The notes below the pieces were generated by a model that saw only the letters and a program-made list of their open reading frames with translations, was not told the DNA's origin and made no database searches. The position numbers were made by a program, and so were the translations under genes. Source: Altererythrobacter epoxidivorans (lineage in GTDB: Bacteria; Pseudomonadota; Alphaproteobacteria; Sphingomonadales; Sphingomonadaceae). From it: a stretch of DNA of 64,000 nt. Shown here one piece after another: positions 1 through 64,000 of this stretch (position 1 is the first letter of the stretch; every line of letters begins with the position of its first letter). The stretch spans positions 62,001-126,000 of the forward strand of contig NZ_CP012669.1 in NCBI RefSeq assembly GCF_001281485.1. The letters run 5' to 3'.

Positions 1-9263: not shown

Positions 9264-9898
9264 TGGGCTGTCCTTCTTCTCGGTGGCAGCGCGATTTCGC
9301 TGATTTCGAGCAGGCGGCCCTGCTGGCGGACGCGTGCAGGCACCGACCTGATCCCGAACCTTTCCGTGAGCTTGCCGCCCTGATCGAAATAGAAGCGGCG
9401 CTGGCGGGCCTTCATCAGCTCGAGCGGCGCGCCCTTCACCAGAATCAGCTTGGCATTGGCGTCCTGCTTGAGCGCCCAGGCGAGCTGGTCGGGATCGTCG
9501 CCGTCAAGGAATAGAAGATCAGCGCGAAGGCCGACGCTGTCGAGCGGATTGACCCTCGTGCCAGCGGCATGGATCAGCTCGCCTTTTGCGCCGCGGATAT
9601 CGGCAGCGAGCGTAATCGTCGGATCGAAGCGCCAGCGCCGCGCTTCGCTGGCCCGTACGATCCCCGCGACTGGGTCGGGCCGGCCCACCCGCGCGATCGT
9701 GCGGCGTTTCAGGTCTTCGTTGAGCCGCGCGGTCTCACCCGAACGTTCCATCTGCGTCAGGCGCGAATGGATCTGTTCGAGGAGGTCGCGTTCGATCACG
9801 GGAAACACCGTGCCGCGCTGGCCATAGTCGCGCGCCAGCACCTCGGCAGGGCAGAGCAGGACTGCAAGCAGCGCTGCAGGGAGGCTAAGCTTGCTCAC
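9260..9898 (-). CDS. traW: TraW, F-type pilus assembly protein
   Basis: A 212-residue exported protein with a signal peptide at about 1-22 and the conserved RDYGQRGTVFPVIERDLL start of mature TraW, followed by a C-terminal region containing LILVKGAPLELMK. TraW is periplasmic and works with TrbC and TraU. Length matches F TraW (210). It overlaps the upstream peptidase gene and downstream traU by four bases each. Confidence 0.93.
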   Translation of the reverse strand: MSKLSLPAALLAVLLCPAEVLARDYGQRGTVFPVIERDLLEQIHSRLTQMERSGETARLNEDLKRRTIARVGRPDPVAGIVRASEARRWRFDPTITLAADIRGAKGELIHAAGTRVNPLDSVGLRADLLFLDGDDPDQLAWALKQDANAKLILVKGAPLELMKARQRRFYFDQGGKLTERFGIRSVPARVRQQGRLLEISEIALPPRRRTAQ

Positions 9899-10416
9899 AG
9901 GATCGCCCTCCCGCTGCCGAGGATCTGGCCGCGGCAGACGAAGCCGATCTCGGCGTAGCGGCTGTCGAGGCCGCGCGGATGGCTGGTCCCGGTATAGAAG
10001 CAGCCGTCGGGGATCGGTCCTTCGGGGCCTTTGTGAAGCGCAATGCCAAGACGGGTCTCATCAAGCCGCGCGGCGATCTTGCGACCGTTGATGAAGACCT
10101 CTTGGCCACGGTGGCTCACGACATCGCCCGGCACGCCCAGCACCCGCTTGCCGAAGAGCTGCGCGCCTTTCCCGAAATGCGCTTCGACGAGCCTGCTTGC
10201 TGGCGGCTCGAAGAAGATCAGACTGCCGCGCTCGATCCGCGCATGCTTGTCGAGCCAGAACGCCCAGTTGGGCAGGCTCGGGCTGGCATTGATGAGGAAG
10301 GCATGGTCTTTCGCGAAGGCATCGACCGCGCCCCATCCGAGCGGCAGCAGCACCAGTCCGGTCAGGACGAGCGGGCGTTTGATCGTGCGAACAAGGCGAG
10401 AGGCAAAGTGCGTCAC
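9895..10416 (-). CDS. Conjugative-transfer signal peptidase, S26 family (TrhF/TraF type)
   Basis: A 173-residue membrane serine peptidase. It has one N-terminal span (about 15-34), the catalytic-serine segment NASPSLPNW (Ser47 likely) and the lysine segment GKRVLGVPGD (Lys90), which together form the S26 Ser/Lys dyad. In related transfer systems such a peptidase processes the pilin or other Tra proteins. F itself relies on host LepB, so its presence places this operon with the broader F-like (H-plasmid and sphingomonad) branch. The likely substrate is the TraA pilin at 18176-18505. Confidence 0.87.
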   Translation of the reverse strand: MTHFASRLVRTIKRPLVLTGLVLLPLGWGAVDAFAKDHAFLINASPSLPNWAFWLDKHARIERGSLIFFEPPASRLVEAHFGKGAQLFGKRVLGVPGDVVSHRGQEVFINGRKIAARLDETRLGIALHKGPEGPIPDGCFYTGTSHPRGLDSRYAEIGFVCRGQILGSGRAIL

Positions 10417-10799
10417 TGACCGCCTCCCTGCCCAAGCTGGCGGGCGATCCGCATGCGCAGTTCATCGGTAGCATCGGGGGCATCGCCCGCGAGCACCGCT
10501 TCGCCGACCAGCACCACACGGCCATCGGTTCCCATTTCCGCAACAGCGCGCTCGGACGCCTGGAGGAAAGCGAGCACGCGCGCCTGGCTGGCTTCGGGAT
10601 CCTGCTCTGCTCGCGCTTCGGCATCGACGAAACCCGCGATGGTTTCGGCAAGCCGGACGGTGACGATCTGCTGGCGCGGCTCGGACAGCGCGCGGCTGAC
10701 CCAGGCTGCCCAGAGCAGTGCGGCCACGAGCGCGAGCACGCCAAGAATTCTCAGCAATAGCGGGCGATTGAAGGATGGTAGTCTGCTCGTCTCAGTCAC
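10413..10799 (-). CDS. trbI: TrbI, F-type transfer protein
   Basis: A 128-residue inner-membrane protein with one N-terminal span (about 14-36) and a periplasmic part containing the segment QQIVTVRLAETIAGFVDAEA. F TrbI is of the same size (128) and affects pilus retraction. It sits between traC-side genes and traW, as in F. It overlaps the next gene upstream by eight bases and the S26 peptidase by four. Confidence 0.8.
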   Translation of the reverse strand: MTETSRLPSFNRPLLLRILGVLALVAALLWAAWVSRALSEPRQQIVTVRLAETIAGFVDAEARAEQDPEASQARVLAFLQASERAVAEMGTDGRVVLVGEAVLAGDAPDATDELRMRIARQLGQGGGQ

Positions 10800-11172
10800 G
10801 GCTTGCCTCCCGGGGCGGATGGTTGTCGAGATCGGCTGCGAGCCGCTTCAGGAAGCGTGGCATGCGAAACAGCGTCACCGCTCCGGTCAGCACCAGGAAG
10901 CAGCCCTTGAGGTCCTGGCTGAACAGGCTGCGGCGGAGGCCGTCGGCTTCGAGATATCGGTCCGCCAGATTGGCGAGCTGGGTGAAGAGGCCGCCAAGAT
11001 CCCAGCCCGCAACGAACAGGAACAGCGCGAGCGGCAATCCCAGCACGATCAGCAGCGAGGTCGCGGCAAAGCGGGCGGTTTCGATGAGGACGAAGCAGCT
11101 CCCTTGCAGGAACGGCAGCAGGCTGCGGAGGTTGGCCGGAGGGGTCCGGTCGGCGAGATGCGAGACCATCAT
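10792..11172 (-). CDS. Conserved transfer-operon membrane protein, function unknown
   Basis: A 126-residue protein with hydrophobic stretches at about 34-60 and a weaker one near 94-108 (CFLVLTGAVTLFRM), and charged ends. I do not recognise a named F Tra protein. It lies between traC and trbI, where F carries small traC-linked genes, and overlaps both neighbours (four and eight bases), so it is surely translated with the operon. A role in the inner-membrane part of the secretion apparatus is an inference from position only. Confidence 0.6.
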   Translation of the reverse strand: MMVSHLADRTPPANLRSLLPFLQGSCFVLIETARFAATSLLIVLGLPLALFLFVAGWDLGGLFTQLANLADRYLEADGLRRSLFSQDLKGCFLVLTGAVTLFRMPRFLKRLAADLDNHPPREASRD

Positions 11173-13712
11173 TGTCCGCCTCCCGCCACGATGCGGATGG
11201 CATCGGCGAGGCTGTGCCCACGCCGCTCGCAGTCCTGGATCGCGGCATAGGTGTCGGGATCGGAGGAGTAGATCGTCGCCGAGAAGGGATCGAGCACGAG
11301 CCGGCCGACCGCTTCGGTCTCGGGGCCCTTGATGAAGACCTCGCTGTACTCGGTGCCCGAACGCTTGAGGCTGCGGATCAGCGTCTCGGTGCGGTCGTCC
11401 ATGTCGAGCCGCGCGTTCGCCCTGAAATCGGCGATCGTCTCGGCCTTCTGCTGGAGCACCAGCATCCAGTCGCTGTTCTCGAGCGCGGCGCGCGCGCCAT
11501 CGGACTTGTAATAGTCATTGAGGGACTGGGTCGCGGTGGCGAGCGCGCCGCCATACTTGCGCGCGGTGCGGGCATAGGTCTCGACGAACTCGCCCATCGA
11601 CCCGCCCTTGAGCATGGCCCAGGCCTCGTCGATCAGCAGCAGCTTCTTGGTTGCCCGCGACGAGCGCGTCATCGCCTGGCTGGTCATGAACATGATCGCC
11701 GAGAGGACCACGCTGCGCAGTTCCTCGCGGGACGCGAGATCACTCATCTCGAAGACGGTGAAATCATCGTCGAGCGCGAAGCTCGCCTTGCCTGCAAAGA
11801 ACCCGCCGTAGCTGCCGCCGCGGCAGAAGGGCGCGATCGCGGTGGCAAGATCGCGGCCCGCCTCGCTCTCCGAGCCATGGAGCGCATGCGCGACATCGTC
11901 GACCGATGCGCCGCTGCCGAGTGCCTCCCAGGTCGCGGTCACGGCCCGGTCGATGAGCCCGCGCTCGGTGTCGCTCGGCGCGGTGCCGGGACGCGCCATC
12001 TGGCCGACGATCGCCTTGATCATGGCGAAGCAGTCGAGGCGGTAATCCTCGTCTTCGTGCGCACGGGCATCGTCGACCATCGAGAAGGGGTTAAGGGAAA
12101 AGCCCGAGGCGAGCGTGAACTCGACGAAGCGTCCGCCCTGCAGTTTGACCGAATGCTCGAAACTGCGCCCGTCGTCGATTACCACGACCTTGGCACCCGC
12201 ACCGCGCAGGGCGGCGCAGAGCTCCTGCAGCAGCACCGACTTGCCCGAACCCGACTTGCCGCAGATCGCGATATTGTGGTTGCCGGCAGCGTTTTCGAAT
12301 GGCGACCACCAGAAGGGCTGGCCGCGGCGGCCGACGAGCAGGAGGTGCGGGATCACGCCGCCAAGATATTCCCCCTGCATCGGCGCGATATGTGCCGCTG
12401 TCGTAGAGAGCATGGTCTTGAGGCGCTTTAGCCGCGCCATGTCGTCGGCGAGGCCATCGGCAAGGCTGAGGGGAAAGGCGGCAACGAGGCCTTGCAGCTG
12501 GAGAAAGCGCTCGTCGGCAAGGTCCCAGCCCGCTGCCTTGTATATCGCCTTGATGATGCGTTCGTGCGCGTCGCCCTGGCCGAGCGGCGAGATGCTGGTG
12601 AGCCCGTAGAATAGCTTCACGAGCTTCTTGCCAGCCTGGAGTTCGGCCTGGACGTGGCGCCATTCGGCCGACTGTTCGGCGAGCTTGGGCAAGAAACGCG
12701 CGCTCTTGGTCTGGCTGAGACTGGTGGTGCGCATGAACTTGAAGCCCGCGCGCGCCGATGCAGCTTCCTGGTCGGGGTAGACGAGGCACAGCATGGTTGC
12801 CGTCGGACAGGGGAAGCGCAGCTTGTCGGTGAACATGTCGCCGATGAGCCGCGCGCATTCCCAGGGCGCCCAGCGCTCAGGGGTAGAGCGCACGGCATAA
12901 TGCCGCACGTCGAAATGGTCGGGATAGCATTCGCCGACTTCGGGATTGCCCTCCTCGTCGCGGCCGGTCTCGCGAAAGCGCTCGGTCCTGAGGATCAGGC
13001 GATCGTCTTCGACCTCGAGCTCGATATCGCGGCGGATGGCCTGGACATCGAGCGTATCATGCGGGTTCCACGCATGGATATCGGTCTCGTGCGCGGTAGT
13101 CGGCGAGGTGAGCTCGTCGATCAGTGCCAGCAATCCGCCCGGACGCAGCTCTTGTGCCTGCAGTCCGAGCGAATGGAGCATGCCCATCAGCCCTTCGCGG
13201 CATTCGGAGAGTTCCGCGTCGGTCACGCTGCCGGGCACCGGCACGCCGAGCGAGACGATCAACCGGACGTTGCGGGCATGGAAGGGCGCATGCGCCGAGC
13301 CCGAATTCCAGACGAGATCGTAAAGGCGGCTGGTGCGCGCCCTGGCAATGGCCTCGTAGATGCCGCCCTGTTCGTAACGCGGAGCGAACCAGGGGCCGAC
13401 CACGCTGCCGATCCGCGGAGACGCGAAGTTCAGGACCTGGAGGCAGGCGCCCTGCGGCAGGCCTTCGGAGAAGAACTGCCCGAGGATCTCGCCGGTGCGT
13501 TCGTCGGCCCCGATCAGCGGGGTGACTTCGAGCACGAAGCCCTTCGAGCGGGCGTTGCGATAGAGCTTCGCCCCCTCGTCATAGACCCGGTAGGGCAGCC
13601 AGTCCGAGAGCATGTCGAGCCCGAAATGCGCCTGCGGCTTTTCAGGCCGAGCCGTGTCGGCAAACAGGCCCCGCGAGAGTGCGTCGCGCGCGGCAGCAAG
13701 GGATAGCGTCAC
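11169..13712 (-). CDS. traC: TraC, type IV secretion ATPase (VirB4 family)
   Basis: An 847-residue cytoplasmic ATPase that powers pilus assembly. A Walker A motif GKSGSGKS lies at about 485-492 and a Walker B segment LLLIDEAWAML about 200 residues later, followed by TATQS and a C-terminal VirB4 region. The N-terminal TraC_F_IV-type domain occupies about 1-430. Length matches F TraC (875). Start and stop overlap traV and the downstream unknown gene by four bases. Confidence 0.96.
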   Translation of the reverse strand: MTLSLAAARDALSRGLFADTARPEKPQAHFGLDMLSDWLPYRVYDEGAKLYRNARSKGFVLEVTPLIGADERTGEILGQFFSEGLPQGACLQVLNFASPRIGSVVGPWFAPRYEQGGIYEAIARARTSRLYDLVWNSGSAHAPFHARNVRLIVSLGVPVPGSVTDAELSECREGLMGMLHSLGLQAQELRPGGLLALIDELTSPTTAHETDIHAWNPHDTLDVQAIRRDIELEVEDDRLILRTERFRETGRDEEGNPEVGECYPDHFDVRHYAVRSTPERWAPWECARLIGDMFTDKLRFPCPTATMLCLVYPDQEAASARAGFKFMRTTSLSQTKSARFLPKLAEQSAEWRHVQAELQAGKKLVKLFYGLTSISPLGQGDAHERIIKAIYKAAGWDLADERFLQLQGLVAAFPLSLADGLADDMARLKRLKTMLSTTAAHIAPMQGEYLGGVIPHLLLVGRRGQPFWWSPFENAAGNHNIAICGKSGSGKSVLLQELCAALRGAGAKVVVIDDGRSFEHSVKLQGGRFVEFTLASGFSLNPFSMVDDARAHEDEDYRLDCFAMIKAIVGQMARPGTAPSDTERGLIDRAVTATWEALGSGASVDDVAHALHGSESEAGRDLATAIAPFCRGGSYGGFFAGKASFALDDDFTVFEMSDLASREELRSVVLSAIMFMTSQAMTRSSRATKKLLLIDEAWAMLKGGSMGEFVETYARTARKYGGALATATQSLNDYYKSDGARAALENSDWMLVLQQKAETIADFRANARLDMDDRTETLIRSLKRSGTEYSEVFIKGPETEAVGRLVLDPFSATIYSSDPDTYAAIQDCERRGHSLADAIRIVAGGGQ

Positions 13713-14281
13713 CGGCTCTCTCCTTCGGTCATGTCAGGGTGGGGGACCGGCTCGCGGGGAGGGGAAAACGAGCCAGGTCCCCCGGGTTCCGGCGCGTCAG
13801 CGCCGGGCATCGCCGGAACGGGCTGCGAGGGGATGAACAGCTGTTCCGGCAATGTGTCTGTTGGTTGGAAATCGGGTGCGGGGTTGCCATCGCGCGTCGC
13901 GGCAATGGTCGATGCCAGCGAGCGCAGGACTTCGCGGCGGCCCTGCGGCGCACGCCAGCCTGTCCCTGCCTGTTCGGGCAGGGTCAGGTGAACGACGCGC
14001 GCCTCATGGTCGCGGCCCGCCGCGTCACGGTATCCCGTCAACACGATCTGCAGGCGGCGAACCGCTTCCCCGGTCGGGGTCACCGTCCGATGCGCGCCAG
14101 ACGTGTCAGCCTTCTCGATGCCGGTCGCCCCGGCATCGATCGTGGAGGTCGGCGCACAGGTCCCTTCGGGAGCGCGGCAGGCGAAATTGCCTTTGACGTT
14201 TCCGCCGAGGCTGGCGCAGCCACTAGCCAGGACGAGCGGCGCAGCGAGCACCAGGGCGCGAAGGATCGGAAGCCGGCTCAT
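13709..14281 (-). CDS. traV: TraV, outer-membrane lipoprotein of the secretion channel
   Basis: A 190-residue lipoprotein: signal peptide with lipobox LASGC (lipidated Cys at about 22), then the conserved GNVKGNFACRAPEGTCAPTS segment with the two TraV cysteines, and a Pro-rich C-terminus. TraV anchors the TraK and TraB core complex to the outer membrane, the VirB7 role. I chose 14281 because it gives the signal peptide and an ATGA overlap with the upstream dsbC stop. Confidence 0.92.
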   Translation of the reverse strand: MSRLPILRALVLAAPLVLASGCASLGGNVKGNFACRAPEGTCAPTSTIDAGATGIEKADTSGAHRTVTPTGEAVRRLQIVLTGYRDAAGRDHEARVVHLTLPEQAGTGWRAPQGRREVLRSLASTIAATRDGNPAPDFQPTDTLPEQLFIPSQPVPAMPGADAPEPGGPGSFSPPREPVPHPDMTEGESR

Positions 14282-15150
14282 TGCGCCTCTCCCTTGCCCT
14301 CGGCCACGAAGCGGCGGATCGCTGCGGCATCGCGGTAGCCATGCAGCACCGCCCCATCGCGGGCGCGCACGATGACCGGAGTTCCGGCAAACCCGTTGGC
14401 CTTCGCGAAGGCTTCGTTGGCATCGAGCGCCTTGGCGTCCTTGCAGGTCTTGCCGGTCGCCGGAGCCTGCCCGGCATAGGCCGCATGCAGCGCCTTTGCC
14501 GGATCCTTCGCGCACAGTACCGCCTCGGAAATCTTGCGGCTTGCCGCGCCGAAGATCGAGATCGGTCGCTCTTCCACATGAACCTTGGCCTTGGCGAGTT
14601 CGGCGGTCAGGCGCTGGCAATATCCGCACTGGAAATCCGAGAAGACGACCAGGCGTTCGCCCTTGGGGTTGCCCCAGTGGATCGCGCCGGCAGCCGGAAG
14701 CGACGATAGGTCGACATGGTTGGCGGCCGCCTGGACAGGCGTTTCGTCGCGTCCCGCCGGCGCATCGCTGGCTACGCGCGCCGCACCGGCCGCAAGGAGG
14801 TCGGGATTGAGTTCGAGCAGGCGGGCGGCGGTCACGTCGCGCCGTTCTTCCATGTCGTAGAGACGGCCCACGAAAAGGTAGCGGGCGGTCTCGTCGATGT
14901 AGAACAGCGTATCGCCCGAGACGACTTCGCACCAGGGGCCCAGCGTGTCGCAGCTGATCGCATCGATCGGGGTCTTGGGCAGCCGCAGTTTCAGTGCCTG
15001 CGCGACATCGCTCGCCATCCCGGCGGCGCTCGCAGGCATCGCAGTGACGGCCGAGACGCCGAGCGTCAGCACGGCGGCAGCGCTCGAGAGGGCAAGGGCA
15101 AGGTGGGCGGCGCGGGCCTTCAGGCCCGGCCGGTGGTCATTGTAGTTCAT
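14278..15150 (-). CDS. dsbC: DsbC-like periplasmic disulphide isomerase
   Basis: A 290-residue exported thioredoxin-fold protein. A signal peptide (about 1-43) precedes a DsbC-like dimerisation region and a thioredoxin domain with active site CGYC (Cys175, Cys178) in VFSDFQCGYCQRL, plus the cis-Pro segment GFAGTPVIV. DsbC-type isomerases correct wrong disulphides; here the probable clients are TraN, TraU and TraH. Located between traB and traV and overlapping both as ATGA. Plasmid-borne dsbC in this place is typical of F-like operons outside enterics. Confidence 0.92.
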   Translation of the reverse strand: MNYNDHRPGLKARAAHLALALSSAAAVLTLGVSAVTAMPASAAGMASDVAQALKLRLPKTPIDAISCDTLGPWCEVVSGDTLFYIDETARYLFVGRLYDMEERRDVTAARLLELNPDLLAAGAARVASDAPAGRDETPVQAAANHVDLSSLPAAGAIHWGNPKGERLVVFSDFQCGYCQRLTAELAKAKVHVEERPISIFGAASRKISEAVLCAKDPAKALHAAYAGQAPATGKTCKDAKALDANEAFAKANGFAGTPVIVRARDGAVLHGYRDAAAIRRFVAEGKGEAQ

Positions 15151-16463
15151 TTGGAGGAGCTCCTGACGTGGACGCCGTCGAGAAAAACGATCTCGACCTC
15201 GATGCCGGTCGGCATCTCGACGACGGGTTGGTATTGTTCGGCGCGTTCGATGAGGTATCGGCTGACGGTGTCGGCGGCTTCGCCGGCTCCCTGGCCAAAG
15301 CCACCGGCGAGGATATCGGTCGGCGACAGCGCCTCGCGCTGACCGTTGGCACCGACCTGGCCGGTGAAGATGCCGTTGGCGTTGGCGGAAAATCCGCGCC
15401 CGAAGCCGCCAACGATCCCGGCCAGCAGTGCCTGACTGACGAGGCTGCCTTCGCGGCTGACCACGCGGCCACGCACACCCGACTTTCCGGCAAAGGAGAT
15501 GAACCCCTTGACCTCGCTGACCGCGAAGCGGCCACCGGGCTGCGCGCAGGTCATGCGCACCAGCTTGACGTAGACCTTCTCGGCCGAGAGATCGCCGCGC
15601 GCCGCGCCATTGACGAGGCAGCCGGTAATGTCGGTGGTGAGCAGCTTGTTGCCGCGCATCACCGAGCGGGCCGGTCCGGTGATCCGGAGCACCACGGGAA
15701 GCGGATCGCTCTGGCTGGCAACGCCGGTCGAAGCATCGACACCCACTATGACCGTTGCCGGTGCGTAGCTGTTGGGCGGAAGGTAATCGCGGCTCGCTTC
15801 GAGCAGCAAGGCTGGCGCAGTCTCTGCCGCACGCGGCTTGCCGTCTTTGCCCGTCTCCGCGCTGAAACTCATCAGGCTGAGCTGTCCGCCCTGCGCCTCC
15901 GGCGCTCCTTGCGGTGGCTGGACGGCCCCGCTCGTTCCCACGCCGGGGCCATAGGCTGGTGGCGGCGGCAGCGGCGGCGCGGCGGCAGGTGCCTTCGCGG
16001 CTTCGTTGAGTTGTGAACGCAGATTGGCATTCTCGGCCGAAATGGCGTCGATCGCTGCCTGGCCGTCGGAGCGCATCTGCGCGTTCTCGCTGCGCAGGGC
16101 TTCGAGTTCCTGTTCGATCTCGGGGCGTGGCAACTGCGTTTGCTGCAGATCCTTGATCGCGCGGCCCTGTGCATCGAGCCGGTTGCCGTAGCTCGCGACG
16201 AACTCGCGCTGCGAGAGGTTGCGATTGACGAGGCCGCCGGTGTCGATCGTCGCCGCACCATTGGCATCGGTGCCGCCCTCGTCGCCATCGCCGCCGAAGA
16301 TGAACATCCCGCCGCCGATGAGCGCGATGGCACCGATCCCGGCGAGCAGCATCTTCTGGCGCTGCGCGATCTGCGAATTGAGGTTGCGCCGTCCGCTTTC
16401 GCGCGCTTCCGGCGAGCCTGGCAGCGGCCTCTTTTCGGCGTCCTTCTGTGTTGCCTCGGCCAT
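15147..16463 (-). CDS. traB: TraB, inner-membrane scaffold of the secretion channel (VirB10-like)
   Basis: A 438-residue protein with one N-terminal span at about 37-56, a coiled coil (about 90-170, rich in Glu, Gln and Arg), a Pro-rich linker (PAAAPPLPPPPAYG), and a C-terminal TrbI/VirB10-like beta domain ending in a Gly-rich stretch. It spans the envelope, linking inner membrane and TraK/TraV. Length is close to F TraB (475). Its ATG shares one base with the traK stop (TGATG). Confidence 0.93.
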   Translation of the reverse strand: MAEATQKDAEKRPLPGSPEARESGRRNLNSQIAQRQKMLLAGIGAIALIGGGMFIFGGDGDEGGTDANGAATIDTGGLVNRNLSQREFVASYGNRLDAQGRAIKDLQQTQLPRPEIEQELEALRSENAQMRSDGQAAIDAISAENANLRSQLNEAAKAPAAAPPLPPPPAYGPGVGTSGAVQPPQGAPEAQGGQLSLMSFSAETGKDGKPRAAETAPALLLEASRDYLPPNSYAPATVIVGVDASTGVASQSDPLPVVLRITGPARSVMRGNKLLTTDITGCLVNGAARGDLSAEKVYVKLVRMTCAQPGGRFAVSEVKGFISFAGKSGVRGRVVSREGSLVSQALLAGIVGGFGRGFSANANGIFTGQVGANGQREALSPTDILAGGFGQGAGEAADTVSRYLIERAEQYQPVVEMPTGIEVEIVFLDGVHVRSSSK

Positions 16464-17278
16464 CAGTCGAGCCCTCCCTTGGCAAAGACAAGGAAGGCAC
16501 TGGTCGCTTCACCGGGAGCGAGTGCATCGCGGCCATAGGCAAAGGCGAGCGCGCCTGCAGGACCTTCGCGCTCGGAGCCAAGCGCAAGGCTCTCCTGGCC
16601 GAGGTTGCGTACGAGGAAGCGCTGTCCGGTCAGTTCATCGCCCTGGTATTCGGCGACCAGCTGGACCTCGATCCCGCCGGTGCGGCGCGGAGCAGACAGT
16701 TCAGCGCGAGCGGTGAACCCGGGCAGGACGGCATCTCTCGCCATCGCCTCGATCAGGCGGATCGCGGCGTCCTCGGGTCCGGTCTCGGTCTCCCATTCGG
16801 TAGCCGCGGCTTTAGCGAGCGCGGGATTGGTGATGAAGAGCTGGGTCGCTTCCTCGCCGCCGAGACGGCAGGCGAACTTGTAGACGTAGCCCGCCTTGCT
16901 GGTTGCAAAGAAGCTGACCCGGGCAGCGGCAAATTGCGGGGGCACGGAGATATAGATGTCTCCACGCACCGGCTCGTGCGTCACTTGGAAGTCGTTGTAG
17001 GGAAAGCCGCTCGCGATCTTCGAGACATTGGCGAAGCCGTCATCGATGAGCGCGATCCGCGTGAGTTCGCCGCGAGCGAGCTCGCAGTCGATGGTCGCAT
17101 TGTCAGCGGCTTCGACGAACTGATCGGCATGCGCCGGGACCGGCGCGAGCGCGAAGGCGAGTACGGCGAGGCCGGTCAGCTTGAGTCCTGGATCGGGGCG
17201 CCTTGTCGCGCCGATCGCGAAGCAGGCAAGGCCGGTTCCGGCAAGCGCAGCAGCGAGGGGAGATGGGAGAAGGCTCAT
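16463..17278 (-). CDS. traK: TraK, secretin-like component of the secretion channel (VirB9-like)
   Basis: A 271-residue exported protein. The conserved segment begins at the predicted mature end (ADQFVEAADNATIDCELARG) and continues with SGFPYNDFQVTHEP and the GDIYISVP strand typical of TraK. The N-terminus is longer than usual: about 50 residues with two hydrophobic stretches before the cleavage region, so a later start is possible. TraK forms the outer ring with TraV and TraB. Confidence 0.88.
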   Translation of the reverse strand: MSLLPSPLAAALAGTGLACFAIGATRRPDPGLKLTGLAVLAFALAPVPAHADQFVEAADNATIDCELARGELTRIALIDDGFANVSKIASGFPYNDFQVTHEPVRGDIYISVPPQFAAARVSFFATSKAGYVYKFACRLGGEEATQLFITNPALAKAAATEWETETGPEDAAIRLIEAMARDAVLPGFTARAELSAPRRTGGIEVQLVAEYQGDELTGQRFLVRNLGQESLALGSEREGPAGALAFAYGRDALAPGEATSAFLVFAKGGLD

Positions 17279-17844
17279 TGGCCGGGTTCCTCCTTGTCGG
17301 TGGGAAGTTGCTCGAAGCCGGCGAGCGCGACGTTGAGACCACGCTTCGACCAGCGGAAACGGAAGGAGCGGCGCTGGCTCGCGATCACCTGCGCGCCGAC
17401 GAAGGTCTTGAGCGTGCCGGTGACGGTCGAGGTCAGGGCCTTGGGATCGACATGCATTTCCGCGATCACGAAGGCCTGGCTGATGTCCGAGCCGCGCTGT
17501 TCCTCGACGATTTTGACGAGCTCGGCCTTGAGGCGGCCGTGCGCGGCGGGATCGGCGAGCTTCAGGATGTTCGCCATCCAGTAGTCGAGGCTTTCCGGTG
17601 CCCGATTAAGGAGCATCAGTGCCGTGTCGCGGGTGACGAGCTCGAGATAGGGCGCGTCGATCCCGCCGCTCGAGACGGTGATCCGCTCGGCGGTAATCGG
17701 CACCAGCACAACCTGCTCGTCGCGAGTCACCGCGGCGCCGAGGCTGACCAGCGTGGTCAGGCCCAGAACACCTGCCAGCACGGCAAAGCGGTTGCGTTGC
17801 CGAAGGTAGGTCTGCGCCCGTTCGTGCGCGAATTCTGCTCGCAT
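17275..17844 (-). CDS. traE: TraE, inner-membrane transfer protein (VirB5/VirB8-region)
   Basis: A 189-residue protein with a single N-terminal span (about 21-40) and a periplasmic TraE domain; the segment LVTRDTALMLLNRAPESLDY and the C-terminal FVGAQVIASQRRSF stretch fit TraE. F TraE has 188 residues. It is required for pilus assembly. The ATG follows traL by 12 bases and its end overlaps the traK start as ATGA. Confidence 0.93.
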   Translation of the reverse strand: MRAEFAHERAQTYLRQRNRFAVLAGVLGLTTLVSLGAAVTRDEQVVLVPITAERITVSSGGIDAPYLELVTRDTALMLLNRAPESLDYWMANILKLADPAAHGRLKAELVKIVEEQRGSDISQAFVIAEMHVDPKALTSTVTGTLKTFVGAQVIASQRRSFRFRWSKRGLNVALAGFEQLPTDKEEPGQ

Positions 17845-17856
17845 AGGTCGCCTCCC

Positions 17857-18144
17857 TCAGCCCGCCAACAGGCGGCAATGGGAGGGCGGCGTGGCCTTCA
17901 GCCCGAGAAAGCTCCCGGGCAGGTACCAGTACGCAGCATGCACCAGTGCCGAACCGGCGCCGCGTGCCTTTGCCTTCCGCAAGGCAAGCCAGGCCCCGGC
18001 GGCCAGGCCGATACCGATAAAGATATGCTGCGAGAGGATGCCCCAGGCGAAGGGAATGAGAATCCCTGCAAACTCGTCGATGGTCCAGAAGCCGATGAGC
18101 TCCGGGTCGTCGAGCCGTCGTGGAACGAGGTACCTGTCGGCCAT
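17857..18144 (-). CDS. traL: TraL, inner-membrane transfer protein (VirB3-like)
   Basis: A 95-residue protein (F TraL has 91) with the family start YLVPRRLDDPELIGFWTIDE followed by hydrophobic spans at about 25-55. TraL is thought to help place the pilin or TraC at the inner membrane. It is the second gene of the operon, 31 bases after traA. Confidence 0.93.
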   Translation of the reverse strand: MADRYLVPRRLDDPELIGFWTIDEFAGILIPFAWGILSQHIFIGIGLAAGAWLALRKAKARGAGSALVHAAYWYLPGSFLGLKATPPSHCRLLAG

Positions 18145-18175
18145 GCCGCCCTCCTGTCGTGACCGGATCCGCTGA

Positions 18176-18505
18176 TCAGATGACCGCGGTCACGACCGAG
18201 GTGACGATCGGCACGCCGGTGCCGACACCGATCCCGACGCCGACTGGCACCGCGACCTGGCCGAGCGAGAAGCGCCCGGAGGCAAGGCCGATCAGACCGC
18301 CTGCAAGGCTGAGCACGGTGATGATCTTGCCGCCCGAGCCTTCGAGGAAGTCGGTGAACTTGGTCAGCGCGGGATCGAAGGTGGTGTCGGCGCCGGCAAA
18401 GGCTGCACCGGCGCAGGCCAGCGCAACGCAGGCGGGAAGAATGTAGTCGCGGCCCCGTGCACGGTTGAGCGTGCGCTGCTGGGCCGGAAGGGCAGTCTTG
18501 GTCAT
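18176..18505 (-). CDS. traA: TraA, F-type pilin precursor
   Basis: A 109-residue propilin. A positively charged leader and hydrophobic stretch (about 22-38, ending AGAAFAGAD) are followed by a mature part of about 70 residues with two hydrophobic helices (GGKIITVLSLAGGLIGLASG and the Gly/Val-rich C-terminal GVGIGVGTGVPIVTSVV), as in F pilin. I chose ATG 18505 because CGGAG lies nine bases before it. It is the first gene of the transfer operon, as in F. The S26 peptidase at 9895-10416 is the likely processing enzyme. Confidence 0.9.
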   Translation of the reverse strand: MTKTALPAQQRTLNRARGRDYILPACVALACAGAAFAGADTTFDPALTKFTDFLEGSGGKIITVLSLAGGLIGLASGRFSLGQVAVPVGVGIGVGTGVPIVTSVVTAVI

Positions 18506-18872
18506 GGATGGAAACTCCGAAGGATTGAACATCAGCCAGCGATGCGTTCGCTGTATGTTCTTTCCTCTCTCCGAAGCCGGGCTGTAGGAAATCGGGAACT
18601 GGATTCAGGGGCTGCCGGCCAAGCAAAAAGCGACATCGGGAGGTGCGCAGGCCGGGATTCGCGCAGGCTGATTGCACAGCAGCGCCGGCTGTGCCGGGTT
18701 CTGAGCGAAGCGAGCCGCGATGCGCGTGAACGCGACCGGAATTTGCGCGAATCACTGAAGGAAGCTGATTCGTTCCTTCCTCCATGTTCTCTAGATGTTC
18801 TTTTCGTTTTCCTACAGGCTTCCTTCGCGGTTAGCCGGTGAGTCGACCAAATCTGGAGAAAAGGATTCGTCG
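18506..18872. promoter_or_regulatory. Divergent control region between traA and the XRE-like gene, with ATGTTCT repeats
   Basis: About 370 bases with no convincing gene. The heptamer ATGTTCT occurs at 18555-18561, 18784-18790 and 18795-18801; the last two are 11 bases apart, one helical turn, as expected for a dimeric or tandem regulator site. A reversed GAACAT lies at about 18528 beside the traA start. The region must hold the transfer-operon promoter and that of the regulator at 18873. Confidence 0.5.
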
Positions 18873-19364
18873 ATGACCAACATGGCGCTCTTTGCCGAAC
18901 AACAGGTTCGCGCCGACCTCGCCCGGCTGCTTTTGGCTGCCGTCGAAGCCAGCGGCCGCGCCCGCTGCGACATCGCGCGCGATACGCAGATCCATAAGGA
19001 CGCTTTGCGCCGCATCCTTGCCGGCGAGCGCTCGGCCAGCCTCGGAGAAGCCTTGCGCATTCTTGCCGCGAGCGGCGTCGCTCCTCATGCGCACCTGCTC
19101 CTCTTCCTCGTCAGTAGCGGTGATCACGCGATTGCGTGGCTGCAATCGGACCTCGCGCAGTTCTTCGAGGACTTTTCCGGTGAACTGCCTTCAGCGCTCG
19201 AACGTGTCCTGGGAAACCAGATTCACGACGTGAAGCCGCGCTGGGCCAAGGGCACCGCGCATCGCGTCGCACGGCTGCTTTCCGACCACATCGATGAGCT
19301 CGAGCGCAAGGACGCGCTACTCGGCGAAGTCTTCGCCGGTGCAGAAGGAGGTCATCGTGGGTGA
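18873..19364 (+). CDS. Probable XRE-like transcriptional regulator of the transfer region
   Basis: A 163-residue protein. Residues about 18-62 look like a Cro-type helix-turn-helix (DIARDTQIHKDALRRILAGE), followed by a mostly helical region of unknown function. ATG 18873 has AAGGA eight bases upstream; a longer frame exists upstream but would have no ribosome site. The gene diverges from traA and overlaps the following AlpA-like gene by eight bases, so I infer that the pair controls the transfer operon. No named family is recognised beyond the DNA-binding motif. Confidence 0.6.
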   Translation: MTNMALFAEQQVRADLARLLLAAVEASGRARCDIARDTQIHKDALRRILAGERSASLGEALRILAASGVAPHAHLLLFLVSSGDHAIAWLQSDLAQFFEDFSGELPSALERVLGNQIHDVKPRWAKGTAHRVARLLSDHIDELERKDALLGEVFAGAEGGHRG

Positions 19365-19572
19365 GGAGATCGACAAGGGAGCAACCGAGACCCGGCGTGT
19401 GACGCGGCTCATCCGCTTGCCCGAGGTTCAGCACCGCGTCGGGCTTGGCCGTTCGACGATCTACCGTTGGATGGCCGAGGGCAAGTTTCCGAAGCCCGTT
19501 CAACTGGGTGGCTATGCGGTCGCCTGGGCGGAAGACGAGGTACAGGCCTGGATAGCGACGCGGCTTAAATGA
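19357..19572 (+). CDS. AlpA-family DNA-binding protein, GTG start
   Basis: A 71-residue protein with the AlpA/MerR-like helix-turn-helix pattern: RLPEVQHRVGLGRSTIYRWM, then GKFPKPVQLGGYAVAW and the ending EVQAWIATRL. AlpA proteins are excision or activator factors of mobile elements (established for CP4-57). The GTG start at 19357 is supported by AAGGAGG five bases before it and by overlap with the preceding stop. An in-frame upstream ATG gives an N-terminal extension unlike the family. Confidence 0.8.
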   Translation: MGEEIDKGATETRRVTRLIRLPEVQHRVGLGRSTIYRWMAEGKFPKPVQLGGYAVAWAEDEVQAWIATRLK

Positions 19573-19916
19573 AGGCGAACAGTCCAATCGGGCGATCTGG
19601 ATCTGAATTTCGGGATGGCAGAAGCGTACGGGGCTTGAGGTCTTACGCCGGGACCATCGCAAACGGATCGAGGCCTGGATAAGCCCGATCGAGGCCGACC
19701 CATATGTTCGCATCGATCCAAGCAAGGGATCCTGGCCTGACCGCTTGGTTGCTGGCAGTTTTCAAGGTTTTTGCGATTTATCCTGCAATCCTTAAAAATC
19801 GGAAATTGCGGGATAAATCGCAACAGGCGCGGTCACATCACAATCTTCTTAAGTTCGATGCTTGCTTGCTACTGGCTTGCGGGGACGCGGGCCTGTCCGG
19901 AGCGCAAAAAACTCAA
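19573..19916. other. Intergenic junction between transfer and metal modules
   Basis: No gene is supported here. The convergent neighbours (AlpA-like and P1B-4 ATPase) end on either side. The only structure I see is the palindrome at 19771-19823. Base composition is visibly more AT-rich (about 19745-19870) than the flanking genes, as often at module junctions. Confidence 0.5.
19771..19823. repeat. Left copy of a palindrome with TTTATCCYGCAAT core
   Basis: An inverted repeat with 19-base arms, TTGCGATTTATCCTGCAAT (19771-19789) and its complement at 19805-19823, with one mismatch and a 15-base loop. The same core word recurs in a palindrome at 40779-40819, at the opposite edge of the metal island. 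It could be a recombination site, a mobile-element end or a two-way terminator between convergent genes; sequence alone cannot decide. Confidence 0.6.
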
Positions 19917-21884
19917 CTATGGATCGTAGCGAAGAAGTCGCAACGCATTGAACACGACGAGGAGCGTCGATCCTTCATGCATTACGACAGCGGGCCCGAT
20001 CCCAAGGCCGAATATGGTCGCAGGAACCAGCAGAGCGACAACGCCCAGGCTGACATAGACGTTCTGGCGGATGATACTGCGCGATTTGCGAGACAGGCCG
20101 ACGGCAAAGGGCAGACGGCGCAGATCGTCTGCCATCAGTGCGACGTCCGCCGTTTCCAGCGCTACATCGGACCCGGCGGCACCCATAGCGATGCCGACCG
20201 TAGCGCGCGCCATGGCGGGCGCATCATTCACTCCGTCGCCGACCATGGCGACCTTCGCCTCCCGGCTGAGCGCCTCAATAGTCGCGACTTTGTCTTCGGG
20301 CATCAGGTCGCCGCGCGCCTCGTCCAGCCCCACTTCGGCGGCGATAGCCTCCGCGACCTTGGTGTGATCGCCCGAGATCATCAGCATCCGTTCAATGCCA
20401 AGCTTGCGCAGTTCCAGCAGCGTCTCTTGCGCGCCGTCGCGCGGCGTATCCATCATCCCGATTACGCCGAGATCGCGCCCGCCGTAGCGCACGGCCATGG
20501 TTGTGCGCCCCTTATCGCGCAGCGTCCCGATGGCATCGGCTGACGGTGTGCCGAGCGGTTCGAGCCCATCCGCGCCGAACATCTCCGCCTTGCCGATCCA
20601 TGCCGTCTCACCGCCGAGCATGGCTTTCACACCGCGTCCGGTCAGGCTTTCCAGGCCCTCGGCTTTCCGATCCGCTGGCGCGTCCAGACGCGCCTTGCCA
20701 TCCCTAACGACCGCTTGCGCCAGCGGATGGTCGCTCAGCGCCTCGACCGCCACGGCGACTTGCAACAGCTCACGTTCATCAATGCCCGGGGCCGGGATCA
20801 CATCGGTTATCCGCGGCTCCCCTTCGGTGAGCGTGCCGGTCTTGTCGAAGGCGATGGCCTTCAGCGTGCCGAGGTCTTCCAGCGCTGCGCCGCCTTTCAC
20901 CAGCACGCCGCCACGTGCCGCGCGGGCTACACCGGACAGCACGGCACTGGGCGTGGCGATTGCCAGGGCACAGGGGCTGGCCGCGACCAGCACGGCCATG
21001 GCACGATAGAAACTCTCGCTGAAAGGCTCGTCGATCACCAGCGGCGCACAGAACAACAGCGCGGCCAGCAGTAGCACGAGCGGGACAAATATGCGTTCGA
21101 ACTTGTCGGTCATCCGCTGGGTGGGCGAGCGTTCGGTTTCCGCTGCAGCCACCAGCGCGGCAACCTTGCTGAGCGTGCTGTCGTTCGATTTACGCGTTAC
21201 CTCGATTTCCAGCGCGCCGCTGCCATTGATGGTCCCGGCAAAGGCGCGCGAGACGGCATCGACGGCGCCGGCAGCCGTGCGCGCTGCGGCACGATCCTCA
21301 ACCGGACGTTTGTCGACCGGAATGCTCTCGCCGGTCACGGGTGCCTGATTGATGGCAGACTGACCCTTGATGATGAAACCATCGGCAGGCAGGCGCTCGT
21401 TGGGACGGACCAGCACGACGTCGCCGACGACAAGTTCCTCGACTGCGACATCGACCGGCAATCCGTCGCGCAGCACGGTCGCGCGTTCGGGTGCAAGTTC
21501 GGCCAGCGCGTCGATCGCGCGCTTCGCGCGGCCCATGGCGAAACTTTCCAGCGCATGACCCAGGCTGAACAGGAACAGCAGCAGTGCGCCTTCCGCGAAC
21601 TCGCCCAGGATCGCCGCCCCCGCCGCCGCGACGAGCATGAGCGAATCAATCTTGAACTGGCGTGCCAGCGCATTCTCGACTGCTTCGCGAAGCGTGAATA
21701 GTCCGCCGAAAAAGTAGGCGGCGACATACCCTGCTAGAGGCACCCAGTGCGGCGCGCTGGGCACCAGCTTCTCTACCGCAAACCCCACCGCCAGCGTGAT
21801 GCCGGAAAGGATAGCGAAGGCCAGTTCTACGGGGAGGCCGAAAAGCTTGGCAACCCCATGCGCGTGATCGTGATTGTCAGCCAT
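19917..21884 (-). CDS. P1B-4-type heavy-metal ATPase (Co/Fe/Ni exporter type)
   Basis: A 655-residue P-type ATPase. Visible: TGES (about 184-187), SPC in the sixth span (303-305), DKTGT with phosphorylated Asp347, GDGVND hinge, and HEGSTLLVVFNALRLL in the last span. SPC together with HEG-S/T-T in the final helices defines group P1B-4 (CoaT, CtpD, PfeT), which exports cobalt, iron or nickel; ZntA/CadA and CopA types carry CPC instead. There is no heavy-metal-associated domain, only a His-rich start MADNHDHAHG. It begins four bases after czcA, so it is the last gene of the czc operon. Confidence 0.9.
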   Translation of the reverse strand: MADNHDHAHGVAKLFGLPVELAFAILSGITLAVGFAVEKLVPSAPHWVPLAGYVAAYFFGGLFTLREAVENALARQFKIDSLMLVAAAGAAILGEFAEGALLLFLFSLGHALESFAMGRAKRAIDALAELAPERATVLRDGLPVDVAVEELVVGDVVLVRPNERLPADGFIIKGQSAINQAPVTGESIPVDKRPVEDRAAARTAAGAVDAVSRAFAGTINGSGALEIEVTRKSNDSTLSKVAALVAAAETERSPTQRMTDKFERIFVPLVLLLAALLFCAPLVIDEPFSESFYRAMAVLVAASPCALAIATPSAVLSGVARAARGGVLVKGGAALEDLGTLKAIAFDKTGTLTEGEPRITDVIPAPGIDERELLQVAVAVEALSDHPLAQAVVRDGKARLDAPADRKAEGLESLTGRGVKAMLGGETAWIGKAEMFGADGLEPLGTPSADAIGTLRDKGRTTMAVRYGGRDLGVIGMMDTPRDGAQETLLELRKLGIERMLMISGDHTKVAEAIAAEVGLDEARGDLMPEDKVATIEALSREAKVAMVGDGVNDAPAMARATVGIAMGAAGSDVALETADVALMADDLRRLPFAVGLSRKSRSIIRQNVYVSLGVVALLVPATIFGLGIGPAVVMHEGSTLLVVFNALRLLRYDP

Positions 21885-21888
21885 ATAT

Positions 21889-24800
21889 TCAGATCTCCCC
21901 AGAAGGATATTCGCGGCGTTCGGCGCGAGTCAGGTTGAGCCGGAGCATCGCTCGCCATTTTTCTCGCCATCCGACATCTTGACCGTTCTCCCGCAGCACC
22001 AGCCTGGCAATGGCGGGAAGGACGAAGAGCGTAAGCGCGGTCGCGGTGATCAATCCGCCGATCACGACCGTAGCCAACGGACGCTGCACTTCGGCGCCGG
22101 TTCCAGTCGCGATGGCCATGGGCACGAAGCCGAGCGAGGCCACCAGCGCAGTCATCAGCACTGGCCGCAGTCTTGCCAACGCACCGTCACAGATCGCGTC
22201 ATCGAGCGACATTCCCTTGTCGAGGCGCTGTCGGATTGCCGTCATCATCACGAGGCCATTCAGCACCGCGACACCCGAAAGAGCGATGAAGCCCACCGCG
22301 GCGGACACCGAGAACGACATCCCCCGTAAGGCAAGCGCGAAAACCCCGCCTGCCAGTGCCATCGGGATCGCGCTGAACACCGCGAATGCCGGAACCCAGC
22401 CGCCCAGCGCCATGAACAGGAGCAGCAACACCAGCGCGAAGCAGACCGGAACGACGAGGGCGAGCCTTGCCTGCGCGGCCTGGAGGTTCTGGTATTGCCC
22501 GCCCCATTCGATGAAGGAGGCAGCCGGCAGTTCGACGCTTTCGGAGACGCCTGCCCGGGCCTCCTCGACAAACGACCCGAGATCGCGTTCGCGCACGTTC
22601 GCCGACACGATCACCAATCGGCGACCCTGCTCCCGGCGAACCTCGGCGAGACCATCTACCACTTGGAAATCCGCCAGCGTGCGAAGCGGGACCGTGACCC
22701 CGCTTTCGAGGACTATGGGCAGAGCGCCGAGCTGATCGAAATCGTCCCGGGTCGCATCGGCAAGCCGCACGACGACATCGAACCGGCGGTCACCCTCGAA
22801 CACCAGCCCGGCGGGGCGGCCGCCCAGCGCGATGGCCACGGACTGCGCGACCTCCTCCACGGTCAGACCATAGCGGGCAATCGTCGGTCGATCGAAGGCG
22901 ATGTCGAGCGTGGGGAAGCCGGTGACCTGCTGGACCTTGACGTCGGCAGCACCCTCGACGCCGCGAAGCACCCCGGCCACTTCTCCGGCTGACCGGGTCA
23001 GCGCCGTGAGGTCGTCTCCGTAGAGCTTGACCGCTACGTCGCCGCGAACACCCGCGATCAGCTCGTTGAAGCGCAGTTCGATGGGTTGGCTGAACTCGTA
23101 GAGGTTGCCGACCAGACCGCTGAGCGATTCCTCCATCTCGGCGACGAGTTCGTCCTTCGACAGGTCGGGATCGGGCCACTCTTCGCGCGGCTTCAGGATG
23201 ACGTAGGCATCGGACGCGTTCGGCGGCATCGGATCGCTCGCGACCTCGGCCGTGCCGGTGCGCGAGAAAACCAGTTCTACTTGTGGGAAGGCCTCGAGCT
23301 TGTCCTCCACCTGTCTCTGCATGGCGAGCGAGCGTTCGAGCGAGGTCGACGGTATCCGCAGCGACTGAACCGCGATGTCCCGCTCGTCGAGCTGGGGCGT
23401 GAACTCGCTGCCGAGAAAGGTAAACATCAAAGCTGCTACGGCAAACAGCCCGGCACCCGCTCCGATCACCGGCCATGGGCGTGCGATGGCACGGCGCAGG
23501 GCCGGGCCATAGCGTTCCTTCGCGATCCGGACCGGCTTGACCTCCTTCTCGGTCAGCTTGCGATTGAGAAGCACCGCGATCATCGCCGGCACGAAGGTCA
23601 GGGACAGCACGAAGGCGGAGGCGAGTGCCAGCATGACCGTGATGGCCATGGGCGAGAACGTCTTGCCCTCGACCCCCGTGAAGGTGAGCAGCGGCGCATA
23701 GACCAAGAGGATGATCGCCTGGCCGTAGACGGTCGGCTTGATCATCTCCTGGGCAGCCAGCCGTGTCTCCGTCAGCCGTTCGCCGAGGCTGAGCAATCGA
23801 CCTTCGCGGTGCTGCCTCGCAGCGAGCCGCGCGACGCTGTTCTCGACGATGATAACTGCGCCATCGACGATTAGGCCGAAGTCCAGTGCCCCGAGGCTCA
23901 TCAGGTTGCCCGAGACACCAAGCCTGTTCATTCCCACCGCGGCCATCAGCATGGATACCGGAATGACCAATGCGGCGATGATCGCTGCCCGGATATTGCC
24001 GAGCATCAGGAACAGGACTGCGATCACCAGAAGCGCGCCCTCGACGAGGTTCTTCTCGACCGTGGCGATGGTCGCATCGACCAGCGACGAGCGGTTGTAG
24101 ACGATCTCGGCGACCACTCCGGCAGGGAGCGAGGCGCGGACTTCTTCCAGTCGCTCGGCCGAGGCGGCAGCCACGGTGCGGCTGTTCTCGCCGCTGCGCA
24201 TCAGGACCGTGCCAACGACCGCTTCCTCGCCGTTGAGCGAGGCAGCGCCGGTTCTGAGGTCGCCGCCGATGCGAACCGAGGCGACATCTCCGATCCGGAT
24301 AGGAACGCCCTCGCGGGTCGCGACCACTGCCTGTTCGATGTCCTGTGTGCCCCCAAGCCGCGCATCGACGCGGACGAGCAGAGCCTCTCCTGCACGATCG
24401 ACGAAGTTTGCGCCTTCGGCGAGGTTCGCCGCTTCCAGAGCATCGATCAGGGAGTCGAACGACAGACCGTAGCCGGTCAGACGAGCAGGATCGGGCTGGA
24501 CCAGGAACTGCTTCTCGTAGCCACCGATCGAGTCCACGCCCGCCACCCCGTCGATGGAGCGCATGAGCGGAGCCACCACCCAGTCCTGCACCGTGCGAAG
24601 ATAGGCTGCCTTGGCGACTTCGGTGTCGAGGCGCTCGCCGCGTTCGGTGATGAAGCTCCCGTCCGCCTGCCAGCCGGTTCGACCACCCTTGGGCGCATCG
24701 CGACCTCCCGGATACTCGTATTCGATCGTATACATGAGCACTTCGCCCAGGCCCGTCGAGATCGGCCCCATCGTAGGCTCGGCGCCTTCCGGCAGGGAGG

Positions 24801-25224
24801 CGCCGATCGGGGCGAGCCGTTCGTTCACCTGGCTGCGTGCGAAGTAGATATCGGTGCCTTCTTCGAAGATCGCCGTGACCTGGCTGAAGCCGTTGCGCGA
24901 GATCGAGCGGGTCATCTCGAGCCCCTCGATCCCGGCAAGCCCGGTCTCGATGGGAAATGTCACCTGCGTCTCTACCTGCGAGGGGGAGAGCGCGGGAACG
25001 CTGGTGTTGATCTGCACCTGTGTGTTGGTGATGTCCGGCACCGCATCGATCGGCAGGCGCAAAAGGTTCATGGCGCCGTAGATCGCGGCCAAGACGGTTA
25101 GGACGATGACCGCCCAGCGGAACCGCACGGCGATGTCGAGGATGGCCCCGATCAAACCGTGGCGATGGCTGGCCGAACCGGCGTGACTTCCCACGTCGGG
25201 TGTGAGCCCTGTCTCAGTGACCAT
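21889..25224 (-). CDS. czcA: CzcA-type RND heavy-metal efflux pump
   Basis: A 1111-residue inner-membrane RND transporter. It has a typical start (FRWAVIVLTVLAAIYGAMNL), PIDAVPDITNTQVQ, and the proton-relay helix DFGLIVDGAVIIVEN with two Asp and one Glu, which marks HME-RND pumps for divalent Co, Zn and Cd rather than CusA-type monovalent ones. Length is slightly above CzcA (about 1060). It works as a trimer with CzcB and CzcC to move cations out of the periplasm. It overlaps czcB by 11 bases. Confidence 0.95.
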   Translation of the reverse strand: MVTETGLTPDVGSHAGSASHRHGLIGAILDIAVRFRWAVIVLTVLAAIYGAMNLLRLPIDAVPDITNTQVQINTSVPALSPSQVETQVTFPIETGLAGIEGLEMTRSISRNGFSQVTAIFEEGTDIYFARSQVNERLAPIGASLPEGAEPTMGPISTGLGEVLMYTIEYEYPGGRDAPKGGRTGWQADGSFITERGERLDTEVAKAAYLRTVQDWVVAPLMRSIDGVAGVDSIGGYEKQFLVQPDPARLTGYGLSFDSLIDALEAANLAEGANFVDRAGEALLVRVDARLGGTQDIEQAVVATREGVPIRIGDVASVRIGGDLRTGAASLNGEEAVVGTVLMRSGENSRTVAAASAERLEEVRASLPAGVVAEIVYNRSSLVDATIATVEKNLVEGALLVIAVLFLMLGNIRAAIIAALVIPVSMLMAAVGMNRLGVSGNLMSLGALDFGLIVDGAVIIVENSVARLAARQHREGRLLSLGERLTETRLAAQEMIKPTVYGQAIILLVYAPLLTFTGVEGKTFSPMAITVMLALASAFVLSLTFVPAMIAVLLNRKLTEKEVKPVRIAKERYGPALRRAIARPWPVIGAGAGLFAVAALMFTFLGSEFTPQLDERDIAVQSLRIPSTSLERSLAMQRQVEDKLEAFPQVELVFSRTGTAEVASDPMPPNASDAYVILKPREEWPDPDLSKDELVAEMEESLSGLVGNLYEFSQPIELRFNELIAGVRGDVAVKLYGDDLTALTRSAGEVAGVLRGVEGAADVKVQQVTGFPTLDIAFDRPTIARYGLTVEEVAQSVAIALGGRPAGLVFEGDRRFDVVVRLADATRDDFDQLGALPIVLESGVTVPLRTLADFQVVDGLAEVRREQGRRLVIVSANVRERDLGSFVEEARAGVSESVELPAASFIEWGGQYQNLQAAQARLALVVPVCFALVLLLLFMALGGWVPAFAVFSAIPMALAGGVFALALRGMSFSVSAAVGFIALSGVAVLNGLVMMTAIRQRLDKGMSLDDAICDGALARLRPVLMTALVASLGFVPMAIATGTGAEVQRPLATVVIGGLITATALTLFVLPAIARLVLRENGQDVGWREKWRAMLRLNLTRAERREYPSGEI

Positions 25225-26374
25225 GTTCGGCGCCCTCCTTCCCGAGTTCGGCCTTGAGCAGGAAGGCGTTGGCGACAGCGATCCGCCATCCCTCCTGGAG
25301 GCCGGAGAGAATCGTCACCATGCCTGCAGACCGAGTTCCGACTTGGACCTCGCGGGCCTGGAACCCGGTCTGCGTCCGGACAAAGACGACATCGCGCCCC
25401 TCGACCACCTGGATGGCGTCTTCCGGCACCGCGATGCGGTCGCGGTCGATCTCACCCGAAGGTCTGATCCGCGCCTGGAGAAACGCGCCCGGCTGAAGGC
25501 CAGGAACACCGCGCGACAACGACAGGACCGCAGTGGCACTGCGGCTTTCCGGATCGAGAGAAGGCGTGACCGAACGAACCCGGGCGCCGATTTCGCGGCC
25601 ATCGCCGACGACCAGCACCGCCTCGTCACCAGGTTGGATGCGTGAGGCTTCAGCCGAAGGCAGTGCCACCTCGATCTGGAGTCCATTGGGATCGACCACG
25701 CGGTAGAGTTCTTCGCCGGCATCCACGAAGGCCCCCAGCACAATCGGTGCCGCGGTGATCCTGCCAGCGAGGGGTGAGGTGACTGCCAGCGAACGCCCGT
25801 CGCCGCTGACACCGGCTGCTGCTACTGCCGCCTGCGCCCGTTGCAATTCCGAACGCGCTACGCTGAGATTGGCCTGCGCGGCTTCCAGATCCTGACGGGC
25901 CGTGACATTCTCCTCGAACAAACGCCGTTCGCGTTCGTAGGCGGAGGACAGCTCGGTCACCCGGGCCCGTGCCGCGCTGAGTTGCGAGGCAAGCGCGGCG
26001 GCATCCGCGCTCTCGATGCGCGCTACGATCTCGCCGCGCGAGACATAGTCGCCGAGCGTCTTGCCCACGGAGCGGACGACTCCCGAAGCGCGGGCGTCGA
26101 TCCGCGCCGAAGCGGTGGGGCGTGCCGCGACCGTTGCCGGGAAGACGAGTTCGACAGCGGCTCCAGAACGCACTGCCGCCACCTGTATCCCGGCCTCGCT
26201 GATCTGCTCGTTGCTCAGCGTGACTACCCCCTCGGGTGTCTCCGCCTCCGTTTCTTTCTGCGCATGGTCGTCGACTTCGGCGGTCGGCCAGAAGATCAGC
26301 GTCAGCGCGCCGATCGCGATTACGATTCCGACGAGGATCGCAAGCTTTTTGCGTGTCATGGATGTATCTTTCAT
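25214..26374 (-). CDS. czcB: CzcB-type periplasmic membrane-fusion protein
   Basis: A 386-residue membrane-fusion subunit: N-terminal anchor (about 10-28), acidic and His-containing stretch (DDHAQKETEAET), a lipoyl-like domain split by a long helical hairpin (about 120-190), and a beta-barrel region. It links CzcA to the outer-membrane channel. The start overlaps the czcC stop (ATGA); the end overlaps czcA. Confidence 0.92.
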   Translation of the reverse strand: MKDTSMTRKKLAILVGIVIAIGALTLIFWPTAEVDDHAQKETEAETPEGVVTLSNEQISEAGIQVAAVRSGAAVELVFPATVAARPTASARIDARASGVVRSVGKTLGDYVSRGEIVARIESADAAALASQLSAARARVTELSSAYERERRLFEENVTARQDLEAAQANLSVARSELQRAQAAVAAAGVSGDGRSLAVTSPLAGRITAAPIVLGAFVDAGEELYRVVDPNGLQIEVALPSAEASRIQPGDEAVLVVGDGREIGARVRSVTPSLDPESRSATAVLSLSRGVPGLQPGAFLQARIRPSGEIDRDRIAVPEDAIQVVEGRDVVFVRTQTGFQAREVQVGTRSAGMVTILSGLQEGWRIAVANAFLLKAELGKEGAEHGH

Positions 26375-27624
26375 TGTGCGGCCAGCCCGATCAGTTCGGC
26401 TGCGGCCAGGCCCCTCTGCTCGCGGGCTGCGATAAGCGCCTCGCGGATCGTGTCGCGCGCCTCGGCGGCAGCGAGAACTTCGATCAGGGGGAAACGTCCG
26501 TTGCGATATCCGATGCTCACGAGGCGTAGCGCCTCCTCCGCCTGCGGGAGCGATGTTTGCGACACGGTCTCGACGCGCGCTTCGGCACCAAGATACTTCG
26601 CTCGGGCGCTGGCAACCGCCTGCTCGTAGTCCGCGAGGGCTACGGCTTCGCGAGCGTTCGCTGCCCGCAACCGAGCCTCGGCAGCCGCAACGTTACCCTG
26701 GTTGCGATCCCGAAAGGGAAGCGGGATCGAAACACCGACGAGGAAGGCGTTATCGCCGCTTTCCCCGAAGCGCCGCACGCCCGCGGAGACTGTCGGATCG
26801 GGAATACGCAGACTTCGCTGCCGCTCGATTTCCGCCGCAGCAGCCGTGCTCTCGGCACGCGCAACCCTGTAGGTCAGGCTATCGGCCGCCCCGGCCATGA
26901 GGGAAGCGGGCGGGAGGATATCCGGAAAATCCGCCGGAACGAAGGGCGCTTCACTGCCCGCCCATAGAGCGGCAAGCGCAATCCGGGCCGACAGGCTCTC
27001 CGCCTCGGCCTCGACCAGATGCGCGCGCGCTTCGGCGAGGGCTGCATCCGCTCTCAGCGCGCGCAGAGGCGGCTCGCGGCCGACCTCCACAAGGACACCG
27101 GCGATGCGCGCCAGTTCGTCATTGCGCGCGACCACATCCTGCGCAAGTTCGACCCGGGCAGCAGCGGCAGCAGCCCTGAGGTATCGTTCGCGCACTAATT
27201 GTCCGAGTTCCACCGTGGTCAGATCGGCCCTGAGGGCTGCGAGTTCCGCCTGGGCTTCAGCCGCACCGACACGGGCGGAACGTTTGCCGCCGAGTTCGAG
27301 ACGCTGGCCTACAGAGAGGGTATACTCGGTCGCCTGAAGGCCGGAAAAAGCCCCGCTGCCAGCGAGGTTCTCGACCTCGAAGGACACTTCGGGATTAGGC
27401 CGGAGACGGGCCTGATCGACAAGCGCCGCTGCCGCCTCGGATTCCGCGCGGGGTCCCACGAGGCGAGGGTTGGTGGCGGGGGTATCGGTCTCAATGGCAA
27501 CCCCGCTGAGCTCGAGGGCGTCGTCGAGCGTGACGACACGCTGGGCCTGCGCGCTGGCAGATCCCGTGGACAGGGCGAGTATCAGTCCCCAGACGGGGAC
27601 TGCTCGCCACGATATGGCGGACAT
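26371..27624 (-). CDS. czcC: CzcC-type outer-membrane efflux channel
   Basis: A 417-residue TolC/OEP-family protein with a signal peptide at about 1-25 and two long helical repeats (about 80-230 and 280-410) rich in Ala, Arg and Glu; the segment IPDPTVSAGVRRFGESGDN and SIPLPFRDRNQGN are typical of CzcC/CusC-like channels. First structural gene of the czcCBA set. ATG 27624 lies 65 bases after the small His-rich gene upstream. Confidence 0.9.
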   Translation of the reverse strand: MSAISWRAVPVWGLILALSTGSASAQAQRVVTLDDALELSGVAIETDTPATNPRLVGPRAESEAAAALVDQARLRPNPEVSFEVENLAGSGAFSGLQATEYTLSVGQRLELGGKRSARVGAAEAQAELAALRADLTTVELGQLVRERYLRAAAAAARVELAQDVVARNDELARIAGVLVEVGREPPLRALRADAALAEARAHLVEAEAESLSARIALAALWAGSEAPFVPADFPDILPPASLMAGAADSLTYRVARAESTAAAAEIERQRSLRIPDPTVSAGVRRFGESGDNAFLVGVSIPLPFRDRNQGNVAAAEARLRAANAREAVALADYEQAVASARAKYLGAEARVETVSQTSLPQAEEALRLVSIGYRNGRFPLIEVLAAAEARDTIREALIAAREQRGLAAAELIGLAAQ

Positions 27625-27689
27625 GAATGACTATTCCTCTGCTGACGTTCAGTTCGGCGTCGGATCACTGGTCCGACGCGCGGCGAACG

Positions 27690-28028
27690 TCAGGCTCGAG
27701 GAGGGGGTGTGGCCAGTTCTGCCAGGCCAGAAGCGGACCAGGGTTGGTCGGCCGCCCGGAGCACCGCTACAACCTTGCCGAGCACAGCAGGTTTTGACGA
27801 TTGGCCCACGGCCTGCGACGCGTGATGGCAATGGCCATGCGCACAGGTACCGTGCTTCTCCGGACCCGTGTCGTCATTGCCCGGCTCGTCATGCTGCTCA
27901 AGCTGAGATGCGACCGGAGTCTCTCCCGCGCATTCGGCCGCTTCCGCCACCGGAGTCCACAGGACACCGAATGCGGTGCACAGCGTGATCAGCTGCAGCA
28001 AGAAGGAGCGGGCGAAGAGCCGGGTCAT
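27690..28028 (-). CDS. Small exported His-rich protein heading the czc operon (CzcI-like position)
   Basis: A 112-residue protein with a signal peptide (about 1-30) and a His/Cys-rich centre (HGTCAHGHCHHAS, about 60-72) suited to metal binding. Its place directly before czcCBA and its size recall CzcI-type small periplasmic proteins of Cupriavidus, which affect regulation of the pump; the sequence likeness I can see is limited to general features. A metal-buffering or sensing role is an inference. Confidence 0.6.
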   Translation of the reverse strand: MTRLFARSFLLQLITLCTAFGVLWTPVAEAAECAGETPVASQLEQHDEPGNDDTGPEKHGTCAHGHCHHASQAVGQSSKPAVLGKVVAVLRAADQPWSASGLAELATPPPRA

Positions 28029-28131
28029 CGCGTGTCCGATACCAGCGCGAACTCCACTACGGAAGAACTATTTTGAACGAGGAAATGTGATGTCATCACA
28101 AAGCGATAGTCCTCTCTAGCGCGTTTCTTTT

Positions 28132-28506
28132 TCACCCATCATTTCGATTTGTTGGTAGACCTAGCACACGTCTGATCTCCGGCTCTATTTCCATCCGGGT
28201 GAAAGCACTGACATTGGAACGGCCGGTGTTTCCGACCGGCAGCTTTCCTGTAGCGTTACCCAGGGGAGCGAGCGCAAGCCTGAACATCTGACCGCAGACC
28301 TCCCGCCAGTCTCCTACTCTCCAGGCAAGCCGCAGCATGCGCCAATGCGCGACGCAGTGCGGTCCGAAACGGTCTTGAGCGACCACGTGGGCGCGCTCGA
28401 GATGGTGCCAGGCTTCCTCGAAATTCTGCTCCTTCGCGGCCTTCGCTGCGCGTCGGTATTCTTCTGCGAGGAATGCATTCCTGCTGCTGATAGTATTGCT
28501 ATTCAT
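28132..28506 (-). CDS. DUF3703 family protein linked to metal efflux
   Basis: A 124-residue soluble protein with the DUF3703 pattern: FLAEEYRRAAKAAKEQNFEEAW, HLERAHVVAQ, HVxHWRML-like HCVAHWRML, and the ending RRVLGLPTNR. DUF3703 proteins are often found beside CDF metal exporters; their function is not established. Start 28506 was chosen because it overlaps the end of the CDF gene by eight bases and removes a non-conserved upstream stretch. Confidence 0.8.
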   Translation of the reverse strand: MNSNTISSRNAFLAEEYRRAAKAAKEQNFEEAWHHLERAHVVAQDRFGPHCVAHWRMLRLAWRVGDWREVCGQMFRLALAPLGNATGKLPVGNTGRSNVSAFTRMEIEPEIRRVLGLPTNRNDG

Positions 28507-29119
28507 GGGCCAGCTCCCGCCGCGCCTGCCCGAATACCTCGATGCTTCCCCAGAACGCCAGTCCGGCCATGATCGAGGCGACCAGCAGGTCGGGCCATGC
28601 CTGACCCGTTCCGAAAACGCCGAGAGCGGCCCCGAGAACCGCGATGTTCCCGATGGCGTCGTTGCGCGAGCAAATCCAGACCGACCGCATGTTCGCATCG
28701 CCCTCGCGGAAGCGGAAAAGCATAAGTGCGACGATTACGTTGGTCGCCAACGCCAGCGTGCCGACTATTCCCATCGTCGAAGGCTCCGGATCGGCACCTG
28801 CTATGAGGCCATAGATGGCGTAGCCGATCACCCAGATACCGAAGGCGAGCATGGTTGCTGCCTTTATCAGAGCAGCTTTCGCCCGCCATGCGAGCGCCAT
28901 CCCGGCAACGCCCAGGCTGATCGCATAGTTCGCTGCATCGCCGAAGAAATCGAGCGCGTCGGCCTGAAGGGAGCGGGAATCGGCGGCGATACCTGTTATC
29001 ATTTCAACGACGAACATCGCTGCATTGGCGATGAGTGCAATCCAGAGTACGCGGCGCCAGCGCGGATCGTTGTGCGCGGCGGTATCGGGTTCCGGTGTCT
29101 GGCAGCAGGACTTGCCCAT
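28499..29119 (-). CDS. Cation diffusion facilitator (CDF), short form
   Basis: A 206-residue membrane transporter with a Cys/His start (MGKSCCQTPEPD), and six hydrophobic stretches. The metal site motif DFFGDAANY appears at about residue 55, and a second site motif SRNDAIGN near 150. CDF exporters move Zn, Co or Cd out of the cytoplasm in exchange for protons. It lacks the usual cytoplasmic C-terminal domain of about 90 residues, as in short CDFs paired with MerR regulators. ATG 29119 has GGAG upstream. It is divergent from the MerR gene and probably controlled by it. Confidence 0.88.
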   Translation of the reverse strand: MGKSCCQTPEPDTAAHNDPRWRRVLWIALIANAAMFVVEMITGIAADSRSLQADALDFFGDAANYAISLGVAGMALAWRAKAALIKAATMLAFGIWVIGYAIYGLIAGADPEPSTMGIVGTLALATNVIVALMLFRFREGDANMRSVWICSRNDAIGNIAVLGAALGVFGTGQAWPDLLVASIMAGLAFWGSIEVFGQARRELAHE

Positions 29120-29152
29120 GCCGCTCTCCTTGCAACGTTCGAGTCGCAAGCA

Positions 29153-29183
29153 CATATGCACCTTGTAGCAACTACAAGGTCAA
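29153..29183 (-). promoter_or_regulatory. MerR-type promoter and operator for the CDF operon
   Basis: Reading on the minus strand, a -35 TTGACC (29178-29183) and -10 CATATG (29153-29158) are separated by 19 bases. The long spacer is the mark of MerR-activated promoters. Within it lies the perfect dyad ACCTTGTAG-N3-CTACAAGGT (29160-29180), matching known CadR/ZntR/PbrR operators in style. The regulator starts at 29187, so it can repress itself from the same site. Confidence 0.85.
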
Positions 29184-29186
29184 GCG

Positions 29187-29591
29187 ATGCGTATCGGAGA
29201 ACTTGCGAAAGCCACCGGCACCAAGGCGGAAACTATCCGCTATTATGAGCGTGAAGGTATTCTGCCTGCCGCCGACAGGACAGCTGGAAATTACCGCGAT
29301 TATTCGAACGAGCATCTGGCGACATTGTCTTTCGTGCGGCGTGCGCGTGGACTGGGCTTCAGTACGTCGCAGGTGAAGGAACTGCTAACCCTTTCAGATA
29401 ACGACGACAAATCCTGTAGCGACGTCGATCAACTGGTTCGCCAGCAGTTGAAAGAGGTGAACCGAAAGATCGAGAACCTTATTCTACTTCGAGACGAACT
29501 AAGCCAGATGCTTCAATCTTGTGAGGCCAGTCGTATTGGTGATTGCCAGATTGTCGAACGCCTCGCGCAATCACCGCAAGTTTGGCGGTAG
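29187..29591 (+). CDS. cadR: MerR-family metal regulator (CadR/ZntR-like)
   Basis: A 134-residue regulator with the MerR winged helix (MRIGELAKATGTKAETIRYY, about 1-70), a dimerisation helix (about 75-110), and metal-binding cysteines: one near residue 79 (KSCSDVD) and a C-x7-C pair at the C-terminal loop (SCEASRIGDC). That pattern suits Cd/Zn/Pb sensors rather than Cu sensors. Divergent from the CDF operon across the 19-base-spacer promoter. Confidence 0.88.
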   Translation: MRIGELAKATGTKAETIRYYEREGILPAADRTAGNYRDYSNEHLATLSFVRRARGLGFSTSQVKELLTLSDNDDKSCSDVDQLVRQQLKEVNRKIENLILLRDELSQMLQSCEASRIGDCQIVERLAQSPQVWR

Positions 29592-29904
29592 CCAACCTCG
29601 CAGCATTTCGCGTTACAAATTCTGCAGTCCGGTTGTGCAATCGGCAGTGAAGCCGGACCAATTACAATCGATCTTAGTCCGATAGATGCATCTCGCCGCC
29701 GAAAATAACGAGGGACTTCTGCGCCGCCAGGCAAATGAGAGCCAAGGTCAAGTCCGGCGATGAAGGGACCTCCTTCATTCGCACGACCACCCCTGGGAGT
29801 GCGATCTTTTCGATCGAGCCAGAAAAGCGGAGTACTCATTTCACGGAATTCATCCGATGCCAAAGCACCTGTCTGGACCGCGAAAGCGGAAGTCGTTTCC
29901 AATA
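29592..29904. other. Intergenic stretch with no recognised gene
   Basis: About 310 bases between the convergent MerR gene and the PepSY gene. A minus-strand frame of about 130 codons crosses it but overlaps the MerR gene and resembles nothing I know. I see no clear repeat or terminator here. Confidence 0.4.
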
Positions 29905-30651
29905 CTAAGCCTTACTAACGGACTTTCGTAGCCTGCGCCGCCGCGCCGACAATTTCGGAAAGCGGTTAGCTAGAAGCACAAACCCCGAAACAGCGATGAG
30001 GGTGCCGCCCAGACCGAACAGGAGCAGCCACCAGCTATTGATCCGGTCGCGCTGGGTCCAGTCCATGATGTGGAGCCCCCAGATGAAATCGAACAGGCGC
30101 CAGGTGTCGCTCCGCGCGGCCAGCACCGCGCCGGTCGATGCATCGATATAGAGGCGCGTCCCATCCGGATCGGCGAATTGCACCTGCCACGCTGGAAACG
30201 GCCCGCCGAACTCCGTACCGACCGGCGCTTCGATGGCCTCCGATGACGTGATTGCGGTTTCAGGCCCCGTCCAGGCAGCCGAGGCGATTTGCTCGGCGGT
30301 ACCGCGTGAGAGCGGGGACAATTTCCGTCCGGTCGCTGCTTCGTGCAGTGAGGCGCTGCCATTGACGCGCTTCAACTCGACCACCGGCTTCCCGTTAACG
30401 GTCTTTGTGGTTGCCGAGACCAGGTCGCCGCCATTGGTAGCCCATGCGGGTAGCGGTGCGTCGGCGCCCAGGGGCACAGGCTCGCGCGAGATCACGTGCT
30501 CGGAGCGGACATGCTCGATCTTCAGATACGACATGATCGTCCCGGTTGCCATCCACAGGAGCGCTTGCACGCCGACGAAAACAGCGAGCCACTTGTGGAC
30601 CTTGCTGCCGAAGATGTGCAGCCGGAGCTTGCGCGAACGCTGGCTTGCCAT
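29905..30651 (-). CDS. PepSY-domain membrane protein, last gene of the copper operon
   Basis: A 248-residue protein with a span near 23-43 (WLAVFVGVQALLWMATGTIM), a periplasmic PepSY region (DGTRLYIDASTGAVLAARSD), a haem-ligand-like segment IWGLHIMDW, and a C-terminal span (about 205-228). PepSY membrane proteins are linked to ferric or cupric reductase activity. ATG 30651 follows the NTF2-like gene by 19 bases; a longer in-frame extension upstream would overlap that gene and looks non-coding. Confidence 0.8.
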   Translation of the reverse strand: MASQRSRKLRLHIFGSKVHKWLAVFVGVQALLWMATGTIMSYLKIEHVRSEHVISREPVPLGADAPLPAWATNGGDLVSATTKTVNGKPVVELKRVNGSASLHEAATGRKLSPLSRGTAEQIASAAWTGPETAITSSEAIEAPVGTEFGGPFPAWQVQFADPDGTRLYIDASTGAVLAARSDTWRLFDFIWGLHIMDWTQRDRINSWWLLLFGLGGTLIAVSGFVLLANRFPKLSARRRRLRKSVSKA

Positions 30652-30670
30652 TGCGGAAGCGACGGGTTTT

Positions 30671-31177
30671 TCAGTTCGGGCGCGGAGCGCGCGACGAGGA
30701 GTGGTACTGGACGATCTTCCACACGCCGTCTTCGTGGGTGAGGACAGAGGTGGCGACCCCGTCGCGTTCGATGACGCGGCCATCCGTGAGTGCGATCCGG
30801 TAGCGATAGGTTTCGTGCCCAAGCGCCACATGACCGGCCATCCGGACATTGACCGTCGGATTGGAGAATGTGAACTCGGTTATCTCGCCAAGTTCCGGGC
30901 CGAGGTGGTGCTCCATGTACTGGGCGAATGAGCCCTCGGCCTTGCCGTTCTCGAACACCAGCGAATCCGCACGAAACAGGGCACGCATGGCGGCTTCGTC
31001 GCGTGCCACCAGCGCCTCGCGGTAAGCGACGAGCACAGCCGTCGCCTCTTGCGTCAGCGCGTCCGGGGCCGTGGTTTGTGTGCCGTGGGCCGAATGATCG
31101 GCGTGCTGTGCGTGTGCTGCGGTCGGCATCCAGAAGACCGCGAGGGCAGACGCGGTGGCAAGACTTTTTAAATTCAC
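30671..31177 (-). CDS. Exported NTF2/SnoaL-like protein, GTG start
   Basis: A 168-residue exported protein: signal peptide about 1-23, short His-rich stretch (HADHSAHG), then an NTF2-like (DUF4440-type) fold with LVAYREALVARDEAAMRALF and a closing strand VWKIVQYHSSS. These are small ligand-binding or chaperone-like folds; no catalytic role can be read. GTG start at 31177 is backed by AAGGAAA upstream. It sits 13 bases after copB in the copper operon. Confidence 0.75.
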   Translation of the reverse strand: MNLKSLATASALAVFWMPTAAHAQHADHSAHGTQTTAPDALTQEATAVLVAYREALVARDEAAMRALFRADSLVFENGKAEGSFAQYMEHHLGPELGEITEFTFSNPTVNVRMAGHVALGHETYRYRIALTDGRVIERDGVATSVLTHEDGVWKIVQYHSSSRAPRPN

Positions 31178-31190
31178 CGTAATTTCCTTC

Positions 31191-32396
31191 TCAGAACCAG
31201 AACCGAACCCCGACGACGTAGTTCGTCACGCTCGGATCCTCACCCGCGAGGCGGGCGTAGTCGGCACTCTGGCCAATTTTCCATTCCTGTTCTATGCCAA
31301 TATAGGGCGCAAATTCGCGTGCGAATTCGTAGCGAAGCCGGAGGCCCAGTTCGACGGAATCGAGACCTGATCCTACACCCAGTTCGGGAATGTCCTGCGC
31401 TGACAGGTTCACTTCGGCGCGCGGTTGCAGGATTAGGCGCTGGGTAATGCGCTGGTCCAGCTCGGCCTCGACCCGTGCCGTGAGATCGCCCTTGGTCGAC
31501 AGGAAAGCGGCCGCGTCAAGCTCGAACATATAGGGCGCAAGACCCTGCACGCCGATAACGGCATGGGTGCGCGCGGGACCGGTCAGATCCTGCCGCACGC
31601 CGGCCTGCAAATCCCACCATGGGCCGATCGCATGGCTCCACAGTCCCTGGATTTCAGCGGACTCGGGGCGTTCCCCAAATGTGCCTTCGCCTTCGCTCTT
31701 GAACCAAAACTTGTCGAGGTCGCCGCCATAGTAGCCCTGCACGTCCCACAGGTATCCATCACCGCCTTCGCGCGCTCGATATTCGGCGCGGTCGCCCTGG
31801 AACCAGAAGACATTCATCCCACCGTTCTCGTCTCGCAGAGCGTCGCGCGAGGCACGCATCGCTTCGGCACCCCAAATTGCGTCGGCGGCGCGAGGTGGTC
31901 CCGATCCTGCTGCAGCCGGGGGCGGTACTTGCGGGATTGGAGCCATGTCCATCGTGCCATGATTCATGGTCCCGTGATCCATGCTGCCATGGTCCATCGA
32001 CGCTTCACCGGGCGATTGCGTCCCTTCATGGCCCATCGCTGAGTGGTCCATGCCTTCCATTGTCGAATCGTCCATCGCCGGCATCTGGCTATGATCCATC
32101 GCCGAATGGTCCGTGGTGGAATGGTCCATTCCCTCCATCTGGCTTTGGTCCATTTGCGAATGATCCATACCAGCATGGCCGTCGGATTCATTGCCAGTGG
32201 CCGGATCTGTCGGTTGCGTTACAGGCGCACAGGCCCCCGCGGGAACCGGATGGCCCATCGCGCGGTGGCGTGCGGCCTCCCTTTCGCATTCGGTCTGGGC
32301 AGGTTCTTGCTCGGCGGGCATCGCGTGTCCGGAATGGTCCTGCGCGAAGGCCGGGGTGGCGGTGCCCACCAGGAGCATGGCGACGATCAGGCGCAT
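31191..32396 (-). CDS. copB: CopB-type copper resistance outer-membrane protein
   Basis: A 401-residue protein: signal peptide (about 1-18), then a Met/His/Asp-rich region (about 70-150) with repeated MDHSxM and MDHGSM words that bind copper, then a C-terminal beta-barrel domain ending in FWF. The CopB domain begins around DAIWGAEAMRASRDALRDEN. In the Pseudomonas cop system CopB is an outer-membrane copper protein partnered with CopA. The ATG shares one base with the copA stop (TGATG). Confidence 0.93.
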   Translation of the reverse strand: MRLIVAMLLVGTATPAFAQDHSGHAMPAEQEPAQTECEREAARHRAMGHPVPAGACAPVTQPTDPATGNESDGHAGMDHSQMDQSQMEGMDHSTTDHSAMDHSQMPAMDDSTMEGMDHSAMGHEGTQSPGEASMDHGSMDHGTMNHGTMDMAPIPQVPPPAAAGSGPPRAADAIWGAEAMRASRDALRDENGGMNVFWFQGDRAEYRAREGGDGYLWDVQGYYGGDLDKFWFKSEGEGTFGERPESAEIQGLWSHAIGPWWDLQAGVRQDLTGPARTHAVIGVQGLAPYMFELDAAAFLSTKGDLTARVEAELDQRITQRLILQPRAEVNLSAQDIPELGVGSGLDSVELGLRLRYEFAREFAPYIGIEQEWKIGQSADYARLAGEDPSVTNYVVGVRFWF

Positions 32397-34243
32397 CAGT
32401 CTTCTCCCACCCGATTCACATCGGGCGCATTGCCCCGCGGCGCGACTGTCACAATCTGGAACATGCCCGAATGCATGTGGTAGAGTAGGTGACAGTGGAA
32501 GGCCCAGTCGCCCTCCTCGTCCGCGGTGAGATCGAAGGTCGCGCTGCCGCCAGGCTGCACGATCACCGTGTGCTTTTGCGGCTGGCGGTCGGCAGGCGCG
32601 CCGTTGACCAGCTCGAAGAAATGTCCGTGCAAATGGATCGGGTGCGCCATCATCGTATCGTTGACGAGCTTCACGCGGACACGCTCGTTATAGGCGAAGC
32701 GAATGGGGTCGTCGCTTACGGCATTGAATTTCTTTCCGTCGAACGACCACATGTAGCGTTCCATGTTGCCGGTAAGATGGATTTCCATCTGCCTCGACGG
32801 ACGGCGCAAATCGTCATTCGGTGCGAGCGCGACCAGGTCCCTGTAGGTCAGGACCTTGTGCGGAACCTTATCGAGGCCAATGCCCGGGTCCCCCATCCGG
32901 TCGACCGGGTTCATCGACACCATGTCGATACCGGGGCCGACCTTTACGTCGGGCGGCAGCTTGGACGTGTCGCGCATGTTCATGCCGCCCATTTCCATTC
33001 CGCCCATCGGCTCGGCAGTCGCACCTTGTGCTGGCATGTCATGGCCCATGGACGAATGATCCATCCCGGCCATGTCGCCACCACTGTGGTTCATCCCGCC
33101 GGACCCGTGGTCCATGCCCATGTCTGCCATGGTTAGGAGAGGCGGGTCGCGTAGTGCCGGGACTGCAGCACGCGCGCCGGGCCGCGAGGCCAGCGTCGCC
33201 ACCGCCATGCCTGAGCGGTCCATGCTTTCGGCCACGATCGTCCGGGCTTCGCCTGTTGGCTCGACGACGATGTCGTAGGTCTCCGCCGTGCCGATCTGAA
33301 ATTCCTCGACCTCGACCGGGCGCACGTTCTGGCCGTCGGCACCGACGACCCAGAACTTCACGCCGGGAATGCGGACGTTGAAGAAGGTCATCGCGCTGCC
33401 GTTGATGATGCGCAGCCGCACCCGCTCGCCGGGATTGAACAGGAACTCCAGCCCTTCTTCCGGCCCGCGTCCATTTGCGAGATAGGTGTAGGTGGACCCG
33501 GTCACATCAAGGATGTCCGTGGCCATCATGCGCATGCGCGCCCACATCCGCCGGTCCTGGCCCGACAGCGGATAGTCGTCGGTCCAAGTGTTTTGCTGGT
33601 AGTTGAAGTAGCCTTCGCCCTTCTTCAGCTTGTTCATGATCGTGTGCGGGTGGAGCGGGGTGAAATCGCTCAGCAGCAGCACGTAGTCGCGGTCGGCACG
33701 GACCGGATCCGCGCCAGCAGGTTCGACCACGATCGGGCCATAGTGCCCAGCCTGTTCCTGCAGGCCAGAATGGCTGTGCCACCAGTAGGTGCCAGACTGT
33801 CGCAGCGCGGGGATGTCATAAACGAAGGTTTCCCCCGGTCTGATGCCGGGGAAGCTCACACCAGGAACGCCGTCGAACTGGAACGGCAAAAGTAGACCGT
33901 GCCAGTGAATGGAGCTGTCTTCATCAAGCGTGTTCGTGACGGTGAGCCGAACCGGCTGACCTTCACGCAGGCGCACCAGCGGACCCGGCACGCTGCCGTT
34001 GACGGCAATCGCGTGCCCGCGGCGTCCCTGAACGGTGCGCGGCCCTTCGCCAATCGTCAAGGCGATGTCGCGGCCCGACACTTCGTCGAAACCTGGTCGG
34101 ATGGCACCGCCATGAAGGTCTCCGCCGCGCGCCCAGGCCGGCACAGCATGCCCAAGACCGAGCAGGCCGGCTGCTCCGGCGCTGGCAGTGAGAAAACGTC
34201 TGCGGTTGATAGCGACTTTGTCGACCATAAGAGATGTGCTCAT
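32396..34243 (-). CDS. copA: CopA/PcoA-type multicopper oxidase
   Basis: A 615-residue periplasmic multicopper oxidase with a twin-arginine signal (NRRRFLTASAG). The four copper-site motifs are present: SIHWHG, WWHSHSG, HPIHLHGH and FHCHLLYHMHSGM. A Met-rich stretch (about 375-425; MNHSGGDMAGMDHSSMGHDM) precedes the last domain. It oxidises Cu(I) to Cu(II) outside the cytoplasm. I used ATG 34243; TTG 34279 (overlapping the sigma-factor stop) and ATG 34228 are alternatives. This is a different protein from the Cu-ATPase also often called CopA. Confidence 0.94.
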   Translation of the reverse strand: MSTSLMVDKVAINRRRFLTASAGAAGLLGLGHAVPAWARGGDLHGGAIRPGFDEVSGRDIALTIGEGPRTVQGRRGHAIAVNGSVPGPLVRLREGQPVRLTVTNTLDEDSSIHWHGLLLPFQFDGVPGVSFPGIRPGETFVYDIPALRQSGTYWWHSHSGLQEQAGHYGPIVVEPAGADPVRADRDYVLLLSDFTPLHPHTIMNKLKKGEGYFNYQQNTWTDDYPLSGQDRRMWARMRMMATDILDVTGSTYTYLANGRGPEEGLEFLFNPGERVRLRIINGSAMTFFNVRIPGVKFWVVGADGQNVRPVEVEEFQIGTAETYDIVVEPTGEARTIVAESMDRSGMAVATLASRPGARAAVPALRDPPLLTMADMGMDHGSGGMNHSGGDMAGMDHSSMGHDMPAQGATAEPMGGMEMGGMNMRDTSKLPPDVKVGPGIDMVSMNPVDRMGDPGIGLDKVPHKVLTYRDLVALAPNDDLRRPSRQMEIHLTGNMERYMWSFDGKKFNAVSDDPIRFAYNERVRVKLVNDTMMAHPIHLHGHFFELVNGAPADRQPQKHTVIVQPGGSATFDLTADEEGDWAFHCHLLYHMHSGMFQIVTVAPRGNAPDVNRVGED

Positions 34244-34275
34244 GCGTCTGTTTACGCTGCGATCGCGCCCACCCC

Positions 34276-34836
34276 TCAAAGAAAATCGATTCTCTCGCGC
34301 AGTCGCTGGCGCGCCCGGTATACGCGTGTTTCAACCGCCTTTTCAGTCAATCCGAGCAAATCGGCAACCTCGCGGTGGCTCCGACCCTCAATGGCGACGA
34401 GGACCAGCGCCTCGCGAAGACGAAGCGGTAAACGATCTATCGTGCGGATTACATGAGCAAGCATTTGTCGGTCGGCAATTTCTGTATCCGGGGCGGGTTG
34501 GTCGGCGGCAACAGGTACATCGGAATCGAGCGCCGTAAACCTCAGCAGACGTGCGACCTTGAGGCGCCGCAGCCGGTCACGACACTTGTTGAGCGTGACG
34601 GTGGTGAGAAAGGCCGCGACCGGCTGCTGCGGATCGAGTCCGGCCCGCGCGATCCACACCGATGCCAAGGCGTTCTGCAGCGCATCTTCAGCCTCGTCGG
34701 CAAACGGGAGCATCCGCCGGGCCAACCCGAGCAGGCGGGGCAGATGAGGTTCGACAAGCCTGCCGAAAGCCACCTTGTCGCCTGCGATCACCCTTTCGAC
34801 CAATGACGCTTCAGGTGTGTCGTCCCGCCCCTTCAC
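34276..34836 (-). CDS. ECF sigma factor controlling the copper operon (CnrH-like position)
   Basis: A 186-residue ECF sigma factor: region 2 at about 25-90 (ADEAEDALQNALASVWI), region 4 at about 125-180 with the helix-turn-helix GRSHREVADLLGLTEKAVET. It follows a CnrX-like sensor and a CnrY-like anti-sigma protein, the same trio as cnrYXH of Cupriavidus, but is followed by copAB instead of an RND pump. I infer that it activates this operon and perhaps the divergent one at 35664 when periplasmic copper rises. Confidence 0.88.
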   Translation of the reverse strand: MKGRDDTPEASLVERVIAGDKVAFGRLVEPHLPRLLGLARRMLPFADEAEDALQNALASVWIARAGLDPQQPVAAFLTTVTLNKCRDRLRRLKVARLLRFTALDSDVPVAADQPAPDTEIADRQMLAHVIRTIDRLPLRLREALVLVAIEGRSHREVADLLGLTEKAVETRVYRARQRLRERIDFL

Positions 34837-34842
34837 GTCATC

Positions 34843-35283
34843 TCATTCGCCAGGGTCGCGTGTGAGCGAGGCTGCGACCTGACGGTCGAAGCGCACCCGC
34901 TGCTGCTGATCGAGCAGGTCGCGCATTGCAAATACGTGCTCGACTGTCGCCTTTTGCAGATCGCCCATGCGTCCGTGCACGTCATCGATGGCCGCGGCTA
35001 CCTTTGGCCCGTATTCATGCTCCTCGTCCATCGCGACGGCGAGCCTTGCGTTGGCGGCTCTCAAAGACAGGTCCAGCTCCTGACGCCGAACAGCAAACCG
35101 GGCCTCGAGCTGATCGAGTTTCCTGTTCTGGGATGCATCGAGGTCGAGTTCCTCATGGACAAAATCATGCAACGACCTGGCATGCGATGCCTCGCGCCAT
35201 TGCCCAGCGGCGAACGCCCCGATACAGCCTGCGGCCACGGCCAGCAGGGCAGCAAGTACAATCTGAAAAATACTTAATTTCAC
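34843..35283 (-). CDS. CnrX-like periplasmic metal sensor
   Basis: A 146-residue membrane-anchored protein (span about 5-26) with a helical periplasmic domain of the heavy-metal-resistance type. HDFVHEELDLD supplies an H-x3-H pair placed like His42/His46 of CnrX, and a further His lies in KATVEHVFAM (compare His119 of CnrX). CnrX senses Co/Ni in Cupriavidus; here the operon suggests copper. Start overlaps the CnrY-like gene as ATGA. Confidence 0.78.
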   Translation of the reverse strand: MKLSIFQIVLAALLAVAAGCIGAFAAGQWREASHARSLHDFVHEELDLDASQNRKLDQLEARFAVRRQELDLSLRAANARLAVAMDEEHEYGPKVAAAIDDVHGRMGDLQKATVEHVFAMRDLLDQQQRVRFDRQVAASLTRDPGE

Positions 35284-35564
35284 GGCTGGATGTGCAGCAG
35301 GGCAGCGGGCGAAAGATCAACGCCCTCAGCCAGTTGATAGCTGACTTGTTCGGCACGTGCAGTTGATTGCGTCGTGCCAAATCCCGCTCCCAGCCCGATG
35401 AAAGCCATTGCCAAATACATGGCCAGCCGCGTGCGCGTCGCGCTAACTTGTTCGAGCTCGCCCGCGCGCATCCAGACGCCGTCCATGAAGCCTTCCGGCA
35501 ACTCGGGTTCGGTTGCGGCCTTTAACCGTTGCAGAGCACGGTCCATTTGAGCGAAGTCGGTCAT
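35280..35564 (-). CDS. CnrY-like membrane anti-sigma protein
   Basis: A 94-residue protein: a cytoplasmic N-terminal part (about 1-45) suitable for sigma binding, a single span (about 46-66; LAMYLAMAFIGLGAGFG) and a short periplasmic tail. Size, topology and position before the CnrX-like sensor and sigma gene match CnrY, which holds CnrH at the membrane until metal is sensed. Primary sequence likeness is weak, so the call rests on context. First gene of the copper operon. Confidence 0.68.
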   Translation of the reverse strand: MTDFAQMDRALQRLKAATEPELPEGFMDGVWMRAGELEQVSATRTRLAMYLAMAFIGLGAGFGTTQSTARAEQVSYQLAEGVDLSPAALLHIQP

Positions 35565-35614
35565 GCGTACTTGGTCCCCTTGATCAACTGCCTATACGGA
35601 TATTCCCTCTATAA

Positions 35615-35635
35615 CCCTCGAAAAATTTTTGAGGG
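35615..35635. promoter_or_regulatory. Palindrome in the divergent copper promoter region
   Basis: CCCTC (35615-35619) and GAGGG (35631-35635) flank an A5T5 tract in the 99-base gap between the CnrY-like gene and the divergent DUF2231 gene. The symmetric layout between two metal operons suggests a shared regulator site or the two back-to-back sigma promoters. No -35/-10 pair can be assigned with confidence. Confidence 0.4.
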
Positions 35636-35663
35636 ATACGAACGCCCACCGCGTTAAAGAGGC

Positions 35664-36362
35664 ATGAAGCCATCCCGTTCATTCCGCCTGATGCTCGCAC
35701 CAGTTGCTGCTGCGTTCCTGATCTCGCCTGCGGCCGGCAATGCTCACGAGGGCCACAAGAAGGACATGAGCGAGGCCGAGATGGCGCAGATGGAAATGCA
35801 GGATAAATCTGCTGCGCATCACGGAAACGCAAACGCGATGCATGACGCAATGAAGAAAGGCGAGCTTGACGGTACGGCCATGCCAACTGTCGCGCCGCAG
35901 ACTGCCGAACAGGCGCTTGCAGCGAGAATAGCGGAGAACCGGGTTACCTCGACAAGCGACTTTCTCGGCCGCCTGCATCCCGTCGCCGCACATTTTCCCA
36001 TTGCCCTATTGCTGCTTGCCGCATTGGCGGAACTGATGTTGGCGGTTCGACCCTCTCTCGGTCTCGAAACCACGGTGCGCTTTCTGGTGGGCGGAGGGGC
36101 TATCGGCGCATTCGTCGCGGCTGTGTTCGGCTGGTTTGCCGGCGGTTGGCGCCTTGAGGATCGCTCGGAAACGCTCGGACTGCATCGATGGAATGGCACG
36201 GCGATCGCAGGTGTTGCCCTGATCGCGGCCTGGCTGGCGTTCCGCGCGAGAAACCGCACTCTTCTTCGTGTCCTGCTGGCGGCGTTGGCGGCAGCACTCG
36301 TACTGCAAGGCTATCACGGTGGTGAGATGGTTTTTGGCCCCAACCACCTTGGTCTGGAGTAA
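35664..36362 (+). CDS. DUF2231 membrane protein with His/Met-rich periplasmic arm
   Basis: A 232-residue protein with a signal or anchor segment (about 8-26), a His/Met-rich arm (HEGHKKDMSEAEMAQMEMQ), then a four-span membrane domain beginning GRLHPVAAHFPIALLLLAAL, the DUF2231 signature. DUF2231 proteins have conserved His residues in spans and are common in copper islands; no function is proven. First gene of the plus-strand operon divergent from the sigma-controlled copper operon. Confidence 0.8.
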   Translation: MKPSRSFRLMLAPVAAAFLISPAAGNAHEGHKKDMSEAEMAQMEMQDKSAAHHGNANAMHDAMKKGELDGTAMPTVAPQTAEQALAARIAENRVTSTSDFLGRLHPVAAHFPIALLLLAALAELMLAVRPSLGLETTVRFLVGGGAIGAFVAAVFGWFAGGWRLEDRSETLGLHRWNGTAIAGVALIAAWLAFRARNRTLLRVLLAALAAALVLQGYHGGEMVFGPNHLGLE

Positions 36363-36368
36363 TCAACA

Positions 36369-36791
36369 ATGAAGCAAATTATCTTTGAACGTGCGCGGAC
36401 GGCAGGCGTTCTGTCGTTTCTGGTGATGTCTCTGGCAGCCTGTGGATCTTCGCCAGACGCTGCAGCGGAACAATCAGCTGGAAACACCACAGATCCTGTC
36501 GCACCCGCCGCATCTGTCGTGACGACTACTGCCACCCCGTCCTCGATCGAAACGACCGCACCAGCGGAGACACCTGCGGTTACACGGCCCTCCCCGATGG
36601 CAACGGAAACCCGCCCTGAACCCGTGCCTGCAAAGACGAGCAGTTCGACCCGACGAGGCTCCCAGGGAACGCCCTCGACCGCGCCAGCACCGGTGCCGAC
36701 TTCGACCGCTTCGCCCGCCACCGATCAGCACGCGGGACACGACATGTCGACCATGTCCGAAGAAGAAATGAAGGCAATGGGACACGACTGA
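36369..36791 (+). CDS. Low-complexity lipoprotein with a His/Met tail
   Basis: A 140-residue lipoprotein: signal with lipobox LAAC (Cys near residue 25), a long Pro/Thr/Ser/Ala stretch of low complexity (about 28-115), then a metal-binding style tail DQHAGHDMSTMSEEEMKAMGHD. It starts six bases after the DUF2231 gene; its stop shares one base with the next start (TGATG style). It looks like a tethered copper-binding arm at the membrane surface. Unknown family. Confidence 0.7.
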   Translation: MKQIIFERARTAGVLSFLVMSLAACGSSPDAAAEQSAGNTTDPVAPAASVVTTTATPSSIETTAPAETPAVTRPSPMATETRPEPVPAKTSSSTRRGSQGTPSTAPAPVPTSTASPATDQHAGHDMSTMSEEEMKAMGHD

Positions 36792-37261
36792 TGAACTCGA
36801 ACAGGAATCCGAACCATCGCCCGCTTCTCGCGATGCTCGGCACACTACTCCTTTCGGCCTGCACCGGCGCGGCTCAGGCGGCGACCTTCACGATGTTCCG
36901 TGATCCCGAGTGCGGTTGTTGCAAGGCCTGGGCGGCGCACGTTCAGCAGGGCGAGAAGCACGAGGTTGCGACGGTCGACCACCCCGACATGGCATCCGTG
37001 AAAGCGCAGCACGGCGTGCCCGATGACCTGCGTTCGTGCCATACCATGATTGCGGATGGTTACGTCATCGAGGGCCACGTGCCTGCTGCGGACATCGAGC
37101 GTCTGCTCTCGGAAAAACCCGGCTGGGTCCAGGGTCTCGCGGTCGCCGGTATGCCGCTTGGCTCGCCGGGCATGGAAGCCGGAGGAAGGGTGCAATCCTA
37201 CCAGGTCGTCGCCTTCGGCAATGGCCGCCGCGAGGTTTTCGCATCCTATCCCGCCAAGTAA
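36791..37261 (+). CDS. DUF411 periplasmic metal-binding protein
   Basis: A 156-residue exported protein of the DUF411 family. Visible: FRDPECGCCKAWAAHV (CGCC site), DDLRSCHTMIADGYVIEGHV and GLAVAGMPLGSPGME. DUF411 proteins (for example CopG) carry a Cys-rich copper site and occur in copper clusters. The N-terminus (LLLSACTGAAQA) could be a lipobox or a cleavable signal. Overlaps the preceding gene by one base. Confidence 0.87.
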   Translation: MNSNRNPNHRPLLAMLGTLLLSACTGAAQAATFTMFRDPECGCCKAWAAHVQQGEKHEVATVDHPDMASVKAQHGVPDDLRSCHTMIADGYVIEGHVPAADIERLLSEKPGWVQGLAVAGMPLGSPGMEAGGRVQSYQVVAFGNGRREVFASYPAK

Positions 37262-37289
37262 TCAGTGATACTTAACAAGGAGAAATGCT

Positions 37290-37556
37290 GTGAAGAAGCC
37301 ATTTGCATCGATCTTGGCCACCGCCCTTATCGCGACCCCCGCTTTCGCGAGCACTGAGGGATGCAAGATGCCCTGTTGCGAGAAGAACGCCGAAGGAAAG
37401 ATGAAATGCTGCGAGGACATGGCGAAGAGCAAGGAAGGTCAGGCGCAAGGAGACCAGACTCATGGCAGTCAGGCAGATGGCCAGGCCGGAATGGATCATT
37501 CGAGGATGGATCACGGCTCCGGTAAGGAGGCCGCTCCCACCTCGCCCAAGGGATAA
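37290..37556 (+). CDS. Small exported Cys/His/Met-rich protein
   Basis: An 88-residue protein with a signal peptide (about 1-21), a cysteine cluster (GCKMPCCEKNAEGKMKCCED) and a His/Met tail (MDHSRMDHGSG). Five cysteines arranged as C-x3-CC and CC suggest thiolate metal binding. GTG 37290 follows AAGGAG. I recognise no named family; a periplasmic copper buffer is an inference from composition and neighbours. Confidence 0.72.
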   Translation: MKKPFASILATALIATPAFASTEGCKMPCCEKNAEGKMKCCEDMAKSKEGQAQGDQTHGSQADGQAGMDHSRMDHGSGKEAAPTSPKG

Positions 37557-37697
37557 AGATTGATCGGCCAACTGGCCGGAGTTGGGGCAGGTGATGAGCA
37601 ACAGGACAGGAATGATCCATCGTGGGACAGCGCCTATCCCTGTTGCCTATCATCAGCCATCGCCCCTTCCGCTCCCGACAGACGAAGGAAGCGATCC

Positions 37698-40058
37698 ATG
37701 AACTGTTGTGATACGCACCAGGCACACGATCCGATTGATGAAGGTAGTGCGACCGATCCCGTCTGCGGCATGAGCGTGACAATCTTGGACGCAGCACATG
37801 TCACCGTGCACAGCGGCGCGACCCATTACTTCTGCTCGGCGCGGTGCAAGGACAAGTTCGCAGCAAGTCCGGATCGCTATCTCTCCGGCGCGCATATCAA
37901 GCAGGTCGAGGAAGTTCCCGAAGGGACGATTTACACCTGTCCCATGCACCCAGAGATCCGCCGGCCAGGGCCGGGAAGCTGCCCCATCTGCGGCATGGCG
38001 CTGGAGCCCGAGACGGTCAGCCTCGAAGATAGCCCCGACCCCGAACTCGTCGACATGACGCGGCGCTTCTGGGTCAGCGCGATCTTCACCGTGCCACTGT
38101 TCATCTACGCGATGAGCGACATGATACCCGGGATCAGCTTCGACCGGCTGATTGAACCCGCGCGCGCCCAATGGGCGCAACTGGTGCTTGCAACCCCCGT
38201 GGTGCTGTGGGGCGGGTGGCCATTTTTCGTTCGGGCGTGGCAATCGCTCAAGACCCGCAACCTCAACATGTTCACGCTGATCGGCTTCGGCGTAGCGATC
38301 GCGTTCCTGTTCAGCCTCGTCGCTACGCTCGTGCCCGACATATTCCCACCCGCCTTCCGCGATCACTCGGGCCGCGTCGGCGTCTATTACGAGGCGGCTG
38401 CCGTCATCACGACGCTGGTGCTGCTTGGCCAGGTGCTCGAACTGAAGGCTCGCGGCTCGACGTCGAGCGCCCTGCGTGCGCTCCTTGAACTCGCGCCGCC
38501 CACCGCGGTCAAGATCTTCGGAAGCGGCGAGGAACGCGAAGTGTCGCTCGACCTATTGGCGAGCGGTGACCTGCTCCGCGTCCGCCCGGGTGACAAGGTA
38601 CCGGTCGATGGCGAGGTGACCGAGGGCGCGAGCACTATCGACGAGTCCATGATCAGCGGCGAACCATTGCCAGTTTCCAAGAAGGTCGGCGACCGGGTGA
38701 TCGGCGGAACGGTCAACCAGACGGGCGGCTTTGTGATGCGCGCGGGCGCAGTCGGCAAGGACACGATGCTGTCCAAGATCGTACAGATGGTCGCTGAGGC
38801 TCAGCGCAGCCGCGCACCGATCCAGCGCCTGGCCGATCAGGTCGCGGCCTTGTTCGTCCCCGCGGTGATCGTGATCGCGGTCGTCACGTTCATCGTCTGG
38901 GCAATCTGGGGGCCATTTCCCGCGCTTGCCTTCGCGCTGGTCAATGCGATCGCGGTTCTCATCATTGCCTGCCCCTGCGCGCTCGGCCTCGCAACGCCGA
39001 TGTCGATCATGACCGGCACCGGCAAGGGCGCCCAGCATGGCATCCTCATCCGCAACGCCGAGGCGCTCGAAACACTTGAAAAGATCGACACTCTGGTTGT
39101 CGACAAGACCGGCACGCTAACCATGGGCAAACCCGATCTGGTAGCGGTGACCCCGCGCGATGGCATCGACGAGACCACGTTCCTCTCAGCCGTCGCCGCA
39201 GTCGAAGCGGGGAGCGAGCATCCGCTCGCCCATGCAATAGTTGAAGGCGCCAAGGCGCGAGGCGTGGCGTTCGAGGCAGCGTCTGATTTGTCGTCGACTA
39301 CCGGCGAGGGTGTCGAGGCGCGCGTGGGCCCGCGGAAGGTCGCCATTGGCAACGAGAAACTGATGCAGCGGTTCGGCATCCAGGATGCTGCATGGTTCGC
39401 GTCCGCAGAGACGGGCCGCTCGCGGGGGCAGACGGTGATGTTCGTCGCCATCGATAGTGCACCTGCGGGTCTGATAGCAGTCGCCGACCCGATCAAGCCG
39501 ACCAGTGCGGGGGCCGTCCGGGCGCTGCACAAGCGCGGGATCGAAGTGGTGATGTTGACCGGCGATAGCCGCGCCACCGCCGAAGCCGTAGCCCGCCAGC
39601 TCGGTATCGACGAGGTCGAGGCAAACGTCTCCCCCGAGGATAAGCATCGCAAGGTCGAGGCGCTCAAGGCCTCAGGCAAGCGCGTTGCAATGGCAGGAGA
39701 CGGCATCAACGACGCGCCCGCACTGGCGGCTGCGGATGTGGGCATTGCGATGGGAACCGGCACCGACGTGGCGATCGAAAGCGCCGGTGTCACTTTGGTC
39801 CGCGGCGACCTCACCGGTGTGCTCCAGGCCATCGTGCTTTCGCGGGCTACCATGCGTAACATCCGGCAGAACCTTGTTTTTGCGTTCGGTTACAACGCAC
39901 TCGGCATCCCCGTGGCAGCGGGCGTCCTCTTTCCGGCATTCGGCCTGCTACTCAATCCTATGATCGCGGCTGCGGCAATGAGCCTTTCGTCGGTTTCGGT
40001 CATCGCGAATTCGTTGCGGCTGCGTGGGCTGAACCTTCCAACACTGGAAAACGCTTAG
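37698..40058 (+). CDS. copA: Copper-exporting P1B-1 ATPase with YHS and metal-binding domains
   Basis: A 786-residue ATPase. The N-terminus has a YHS domain (about 18-60; DPVCGMSV and [11 protein letters not shown]) followed by a heavy-metal-binding segment [20 protein letters not shown] (about 77-105). The core has the copper-type CPC (425-427), DKTGTLT with Asp469, and [11 protein letters not shown]1B-1 pumps export Cu(I). The ATG at 37698 was chosen over an earlier in-frame start because the preceding 46 codons look like leader sequence and GGAA lies just before it. It uses CPC, unlike the SPC pump at 19917. Confidence 0.93.
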
Positions 40059-40134
40059 AGCCTTCGGGAAACTTGCGCGTTTGTCAGGAGCTATTCGTTC
40101 CAACGCGATGACAGCTGAAAAACAGGAGGATTGA

Positions 40135-40764
40135 ATGGTCGAAGAACACAGCGTTGATCATCAGCAGCGACAGCATGACAGCGGAGGCAATTACTGGCGC
40201 TTCATGGCTATGGTGGCGACATCGACCGCGATCATGTTCGGCCTGATGTACTTGAACACCTATGAACTCGACCATGTGTTCTGGAGCGAGACGCGGTTCT
40301 GGATGACCTTCGTGATGGGCGGTATGATGATGATCGTCATGCTGCTCTTCATGTGGGGCATGTACAAGGACAAGACGAAGAACTTCATCATCCTCGGCGT
40401 TGGCGCGCTGGTGTTCGCGGTGGCGCTGTGGCTGGTCCGCAGCCAGGCGACCGTCAACGACGAGGAGTGGATGTCGGCGATGATCCCGCACCACTCCCTC
40501 GCGGTCCTGACCAGTTCACGAGCCGAGATCACCGATCCGCGCGTTCGCAAACTCGCAGACTCGATTATCGAAGCGCAGGTCAAAGAGATCGCCGAGATGA
40601 AGTTGCTGATCGAAGATATCGAACGGAACGGTGAGATGGGCGACGGCAAGCCACTCCCCGCGCGGACGACCAGTCTCACACCAGAGCTATTGCGGGAAGC
40701 CGAACAGGCGGTCGAGCGTCCTATCAGCCCGGAGGTGCGCGACGAGGTTACGATGGGCGAATAG
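40135..40764 (+). CDS. DUF305-family membrane protein
   Basis: A 209-residue protein with three N-terminal spans (about 22-40, 55-75, 83-102) and a C-terminal DUF305 region holding the EWMSAMIPHHSLAVLTSSRA motif, a His pair typical of ferritin-like DUF305 domains. Members are common in copper and silver islands. It follows the Cu-ATPase by 76 bases and is the last gene of the metal island. Confidence 0.85.
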   Translation: MVEEHSVDHQQRQHDSGGNYWRFMAMVATSTAIMFGLMYLNTYELDHVFWSETRFWMTFVMGGMMMIVMLLFMWGMYKDKTKNFIILGVGALVFAVALWLVRSQATVNDEEWMSAMIPHHSLAVLTSSRAEITDPRVRKLADSIIEAQVKEIAEMKLLIEDIERNGEMGDGKPLPARTTSLTPELLREAEQAVERPISPEVRDEVTMGE

Positions 40765-40778
40765 AGGTTCCCGGCGGA

Positions 40779-40819
40779 TTTATCCCGCAATTCACGGAAA
40801 TGTGAATTTGCGGGATAAA
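40779..40819. repeat. Right copy of the TTTATCCCGCAAT palindrome
   Basis: Arms TTTATCCCGCAATTCAC (40779-40795) and GTGAATTTGCGGGATAAA (40802-40819) around a six-base loop, with one bulged T. It shares the core TTTATCCCGCAAT with the palindrome at 19771-19823. It lies 15 bases after the last metal gene. See the left copy for possible roles. Confidence 0.6.
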
Positions 40820-41021
40820 AACGTGCTCGGATGGCTATGCGGAGATGGTTTGCGGATCGTTTTGCGAACTTCCATCGACGATGCCAAAGCTAGAAAATTG
40901 CGAGATCTGAGTCCTGAAAAAGGCATCGAACCAATGCATTAGACGGCTTTTGAGGGCCTTTTGAGGGCTTTTTGGAGGTGGTCGAATTCCTAGCTATCTG
41001 ATAAAATGTAGAAAATTAGTT

Positions 41022-41048
41022 CGAATGTGATGCCTCTTCTGGGCGCCA
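41022..41048. repeat. Attachment-site-like direct repeat, copy A
   Basis: A 27-base word, beginning CGAATGTGATGCC and ending TTCTGGGCGCCA, recurs at 57570-57596 with a single G-to-A difference in the same orientation. Flanks are much less conserved, so the conservation is focused here, as expected for an integrase core site. It ends in CCA but does not fold as a tRNA 3' end that I can justify. Confidence 0.55.
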
Positions 41049-41214
41049 TCGCTTTAAAGCTCTGCAATATAACGAGAAAATGAAGAATCTTGAGGACTCA
41101 CATTGGTTCTCCAATCTATTGTCTCGGGTCGTCTTTTCCGGTTTCTTTCGGTTGTTAACGAGCCCGAATGCTAGAATCTCGGCTCGTCCCTGACTATTCT
41201 GGCCGCGAATGTTG

Positions 41215-41264
41215 GCGGGCCTTTTCGTGGGCTTTTGAGAAAAGCAAATTGGGAAAAGGCCCGC
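41215..41264. repeat. Inverted repeat just before the integrase start
   Basis: Perfect 11-base arms GCGGGCCTTTT (41215-41225) and AAAAGGCCCGC (41254-41264), ending two bases before the integrase ATG. It could sequester the ribosome site or be an arm-type site. A weaker form is kept in the copy at about 57764-57808. Confidence 0.6.
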
Positions 41265-41266
41265 AC

Positions 41267-41338
41267 ATGCCTCTTACCGAAGCTCGGCTCCAAGCTTTGA
41301 AGAAGAAAACCAAACCTTACAAAGTCGCCGACCAGCGA
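41267..41338 (+). pseudogene. Integrase N-terminal fragment
   Basis: Twenty-four codons reading MPLTEARLQALKKKTKPYKV and ending VADQR match the start of P4-type tyrosine recombinases (family start: L-T-x-x-x-L-x-x-L-K ... KPYKVADGGGL). After about 41338 the reading is replaced by antisense sequence of a response-regulator gene, so the integrase is lost. No catalytic region remains in the window. Confidence 0.72.
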
Positions 41339-41563
41339 GATTCCGTCGGCATCGCCCAGCATTCGGTCTATAATAACAACATCGAAGACTTCCATCACTG
41401 CGCGACGCAGGCCCGACAGGCCATCTGTTTCGACCACGACCGTATCGCCTTCCTGCCATCCGAGCTCGTGCATTTCCGCGGCGGCGCGGAGGTCATCCTC
41501 GATATATAGAACTTTTACGGGCCGTTGCTTTTCGTCTCTGAACGCCAATACGGCGGTCGTCAT
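41328..41563 (-). pseudogene. Response-regulator receiver fragment
   Basis: About 78 codons from ATG 41563 closely resemble the complete regulator at 49892: VKVLYIEDDLRAAAEMHELG, WQEGDTVVVETDGLSGL and DRMLGDADGISLVG. The match stops at 41328, where the frame runs on into integrase-leader sequence until 41171. The phospho-acceptor Asp is kept but half the receiver and the DNA-binding domain are missing. The junction shares about 11-13 bases (around CCGACCAGCGA) with the integrase, so recombination at that short homology probably made it. Confidence 0.8.
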
Positions 41564-41683
41564 AGTCTGGCGGTTGAGCGCCCCTGCGGTAAAGCCGCAA
41601 GAAGCTGGTTAATGGGCATTGTCATCATCGTTTCAGGCCTCGCCGCTGGCGCACCGGGATGCACAACGGCCTTGTTCTTGGGT

Positions 41684-42868
41684 TTATTCCCGGGCGCGCT
41701 GTTCCAGCAGCAGGCACGAATTCCTGTTGCCTAACTCGCAGCCTCGCCCGAGCGCGCGATAGGCTGCGTCCAGGTCGCGCGGGCCGCCTGCGCCGTTTTC
41801 GGCAATGACCGCAAGCAGCAGGCAGGCATCCGCCACGCCGCCGGTTTCGCACAGTGAGGCGTACATCTGACGGGCTAGCGGGCGGTCCTGTTCGCCGCCT
41901 TCGCCGTCGAACGCCATCTGGGCGAGGAACCCGCACGCGTCGTTGCTGCCGAGCCTGCATCCGGTCGAGAAGCGGGACCGGGCGGCGGGCAGGTCGCGCT
42001 CGGCCACGACGCCGTTGTAGAGCATCCCGCCGAGGTTGAGGCAGGCATTGCCTTCGCCCGCATCGCAGGCGCGGGTGAACAACGCGGCGGCCCCTTGCAG
42101 GTCGCGGTCTCCGGCGAGCCCGTTGAGCAGGACCATGCCGTAATTGTCGCAGCCGAAGGCCGAACCGCTCTCGCAGGACGAGCGGAGCCATTCCGCAGCG
42201 CGGGCGGTGTCTGCCGGACCGCCTTCGCCCACCATCAGCATGTAACCTGCGCTGGCGCAGGCGTTGACGCTCCCGGCTTCGCAGCTCTGGACGAACAGCG
42301 CACGGGCCGCAGGCAGGTCTGCATCCCCGCCTTCGCCGTATTTGAGCATGACCGCGCGGTTGTTGCACGAATCGACCATGCCCGCCTCGCACGCTTTTGC
42401 ATACGCGGCACGCGCCTCGACGAGATCGGCGGGATCGCCGGAATAATTGTTGTAGAGCAGTTGACCGAGATTGAAGCAGGCGCCGTCATAGCCGCCCTCG
42501 CACGCGTACCGAAAATTGCGCGCCGCCCCGGCGAGATCCTGCGGGCCGCCCGCGCCATCCTGCAGCAAGGCCCCCAGCAGGTTGCAGCCCATCATGGCGC
42601 CCTCGGCACAGGCCTTTGCGGAGAAGCGCCGGGAAAGCGCATGGTCGAGCGCGACCTCGCGCCCCTCATAGGACTTGATCGCCATCGCCATGCACGCATC
42701 CGCGTCGCGATCGTCGTCACAGGCTGCCGTCAGGCTTTCGGCGGTTTCTGCCTGAGCATGAACGGCCGGGCCGGACACCAGCCCTGACAGCATCGCGACC
42801 AGAACCAGGGCGAGCGAGGCGCGCAGGGCTTGCCTCAGGACTGCGGCGGGCGGGATGGCGACGGTCAT
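41684..42868 (-). CDS. Exported Sel1-repeat protein with paired cysteines (394 aa)
   Basis: A signal peptide (about 1-40) precedes at least nine Sel1-like helical repeats of about 36 residues, each of the form A-C-x(6-8)-C-x2-L/Y-G...G-E-G-G-x-D-L-x-x-A. The two regularly spaced cysteines per repeat recall Helicobacter Hcp proteins, where they form one disulphide per repeat. Such repeats bind proteins or peptidoglycan-related ligands. Last gene of the nine-gene exported-protein operon; 45 bases after its neighbour. Confidence 0.87.
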   Translation of the reverse strand: MTVAIPPAAVLRQALRASLALVLVAMLSGLVSGPAVHAQAETAESLTAACDDDRDADACMAMAIKSYEGREVALDHALSRRFSAKACAEGAMMGCNLLGALLQDGAGGPQDLAGAARNFRYACEGGYDGACFNLGQLLYNNYSGDPADLVEARAAYAKACEAGMVDSCNNRAVMLKYGEGGDADLPAARALFVQSCEAGSVNACASAGYMLMVGEGGPADTARAAEWLRSSCESGSAFGCDNYGMVLLNGLAGDRDLQGAAALFTRACDAGEGNACLNLGGMLYNGVVAERDLPAARSRFSTGCRLGSNDACGFLAQMAFDGEGGEQDRPLARQMYASLCETGGVADACLLLAVIAENGAGGPRDLDAAYRALGRGCELGNRNSCLLLEQRARE

Positions 42869-42913
42869 GATCGTCCTTTCGGTAGAAGCTTGGCGTGCAG
42901 GATCGGGCCGCGT

Positions 42914-44059
42914 TCAGTCGAACCGAGGTGCGCGGTGATATTCCAGCGCCATGCGGAAGGGTTCTACCGGCACGATCGCCTTGCGTTTCTCGAACACGAT
43001 CTCGCGTCCGCGTCTCCTGCGGACCTCGTATTCCTTCTCGGCGAAGCGCTCTGCGCCTGTTTCATCGAGCAGCCTGATCGTGACCGTCTCCGGTCCTGTG
43101 GACGAGGCGAGCAGGGCGGCGCTGTCCGCACGGTCGAACACGAAGCGCGCGCTGGTCGATCCGGCGGGGCCGGGCACGCGCGACCCTTCATAACTCGTCG
43201 CGCCTGCCATCAGGAATGCGCGTGCGGGAACAGGGTGTGCGTCGTACTCGCCTTTGGCGGCAGTCAAAACGAGACGGCTGTCGGTCAGCACCGCCAGTTC
43301 GAAACCGCCCTCAAGCGTCATCGCGCCCGCTGCGACCATATCTTCGCCGCGCGTTTCGTCAGGATCGCGAAAACCGGTCATTTTGTCGAAATCGGGCGCT
43401 TCGCCATCATGGAGGTAACGCAGCACGATTGTGCCGCGATAGGCCGCTGGCTTCGCGTAAATTGCTTCCATGTCCTGCGCCATGAACGTGCCGAGATGCG
43501 CGCCGGGTGCCATGAAGCTTACGGGGCTCTGCGCGGCCTGCTGGCAGTGATCTTCCAGTATTTCCGCCTGCGAAGCCATCACCTCCGCCGAGGGCGCATC
43601 TCCGCCCCGTGCCGACAGGGCCTGCCAGGCCCTTGCCGCGCGCGGGCGCAGGTGGGCGGTATCGCGCGCGCCCTTGCAGGCCGTGTCGGCGGGGAGGAAG
43701 TGGTGCAGGGCGAGCATGAATTCGCCCTGGCGGTTAAAGTAGTCGCGGATTTCGCCGAGTGCCTCGCGGCGGGGCAAATCGCCGCACGGCGCGGTGAAAT
43801 TGGGGGCGACCCGCGCCAGCAACTGGTCGTATTCGGAATCGAGGCGACCCAGCATCAACCGCCGGCGCATCTCGCGATAGACGAACTGGCCTTCGGGCGT
43901 GAAGGCATCGCACTTGCGGTCGAGCCATTCGGCCTGCGAGACCAGCGAGAACAGCTGCGCCTGCTCCGAGGGCTGCTGGGCCGACGCGGGGTAAGGGACG
44001 AGCATTGTGACGGTCGCGATGGCGCCTGCCAGTCGGCCGAGATTCTTCAAGCGGTGCAT
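42914..44059 (-). CDS. Exported protein of unknown function (381 aa)
   Basis: A signal peptide (about 1-28, ending YPASAQQ) is followed by a helical region (about 30-170) with cysteines at KCDAF, APCGDLP and ACKGA, then a beta-rich region. The C-terminal end is basic (YEVRRRRGREIVFEKRK). No family recognised. I started at 44059; the frame is open upstream but overlaps the neighbouring gene without a signal peptide. It follows the 273-residue gene by 14 bases. Confidence 0.65.
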   Translation of the reverse strand: MHRLKNLGRLAGAIATVTMLVPYPASAQQPSEQAQLFSLVSQAEWLDRKCDAFTPEGQFVYREMRRRLMLGRLDSEYDQLLARVAPNFTAPCGDLPRREALGEIRDYFNRQGEFMLALHHFLPADTACKGARDTAHLRPRAARAWQALSARGGDAPSAEVMASQAEILEDHCQQAAQSPVSFMAPGAHLGTFMAQDMEAIYAKPAAYRGTIVLRYLHDGEAPDFDKMTGFRDPDETRGEDMVAAGAMTLEGGFELAVLTDSRLVLTAAKGEYDAHPVPARAFLMAGATSYEGSRVPGPAGSTSARFVFDRADSAALLASSTGPETVTIRLLDETGAERFAEKEYEVRRRRGREIVFEKRKAIVPVEPFRMALEYHRAPRFD

Positions 44060-44073
44060 TGCGGTTTCGATCC

Positions 44074-44895
44074 TCACTGGCCGCCCCCGTTCGCGGCGCC
44101 CGGGTAGTCGTAGTGTGTTTCGCCGACGACCTGCGTTTCGGTGAACGCGACGCGGCTGATCGACAGGGCGTGGTCCGACTGCTCGAAATCGATGTTCGCA
44201 ATGCCGCCGGTCGCGCAGCAACCGGGATCGCCCTCGCGGCGCACCAGCGCAAAGGCGCTGCCCTCGCGCAGGTTGAAGCCGACCGGGCTGGCCAGCGAAA
44301 ATCCGGCAGGCAACAGGCGATCGGTCTCGCGCATGATCGCGTCGGCGCTGGTCCAGTTCCAGCCCTGGCGGCTGTTCATCAGGACGAGATCGGCATTGCC
44401 GAGCCCGCGATTGCGTGCGGGCAAGTGCAGCAGGAACCTGCCGTCGCCATCGCGCACAGCGACGGGCGCGTCGAAATACCCTTCGGTCTGGTGGGACAGG
44501 AGCAACACGGGCACCGCTCCGTCCTGCTCGATCAGCACGACCATCTCGCTCGCCGGACCGTCGTTCGGTTGCAGCGCCAGCAATTGCCAGTGCAGCGTGG
44601 TGTCGAGCGCCAGCGCAGCGATCTGCCCGCTGGCAAGGACACGGCAGTCGGCGCGCGTGCGGTACAGGCAATCGCTCGCCAGCCCCGCTGCGTATCCGTC
44701 GTCGAGATCGACCGCGCGTTCGATATCGTCGCGCGCGCAGCCGCTTTCATAGCCGCCGTCCGGGCAGACGAGGGTGTAGGGATCGTCGAACATCTCCGGT
44801 TCTTCGCCATCGATCGATCCCGGATCGGCCGATGCAGCCGTGGTCAGGCAGGCCAGCATCGTCAGGCCCGCACCGATAGTCGCTCGATAGTTCAT
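44074..44895 (-). CDS. Exported protein of unknown function (273 aa)
   Basis: Signal peptide at about 1-23 (LTMLACLTTAASAD), then an acidic mature part with repeated cysteine pairs (LVCPDGGYESGCARDD, SDCLYRTRADCRV, DPGCCATGG). The rest is beta-rich with many Leu, Asp and Gly. ATG 44895 is preceded by GAGGAG and overlaps the upstream stop as ATGA. No family recognised; likely periplasmic and disulphide-bonded. Confidence 0.65.
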   Translation of the reverse strand: MNYRATIGAGLTMLACLTTAASADPGSIDGEEPEMFDDPYTLVCPDGGYESGCARDDIERAVDLDDGYAAGLASDCLYRTRADCRVLASGQIAALALDTTLHWQLLALQPNDGPASEMVVLIEQDGAVPVLLLSHQTEGYFDAPVAVRDGDGRFLLHLPARNRGLGNADLVLMNSRQGWNWTSADAIMRETDRLLPAGFSLASPVGFNLREGSAFALVRREGDPGCCATGGIANIDFEQSDHALSISRVAFTETQVVGETHYDYPGAANGGGQ

Positions 44896-45452
44896 GGATC
44901 GCTCCTCACGCGTTCGCAGGCCGGGCGGAAACGCAGTTCGCACGCCCGGCGATAGCCTTCCTGTGCCTTGGCGGGATCAGCCTCGGTCATCCCGCGCCCT
45001 TCCTCGACCATGCTGGCGGCGCGGAAGCAGTTGCGGCCGCCATAGCTGTTCTGGCAAAGCCACAGGTAGATGCCGAGCGCGCCGGGATCGTCGACTGCTC
45101 CGCCTTCGCCGTTCACCAGCGCATCGGCATAGTTCTGGCAGGATTCAAACAGTCCGCCATCGCACCCCTTGCGGAACGCTGCGCGGCCATCGATCATGTC
45201 GGGTACGCCGCCTTCGCCCGTCATCGCCATCACCCCGTAATTCTGGCAGGCGGTGGCATCGCTGTCCTCGAAACAGAGGCCGCGCAGGATCGGGCGCGCC
45301 TGATCGGGCAGACCCAGCCGCATGAATTGTCGCACGCTCTCGCGATCCTGCTCGATCGCCTGATCGTCCCGTTGGCCCGACGCCTGCGCAGCAAGCGGCA
45401 CGCCGGCGGCGAGGCAGCCAAGGGTGGCCAGGCCGAGGAAAAATCGTCTCAT
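44892..45452 (-). CDS. Exported Sel1-repeat protein with paired cysteines (186 aa)
   Basis: A signal peptide (about 1-24) precedes about three Sel1-type repeats with two cysteines each: GLCFEDSDATACQNYGVMAM, GCDGGLFESCQNYADAL and RACELRFRPACERV. ATG 45452 overlaps the upstream stop as ATGA; an ATG six bases earlier is also possible. A shorter relative of the proteins at 41684 and 46060. Confidence 0.8.
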   Translation of the reverse strand: MRRFFLGLATLGCLAAGVPLAAQASGQRDDQAIEQDRESVRQFMRLGLPDQARPILRGLCFEDSDATACQNYGVMAMTGEGGVPDMIDGRAAFRKGCDGGLFESCQNYADALVNGEGGAVDDPGALGIYLWLCQNSYGGRNCFRAASMVEEGRGMTEADPAKAQEGYRRACELRFRPACERVRSDP

Positions 45453-46060
45453 TTGCATATCGCGAGATATTCCATCAGCGTGCCTAGGCCGCCCTGTTCG
45501 CTATTGGCATAGGCTGCGTAGAGTTCGTCGGCCTTTTCTGCCGCCTTGGCCTCTTCCTTGCCCAGTCTTCCGACGTCCGCCGCATCGTCCAGCTGGCGCA
45601 CGGCTTCGTCCCGCCAGAAGGGCTCGCGCGCGGCTGCGTTCGCGGCGGACAGTTCCGGGCGCAGCGCCGAGACGAACAACGGATCGGCCGCGGTTTCGAC
45701 CGCATAGTTCCAGCGATTCCAGACGGCAGCGCACAGCAGCCGCTCGTCGGTGGTCTGCGGCGTCAGGCCCCACTGCGTACCGGCTTCGAACGTAGCATTG
45801 TGCGTGGCAGCGTCGACCATGCCGGGCGACGGTTCGCACGGGTCTCCGCGTTCGGCGCGCTGCTCCTGCTCCCTTGCCCAGGCGAGTTCCTGCTCGGACA
45901 CCGGACGGGCGGCAGGCCCGCCCAGACTGTTGAGGACGATTTCGGTCCGGCGGAACTCGCACAGCTGGACGTGGCGCTGGTCGGCGGAAGGCTCTGCGTC
46001 GGTCTGCTGCGTGCCGGCAATGGCCGCCAGGGTAAGGGCGTATGTGGCGAGTGCCAGCAT
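45449..46060 (-). CDS. Exported protein of unknown function (203 aa)
   Basis: Signal peptide about 1-16, then an alpha-helical mature protein with scattered cysteines (QLCEFRRTE, GDPCEPSPG, RLLCAAVWNRW, and Cys202 in the penultimate position). The region about 85-140 (NATFEAGTQWGL ... ERLLCAAVWNRWNYAVE) looks like a compact helical domain. The ATG shares one base with the upstream stop (TAATG). No family recognised. Confidence 0.62.
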   Translation of the reverse strand: MLALATYALTLAAIAGTQQTDAEPSADQRHVQLCEFRRTEIVLNSLGGPAARPVSEQELAWAREQEQRAERGDPCEPSPGMVDAATHNATFEAGTQWGLTPQTTDERLLCAAVWNRWNYAVETAADPLFVSALRPELSAANAAAREPFWRDEAVRQLDDAADVGRLGKEEAKAAEKADELYAAYANSEQGGLGTLMEYLAICK

Positions 46061-47175
46061 TACGCACCGACCTGCTGCGCCAGCGTGCAGCCATCCTGGA
46101 TCCCGAGCTTGCAGCCGAGCCCGAAGAGGCGCTTGGCTGCGGCAGGATCGGCTGCGCCGCCCTGACCGTCACGCGCCATGAACCCGGCGTTCATGCAGGC
46201 TCCAGCATTGCCGGTGTTGCACGCTTGCGTAAAGCTGCTGCGCGCGCCAGGTCGGTCTTGCGCGATGCCCGAGCCGGAATATTGCGCCAGGCCGTATTCG
46301 AGGCACCCGTCTGACTTGCCCGCCTCGCATGACAGCTTAAACGACTTCGCCGCACCAGCGGCATCGACCGGACCGCCGCGACCGTCGCGCTGGAGCAGCG
46401 CGAGGGCGTAGCATCCGTCCGTTGCAAGGCCCGGGCAAGCGCTGGTGAAATATGTGCGCGCCTTGGCATAGTCCGGGCCGCTGCCGACCGAACCGTAAAA
46501 GTAACTCGCACCAAGATCGTAGCAAGAGGCCGCGAAACCCGCCTTGCAGGCGGTAGTCAGCGGGGCGATCGCGCCCTCGTGGTCCTCAGCACCGCCCTCC
46601 CCATTTTTCAGCATCGATCCGTAAATCTTGCAGGCTTCGCCCACGTTCAGGGCGCAGCCTCGCTGGTAGGCCCGGCGCGAAAGCGGCAGGTCGGTGCTGC
46701 CGCCTTCACCGTCGTACGTCATCGCACCGAGGTTGGTGCAGGCCGCGCCGTTGCCTTCTGTGAAACACCCTGTGTCGTAACGCGAACGCGCCGTTGTGAA
46801 GTCGCCGCTATTGTAGGCCGCCTGGCCTTTCATCGCTGCGCTGTCGCCGCCGGCCTCGACCACCCTGGGTCGGTTTGCCGCAGCAGGTGCGGCAGCGGTT
46901 TGCGTCTTGGCTGTTGCCGGAGCTTTTGCATCTGCCTCTGAGCAGGGCTTTCCGGCATTCTTGACCTGCTCGTAACGCAGCGCCCAGCCGATTTCGTCGT
47001 CGCTGACGCGCCGCTTGGTGGGGCTGGAGCTGTTGAGGTTGGCGAAGATGTCGTCGTACTTGGCCTTGCACGCCCGCTCGGTGGCCGAGCTGCGGTCGAC
47101 CTGCGCCATCGTGGCTTGCGGTCCGGCAAGGAACAGGCTGGTCATCACGGCAGCGGCGATTGCGAAGTTCTTCAT
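46060..47175 (-). CDS. Exported Sel1-repeat protein with paired cysteines (371 aa)
   Basis: Signal peptide (about 1-24), a short helical part with KACKAKYDDIF-like cysteine, an Ala/Thr/Pro linker (about 80-105), then six or more Sel1-type repeats with regular cysteine pairs (for example GCFTEGNGAACTNLGAMTYD and GCALNVGEACKIYGSML). The Hcp-like layout implies a rigid, disulphide-locked superhelix in the periplasm. Start 47175 gives a clean signal peptide; upstream open frame is antisense to nothing coding-like. Confidence 0.85.
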   Translation of the reverse strand: MKNFAIAAAVMTSLFLAGPQATMAQVDRSSATERACKAKYDDIFANLNSSSPTKRRVSDDEIGWALRYEQVKNAGKPCSEADAKAPATAKTQTAAAPAAANRPRVVEAGGDSAAMKGQAAYNSGDFTTARSRYDTGCFTEGNGAACTNLGAMTYDGEGGSTDLPLSRRAYQRGCALNVGEACKIYGSMLKNGEGGAEDHEGAIAPLTTACKAGFAASCYDLGASYFYGSVGSGPDYAKARTYFTSACPGLATDGCYALALLQRDGRGGPVDAAGAAKSFKLSCEAGKSDGCLEYGLAQYSGSGIAQDRPGARSSFTQACNTGNAGACMNAGFMARDGQGGAADPAAAKRLFGLGCKLGIQDGCTLAQQVGA

Positions 47176-47188
47176 TGGGGCCTCGTGT

Positions 47189-48340
47189 CTATTGGCAAAC
47201 GGGATGGCTGCTCGAAAGGCGGCGGGAGCCGGTGCAGTTGTTGAAGCGGTATCGGTCGCGGGTCTGCTTCGCGATGTCGGCGCTGCTGGGCGTGGACACC
47301 GGCTGGAAGGACGAACCGGAACTGCGCGGAGTGTAGCTCGACCCGCTCGACCCGCGCTGTGCCTGCCAGCGGGCGGAACTTGCTCCGGGCATGTTCGTGC
47401 AGTTCCAGATGCCGCACTCGTTGCTACGCTTGTTGCGGGCGATCTGCGACGCTGCGATCTGTGCCACCGGACCGGACGGGAACCAGTATTCGAGCACGTA
47501 GAAGTGGTCTTCGAAGATGGTCGAAAGCGCGCCCGCGCGCGATGCGGCGAGGGTCGCTTCCTCGGCATGGCGCTTCGACCGCATGTGATAGAGCGAGTAA
47601 TAGAGCGCCCCGTCGTAGTCGCGGCGCGCCATGTAGCGGTCGAACACCGCCTGCTCCTGCGCCTCAGCCTGCATCCGGGCATTGCGGGCTGCGTCGATCG
47701 CCGCCTGCCGCTCGGCTTCCGCCTGGTGCCGGAGCGATTGGAGTCGCGCGCCGAACGCGCACACTTCCGCGCTGGCCGGATCGTCGGGCATGCAGGCGCT
47801 GAGCGCGATCTGCTCGGCCGGAAGCCGGTCGTCGAGCGAATAGAGAATGCGGGCAAGGTCGATGCACGAGCGGCGATTTCCCGCGCTGCAATTGACCCGG
47901 CGGTAGCGGAGCGCCCTTTCGGCATCGAACTGGGGCGATCCCGGCTCGGCGAAGACCGCCTCGGCGACTTCGCAGCCGTCGCGGTCCTGCCCGCTGCACG
48001 CCTGCACGGCGAAGTTGCCTGCGCTGGCAAGGTCGCGTTCGACATCGCCTTCGCCAGCGTAGAAGATCAGCGCGAGCCGTCCGCATGCCGCAGCCTCTTT
48101 GGCGGTGCAGGCCTGTTGCAGGAAGCGCAGGCTAAGGAACGGGTCGTAGGCTGGATTGTCCACGTCGGACAACAACATCCCCGCGCGCGAACAGGCCGCG
48201 CGGTCCCCCGCTTCGCAGCGGGCTGTGGCCTGCGCCAGGTCGCCGCCACCCTGTGCCGAGGTGCCGGTCGTGGGCGCCAGCGCTGCCACGGCCAGCGCGA
48301 CCAGGATGCCGAGACGGCGCATCACCCGCTTCACCGGCAT
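47189..48340 (-). CDS. Exported Sel1-like protein with coiled-coil and Ser-rich tail (383 aa)
   Basis: Signal peptide (about 1-28), then three or four degenerate Sel1-type repeats with cysteine pairs (ARCEAGDRAACSRAGM, QACTAKEAAACGRLA, CSGQDRDGCEVAEA, NCSAGNRRSCIDLAR). A coiled coil rich in Glu, Ala and Gln follows (about 200-235), then a Ser-rich tail with SSGSSYTPRSSGSS and a terminal Cys-pair region. Start 48340 overlaps the upstream stop by ten bases; ATG 48322 is a non-overlapping alternative. Confidence 0.75.
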   Translation of the reverse strand: MPVKRVMRRLGILVALAVAALAPTTGTSAQGGGDLAQATARCEAGDRAACSRAGMLLSDVDNPAYDPFLSLRFLQQACTAKEAAACGRLALIFYAGEGDVERDLASAGNFAVQACSGQDRDGCEVAEAVFAEPGSPQFDAERALRYRRVNCSAGNRRSCIDLARILYSLDDRLPAEQIALSACMPDDPASAEVCAFGARLQSLRHQAEAERQAAIDAARNARMQAEAQEQAVFDRYMARRDYDGALYYSLYHMRSKRHAEEATLAASRAGALSTIFEDHFYVLEYWFPSGPVAQIAASQIARNKRSNECGIWNCTNMPGASSARWQAQRGSSGSSYTPRSSGSSFQPVSTPSSADIAKQTRDRYRFNNCTGSRRLSSSHPVCQ

Positions 48341-49218
48341 TTCACGATCCGCGAGCCCGCGATGCCCGGTTCTGCCGGACGATAGATCACCTCGCATGAC
48401 TTGCCGAGCGATCCGACCGGCTTGGCGTTCGCCTGCTGCGCCTGCCGTGCGCGATCTGCCGCCGCGCGCTCGGCCCAGCGCTGGCCTTCGTCCTGCGTTT
48501 GCTTTTTCGCACGCAGGCGGCGCATGTATTCGTCGAAAATCAGCCGCGTCGCGGGCGGATTGTACTGCCAGTAATGCTTGGTCGCGATGGTGTAGACGGC
48601 TTCGTCGCTGAGGCCGCGCACGCCGTTCTTGCCGAGCTTGACGATCAGCTCGCCCAGATAGTCGCCATCCTCGTTCGGCTGGAACAGGTCCTTGCCGTAG
48701 GGATAATGATAGACGAGGTAATCGGCGACCGCGCCGGGATCGCCGGTCTGGTCGACATAGGCGCGCAGTGATGCGGCGGACAAAGTGCCGAGCGCGTTGA
48801 GATCGCGTTGCACATGTGCCTGAGCGGTGGTCGCGGCCTGCTGCTGTTTCATCTGCTCGGCCTGGACGTAGAGATCGGCGCAATCCTGCGCAGTCTCCAG
48901 TACGTAGGCTTCAAGCCCGGACTGGCCGCGCTGTTCGCGCACCTGCGTCCAGAACCGCCGCGTTTCGGCATCGGCGCTGTCCTCTGCGGCAAGGCTGCCG
49001 CCGGTCAGGGATATGAAGTGATCGATCACGAAATCGGACGTGACGGGCAGCTTCATGCCCTTGCTTTCCGCGACATTGAGCGCGGCGGCGCATTCCCAGA
49101 TCTCGTCGGCGTCATCCTCTGCGCCATTCGCAGCCAGCGACGTTGGCAACGCGAGTGCGAGGCCGATGGCAAGCGCCGAGGCAGTGCTGGCGCGATGCGG
49201 GAAGGCCGCCGGTCGCAT
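48331..49218 (-). CDS. Exported protein with C-x4-NVAES domain (295 aa)
   Basis: Signal peptide (about 1-31), then a domain with Cys43, the word NVAES at 48-52 and Cys113. The next gene upstream has the same word with its cysteines also exactly 70 residues apart. The middle is helical, the part near 190-225 reads VRGLSDEAVYTIATKHYWQY, then a charged coil (RLRAKKQTQDEGQRWAE) and a C-terminal cysteine pair. ATG 49218 overlaps the upstream stop as ATGA. Unknown function. Confidence 0.68.
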   Translation of the reverse strand: MRPAAFPHRASTASALAIGLALALPTSLAANGAEDDADEIWECAAALNVAESKGMKLPVTSDFVIDHFISLTGGSLAAEDSADAETRRFWTQVREQRGQSGLEAYVLETAQDCADLYVQAEQMKQQQAATTAQAHVQRDLNALGTLSAASLRAYVDQTGDPGAVADYLVYHYPYGKDLFQPNEDGDYLGELIVKLGKNGVRGLSDEAVYTIATKHYWQYNPPATRLIFDEYMRRLRAKKQTQDEGQRWAERAAADRARQAQQANAKPVGSLGKSCEVIYRPAEPGIAGSRIVKCR

Positions 49219-49568
49219 CACAGCCCTGCCACCTGCTTGTCGCACTCGCGCGCATTGTAGATCATGTCATTGAGCGCCTTGTCCGCGCCCAGCACCTTGC
49301 CGCGCTTGCGATACTTGGCCTTGGCCGCATCGACCTGCTTCTTCGCGTCGATGCCGTTCGCCTCGGCATAGCTGATCAGCCATTCGCCCCATTGTTCGGA
49401 GGAGTGGCCAAGGGTGACGCCGTTGGATTCGGCGACGTTCACGACGTAAACGCAGTCGCCCATCATCTTGGCGACCTCTTTCGGGGTCGGCTCCTTGGCG
49501 GCGGCGGGAAGCGACAGGCTGACGGCAAGCGTTGCGAGCGCGGCGTAACGGAAAGCAGTGGAATTCAT
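49218..49568 (-). CDS. Small exported protein with C-x4-NVAES domain (116 aa), first gene of the operon
   Basis: Signal peptide about 1-24 (SLSLPAAAKE), then a single small domain: Cys39, NVAES at 44-48, a conserved Trp pair (EQWGEWLISYAEANGI), and Cys109. The Cys39 to Cys109 spacing of 70 equals that of the following gene, so the two are paralogues. ATG 49568 has GGAGG eight bases before it. The promoter probably lies at about 49600-49660 with the motif at 49640-49655. Confidence 0.72.
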   Translation of the reverse strand: MNSTAFRYAALATLAVSLSLPAAAKEPTPKEVAKMMGDCVYVVNVAESNGVTLGHSSEQWGEWLISYAEANGIDAKKQVDAAKAKYRKRGKVLGADKALNDMIYNARECDKQVAGL

Positions 49569-49639
49569 CGGACCCCTCCTGAAAGTGGATGGGGAGGGGA
49601 TACTCGGCCCGGTGCCGCGCCGGTATGCACGATTGCTGA

Positions 49640-49655
49640 CAGGAAGATGACAAAT
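49640..49655 (-). promoter_or_regulatory. Candidate response-regulator site, copy 1
   Basis: CAGGAAGATGACAAAT here, and CAGGAAAGTGACAAAT at 56899-56914, both lie about 60-75 bases before a minus-strand start codon of the same cluster and in the same orientation. On the minus strand it reads as TGTCA-N6-TGTCA, an 11-base direct repeat such as OmpR/PhoB regulators bind. Confidence 0.55.
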
Positions 49656-49787
49656 GCTGTCATGCACCGGTGACGGTGCCCTGCCGCCCGTCGTCCCGCG
49701 ATCCTAACAGCACTTGTAACGGGTCAATCGGGCCGCTCCGCGCTATTTCCCCGATCGCGACCCGGCGGCCTTCGGGCCGTACTCCTT

Positions 49788-49821
49788 CGGACCGCTCCCT
49801 TCGGGGAGGGGTCCGCCTTTT
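49788..49821 (+). terminator. Intrinsic terminator or attenuator upstream of the response regulator
   Basis: CGGACC (49788-49793) pairs with GGTCCG (49810-49815), then CTCCC (49795-49799) with GGGAG (49804-49808) around a TTCG loop, one mismatch between, followed by CCTTTT. A second TTCG hairpin CGGCC-TTCG-GGCCG lies just before (49766-49779). It stands 70 bases before the regulator start, so it either ends readthrough or acts as an attenuator. Confidence 0.75.
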
Positions 49822-49891
49822 GCCTTGCACTCGGCCACGAAGGGACAGCATGGAGAGCACGGCGCGAATTGCAGCGGGCACAGGTGGTGAG

Positions 49892-50569
49892 ATGAAGATC
49901 TTGTATGTCGAGGACGACCTGCGCGCAGCAGAAGAGGTCAAGCAGCTCGCCTGGCAGGAAGGCGACACGATCGTGGTCGAAACCAATGGCAGCGACGGGC
50001 TGAAACGCGCGGGGCTGGAACCGTTCGACGTCATCATCATGGACCGGATGCTGGGCGATGCCGATGGCCTGTCGCTGGTCGGGCGGTTGCGCGAAAGCGG
50101 GGTCAGTACGCCGGTGCTGATGCTGAGCGCGCTCGGCCGCACGAGCGACCGCGCCGAAGGGCTGGAAGCGGGAGCAGACGATTATCTCGCCAAGCCGTTC
50201 GAGGCGATGGAATTGCTTGCCCGCATCCGTGCGCTGCATCGCCGTGCGGCAGGGCGGGAACACAGCGCGGTCATCCTGTTCGGTGCGTTCGAATGTCACG
50301 TGAAGGCGCGCACCGCATTCCGCGACAATCGCCACATCGCGCTGAGCCCGCGCGAGTTCGAGCTGTTCCGCTATTTCATGGAAAATGCGGGCGAGGTGGT
50401 GACCCGCGAAATGCTGCTGCGCGACGTGTGGAATATGTCGTTCGATCCGCAGACCAACGTCGTCGACGTCAATGTCGGTCGCCTGCGCCGCAAGCTGGAA
50501 GAAGGCTTCGACAGCCCGGCGCTCGAAACCGTCTGGGGCGCGGGATACCGCCTGTTGCAGGGGCGCTGA
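49892..50569 (+). CDS. OmpR/PhoB-family response regulator
   Basis: A 225-residue regulator: receiver domain (about 1-118; MKILYVEDD, phospho-acceptor Asp51 in IIMDRMLGD, and Lys102-like AKPFE) and a winged-helix DNA-binding domain (about 130-222; LSPREFELFRYFMENAGEVV, NVVDVNVGRLRRKLEEG). ATG 49892 is preceded by AGGTGG; ATG 49850 would add 14 residues. It pairs with the downstream kinase and probably controls the flanking exported-protein operons. A broken relative lies at 41328-41563. Confidence 0.93.
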   Translation: MKILYVEDDLRAAEEVKQLAWQEGDTIVVETNGSDGLKRAGLEPFDVIIMDRMLGDADGLSLVGRLRESGVSTPVLMLSALGRTSDRAEGLEAGADDYLAKPFEAMELLARIRALHRRAAGREHSAVILFGAFECHVKARTAFRDNRHIALSPREFELFRYFMENAGEVVTREMLLRDVWNMSFDPQTNVVDVNVGRLRRKLEEGFDSPALETVWGAGYRLLQGR

Positions 50570-50572
50570 ACC

Positions 50573-51907
50573 ATCCTTTCGCCACGCTCCATATTCACCC
50601 GGATCGTACTGCTATCGGCGCTGTTGTCGTCGGTCCTGCTGCTGGGCCTGTGGTGGATCACCGACCAGACGATCTGCGAAACCTTCGCCGCCTCCGCGCG
50701 CGAAAGCGTCGATGTCGATCTGGCCGGTCTGGCGGACATCCATGCAAGTGGTGGACGCGAGGAGCTGGAACGCCGCATCGCCGATCGCCTCGCCATGATC
50801 CCGACCGATGGCGGCAGGCCGCACTACCTGCTGGCCGATGGGGCGGGGCGCAAGCTGGCGGGAGACCTCGCGCGCTGGCCGGACCTCGACCCGGCGATCT
50901 CCGAAAGCGGGACGATCGCGATCGGATCGAACTCGACCGCCTTTGGGCGAGCGACCTTGCTCGACGAAGACCTGCGTCTGCTCGTGGCGCACGAGCCGCC
51001 CGACCGTTCGGAGATCCTGCGTCGGGTCGGCTGGGTGTTCCTGCTGGGCGGAGTGGTCTTCGTCGCCTGCACTGCCGTGTTCGCTCAATCGGCCAGCGCG
51101 CGCGTGCGGGCGCGGGTCGGCCGTGTGAACGAAGCGTTCCGGCAAGGCGACGAAGCGGCGCTCGACCGGCTGGCAGCACCCCGGCGGCCCGATGAGATCG
51201 ACCGCATCGCCAGCCAGGCCGCCGAAGCGGTGCGGCATGCGCGGAACCTGATGCAGGCCTATCGCGAGACGTCGGAGCAGATCGCGCATGAAATCCGCAC
51301 CCCGCTCATGCATCTCGATTCGCGCATCGTGAAGGCCCTGGCAAAGCAGCCCGATGCGACCGCGAGCGCTCATCTGGTCGAGGCGCGATCAGACATCCGG
51401 CGGCTGGTAGCCTCGCTCGAAGCGCTGCTCGATATTGCTTCGAGCAAGGCGCAGGTGGGCGATACGAGAGGCATGGTGACGGTCGACTTTAGCGCACTTG
51501 TCGAGCAGATTTGCGAACTATATCAGGATAGTGCCGAAGAGGCCGGGTATGCCTTGCGATGGAATGTGACGCCTGGCGTCGCGATCGCCGGGGATGAAGC
51601 GCAATTGGGGCGGATCGTGACCAACCTTCTCGACAACGCGTTCAAGTACAACCGGCCCGGCGGGGTTATCGAGGTCACCATCCAGCCCGGCCCGCGCCTC
51701 GTGGTGAGGGACGAAGGACCAGGTGTTCCGCCCGATGAGCGCGAGAAGGTGTTCGAACGGTTCTATCGCAGGCGCGCGGCCAGTAGCGAGGTCCAGGGCA
51801 GTGGCATGGGCCTGGCCCTCGCGCGCGCCATTGCTGAGCGGCACGGGCTGTCCCTGGTGCTGGAAGACAGCGCCAGCGGCGCGCAATTCGTCCTGGCCCG
51901 CGCATGA
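50573..51907 (+). CDS. Sensor histidine kinase, apparent ATC start
   Basis: With the start at 50573 the protein has 444 residues: N-terminal span (about 8-30), a periplasmic sensor region (about 31-150) without known domain, second span (about 155-175), HAMP-like linker, H-box SEQIAHEIRTPLMHLD (His239), N-box NLLDNAFKYN, G1 DEGPGVPP and G2 GSGMGLALA. No ATG, GTG or TTG lies before the first span; ATC 50573 follows AGGGG by nine bases and the regulator stop by three. The first canonical start, TTG 50624, would cut the span in half. Confidence 0.88.
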   Translation: MLSPRSIFTRIVLLSALLSSVLLLGLWWITDQTICETFAASARESVDVDLAGLADIHASGGREELERRIADRLAMIPTDGGRPHYLLADGAGRKLAGDLARWPDLDPAISESGTIAIGSNSTAFGRATLLDEDLRLLVAHEPPDRSEILRRVGWVFLLGGVVFVACTAVFAQSASARVRARVGRVNEAFRQGDEAALDRLAAPRRPDEIDRIASQAAEAVRHARNLMQAYRETSEQIAHEIRTPLMHLDSRIVKALAKQPDATASAHLVEARSDIRRLVASLEALLDIASSKAQVGDTRGMVTVDFSALVEQICELYQDSAEEAGYALRWNVTPGVAIAGDEAQLGRIVTNLLDNAFKYNRPGGVIEVTIQPGPRLVVRDEGPGVPPDEREKVFERFYRRRAASSEVQGSGMGLALARAIAERHGLSLVLEDSASGAQFVLARA

Positions 51908-52512
51908 GCGGAAGCAGTGCTCCTCGATCGGCGCTGCGAGCCGCTGCGCTGGGCGCGTTCGTCCTTGTTTCGGCGGGATGCAGCGGCACGCCCGCTGAGC
52001 GACCGGGACAGAGCGCTTCTGCGCCGGCCAGCCTCACCAGCACGGAGCGGCTGGCGGATGATCTGGCTGAAGCCAGCCTTGCATACGACAATGGCGACCT
52101 CTCCGAGCTGACCGTTCGCCTGCGTGCGATCGAACTGGCCGGGGCGCAGCCATCGGATGAGCCGGGGCAAGCTGCGCTTGTCGCATGGAGGGGTGTCGTC
52201 CCGCCAGGCGACATCCCGTTGCGCGGGCGGGTGCTCGGCCCGGCCTATCTCACCGGCACGCTGGCTGCGGGGGCCGAAATCGATACCGAACAGCTGCTGA
52301 TGGGCGGGCAATCCGTCAGCATCGCGGCAGGCACCGCTCCGCGTAAAGGCTTGCGCCTGCGCGTCTTGCGCGGGGACGGCAAGATGGTGTGCGAACAGAC
52401 GCCCGCCCATGCGCGCGAATGCCGCTTCGTGCCGTCCTACACGCAAAGATACCGGATCGTGTTGCAGAATACGGGCACAGGGGAGGCGCGTTATCACATC
52501 GTTTTCGACTAG
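51904..52512 (+). CDS. Lipoprotein of unknown function in the CHAT operon
   Basis: A 202-residue lipoprotein: signal with lipobox VSAGC (Cys at about 26), a Ser/Pro/Ala linker, a helical stretch (about 48-80) and a beta-rich C-terminal domain with RGRVLGPAYLTGTLAAGAEI and two cysteines (MVCEQTP, ARECRFVP) that could form a disulphide. Its start overlaps the kinase stop as ATGA; its end overlaps the likely CHAT start by 20 bases, so the three are coupled. A sensor ligand or an anchor for the CHAT protein is an inference. Confidence 0.68.
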   Translation: MSGSSAPRSALRAAALGAFVLVSAGCSGTPAERPGQSASAPASLTSTERLADDLAEASLAYDNGDLSELTVRLRAIELAGAQPSDEPGQAALVAWRGVVPPGDIPLRGRVLGPAYLTGTLAAGAEIDTEQLLMGGQSVSIAAGTAPRKGLRLRVLRGDGKMVCEQTPAHARECRFVPSYTQRYRIVLQNTGTGEARYHIVFD

Positions 52513-55450
52513 GCGGCTGCTGCTTGCCGGGGCCGGGGGATGGGTACTGGCGTTCGCGTCGCCGACGGCAGTTGCTGCGCAGGAAGCGGGCAGCCCCTAT
52601 TCGACCGACCTTCCCCAATTCGCGCATCTGCGCGCGCTGGAAGACCGTGCGACCGACCTCCAGCAGAACGGGGCGCAGGACGCGGCGGGTCGGGCTGCGA
52701 TCATCGCGGCGTGGCGCGATTTGCAGATTGCGGCGCAGCGCACGACCATGCCGGACGGGTCCGTCCATCCGCTCGCTCAGGTGGTGCGCATCAAGATCGC
52801 CTCGCAGCTCTACGCCGATGGCCAGATCGACGAGGCCCTCGCCGAAGTCGAGCCGGGTCTGGAGGCCACCCGACCCTATCTCGACGAATATCCCGCTGCG
52901 ATGGCAGAAGGGGCTGCGCTGCTCGGCGTGTTGCTGACGCACAAGGGAGAGCCCGAGCGGGCACTGGCCCTTGTCGAGCCGCTCTATGCCGATTTCGCCG
53001 AACTGGCCGCACGGGAAGACAAGGAAGGGCTTGCGGTAGCGAAGTCGAACCTCGAATTTTCGCTGTCGCAGATCAATCTCCGCCTCGGCCAGACCGCCGA
53101 AGCGTTGCGATACCAGAAGGCGAGCCTCGACAGCCGCGAGGCTGCATTCGGCCCGAACCATCCGGACACGGTGGCGGGCTATTACGGCTATGCACAGACC
53201 CTCCGCCGGGCGGGGCAGATGGAGGAAGCGGAGCGGTTCGCCCGTATCGCTGTGGAGCGTGCCACCGGCCACGTCGATCCGTCGCACCCGTCCTATGCCC
53301 GCTCGCTGGAGATGCTCGGCATCGTGCTCGCAAATTCGGGCAGGCCGATCGAGGCGACCGATTTCCTCACGAGCGCGCTCGAGCTCAAGCGCGAATACGA
53401 GGGCGCCGACACGCTCGTGTTCGGATATGGCATCCACAATCTCGGCACGATCCTGTTGCAGCGCGAGCGTTACGAGGAAGTGCAGCCGCTCTTCAACGAA
53501 GCCGAAGCGCTGATGTCGCGCTATCAGGGGCCAGCCAGCGCATTCCCGATCCTGGCTCTGGCGTATAACGGACAGGCGTCGCTGGCGCTGGGCGATCCCG
53601 CGCAGGCGGTGCGCCTGCTGGACGAAGGCCGTCAGCGGATGGGCGACGACACGCAGGATGTCGAGGCGCTCGGCCGTCTCCTGCCGGACCTCATCCGCGC
53701 CCACTTGCTGCTGGGCGACCCGGCGAGTGCGCTCGCCCGCGCGGAGCTGTTCGAAGAGCGCATTCTGGCGAGCGACACCACGGACACGTTCGAGGTTGCC
53801 TTCGCCACGCTGTTGCGCGCGCATTCGCAGGTGGTGGCTGGCGCGGGGCGGGAGGAGGAGCGGAAGCTGGCGGCGCGCAATCTGATCGAAGCCGTGCGGC
53901 ATCCGGGCCGGTTCGACCGCGCATCCGGGCTTGAAGTGCGGCATCTCAGCGCGCTCGACCTGGTCATGGATATTGCCGCGGAAGACGACGATGCCGAGCT
54001 GATGCTGGCGGCGATGTCGCTGGTCAGCCGCTCCCACTTGTCTCGCGCTCAGGCGATCCGCACCGAGCGCCTTGCTGCCTCGGACCCGGGTCTGGCGGAC
54101 CTGCTGCGGGCGCTGCGCGAAGCGGAAGATGCGGTCGACGAGGCCGATCGCGCGCTGCTGCTGGCGCTCGCCCGCGGTGAATCGGCCGATCTCCTGCGCG
54201 AAAGCCTGGCTGCCGCGCGAGCGCAGGCGGCGGCGTATCGCGACCAGCTCGCCGCGCGCTATCCCGGATGGGACCGCGCGCTGGAGCAGACGCCCTCGAT
54301 AGCGGCATTGCAGGCAAGCCTTGCCGATGGCGAAGCAATCCTGTCGTTCGCGCCGATCTATTACGGCACCTATGCGCTGCTCGTCACGCCCGACACTGCC
54401 GTCGCGCTGGATCTGTCCGCGAGCCGCAAGTCGGTGATCGACCTCGCCAACAGTCTCGGGGCGAGCGTGCGTGTGGGCGGGTTCGACGGCCCCGCTTCGC
54501 GCGGCCTCGGTGCCAGCCTGTTTCCGGAGCCGGTGATGGAACGGCTGGCGAAGACGCGGGCGCTCAAGCTTCACACTGGCGGCCCGCTCGCATCCCTTCC
54601 GTTCTCGCTGCTGCAAGGTTGGGGCGGCGGGGCCGACACCGCGTTTCTGCACGACAGGTTCGCGCTCAGCTATCTGTCGGACCTCAGCGTGGAAGGCGCA
54701 TCGCCGACACTTCCGGGCGAACGGGACGCGCCGCTGTCGCTGGTGGCGTTCGCCGCACCCGCGCCGTTCGGTGCCGCCGGCGCGAGCGAGGACGCCGTGC
54801 CGCAGCGCAGCCCTTCCCGCATCAGCGACTATTTCGATCGCGCCGCCGCTAACGCCGATGCGCTCGCCAGCCTGCCCGCTCTCCCCGGCACCGCCGATGA
54901 AGTGCGCGCGATTGCTGCATCGATATCGTGGGACACGGAGACCCTGTTCCTTGCCGAGGATGCCAGCGAAGCAAACTTCCGCAGCGCACAGGCGAGCGAA
55001 GCCGACGTGCTGGTGATCGCGACCCACGGGATCGTTGCGGGCGAGGTAGAAGGCATTGCCGAACCTGCGCTGGTGCTGTCGCCCGGCGCACCGGGCGGTG
55101 ACGACGGTCTTCTGACGGCTGGGGAAATCGCGCGACTGAGGCTGGTGGCGGACTGGATCATTCTGTCTTCCTGCGACAGCGCAGCGGGGATGAGCGGCGG
55201 CCTGCCCGCGTTTTCCGGCCTCACGCAGGCGTTTCGCCAGGCGGGCGGGAAGGATCTGCTGGTCACGCACTGGAAAGTGCGCGACGACATCGCTGCCTAT
55301 GTCAGCACGCAGGCGGTGCTCAATTATCGCAGCGGCATGACCAAGGCCGAAGCCCTCCGCGCGGCGATAGACAGTCTGCGCAAGGAAAGCGGGATCACCG
55401 GCGCGGATGAGCCGTTCGCGTGGGCGCCGTTCGTGCTGATCGAAGGCTGA
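52493..55450 (+). CDS. Exported TPR-CHAT caspase-like protein, apparent ATC start
   Basis: From ATC 52493 the protein has 985 residues. It begins with a twin-arginine-like signal (TSFSTRRLLLAGAGG ... AVAAQ). TPR repeats fill about 60-520 (ALRYQKASLDSREAAFGPNH, GYYGYAQTLRRAGQMEEAER), a coiled coil follows (about 535-600), and a CHAT protease domain closes the protein (about 690-985) with His845 in IATHGIV and Cys894 in ILSSCDSAAG. ATC follows AGGGGAGG by six bases; the nearest ATG (52409) lies far inside the lipoprotein gene and gives no signal peptide. An exported CHAT protein is unusual. Confidence 0.88.
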   Translation: MTSFSTRRLLLAGAGGWVLAFASPTAVAAQEAGSPYSTDLPQFAHLRALEDRATDLQQNGAQDAAGRAAIIAAWRDLQIAAQRTTMPDGSVHPLAQVVRIKIASQLYADGQIDEALAEVEPGLEATRPYLDEYPAAMAEGAALLGVLLTHKGEPERALALVEPLYADFAELAAREDKEGLAVAKSNLEFSLSQINLRLGQTAEALRYQKASLDSREAAFGPNHPDTVAGYYGYAQTLRRAGQMEEAERFARIAVERATGHVDPSHPSYARSLEMLGIVLANSGRPIEATDFLTSALELKREYEGADTLVFGYGIHNLGTILLQRERYEEVQPLFNEAEALMSRYQGPASAFPILALAYNGQASLALGDPAQAVRLLDEGRQRMGDDTQDVEALGRLLPDLIRAHLLLGDPASALARAELFEERILASDTTDTFEVAFATLLRAHSQVVAGAGREEERKLAARNLIEAVRHPGRFDRASGLEVRHLSALDLVMDIAAEDDDAELMLAAMSLVSRSHLSRAQAIRTERLAASDPGLADLLRALREAEDAVDEADRALLLALARGESADLLRESLAAARAQAAAYRDQLAARYPGWDRALEQTPSIAALQASLADGEAILSFAPIYYGTYALLVTPDTAVALDLSASRKSVIDLANSLGASVRVGGFDGPASRGLGASLFPEPVMERLAKTRALKLHTGGPLASLPFSLLQGWGGGADTAFLHDRFALSYLSDLSVEGASPTLPGERDAPLSLVAFAAPAPFGAAGASEDAVPQRSPSRISDYFDRAAANADALASLPALPGTADEVRAIAASISWDTETLFLAEDASEANFRSAQASEADVLVIATHGIVAGEVEGIAEPALVLSPGAPGGDDGLLTAGEIARLRLVADWIILSSCDSAAGMSGGLPAFSGLTQAFRQAGGKDLLVTHWKVRDDIAAYVSTQAVLNYRSGMTKAEALRAAIDSLRKESGITGADEPFAWAPFVLIEG

Positions 55451-55454
55451 TCGC

Positions 55455-56840
55455 CTATTCGAACCTGTCGCGATTGGCGCGGCGCAGGAATTCGGCCATT
55501 TCCGGCGTCAGCTTGCGCATCTCTTCCGCCTTTTTCTCGTAGGCATAGGCATTGGGTACCTCGACCCGGCCGCTGTCGGTCCCCTGACCGGCGCGGTACA
55601 TGGCGGCGGCCTGCACGGCCCCGTCCAGCTCCCCGTGCTCCGCGGCGCGCTTGAACATTTCGAGCGCGAGCTTGTCGTCGCGCGCCACGCCGCGTCCTTC
55701 GCGCAGGGCATACCCCGCGGTCAGCTCTGCCGGGCCGTATCCCTCCATCGCCGCCTTGGCGATGAATTCGAAGCCGCGCGCATGGTTGGCCGGGATGTTC
55801 TTGCCGGCAAGCAGTTCGAACCCGACATCGTTCGCAGCGATCACGCTGCCATTGTCTGCGGCCCGCTTCATGTAGAACACGAACTTGTCCGCATCCTTGG
55901 CCAGCCCGGTGTGCCCGTCGAGGTAGAGCGCTCCGAGCTTGCGGCTCGCGAGGATATCCCCGCGCATCGACAGCTCGACTAGGATTTCGAGTGCCTTTTC
56001 GGTGCTCTGGGGCAGCAGCCATTGTGCGCCAAGGTTGGTGAGCAGCGCCTGATAGCTTTCATCGTCGGAAGTGGCTGCGCTCGACTTCTTTGTGACGCGG
56101 GTGCCATAGGGTAGCTGCACACCCGTGAGGTAGGCAGCGGCCAGCGTATGCGCGGCCTTGTCTCCCGGCCTCAGGCGACCGGCGGTGGTCAGTTCGATTG
56201 CCTTGGCCAGCGCCTGCGCTTTCTCCTCGCGATAGGCGGCGGCGCGCTCCTCACCCTTGCCGTCGGCGATCTTCCAGCGATCGGTGCGCTTGAAGTCGAC
56301 TTCGTATTCGCCCCGGTCGACGCAGAAGCTGCAATGCGCCGGATCGAGCACGATCCGCAGGTAACCGGCCAGCGCGTCGCGATTGCCGAGTTCGGCACCC
56401 TGCTCGAAATAGGACAGCGCCTCGCTGCGGTCGCGCTCGCGCCTCATCTTGGTGTAGTAGTCGGGCGATTCCGCGATCTCGCCCACGCGCAGGAAGGCCG
56501 TGCCGTCGCCCTGCTCCATCGCCATCGCATAGTATTTGAGCATGTTGCTCACGATCGCATCGCTCGACCAGATTTCTCCGAGGATATCGTCCCGGATGCG
56601 GTCGGCGAAGGCGATCTGCGCAGAGGCTTTGCCTCCGTCCGCTTCAGCCTTGAGCGCCTGCACTTCCGGGTCGGCATACCACGCCTTCACCCGTTTCTCC
56701 GACGCCGCCAGCGCTTCGGCGGATTGCTGTTCCAGCATCGCGTAGGTCGGTGGGCCATTGTCCTGCTGTGCAGCGGCATTGGTGGCCGAGAGCAGCGCGG
56801 GCAGTAGCGCCACAGAGACGCACGTTAGGGTTCTGGGCAT
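55455..56840 (-). CDS. Exported Sel1-repeat protein (461 aa), convergent with the CHAT gene
   Basis: Signal peptide about 1-24 (ALLSATNAAAQ), then Sel1 repeats in two blocks (about 60-170 and 270-440; for example ASRKLGALYLDGHTGLAKDA and ELTAGYALREGRGVARDDKL). Unlike its relatives at 41684-47175 the repeats lack paired cysteines; the only cysteines after the signal sit in HCSFC. The stop is four bases from the CHAT stop. ATG 56840 has GGAAG upstream, and the cluster motif lies at 56899-56914. Confidence 0.85.
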   Translation of the reverse strand: MPRTLTCVSVALLPALLSATNAAAQQDNGPPTYAMLEQQSAEALAASEKRVKAWYADPEVQALKAEADGGKASAQIAFADRIRDDILGEIWSSDAIVSNMLKYYAMAMEQGDGTAFLRVGEIAESPDYYTKMRRERDRSEALSYFEQGAELGNRDALAGYLRIVLDPAHCSFCVDRGEYEVDFKRTDRWKIADGKGEERAAAYREEKAQALAKAIELTTAGRLRPGDKAAHTLAAAYLTGVQLPYGTRVTKKSSAATSDDESYQALLTNLGAQWLLPQSTEKALEILVELSMRGDILASRKLGALYLDGHTGLAKDADKFVFYMKRAADNGSVIAANDVGFELLAGKNIPANHARGFEFIAKAAMEGYGPAELTAGYALREGRGVARDDKLALEMFKRAAEHGELDGAVQAAAMYRAGQGTDSGRVEVPNAYAYEKKAEEMRKLTPEMAEFLRRANRDRFE

Positions 56841-56898
56841 GACGGTTCTTCCTTCGGAGTAATTATGTCCACCAGGATTATTGTGCGCAGAACTTCCG

Positions 56899-56914
56899 CA
56901 GGAAAGTGACAAAT
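56899..56914 (-). promoter_or_regulatory. Candidate response-regulator site, copy 2
   Basis: CAGGAAAGTGACAAAT, matching the 49640 site at 14 of 16 positions, same orientation, about 60 bases before the Sel1 gene start at 56840. This suggests that the Sel1 gene and the nine-gene operon answer to the same regulator, presumably the one at 49892. Confidence 0.5.
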
Positions 56915-56954
56915 TCCGTTAAAACCTCTTTGGCCCGGCATAACGCTTCGGACT

Positions 56955-57459
56955 AGTTCAGCCGCTGGTAAAGGATGCGGGGTTCATCGTGTTGTCGTGC
57001 AACCTGTTCGACGCGGCGATCATGAAGACCTGCGTCATCGGACCCGAGTTCCGCGACCGTTACCTGTCGAACCCGGACGATTCCGAAGCGTTCGAAGGGC
57101 CGGTCGTGGTGTTCGACGGGCTGGAAGACTACCACGCGCGGATCGACGATCCCGCACTCGGCATAACCGACCGGCACACGCTGATCATGCGCGGCGCGGG
57201 TCCGGTCGGCTATCCCGGTGCGGCGGAAGTCGTGAACATGCGCGCGCTGCCGTGCATCGGCGACGGGCGGCAATCGGGTACCTCTGCGAGCCCCTCGATC
57301 CTCAACGCCTCGCCCGAGGCGGCGGCGGACGGCGGACTGGCGCTGGTCGAAACCGGTGACCGGCTGCGGATCGACCTCAACCAGCGCACGGTCAACCTGC
57401 TCATTCCCGAGGCAGACACTGATGTACCTTGTCGTTCCAAGCCACTTGTACAATTCTGA
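56955..57459 (+). pseudogene. Fragment of an IlvD/Edd-family dehydratase
   Basis: The reading ([20 protein letters not shown], then [64 protein letters not shown]) is the C-terminal region of sugar-acid or dihydroxy-acid dehydratases. The front two thirds, with the Fe-S cysteines, are absent. About ten residues seem missing between EVVNM and ALPCIGDG, and the last 14 residues before the stop are foreign. I read it as debris cut at both ends by insertions; it could still be translated but not work. Confidence 0.82.
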
Positions 57460-57809
57460 GTCCTGAGAAAGCTATCGAACCAATAGCTTAATAGGCAAAT
57501 CGGGCCTTTGTGCGGGTTTCGTGATTTTCCGAACTGTATAAACATCGGAAAATAAACGGAAAAAGAGGCCGAATGTGATGCCTCTTCTGGGCACCAGTAG
57601 ATTAAAGCACTGAAATATATGGAGAAAAGGATACTCCTTGAGGACTCTTATTGATCCTCCAAACTCTTGTCTTGGCTCGTCTTTTCCGTTCTCTTTCAGT
57701 GCCTAACAGTTTCTGGCGGCCAAATCTCTGATTGTCCCGGATCGATCTTGCTCGAAATTCTTGCGGGCCTTTTTGTGGGCTTATGTCAAAAACATATTTA
57801 AGGGCCCTC
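57456..57809 (+). repeat. Integrase leader region, copy B
   Basis: Diverged relative of 40907-41266 with the same order of landmarks: CTGAGTCCTGA, a 7-bp hairpin with loop CGAACCA (57469-57489), the 27-base core (57570-57596), TTGAGGACTC and GCGGGCCTTTTTGTGGGCTT. At the place of the integrase start there is an ATG (57810) but what follows is not integrase-like, so the gene has been lost. Confidence 0.6.
57570..57596. repeat. Attachment-site-like direct repeat, copy B
   Basis: Matches 41022-41048 in 26 of 27 positions. Here the left part also pairs with itself (AAGAGGC ... GCCTCTT around 57563-57586), which copy A does not. The two copies delimit 16.5 kb holding the Sel1/CHAT cluster. Confidence 0.55.
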
Positions 57810-57979
57810 ATGACCTTCGTAATCGGGATTTTTCCAGTTGTTGTAAGGCGTCGGGGTACTTGGTTTGCCGCGATCTCTGTCGCGCAGAGGGCTACAGCAA
57901 CCGGAGGTGAGCCATCAGCATCTGTCTGCGACTGGAAGGCGGTTGCGCCATGGCTTATGAAAAGCGCTATTAATGCAAT
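57810..57979. other. Short intergenic stretch with no recognised feature
   Basis: Between the integrase leader copy B and nrdG. A short plus-strand frame crosses it but resembles nothing known and has no ribosome site. Confidence 0.4.
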
Positions 57980-58717
57980 CTAGCGAAAGATAAGTTCCAG
58001 CGGGCTGTGCTGTTGCAGTTGGTTGATATCCAGTTGACGGTGCGGCGGTGCGAGGGGCGCAAGCGTAGGGCGATCAGGTTCAATCACTGCCATCTGTATC
58101 GCGTACCGGCCTCGGTAGCCGCGTGCGGCCAAGTCCTTCGCAATAGTGAGAATATCGTCTTCGTTCAGCAGATCGGTATGAACCGTAGTGCGCACCTCAA
58201 AGCGAACCGTGCCCTGCGCACAAAGCATGTCGAGCGTGGAGTTGAAGCGCCGCCATGCCGTGACGCCCGTCACTTCGGCAAACTTTGCTCGCGGCGCTTT
58301 GTAGTCGAGCGCGATCCTGTCCAACAATTGTGCCTCGAGCAGGCGGGTGATCACATCCGGGCGCAAGCCGTTGGTATCGAGCTTGATGGCGAAACCCATG
58401 GCCTTTACCTTTTCGGCAAAGTTGGCAAGGCCGGACCAGGTGGTTGCTTCTCCGCCCGAAAGCACCACGCCGTCCAGCAGTCCGCGCCGCCGGGTGAGAA
58501 AGTCCATGACCGCGCCTTCCCCGATGCTTCCCTTGCCCAAGACGATCTGCGGATTGTGACAATATCCACAGCGCATGTTGCACCCTGCGATCCAGACGAT
58601 GCAGGCCGCGCAGCCCGGGAAATCCAGCATGGTGAACGGGGTCAGGGCATGGAAGGGCGTGGCGGCGCGGTTCTGACCGCGCCGCCTGTCCCGAGCAAGA
58701 GTTGCAGCGGTTGCCAT
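57980..58717 (-). CDS. nrdG: Anaerobic ribonucleotide reductase activating protein (radical SAM)
   Basis: A 245-residue radical SAM protein. The Fe-S cluster motif C-x3-C-x2-C is at Cys46, Cys50 and Cys53 (GCNMRCGYCHNP), followed by LSGGEAT for SAM binding. It generates the glycyl radical on NrdD. It is longer than E. coli NrdG (154) and resembles the longer NrdG2/PflA-like activators. It starts one base after the nrdD stop and the two form an operon. Confidence 0.93.
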   Translation of the reverse strand: MATAATLARDRRRGQNRAATPFHALTPFTMLDFPGCAACIVWIAGCNMRCGYCHNPQIVLGKGSIGEGAVMDFLTRRRGLLDGVVLSGGEATTWSGLANFAEKVKAMGFAIKLDTNGLRPDVITRLLEAQLLDRIALDYKAPRAKFAEVTGVTAWRRFNSTLDMLCAQGTVRFEVRTTVHTDLLNEDDILTIAKDLAARGYRGRYAIQMAVIEPDRPTLAPLAPPHRQLDINQLQQHSPLELIFR

Positions 58718-58718
58718 A

Positions 58719-60740
58719 TCAGCGCGGCGGAGCGAACAGGTCACCCACCATGGCCGCGTCTTCGGTAAAGTGTCGACGCTGGCGATGCTCGCCCTGCTTA
58801 CCCTTGTTGAAGCTGTCGACCGGCCGGAAATAGCCCATCACGCGGGTCCACACCTTGGTCCGTTCGCCGCATGTGGGACATTCGGGCTGTTCGCCATCAA
58901 GATAGCCATGTGTGTCGCAGACAGAGAACACCGGGGTCAGCGTGACATAGGGCAAGCGGTAATTGGTCAGCACCTTCTTCAGGAAATTGCGTGCGGCATC
59001 CGCGCCCGACAATTTCTCGCTCATATAAAGGTGCAGCACGGTGCCGCCGGTATATTTGCATTGCAGCTCGTTCTGTAGTTCGAGCGCCTCGAACGGGTCG
59101 TCGGTATGATCGACCGGGATCTGCGAAGAGTTGGTGTAGTAGATGTTTTCATCGCAGCCTGCCTGAAGGATGCCGGGGAAGCGCTTCTTGTCTTCCTTGG
59201 CAAACCGGTAGGTCGTGCCCTCAGCCGGGGTGGCCTCAAGATTGTAGAGGTTGCCGGTGTTCTCCTGGTAGACAACCAGCTTTGCCCGCATATGGTCGAG
59301 GATATCTAGCGCCATGGCGATCCCGTCCTCTTCGGTCAGATCGGAGGTGTCGCCGGTGAAGTTGCGGACCATCTCGTTCATTCCGTTGACTCCGATGGTC
59401 GAGAAATGGTTGCGCAGGAACGGCAGATACCGGGCAGTGAAGGGGTAAAGCCCGCGGTCGTACATCTTCTGGACGAATGCGCGCTTCTTCTCGAGCGTCG
59501 ACTTGGCGATGTCCATCAGCCGGTCAAGCTCCGCCATCAGGCCGGGTAAATCGCCTTTGAAGCGATATCCGAGCGCGGCCATGTTGATGGTGACGACGCC
59601 GAGCGAGCCGGTCATTTCCGCTGAACCGAACAGACCGTTGCCGCGTTTGAGCAGTTCGCGCAGGTCAAGCTGGAGACGGCAGCACATTGAGCGCACAGCA
59701 CCGGGCGAATAGGCTTCCGGATTGGGGCGGCGTTCGCCTGTTCCGGGATCGCGGATGTACTGGCTGCCGATGAAATTCTGAAAGTAGGATGATCCGACCT
59801 TGGCCGCATTCTCGAAAATGGCGGTCGCGACCCTGCTGTCCCAGTTGAAGTCCTCGGTGATATTCACGGTCGGGATTGGGAACGTGAAGGGCTGCCCTGT
59901 GGCATCGCCCTCGGTCATGACTTCGTAATAGGCGAGGTTGATCAGTTCCATCTCAGCCTCGAAATGAGCAAAGCTCATATCCGCCAGGCTGCGCAGGCCG
60001 ATATCGCGCGCCTGTGCCCGATCAAGCAAAAACTGATTGTCGATGCCCTTAAACAGGTGTTCGTCGCGGTAAGTCGGATAGAGGTTGCGAAGATCCTCCG
60101 GCACCACGATGTCCAGCGTGATATTGGTGAACGGCGATTGTCCCCACCGCGCCGGGACGTTGAGGTTGTAGACGAACTGGCGGATCGCTTTCTTGACTTC
60201 GGCGTAGCTCAGATTGTCGTAAAAGACATAGGGTGCAAGATAGGTGTCGAAGCTGGAGAAGGCCTGCGCGCCCGCCCATTCCGATTGCAGGATCCCCAGG
60301 AAATTGCTCATCTGCCCGAGCGCCTCGCGGAAATGGCGCGGCGGACGGGAAGACACTCGGCCTGCGACCCCGTTGAAACCATCGTTAAGCAAAGCTCGCA
60401 AAGACCAACCTGCGCAATAGCCGGTCAAACAATCGAGGTCGTGAATGTGAATGTCGCCTTGTCGGTGGGCCAGCCCTTCTTCCGGCGCATAAATCTCGTC
60501 GAGCCAGAAATTGGCGATTACCTTGCCGGCGACATTGCTGATCAGGCCGGCATGCGAATAGCCGACATTGGCGTTGGCCTTGATCCGCCAGTCGGCACCG
60601 GAAATGTATTCACCCACAGTGTCCGAACAATCGATGCTGCTGCCCTTCCACAGAGGGCCGGAATTTGGCGCGTGACAACGCAGCCGATCAATTACTGCAG
60701 TGGTTTCGTCGCCATCTTTGTTTTGCAGTTCCAGTGCCAT
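58719..60740 (-). CDS. nrdD: Class III anaerobic ribonucleoside-triphosphate reductase
   Basis: A 673-residue glycyl-radical enzyme that makes dNTPs without oxygen. It has the NrdD start region (ANVGYSHAGLISN, HIHDLDCLTGYCAGW), a zinc-site cysteine set (CDTHGYLDGEQPECPTCG) and the glycyl-radical segment RVMGYFRP (Gly636). No N-terminal ATP-cone is visible. Expression under low oxygen is supported by the FNR box at 60839-60852. Unusual for mostly aerobic sphingomonads. Confidence 0.95.
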   Translation of the reverse strand: MALELQNKDGDETTAVIDRLRCHAPNSGPLWKGSSIDCSDTVGEYISGADWRIKANANVGYSHAGLISNVAGKVIANFWLDEIYAPEEGLAHRQGDIHIHDLDCLTGYCAGWSLRALLNDGFNGVAGRVSSRPPRHFREALGQMSNFLGILQSEWAGAQAFSSFDTYLAPYVFYDNLSYAEVKKAIRQFVYNLNVPARWGQSPFTNITLDIVVPEDLRNLYPTYRDEHLFKGIDNQFLLDRAQARDIGLRSLADMSFAHFEAEMELINLAYYEVMTEGDATGQPFTFPIPTVNITEDFNWDSRVATAIFENAAKVGSSYFQNFIGSQYIRDPGTGERRPNPEAYSPGAVRSMCCRLQLDLRELLKRGNGLFGSAEMTGSLGVVTINMAALGYRFKGDLPGLMAELDRLMDIAKSTLEKKRAFVQKMYDRGLYPFTARYLPFLRNHFSTIGVNGMNEMVRNFTGDTSDLTEEDGIAMALDILDHMRAKLVVYQENTGNLYNLEATPAEGTTYRFAKEDKKRFPGILQAGCDENIYYTNSSQIPVDHTDDPFEALELQNELQCKYTGGTVLHLYMSEKLSGADAARNFLKKVLTNYRLPYVTLTPVFSVCDTHGYLDGEQPECPTCGERTKVWTRVMGYFRPVDSFNKGKQGEHRQRRHFTEDAAMVGDLFAPPR

Positions 60741-60785
60741 GATCCATCGCCCTCCGAAGTGGTTGGCGATTGGTTAGATCCCTCA

Positions 60786-60804
60786 ACCACAAGATGTTGT
60801 GTGT
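60786..60804. promoter_or_regulatory. Possible NrdR box upstream of nrdD
   Basis: ACCACAAGATGTTGTGTG resembles the NrdR consensus (ACACWATATATWGTGT-like dyad, CACAA-N4-TTGTG). Only one box is seen; NrdR usually binds two, so this is tentative. Confidence 0.35.
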
Positions 60805-60838
60805 GGAATCGTTGATAGGCACAATTTTTTGGCGATCA

Positions 60839-60852
60839 TTGATAAATATCAA
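60839..60852. promoter_or_regulatory. FNR/Anr box upstream of nrdDG
   Basis: TTGATAAATATCAA is a perfect match to the FNR/Anr consensus TTGAT-N4-ATCAA, about 100 bases before the nrdD start and 110 bases beyond the end of nsrR. It implies activation of nrdDG when oxygen is low. Confidence 0.85.
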
Positions 60853-60960
60853 TTGGCTCGAGAATTCCTGTGATCCGGCAAGCCTCTCACTCCCGGGCGA
60901 AAGCCACCGGCCAGAAAGTCATTGGCATTCTTGCATGGATGGGAACGTGATTGGCCGGTG

Positions 60961-61395
60961 TCAGGCGTTTTGCGGAAATAGCTGCTCCATGAAACGCGAA
61001 CGGTCACCGGTAATTTGGGCAAGATTGAATTGATCAAGATGAGCCATGAATGCCTCAAGGGCTCCAGCCAATGCCGGCTTTAGCCCGCATACACCATCGA
61101 TTGCGCAATCTGCCTTACCGCCCATGCAGGCGACAAATCCTTCGGTGTTTTCCAAACTGCGCACCACGTGGCCGATACATATATCTGACGGAGCGCGTGC
61201 CAGACGCACTCCGCCACCGCGTCCGCGCTGCGTTTCGACAAAACGTGCGGCGGCAAGGTCTTGCGCCACCTTGGCGAGGTGGTTGCGAGAGATATCATAA
61301 TGCTCCGCAAGCGAGTCAATCGAAACGACCTCCTCTTTTGCGGCAAGCGCCATCAGCATGCGCAAGGCATAATCGGTTCGGAGGTTCATCTGCAT
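60961..61395 (-). CDS. nsrR: NsrR-type Rrf2 regulator
   Basis: A 144-residue Rrf2-family repressor with the N-terminal winged helix (LRTDYALRMLMALAA, ISRNHLAKVAQDLAAARFVE) and three cysteines (CMGGKADCAIDGVC, at about 90, 97 and 103) for an Fe-S cluster; the following ALEAFMAHLDQFNLAQI region is NsrR-like. NsrR is a nitric-oxide sensor. It diverges from a globin gene over NsrR-like operators, and NO-linked genes follow on that side, which supports the call over IscR. Confidence 0.87.
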   Translation of the reverse strand: MQMNLRTDYALRMLMALAAKEEVVSIDSLAEHYDISRNHLAKVAQDLAAARFVETQRGRGGGVRLARAPSDICIGHVVRSLENTEGFVACMGGKADCAIDGVCGLKPALAGALEAFMAHLDQFNLAQITGDRSRFMEQLFPQNA

Positions 61396-61401
61396 AAAAA
61401 A

Positions 61402-61459
61402 GGTATATCAGATATTGCTTTTATCACAAACTCTCTTTAATAGGCATTTCAAATACCTT
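61402..61459. promoter_or_regulatory. Candidate NsrR operators between nsrR and the globin gene
   Basis: Two elements resemble the NsrR consensus (AAGATGCATTT-N-AAATGCATC): AGGTATATCAGATATTGCT (61401-61419) and AGGCATTTCAAATACCTT (61442-61459). Placement in the divergent promoter region fits joint control of nsrR and the globin operon. Confidence 0.6.
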
Positions 61460-61477
61460 TTAAAGAGAGTTTGTGAT
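61423..61477. repeat. Perfect 18-bp inverted repeat over the globin start
   Basis: ATCACAAACTCTCTTTAA (61423-61440) and its exact complement (61460-61477) flank a 19-base loop that contains the NsrR-like site. The right arm covers the GAGAG ribosome site and the ATG of the globin at 61476. In RNA this would be an 18-bp hairpin hiding the start site, if transcription begins before 61423. Confidence 0.85.
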
Positions 61478-61955
61478 GTCCGCGGTTAGCGAAAGATCAC
61501 GCCAGGAAGTGCACGCTGCAAGAGCTGCTAAACGCGCGCATGCAGAAGCGCAGGGCGTCGACGAACAATTCATCTCGCTTATGGTCGAGCGTTTCTATGC
61601 CAGCATCCGCCAGGACTATCTGCTCGGCCCGATCTTTGCGGAGCGCATTTCCGATTGGCCTTGGCACATGGAGCGGATGAAGACATTCTGGCGTTCCATC
61701 CTGTTCAACAGCGGGGAGTTTTCAGGCAATCCGATGGCCAAGCACATGGCCATTCCGGGGCTTGAAGACACGCATTTCGTTCGCTGGCTCGAACTCTTCT
61801 ACGCCACCTTGAAAGACCTCGGCCCCCAGCCCGAAGGCGCGGCCCTGGTTGCCGAAAGGGCGCGTGCCATCGCCGATAGCCTGCTTACCGGAATTTCCAT
61901 CCGGCGAGACGGCATCTGCGGATCCAAAGCAGGAAGGAACCTCCCCCATGTTTGA
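61476..61955 (+). CDS. Group III truncated haemoglobin
   Basis: A 159-residue protein with a basic N-terminal extension (about 1-28) and a globin domain: FISLMVERFYASIRQDYLLGPIFAERISDW, then HMERMKTFWRSILFNSGEFSGNPMAKHM with the proximal-His region, and HFVRWLELF. Group III (TrHbP) globins are linked to NO or oxygen binding in microaerobic bacteria. ATG 61476; a GTG directly before it is an alternative. First gene of an NO-response operon. Confidence 0.9.
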   Translation: MSAVSERSRQEVHAARAAKRAHAEAQGVDEQFISLMVERFYASIRQDYLLGPIFAERISDWPWHMERMKTFWRSILFNSGEFSGNPMAKHMAIPGLEDTHFVRWLELFYATLKDLGPQPEGAALVAERARAIADSLLTGISIRRDGICGSKAGRNLPHV

Positions 61956-62406
61956 ACACCAATCGATAGCGGCTGATCGCGCCATTGACATCGAAGCCGA
62001 AGTCTGTGCCTTGGAACAGACGTTCCAGCCTTTGGCCGCCGCGCCCGTTCCACCACGAAACCCGGGGTTCCAGTTTCCTCGGCGTGTATGGCTCGCCATG
62101 TTCGCGTGTTATGCTATCTTCTTCCTTGCCATTGCCGCAGCCACAGGCGGAAGCGGACATGCACGTTTCGCTATCATCATCTCGGTCCTTTATGCCGCCG
62201 TTTATTTCGGAGTGGCGAGGATCGGTGCGCGACAGGCCGGACCAGAGGATATTTCGCCGCTCGATCAGGGCAAGATGCTCGATACTTTTACCGGTTTGAT
62301 GGACAAGAGAGCCGTATATGGGCAGGTCCTGATTGTGCCGCTCGCTGTCGCACTGTTCGGCTTGGCGATACTGGTCATCACACTTTCGATCGGGATCGAC
62401 AGTTAG
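61948..62406 (+). CDS. Membrane protein with two or three spans, unknown function
   Basis: A 152-residue protein with a soluble N-terminus (about 1-45), spans at about 50-68 and 73-92, a loop with DISPLDQGKMLDTFTGLMDKR, and a final span (about 127-148). ATG 61948 follows AGGAAGGAAC and overlaps the globin stop. It probably serves the NO-response operon; I do not recognise its family. Confidence 0.72.
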   Translation: MFEHQSIAADRAIDIEAEVCALEQTFQPLAAAPVPPRNPGFQFPRRVWLAMFACYAIFFLAIAAATGGSGHARFAIIISVLYAAVYFGVARIGARQAGPEDISPLDQGKMLDTFTGLMDKRAVYGQVLIVPLAVALFGLAILVITLSIGIDS

Positions 62407-62408
62407 CT

Positions 62409-62687
62409 ATGCGGAACGTTTTGCCGGATGGCGTTGAGAAGTATGCCGAGTCACCGCTCTTCAGCGAGCAAACGGTTCCTGAAAAACTCATCTCGGAACA
62501 TGATCTGAAAGCCGGAGTCTGGGGTAAACTGTGCGTAATCGACGGGACCCTCGAATATCACATTCCGGGTGGATCGCACCGGAGCCAACTTCTCAAAGCA
62601 GGCGAGTATGTCGTCATCGAACCGCAGCAGGTGCATTTCGTCAAACCGGTCCGAAACGTCCAGTTCAAAGTTGAATTCTATCGCTGA
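62409..62687 (+). CDS. YeaR/TehB-like DUF1971 cupin protein
   Basis: A 92-residue single-domain cupin-like protein: LPDGVEKYAESPLFSEQTVP, HDLKAGVWGKLCVIDGTLEY, and EPQQVHFVKP near the end. DUF1971 includes E. coli YeaR, induced by nitrate and nitric oxide, in line with the neighbours. It starts two bases after the membrane protein gene, so it ends the globin operon. Confidence 0.85.
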   Translation: MRNVLPDGVEKYAESPLFSEQTVPEKLISEHDLKAGVWGKLCVIDGTLEYHIPGGSHRSQLLKAGEYVVIEPQQVHFVKPVRNVQFKVEFYR

Positions 62688-62735
62688 ACCGAGATGCGCG
62701 GTGGCACATTCGCCTAAACCGCCGCAGATGCGCTT

Positions 62736-63353
62736 TCAGTCGACAGGGTCGAGAAAGTCCACCTTGCCGGTGTCGAGATGATAGAAGGCTCCCACGACTT
62801 TGAGCCTTCCTTCGCGCTGAGGTTCAAGCAGTGCTGGTGAAGCTTCTTCCCGCAATTCGCGGACAACGCGCCTGACATTGCTGATCGCAGCGGCGTCAAC
62901 GATATGATCGGCCCACGGATCGGTTTCGAGCACAGCTGGCAGCAGCGACTGAAGGACCTTGGAGATATTCCCGCTGAAACTCGTCTTGCCCCGCGCCAGC
63001 GACACAGCCGCATTGAGCGCGCCGCAGGCCTCGTGACCCATGACGACGATCAAGGGGACTTGCAGATTCGTCACGGCAAATTCCAGACTGCCCAGCGCGG
63101 TCGTGCAAAGGGTATTTCCGGCGTTGCGAATGATGAACAGTTCACCAAGGCCCCGCTCGAACAACAGTTCGGGCGGTACCCGCGAGTCAGAACAGCTCAG
63201 ATAGGCGGCAAAAGGACGTTGCGCCGCTGCGAGTTCGAGACGGCGCATCCGGTCCATTGACGGCTCATAAGTGGTATCTTCGAGAAACCGCCGATTGCCT
63301 TCCTTGAGCAATTCAAGAGCTTGGTCCGGGGTGAGCTGGGAGGCGTCCTCCAT
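62736..63353 (-). CDS. Beta-class carbonic anhydrase
   Basis: A 205-residue enzyme interconverting CO2 and bicarbonate. Zinc ligands are visible in YLSCSDSRVP (Cys and the Asp/Arg dyad) and VVMGHEACGAL (His-x2-Cys). The N-terminal helix TPDQALELLKEGNRRFLEDT is typical. I chose ATG 63353, four bases before the nnrS stop region; ATG 63374, which overlaps nnrS, is an alternative. Translationally close to nnrS, so probably one operon. Confidence 0.93.
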   Translation of the reverse strand: MEDASQLTPDQALELLKEGNRRFLEDTTYEPSMDRMRRLELAAAQRPFAAYLSCSDSRVPPELLFERGLGELFIIRNAGNTLCTTALGSLEFAVTNLQVPLIVVMGHEACGALNAAVSLARGKTSFSGNISKVLQSLLPAVLETDPWADHIVDAAAISNVRRVVRELREEASPALLEPQREGRLKVVGAFYHLDTGKVDFLDPVD

Positions 63354-63357
63354 CCGC

Positions 63358-64000
63358 TTAGCCTGCCTTTCCATCGCTTCGCGGTGACAAGTAAATGCCC
63401 ATATTGCGCAGCAGCCATGGGAGCATCCCGAGACAGAGCACGCCCACCGATACCAGCAACGCTTCGGCCAATTCCAGTTGGAGTGCAGCCCACAACCGGG
63501 CGACTGCGGCCAACTGGACGGCACAGAAAGCGAGCCACGCAGGAGCTGTCATCAAGAGGGGCCGACCCGAATGCCCCTGAGTTACGCGGGTTACCATCGC
63601 GACAAGTAGACTTCCCGCAAACCCGATCATCAATGCGTGATCCGGGCCGCGACCCAATGCCAAGGTTGAGGTATCCAGCATGGCTAGCGTGAAGCCCATT
63701 GGAGCCCAGGCGAACCCCCACATCAACACAATCAGAAGTCCTGGTGCGCTTGCTCGCGGCCACCACTTCCACAGCATGGCACCAGTTAGAGCCGCGAGTG
63801 CGCCGTTCGCCGAAATCGCCAGCCAGCCGATGTTCAGGAGCTCGCCTGCCAAGCGAGCCAGTAGTGAGGTCCAAAGGGCCGCGATGAGCCAGTCGGGTCG
63901 CCAGCGGACATAGCCCTCAACCACGTTGCCGGCGAAAAACGGGACCATCCGGTGCGCCACCGTAAGGAATATCGGGAGCAGGAATCCGCCGATTCCAATG
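63358..64000 (-). CDS. nnrS: NnrS family haem-copper membrane protein, C-terminal part
   Basis: The visible 214 codons run in from the right edge (GIGGFLLPIFLTVAHRMVPFFAG ...), with the conserved VAHRMVPFF, RGPDHALMIGFAGSLLVAMVTRVT and GHSGRPL motifs of NnrS and at least six membrane spans. NnrS lowers NO toxicity and is often under NsrR or NNR control. The 5' part lies beyond 64000. Confidence 0.9.
   Translation of the reverse strand, partial: IGIGGFLLPIFLTVAHRMVPFFAGNVVEGYVRWRPDWLIAALWTSLLARLAGELLNIGWLAISANGALAALTGAMLWKWWPRASAPGLLIVLMWGFAWAPMGFTLAMLDTSTLALGRGPDHALMIGFAGSLLVAMVTRVTQGHSGRPLLMTAPAWLAFCAVQLAAVARLWAALQLELAEALLVSVGVLCLGMLPWLLRNMGIYLSPRSDGKAG

What the first reader, a model, noticed from the sequence alone, without database searches (positions are those of the whole stretch)
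41684..56840. Candidate new envelope system: two-component switch, exported TPR-CHAT protease and a set of disulphide-paired Sel1 proteins
Seen: nine overlapping or tightly spaced minus-strand genes (41684-49568), every one with a signal peptide, three or four built from Sel1 repeats with two cysteines each, next to a divergent response regulator, kinase, lipoprotein and exported CHAT gene, and a further exported Sel1 gene convergent with CHAT. Known: CHAT proteases are caspase-like and are usually cytosolic effectors activated by partner proteins (for example in Craspase); Sel1 and TPR scaffolds bind proteins. Inferred: a periplasmic damage or invasion sensor that activates a caspase-like protease on repeat-protein scaffolds, switched on by the two-component pair. 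Six further exported proteins in the cluster have no known family.
Basis: partly seen in the sequence, partly recalled or inferred. Interest (0 to 1): 0.9.

Follow-up and report, generated by a model that had tools for sequence, protein, structure and literature searches.

The report
Two-component switch controlling exported caspase-like protease
In sphingomonad bacteria a two-component switch with its own DNA binding box appears to turn on a set of exported proteins, including a caspase-like protease and cysteine-stapled repeat proteins, which points to an undescribed stress or surface response that uses a protease outside the cytoplasm.

Summary
The genes are there, and the cluster is a real unit. 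Its core is a response regulator, histidine kinase and lipoprotein (RR-HK-LP): 40 of 40 Sphingomonadales genomes with a strong LP match (own included) have RR and HK beside it; 22 of 40 also have a TPR-CHAT gene close by. I found a binding-site-like box (TGACAANNNC[CT]GTTA) at the RR/Sel1 divergent promoter, before the convergent Sel1 gene and before a truncated RR copy. In ten held-out loci 11 of 11 boxes lie upstream of module genes. Three fetched homologue loci of the Cys-rich Sel1 or g8/g9 genes outside their modules all carry the box. A congener fuses Cys-paired Sel1 repeats to TPR-CHAT. So RR probably drives an envelope regulon in which CHAT and Hcp-type Sel1 proteins work together. Proteolysis, substrate and signal are inferred. 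The closest working analogue is the ExoR-ExoS-ChvI switch with JspA and LppA; no protein tested passes its models. In this strain HK, and perhaps CHAT, lack a normal start codon.

The parts
49645..49663 (+). RR box 1 (AGATGACAAATGCTGTCAT) in the g9/RR divergent promoter; a further TGACA unit lies 11 bp upstream
   Evidence: PWM 26.3 with window sites left out, but orthologous to training sites; conserved in the alignment of relatives' promoters
49704..49722 (-). RR box 2, opposite strand, RR side of the same promoter
   Evidence: PWM 20.1; same double arrangement in L032, L033, L034, L068
56904..56922 (+). RR box upstream of the convergent Sel1 gene
   Evidence: PWM 20.7; one of two exact matches of TKACAANNNCNGTTA in the whole 2.79-Mb genome, both in this cluster; box at the orthologous gene in L055 (23.6)
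41609..41627 (-). RR box upstream of the truncated RR copy
   Evidence: PWM 18.8; the null gives 7 hits >=18 in 100 simulated windows, so this one is the weakest
49892..50569 (+). OmpR-type response regulator (RR)
   Evidence: Response_reg and Trans_reg_C; 46-91% identical in module loci
50573..51907 (+). sensor histidine kinase (HK), probable ATC start
   Evidence: HATPase E 5e-23; start-codon survey; alignment A3
51904..52512 (+). lipoprotein (LP) with C-terminal PPC/GOLD-like beta sandwich
   Evidence: alignment A1, AlphaFold2 pLDDT 86, Foldseek against PDB
52493..55450 (+). exported TPR-CHAT peptidase homologue; start ATC 52493 or ATG 52409 uncertain; motifs ATHG and SSCDS
   Evidence: CHAT E 2e-39; motifs and Cys count; start
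55455..56840 (-). Sel1R: exported Sel1-repeat protein convergent with CHAT, few Cys
   Evidence: Sel1 E 1e-14; 48% identical orthologue in the same place in Erythrobacter donghaensis
49218..49568 (-). g9, small exported protein, 2 Cys ('NVAES' type)
48331..49218 (-). g8, exported, 4 Cys, 'NVAES' type
   Evidence: homologues in only 5 of 396 order genomes, all with the LP family
47189..48325 (-). g7, exported, Cys-paired repeats (4 pairs plus more Cys)
46060..47175 (-). g6, exported Hcp-type Sel1 protein, 7 Cys pairs
45449..46060 (-). g5, probably exported, no family
44892..45452 (-). g4, exported Hcp-type Sel1 protein, 4 Cys pairs
44074..44895 (-). g3, exported, no family
42914..44059 (-). g2, exported, no family
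41684..42868 (-). g1, exported Hcp-type Sel1 protein, 10 Cys pairs
   Evidence: Sel1 E 2e-20; PDB 1ouv E 5e-31 and 1klx (Cysteine Rich Protein B) E 3e-13, best match 4bwr E 1e-31
41171..41563 (-). RR': truncated response-regulator copy, probable remnant of a second module
   Evidence: 75% identical over 63 residues to the E. donghaensis module RR; own RR box upstream

Best explanation
This is an envelope-response regulon with its own switch. Step 1 (inferred): HK, with lipoprotein LP as its likely helper, senses a condition in the periplasm. Step 2 (well supported by sequence, binding not tested): phosphorylated RR binds a TGACA-type direct-repeat box and turns on its own operon (RR-HK-LP-CHAT), the divergent nine-gene operon of exported Cys-rich Sel1 (Hcp-type) and companion proteins, and the convergent Sel1 gene; in other genomes copies of the same genes outside the module carry the box. 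Step 3 (supported by homology): the products are exported; the Hcp-type proteins are stapled by disulphides, while CHAT keeps a single cysteine, the catalytic one, as fits an oxidising compartment. Step 4 (inferred, helped by a natural Sel1-TPR-CHAT fusion): CHAT docks on or processes the Sel1 proteins. Other genomes put a different exported cargo (FAMX, a giant repeat protein and a Slam-like outer-membrane protein) under the same switch, so CHAT is probably the common processing enzyme of an interchangeable surface set.
For: RR+HK beside LP in 40 of 40 strong LP genomes; CHAT near LP in 22 of 40. Box: four window hits >=18 at the cluster's promoters against 7 in 100 simulated windows; 11 of 11 boxes in ten held-out loci upstream of module genes, one of the ten having no box; strict pattern 22 matches in 18 genomes, control (pattern read backwards) 0. 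Homologue loci outside the module, of g9-g8 (L146), g7/g6 (L147) and a Cys-rich Sel1 gene (L148): 3 of 3 fetched have a box just upstream of the first gene; in a survey of 566 upstream regions 16 had a box >=18, of which only L061's lies outside the window and the loci picked by box or homology. Fusion in L065, 1 of 53 CHAT frames. CHAT joins or leaves the module at least 8 times on a supported tree. Hcp-type Cys pattern, PDB matches, motifs and Cys count of CHAT.
Against: No biochemistry. CHAT is absent from the fetched stretch around LP in 18 of 40 genomes and present without the module in 21 of 40 fetched CHAT loci, so neither needs the other; in 15 of those 18 genomes I fetched 17 CHAT loci elsewhere and none has a box >=17. 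The Sel1 operon is one clade's cargo; g8 occurs in only 5 of 396 genomes. L146's box (18.1) is near the noise, and an equal hit (18.6) lies inside a gene of the same locus. Our own genome has no match to the strict pattern. Off-module boxes also precede aroQ-like and dcd-like genes. Training sites were picked by eye. Signal peptides rest on a rough rule. CHAT lost the ancestral ATG in this strain and XHP0207, HK has no normal start, and E. longus HK lacks its middle, so parts may be weakly expressed or decaying.
Confidence: 0.6

Rival explanations
1. ExoR-type switch: one exported Sel1 protein (most likely Sel1R or g1) binds and silences HK; CHAT, helped by LP, destroys it under stress; RR then turns on CHAT and, as feedback, the Sel1 genes.
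For: Same part list as S. meliloti ExoR (periplasmic Sel1 inhibitor), ExoS-ChvI, JspA protease and LppA lipoprotein, with exoR itself under ExoS-ChvI feedback (PMC10659215: abstract, introduction, discussion and passages; PMC3460628 passages). RR box upstream of Sel1R here and at its orthologue in E. donghaensis.
Against: Most modules have no Sel1 gene nearby (12 of 52 have one) yet keep RR-HK-LP; g1 scores 32.9 against a cut-off of 450 for ExoR, HK 93.8 against 740 for the Caulobacter ChvG model; nine linked genes are more than an inhibitor needs.
Confidence: 0.2
2. Exported effector island: CHAT and the Hcp-type proteins leave the cell and act on competitors, grazers or hosts; the two-component pair only times their release.
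For: The cargo is exported; alternative cargo sets include a Slam-like outer-membrane protein and giant repeat proteins; Helicobacter Hcp proteins are secreted (recalled; 1ouv is named 'conserved hypothetical secreted protein'); the locus sits near what looks by eye like a conjugation region.
Against: I saw no outer-membrane translocon among the annotated genes of the Sel1-type cluster; boxes elsewhere precede small predicted lipoproteins (L149, L151, L156), which points to envelope upkeep.
Confidence: 0.17
3. Neighbours only: an inherited island without functional linkage.
For: The full Sel1-type layout is shared mostly by related Erythrobacteraceae.
Against: Shared box, including genes outside the module; shuffled gene orientations with kept adjacency; repeated recruitment of different CHAT lineages.
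Confidence: 0.04
4. Cytosolic defence system of the Craspase or gasdermin kind.
For: TPR-CHAT architecture; weak PADLOC hit to BovA, E 0.001.
Against: Signal peptides, Cys-stapled partners, no other PADLOC match among the ten proteins scanned.
Confidence: 0.03

Closest known systems
ExoR-ExoS-ChvI (RSI) switch with JspA protease and LppA lipoprotein (Sinorhizobium, Agrobacterium)
   Same: two-component pair, periplasmic Sel1 protein, lipoprotein, envelope protease, feedback on the Sel1 gene
   Different: protease is a CHAT cysteine-peptidase homologue, not the metalloprotease JspA; Sel1 proteins are Cys-stapled and several; the genes form one locus with a private box; HK is not ChvG and g1 not ExoR by model score
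TPR-CHAT (Csx29) of Craspase
   Same: TPR plus CHAT with His-Cys dyad
   Different: Craspase partners an RNA-guided effector (PMC9729208 and others, starts of abstracts in a listing only); here a signal peptide and a two-component operon
Helicobacter cysteine-rich proteins (HcpB, HcpC)
   Same: Sel1 repeats with one close Cys pair each, exported
   Different: several in one operon, under a two-component box, linked and in one case fused to CHAT
Proteobacterial dedicated sortase system (NCBIfam TIGR03785 kinase; what the system does is recalled)
   Same: two-component pair dedicated to one surface-processing enzyme and its cargo (recalled)
   Different: CHAT instead of sortase; HK scores 71 against a cut-off of 612

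Membership tests
CHAT peptidase family (PF12770) | profile match over cut-off | tested here: met
   136.6 bits, cut-off 24
CHAT peptidase family (PF12770) | catalytic His and Cys present | tested here: met
   ATHG and SSCDS by pattern; comparable motifs in 50 of 50 CHATs looked at; which residues are catalytic is recalled
CHAT peptidase family (PF12770) | proteolytic activity | not testable with these tools
   none
ExoR-ExoS-ChvI switch | Sel1 protein is an ExoR equivalog | tested here: not met
   g1 32.9 bits against 450; g6, g7 and Sel1R no match to the model; g4 none
ExoR-ExoS-ChvI switch | kinase is ChvG/ExoS | tested here: not met
   93.8 bits against 740 for the Caulobacter ChvG model; best model cztS_silS_copS 130 against 292.55
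ExoR-ExoS-ChvI switch | Sel1 protein binds and inhibits the kinase and is removed by proteolysis | not testable with these tools
   none
Hcp-type Sel1 proteins | two Cys per about 36-residue repeat, spaced 8-9 | tested here: met
   g1 10 pairs, g6 7, g4 4, g7 4
Hcp-type Sel1 proteins | sequence similarity to solved Hcp structures | tested here: met
   g1 to 1ouv E 5e-31, 1klx E 3e-13; g4, g6, g7 not tested
Craspase (type III-E CRISPR) | Cas7-11/gRAMP partner and CRISPR array nearby | tested here: inconclusive
   no such partner among the 20 window proteins given to Pfam; the rest of the window and CRISPR arrays were not searched
PPC domain family (LP) | fold of the C-terminal domain | tested here: met
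   PPC domain 5sv5 E 1e-4, also GOLD domains (7rrm E 3e-6) and other sandwiches, TM-score by query about 0.4
PPC domain family (LP) | sequence profile match | tested here: not met
   no such Pfam match, no PDB sequence match below E 0.6

The most novel reading that the evidence does not exclude
A caspase-like signalling protease that works outside the bacterial cytoplasm: a private two-component regulon that makes a single-cysteine TPR-CHAT peptidase in the periplasm together with disulphide-stapled Sel1 adaptors that recruit its substrates, with the cargo set exchangeable between species while switch, lipoprotein and protease stay.
Probability: 0.3. Interest if true: 0.88.

Novelty: new variant of a known kind. 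Interest (0 to 1): 0.72.

Why it matters
CHAT proteases are best known as cytosolic executioners or immune effectors (recalled). Here a large set of exported CHATs comes with a defined promoter box, a cognate switch, partner candidates and a natural fusion, so the question of what bacterial exported caspase-like proteins do becomes directly testable in culturable marine bacteria. It would also show a second envelope circuit with the same kinds of part as the ExoR switch, built from unrelated or only distantly related proteins.

Tried and rejected
Cytosolic defence reading: PADLOC gave one weak hit among ten proteins. ChvG/ExoR membership: not met. Genome-level LP-CHAT co-occurrence (45 of 47 LP genomes have a CHAT hit against 89 of 396 overall) is strong, but I do not lean on it where the genes are apart: 17 such CHAT loci from 15 genomes carry no box >=17 (the CHATs of G123, G171 and G273 were not fetched), and the count ignores kinship. 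In five of those genomes (G123, G171, G197, G273, G375) CHAT and LP lie on one contig 25-35 kb apart, which I did not pursue. Sel1 against FAMX exclusivity (12 and 25 of 52 loci, overlap L143, p 0.0017; L055 counted as Sel1 from Pfam; one of the 52, L132, is cut by a contig end before RR and HK) also ignores kinship. An HK sensor model (A3) had not returned. VIA-align was not available. LP family beyond the order: 2 weak matches besides our own among 385 class genomes. g7 has 30 of 396 weak-to-strong matches at E<=1e-5; most are general Sel1 similarity and were not followed, and L148 was chosen from them as the best weak match in an LP genome. Papers: nine of ten searches used; in those listings of the held library I saw no paper on this cluster or on an exported CHAT with a two-component pair. 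PMC10907252, which mentions CHAT and periplasm, was not read.

My own slips: I first took codon 52490 as a GTG start for CHAT; it is GTT (found). Alignment A3 starts one codon after the probable HK start.
Full report
1. Observation. The window lies at bases 62001-126000 of a 2.79-Mb single-contig genome. The nearest named record found is Qipengyuania sp. XHP0207 (L125; Sphingomonadales), 98.4% identical over 15.6 kb of the cluster. Domains: Sel1 in g1, g6 and Sel1R, weakly g4; CHAT plus TPR; OmpR-type RR; HK. Four proteins carry cysteine pairs spaced 8-9 residues with a 36-residue period (g1 10 pairs, g6 7, g4 4, g7 4), the pattern of Helicobacter Hcp proteins (recalled); g1 matches 1ouv (HcpC, name recalled) at E 5e-31.

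2. Core module. I searched 396 order genomes with CHAT (89 with E<=1e-20), fetched 40 of the listed hits, mostly the best-scoring, and read their flanks: 19 of 40 have RR, HK and LP within the 20-kb stretch (18, plus L071 by HMM), with CHAT downstream, convergent or divergent. Searching with the LP alignment A1, itself built from such loci, gave 47 of 396 genomes, 40 of them strong; the 7 weak ones were not examined. RR and HK flank LP in 40 of 40 (30, ten more); CHAT lies in the fetched stretch in 22 of 40 (21; G111 from coordinates). In the class sample of 385 genomes only two others had weak LP matches. The module occurs in our own family (f1) and in a second family of the order, f8 (L041, L044). 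On a tree of 50 CHATs the module label needs 9 changes, 8 forced by well-supported branches: different CHAT lineages have joined or left the same switch. In Tsuneonella RR is 91% identical to ours but CHAT only 28%.

3. The regulatory box. Aligning the RR/g9 intergenic regions showed a conserved triple direct repeat (TGACA-N6-TGACA-N5-TGTCA in our window). A 19-base matrix from 17 sites of other loci (picked by eye) finds in the window 49645 (26.3), 56904 (20.7), 49704 (20.1) and 41609 (18.8); 100 simulated windows give 7 hits >=18, 2 >=19 and none >=20 in total. These are the promoters of the two divergent operons, of Sel1R and of the truncated RR copy. 49645 is orthologous to training sites; the other three are not. 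In the whole genome the pattern TKACAANNNCNGTTA matches exactly twice, both in the cluster; with one mismatch 24 more, two of them in the cluster, and the backward control 54, so one-mismatch hits mean little by themselves.

4. Tests of the box. In 38 module loci 38 non-training sites >=18 were found, 31 of them within 330 bp upstream of a module gene and 35 upstream of some gene; in ten held-out loci 11 of 11 (L131 has none; L126 is a near copy of a training locus); in 22 control CHAT loci 2 sites, one upstream of a Slam-like gene and one inside a gene. The boxed genes include RR, FAMX, Slam-like, CHAT when divergent, the Sel1 operon and the Sel1R orthologue. A blind test: g8 homologues exist in 5 of 396 genomes and g7 homologues with E below 1e-99 in 4 of 396 (30 of 396 at E<=1e-5); all of these strong ones are LP genomes. 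I fetched three copies that lie outside the module: L146 (g9-g8, about 0.5 Mb away), L147 (g7/g6-like, about 1.5 Mb away) and L148 (a weaker Cys-rich Sel1 gene in G197, about 17 kb from its LP). All three have a box just upstream of the first gene (18.1, 28.7 and 25.7; for L147 the called start is probably too far in). L146's score is near the noise, and an equal hit lies inside one of its genes. In 566 surveyed upstream regions 16 had a box, and only L061's lies outside the window and the loci picked by box or homology. A strict pattern gives 22 matches in 18 module genomes and 0 for the backward control; four of the 18, ours included, have none. Twelve are in modules, two are L146 and L147; of the other eight, four precede predicted exported or lipoproteins (L149, L151, L153, L156; L149 and L151 at the same chromosomal place in two genera), two precede aroQ-like genes at the same place, one a dcd-like gene, one a 302-residue protein (gene names by eye).

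5. CHAT. ATH[GA] and C[DNE][ST] motifs are present in 50 of 50 CHATs; a rough rule finds a signal peptide in 46 of 50 (25 of 28 module, 21 of 22 control). It missed our own, which by eye reads ITSFSTRRLLLAGAGGWVLAFASPTAVAAQ. In 38 of 50 the last 900 residues hold exactly one Cys, at the catalytic place. L065, from a congener without the LP family, is one 1436-residue protein with a hydrophobic N-terminus, eight Cys pairs in its Sel1 region, TPR_12 and CHAT: 1 of 53 CHAT frames.

6. LP. The model (pLDDT 86) has three helices and an eight-stranded sandwich; among the best PDB matches are GOLD domains, a pre-peptidase C-terminal domain (5sv5), C-terminal parts of secreted subtilases and the periplasmic lysozyme inhibitor PliG, E 3e-6 to 1e-3, TM-score by query about 0.4. 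Two Cys of this domain are invariant in 18 of 18. No sequence match to a PPC family.

7. Cargo. By profile, 12 of 52 module loci have Sel1 genes and 25 of 52 FAMX, with one overlap, L143. FAMX ends in an SH3_3-like domain (E 4e-4, below cut-off). The Slam-like protein passes a TPR cut-off and matches TPR_Slam (E 2e-5) and an outer-membrane barrel below theirs; the giant repeat proteins have no informative Pfam match. The f8 locus L041 has three Sel1 genes next to CHAT, two flagged as exported by the rule, without Cys pairs.

8. Mechanism. Shown by sequence: module, box, export signals (rough), Cys pattern, fusion. Inferred: RR binding, the envelope signal, LP as helper of HK, CHAT activity and substrate. 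The nearest worked-out circuit is ExoR-ExoS-ChvI with JspA and LppA, in which a protease and a lipoprotein together lower a periplasmic Sel1 inhibitor and ExoS-ChvI feeds back on exoR (PMC10659215: abstract, introduction and discussion read, other passages by term; PMC3460628 and PMC4550343: passages only). It works with the same kinds of part, but g1, g4, g6, g7, Sel1R and HK do not pass its models.

9. Verdict.

Noticed in passing
50570-50624; L032, L033, L034, L064, L066, L068, L125, L126, L128-L130, L134, L135: At 14 of 58 RR-HK junctions (some are the same genome twice) no ATG, GTG or TTG lies within -15 to +25 of the RR stop; ATA sits exactly at the usual -3 overlap (ATAA/ATAG) in three lineages and ATC nearby in the window and others. 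Suggests a conserved non-canonical, low-yield start for the kinase. Six of the 14 have a GTG at -42 inside RR as an alternative.
   Followed up: partly
52484-52500: CHAT start: five relatives have ATG, the window and XHP0207 have AGG there, creating GGGGAGG before an ATC codon; an ATG 84 bases upstream inside LP is the alternative.
   Followed up: partly
41171-41563: Truncated response-regulator copy with its own box, closest to the E. donghaensis module RR; with Sel1R it looks like the remains of an older module interrupted or replaced by the present one.
   Followed up: partly
L127 9096-9947: Erythrobacter longus HK lacks residues 149-304 relative to ours, including the invariant His of the phospho-acceptor region, while the rest of the cluster is kept.
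   Followed up: no
L065 10207-14514: Natural fusion of Cys-paired Sel1 repeats, TPR and CHAT in one protein.
   Followed up: yes
L150 and L152 around 5001-5017: RR box conserved in the same intergenic region upstream of an aroQ-like gene in two congeners; target unclear.
   Followed up: no
L149 5089-5586 and L151 4432-4920: Small predicted lipoproteins with a box 80-89 bp upstream at the same chromosomal place in two genera: likely regulon members outside the module.
   Followed up: no
794-18505: A long run of minus-strand genes, many exported or membrane-bound, that reads by eye like a conjugation (F-type) transfer region, followed by metal-efflux and CopA-type genes up to 40 kb (only the CopA-type and DUF305 genes were checked).
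   Followed up: no
56989-57459: C-terminal fragment of a dihydroxy-acid/6-phosphogluconate dehydratase beside Sel1R, also in XHP0207.
   Followed up: no
30517-30614: tRNA-Glu prediction overlapping a called coding region, probably spurious.
   Followed up: no
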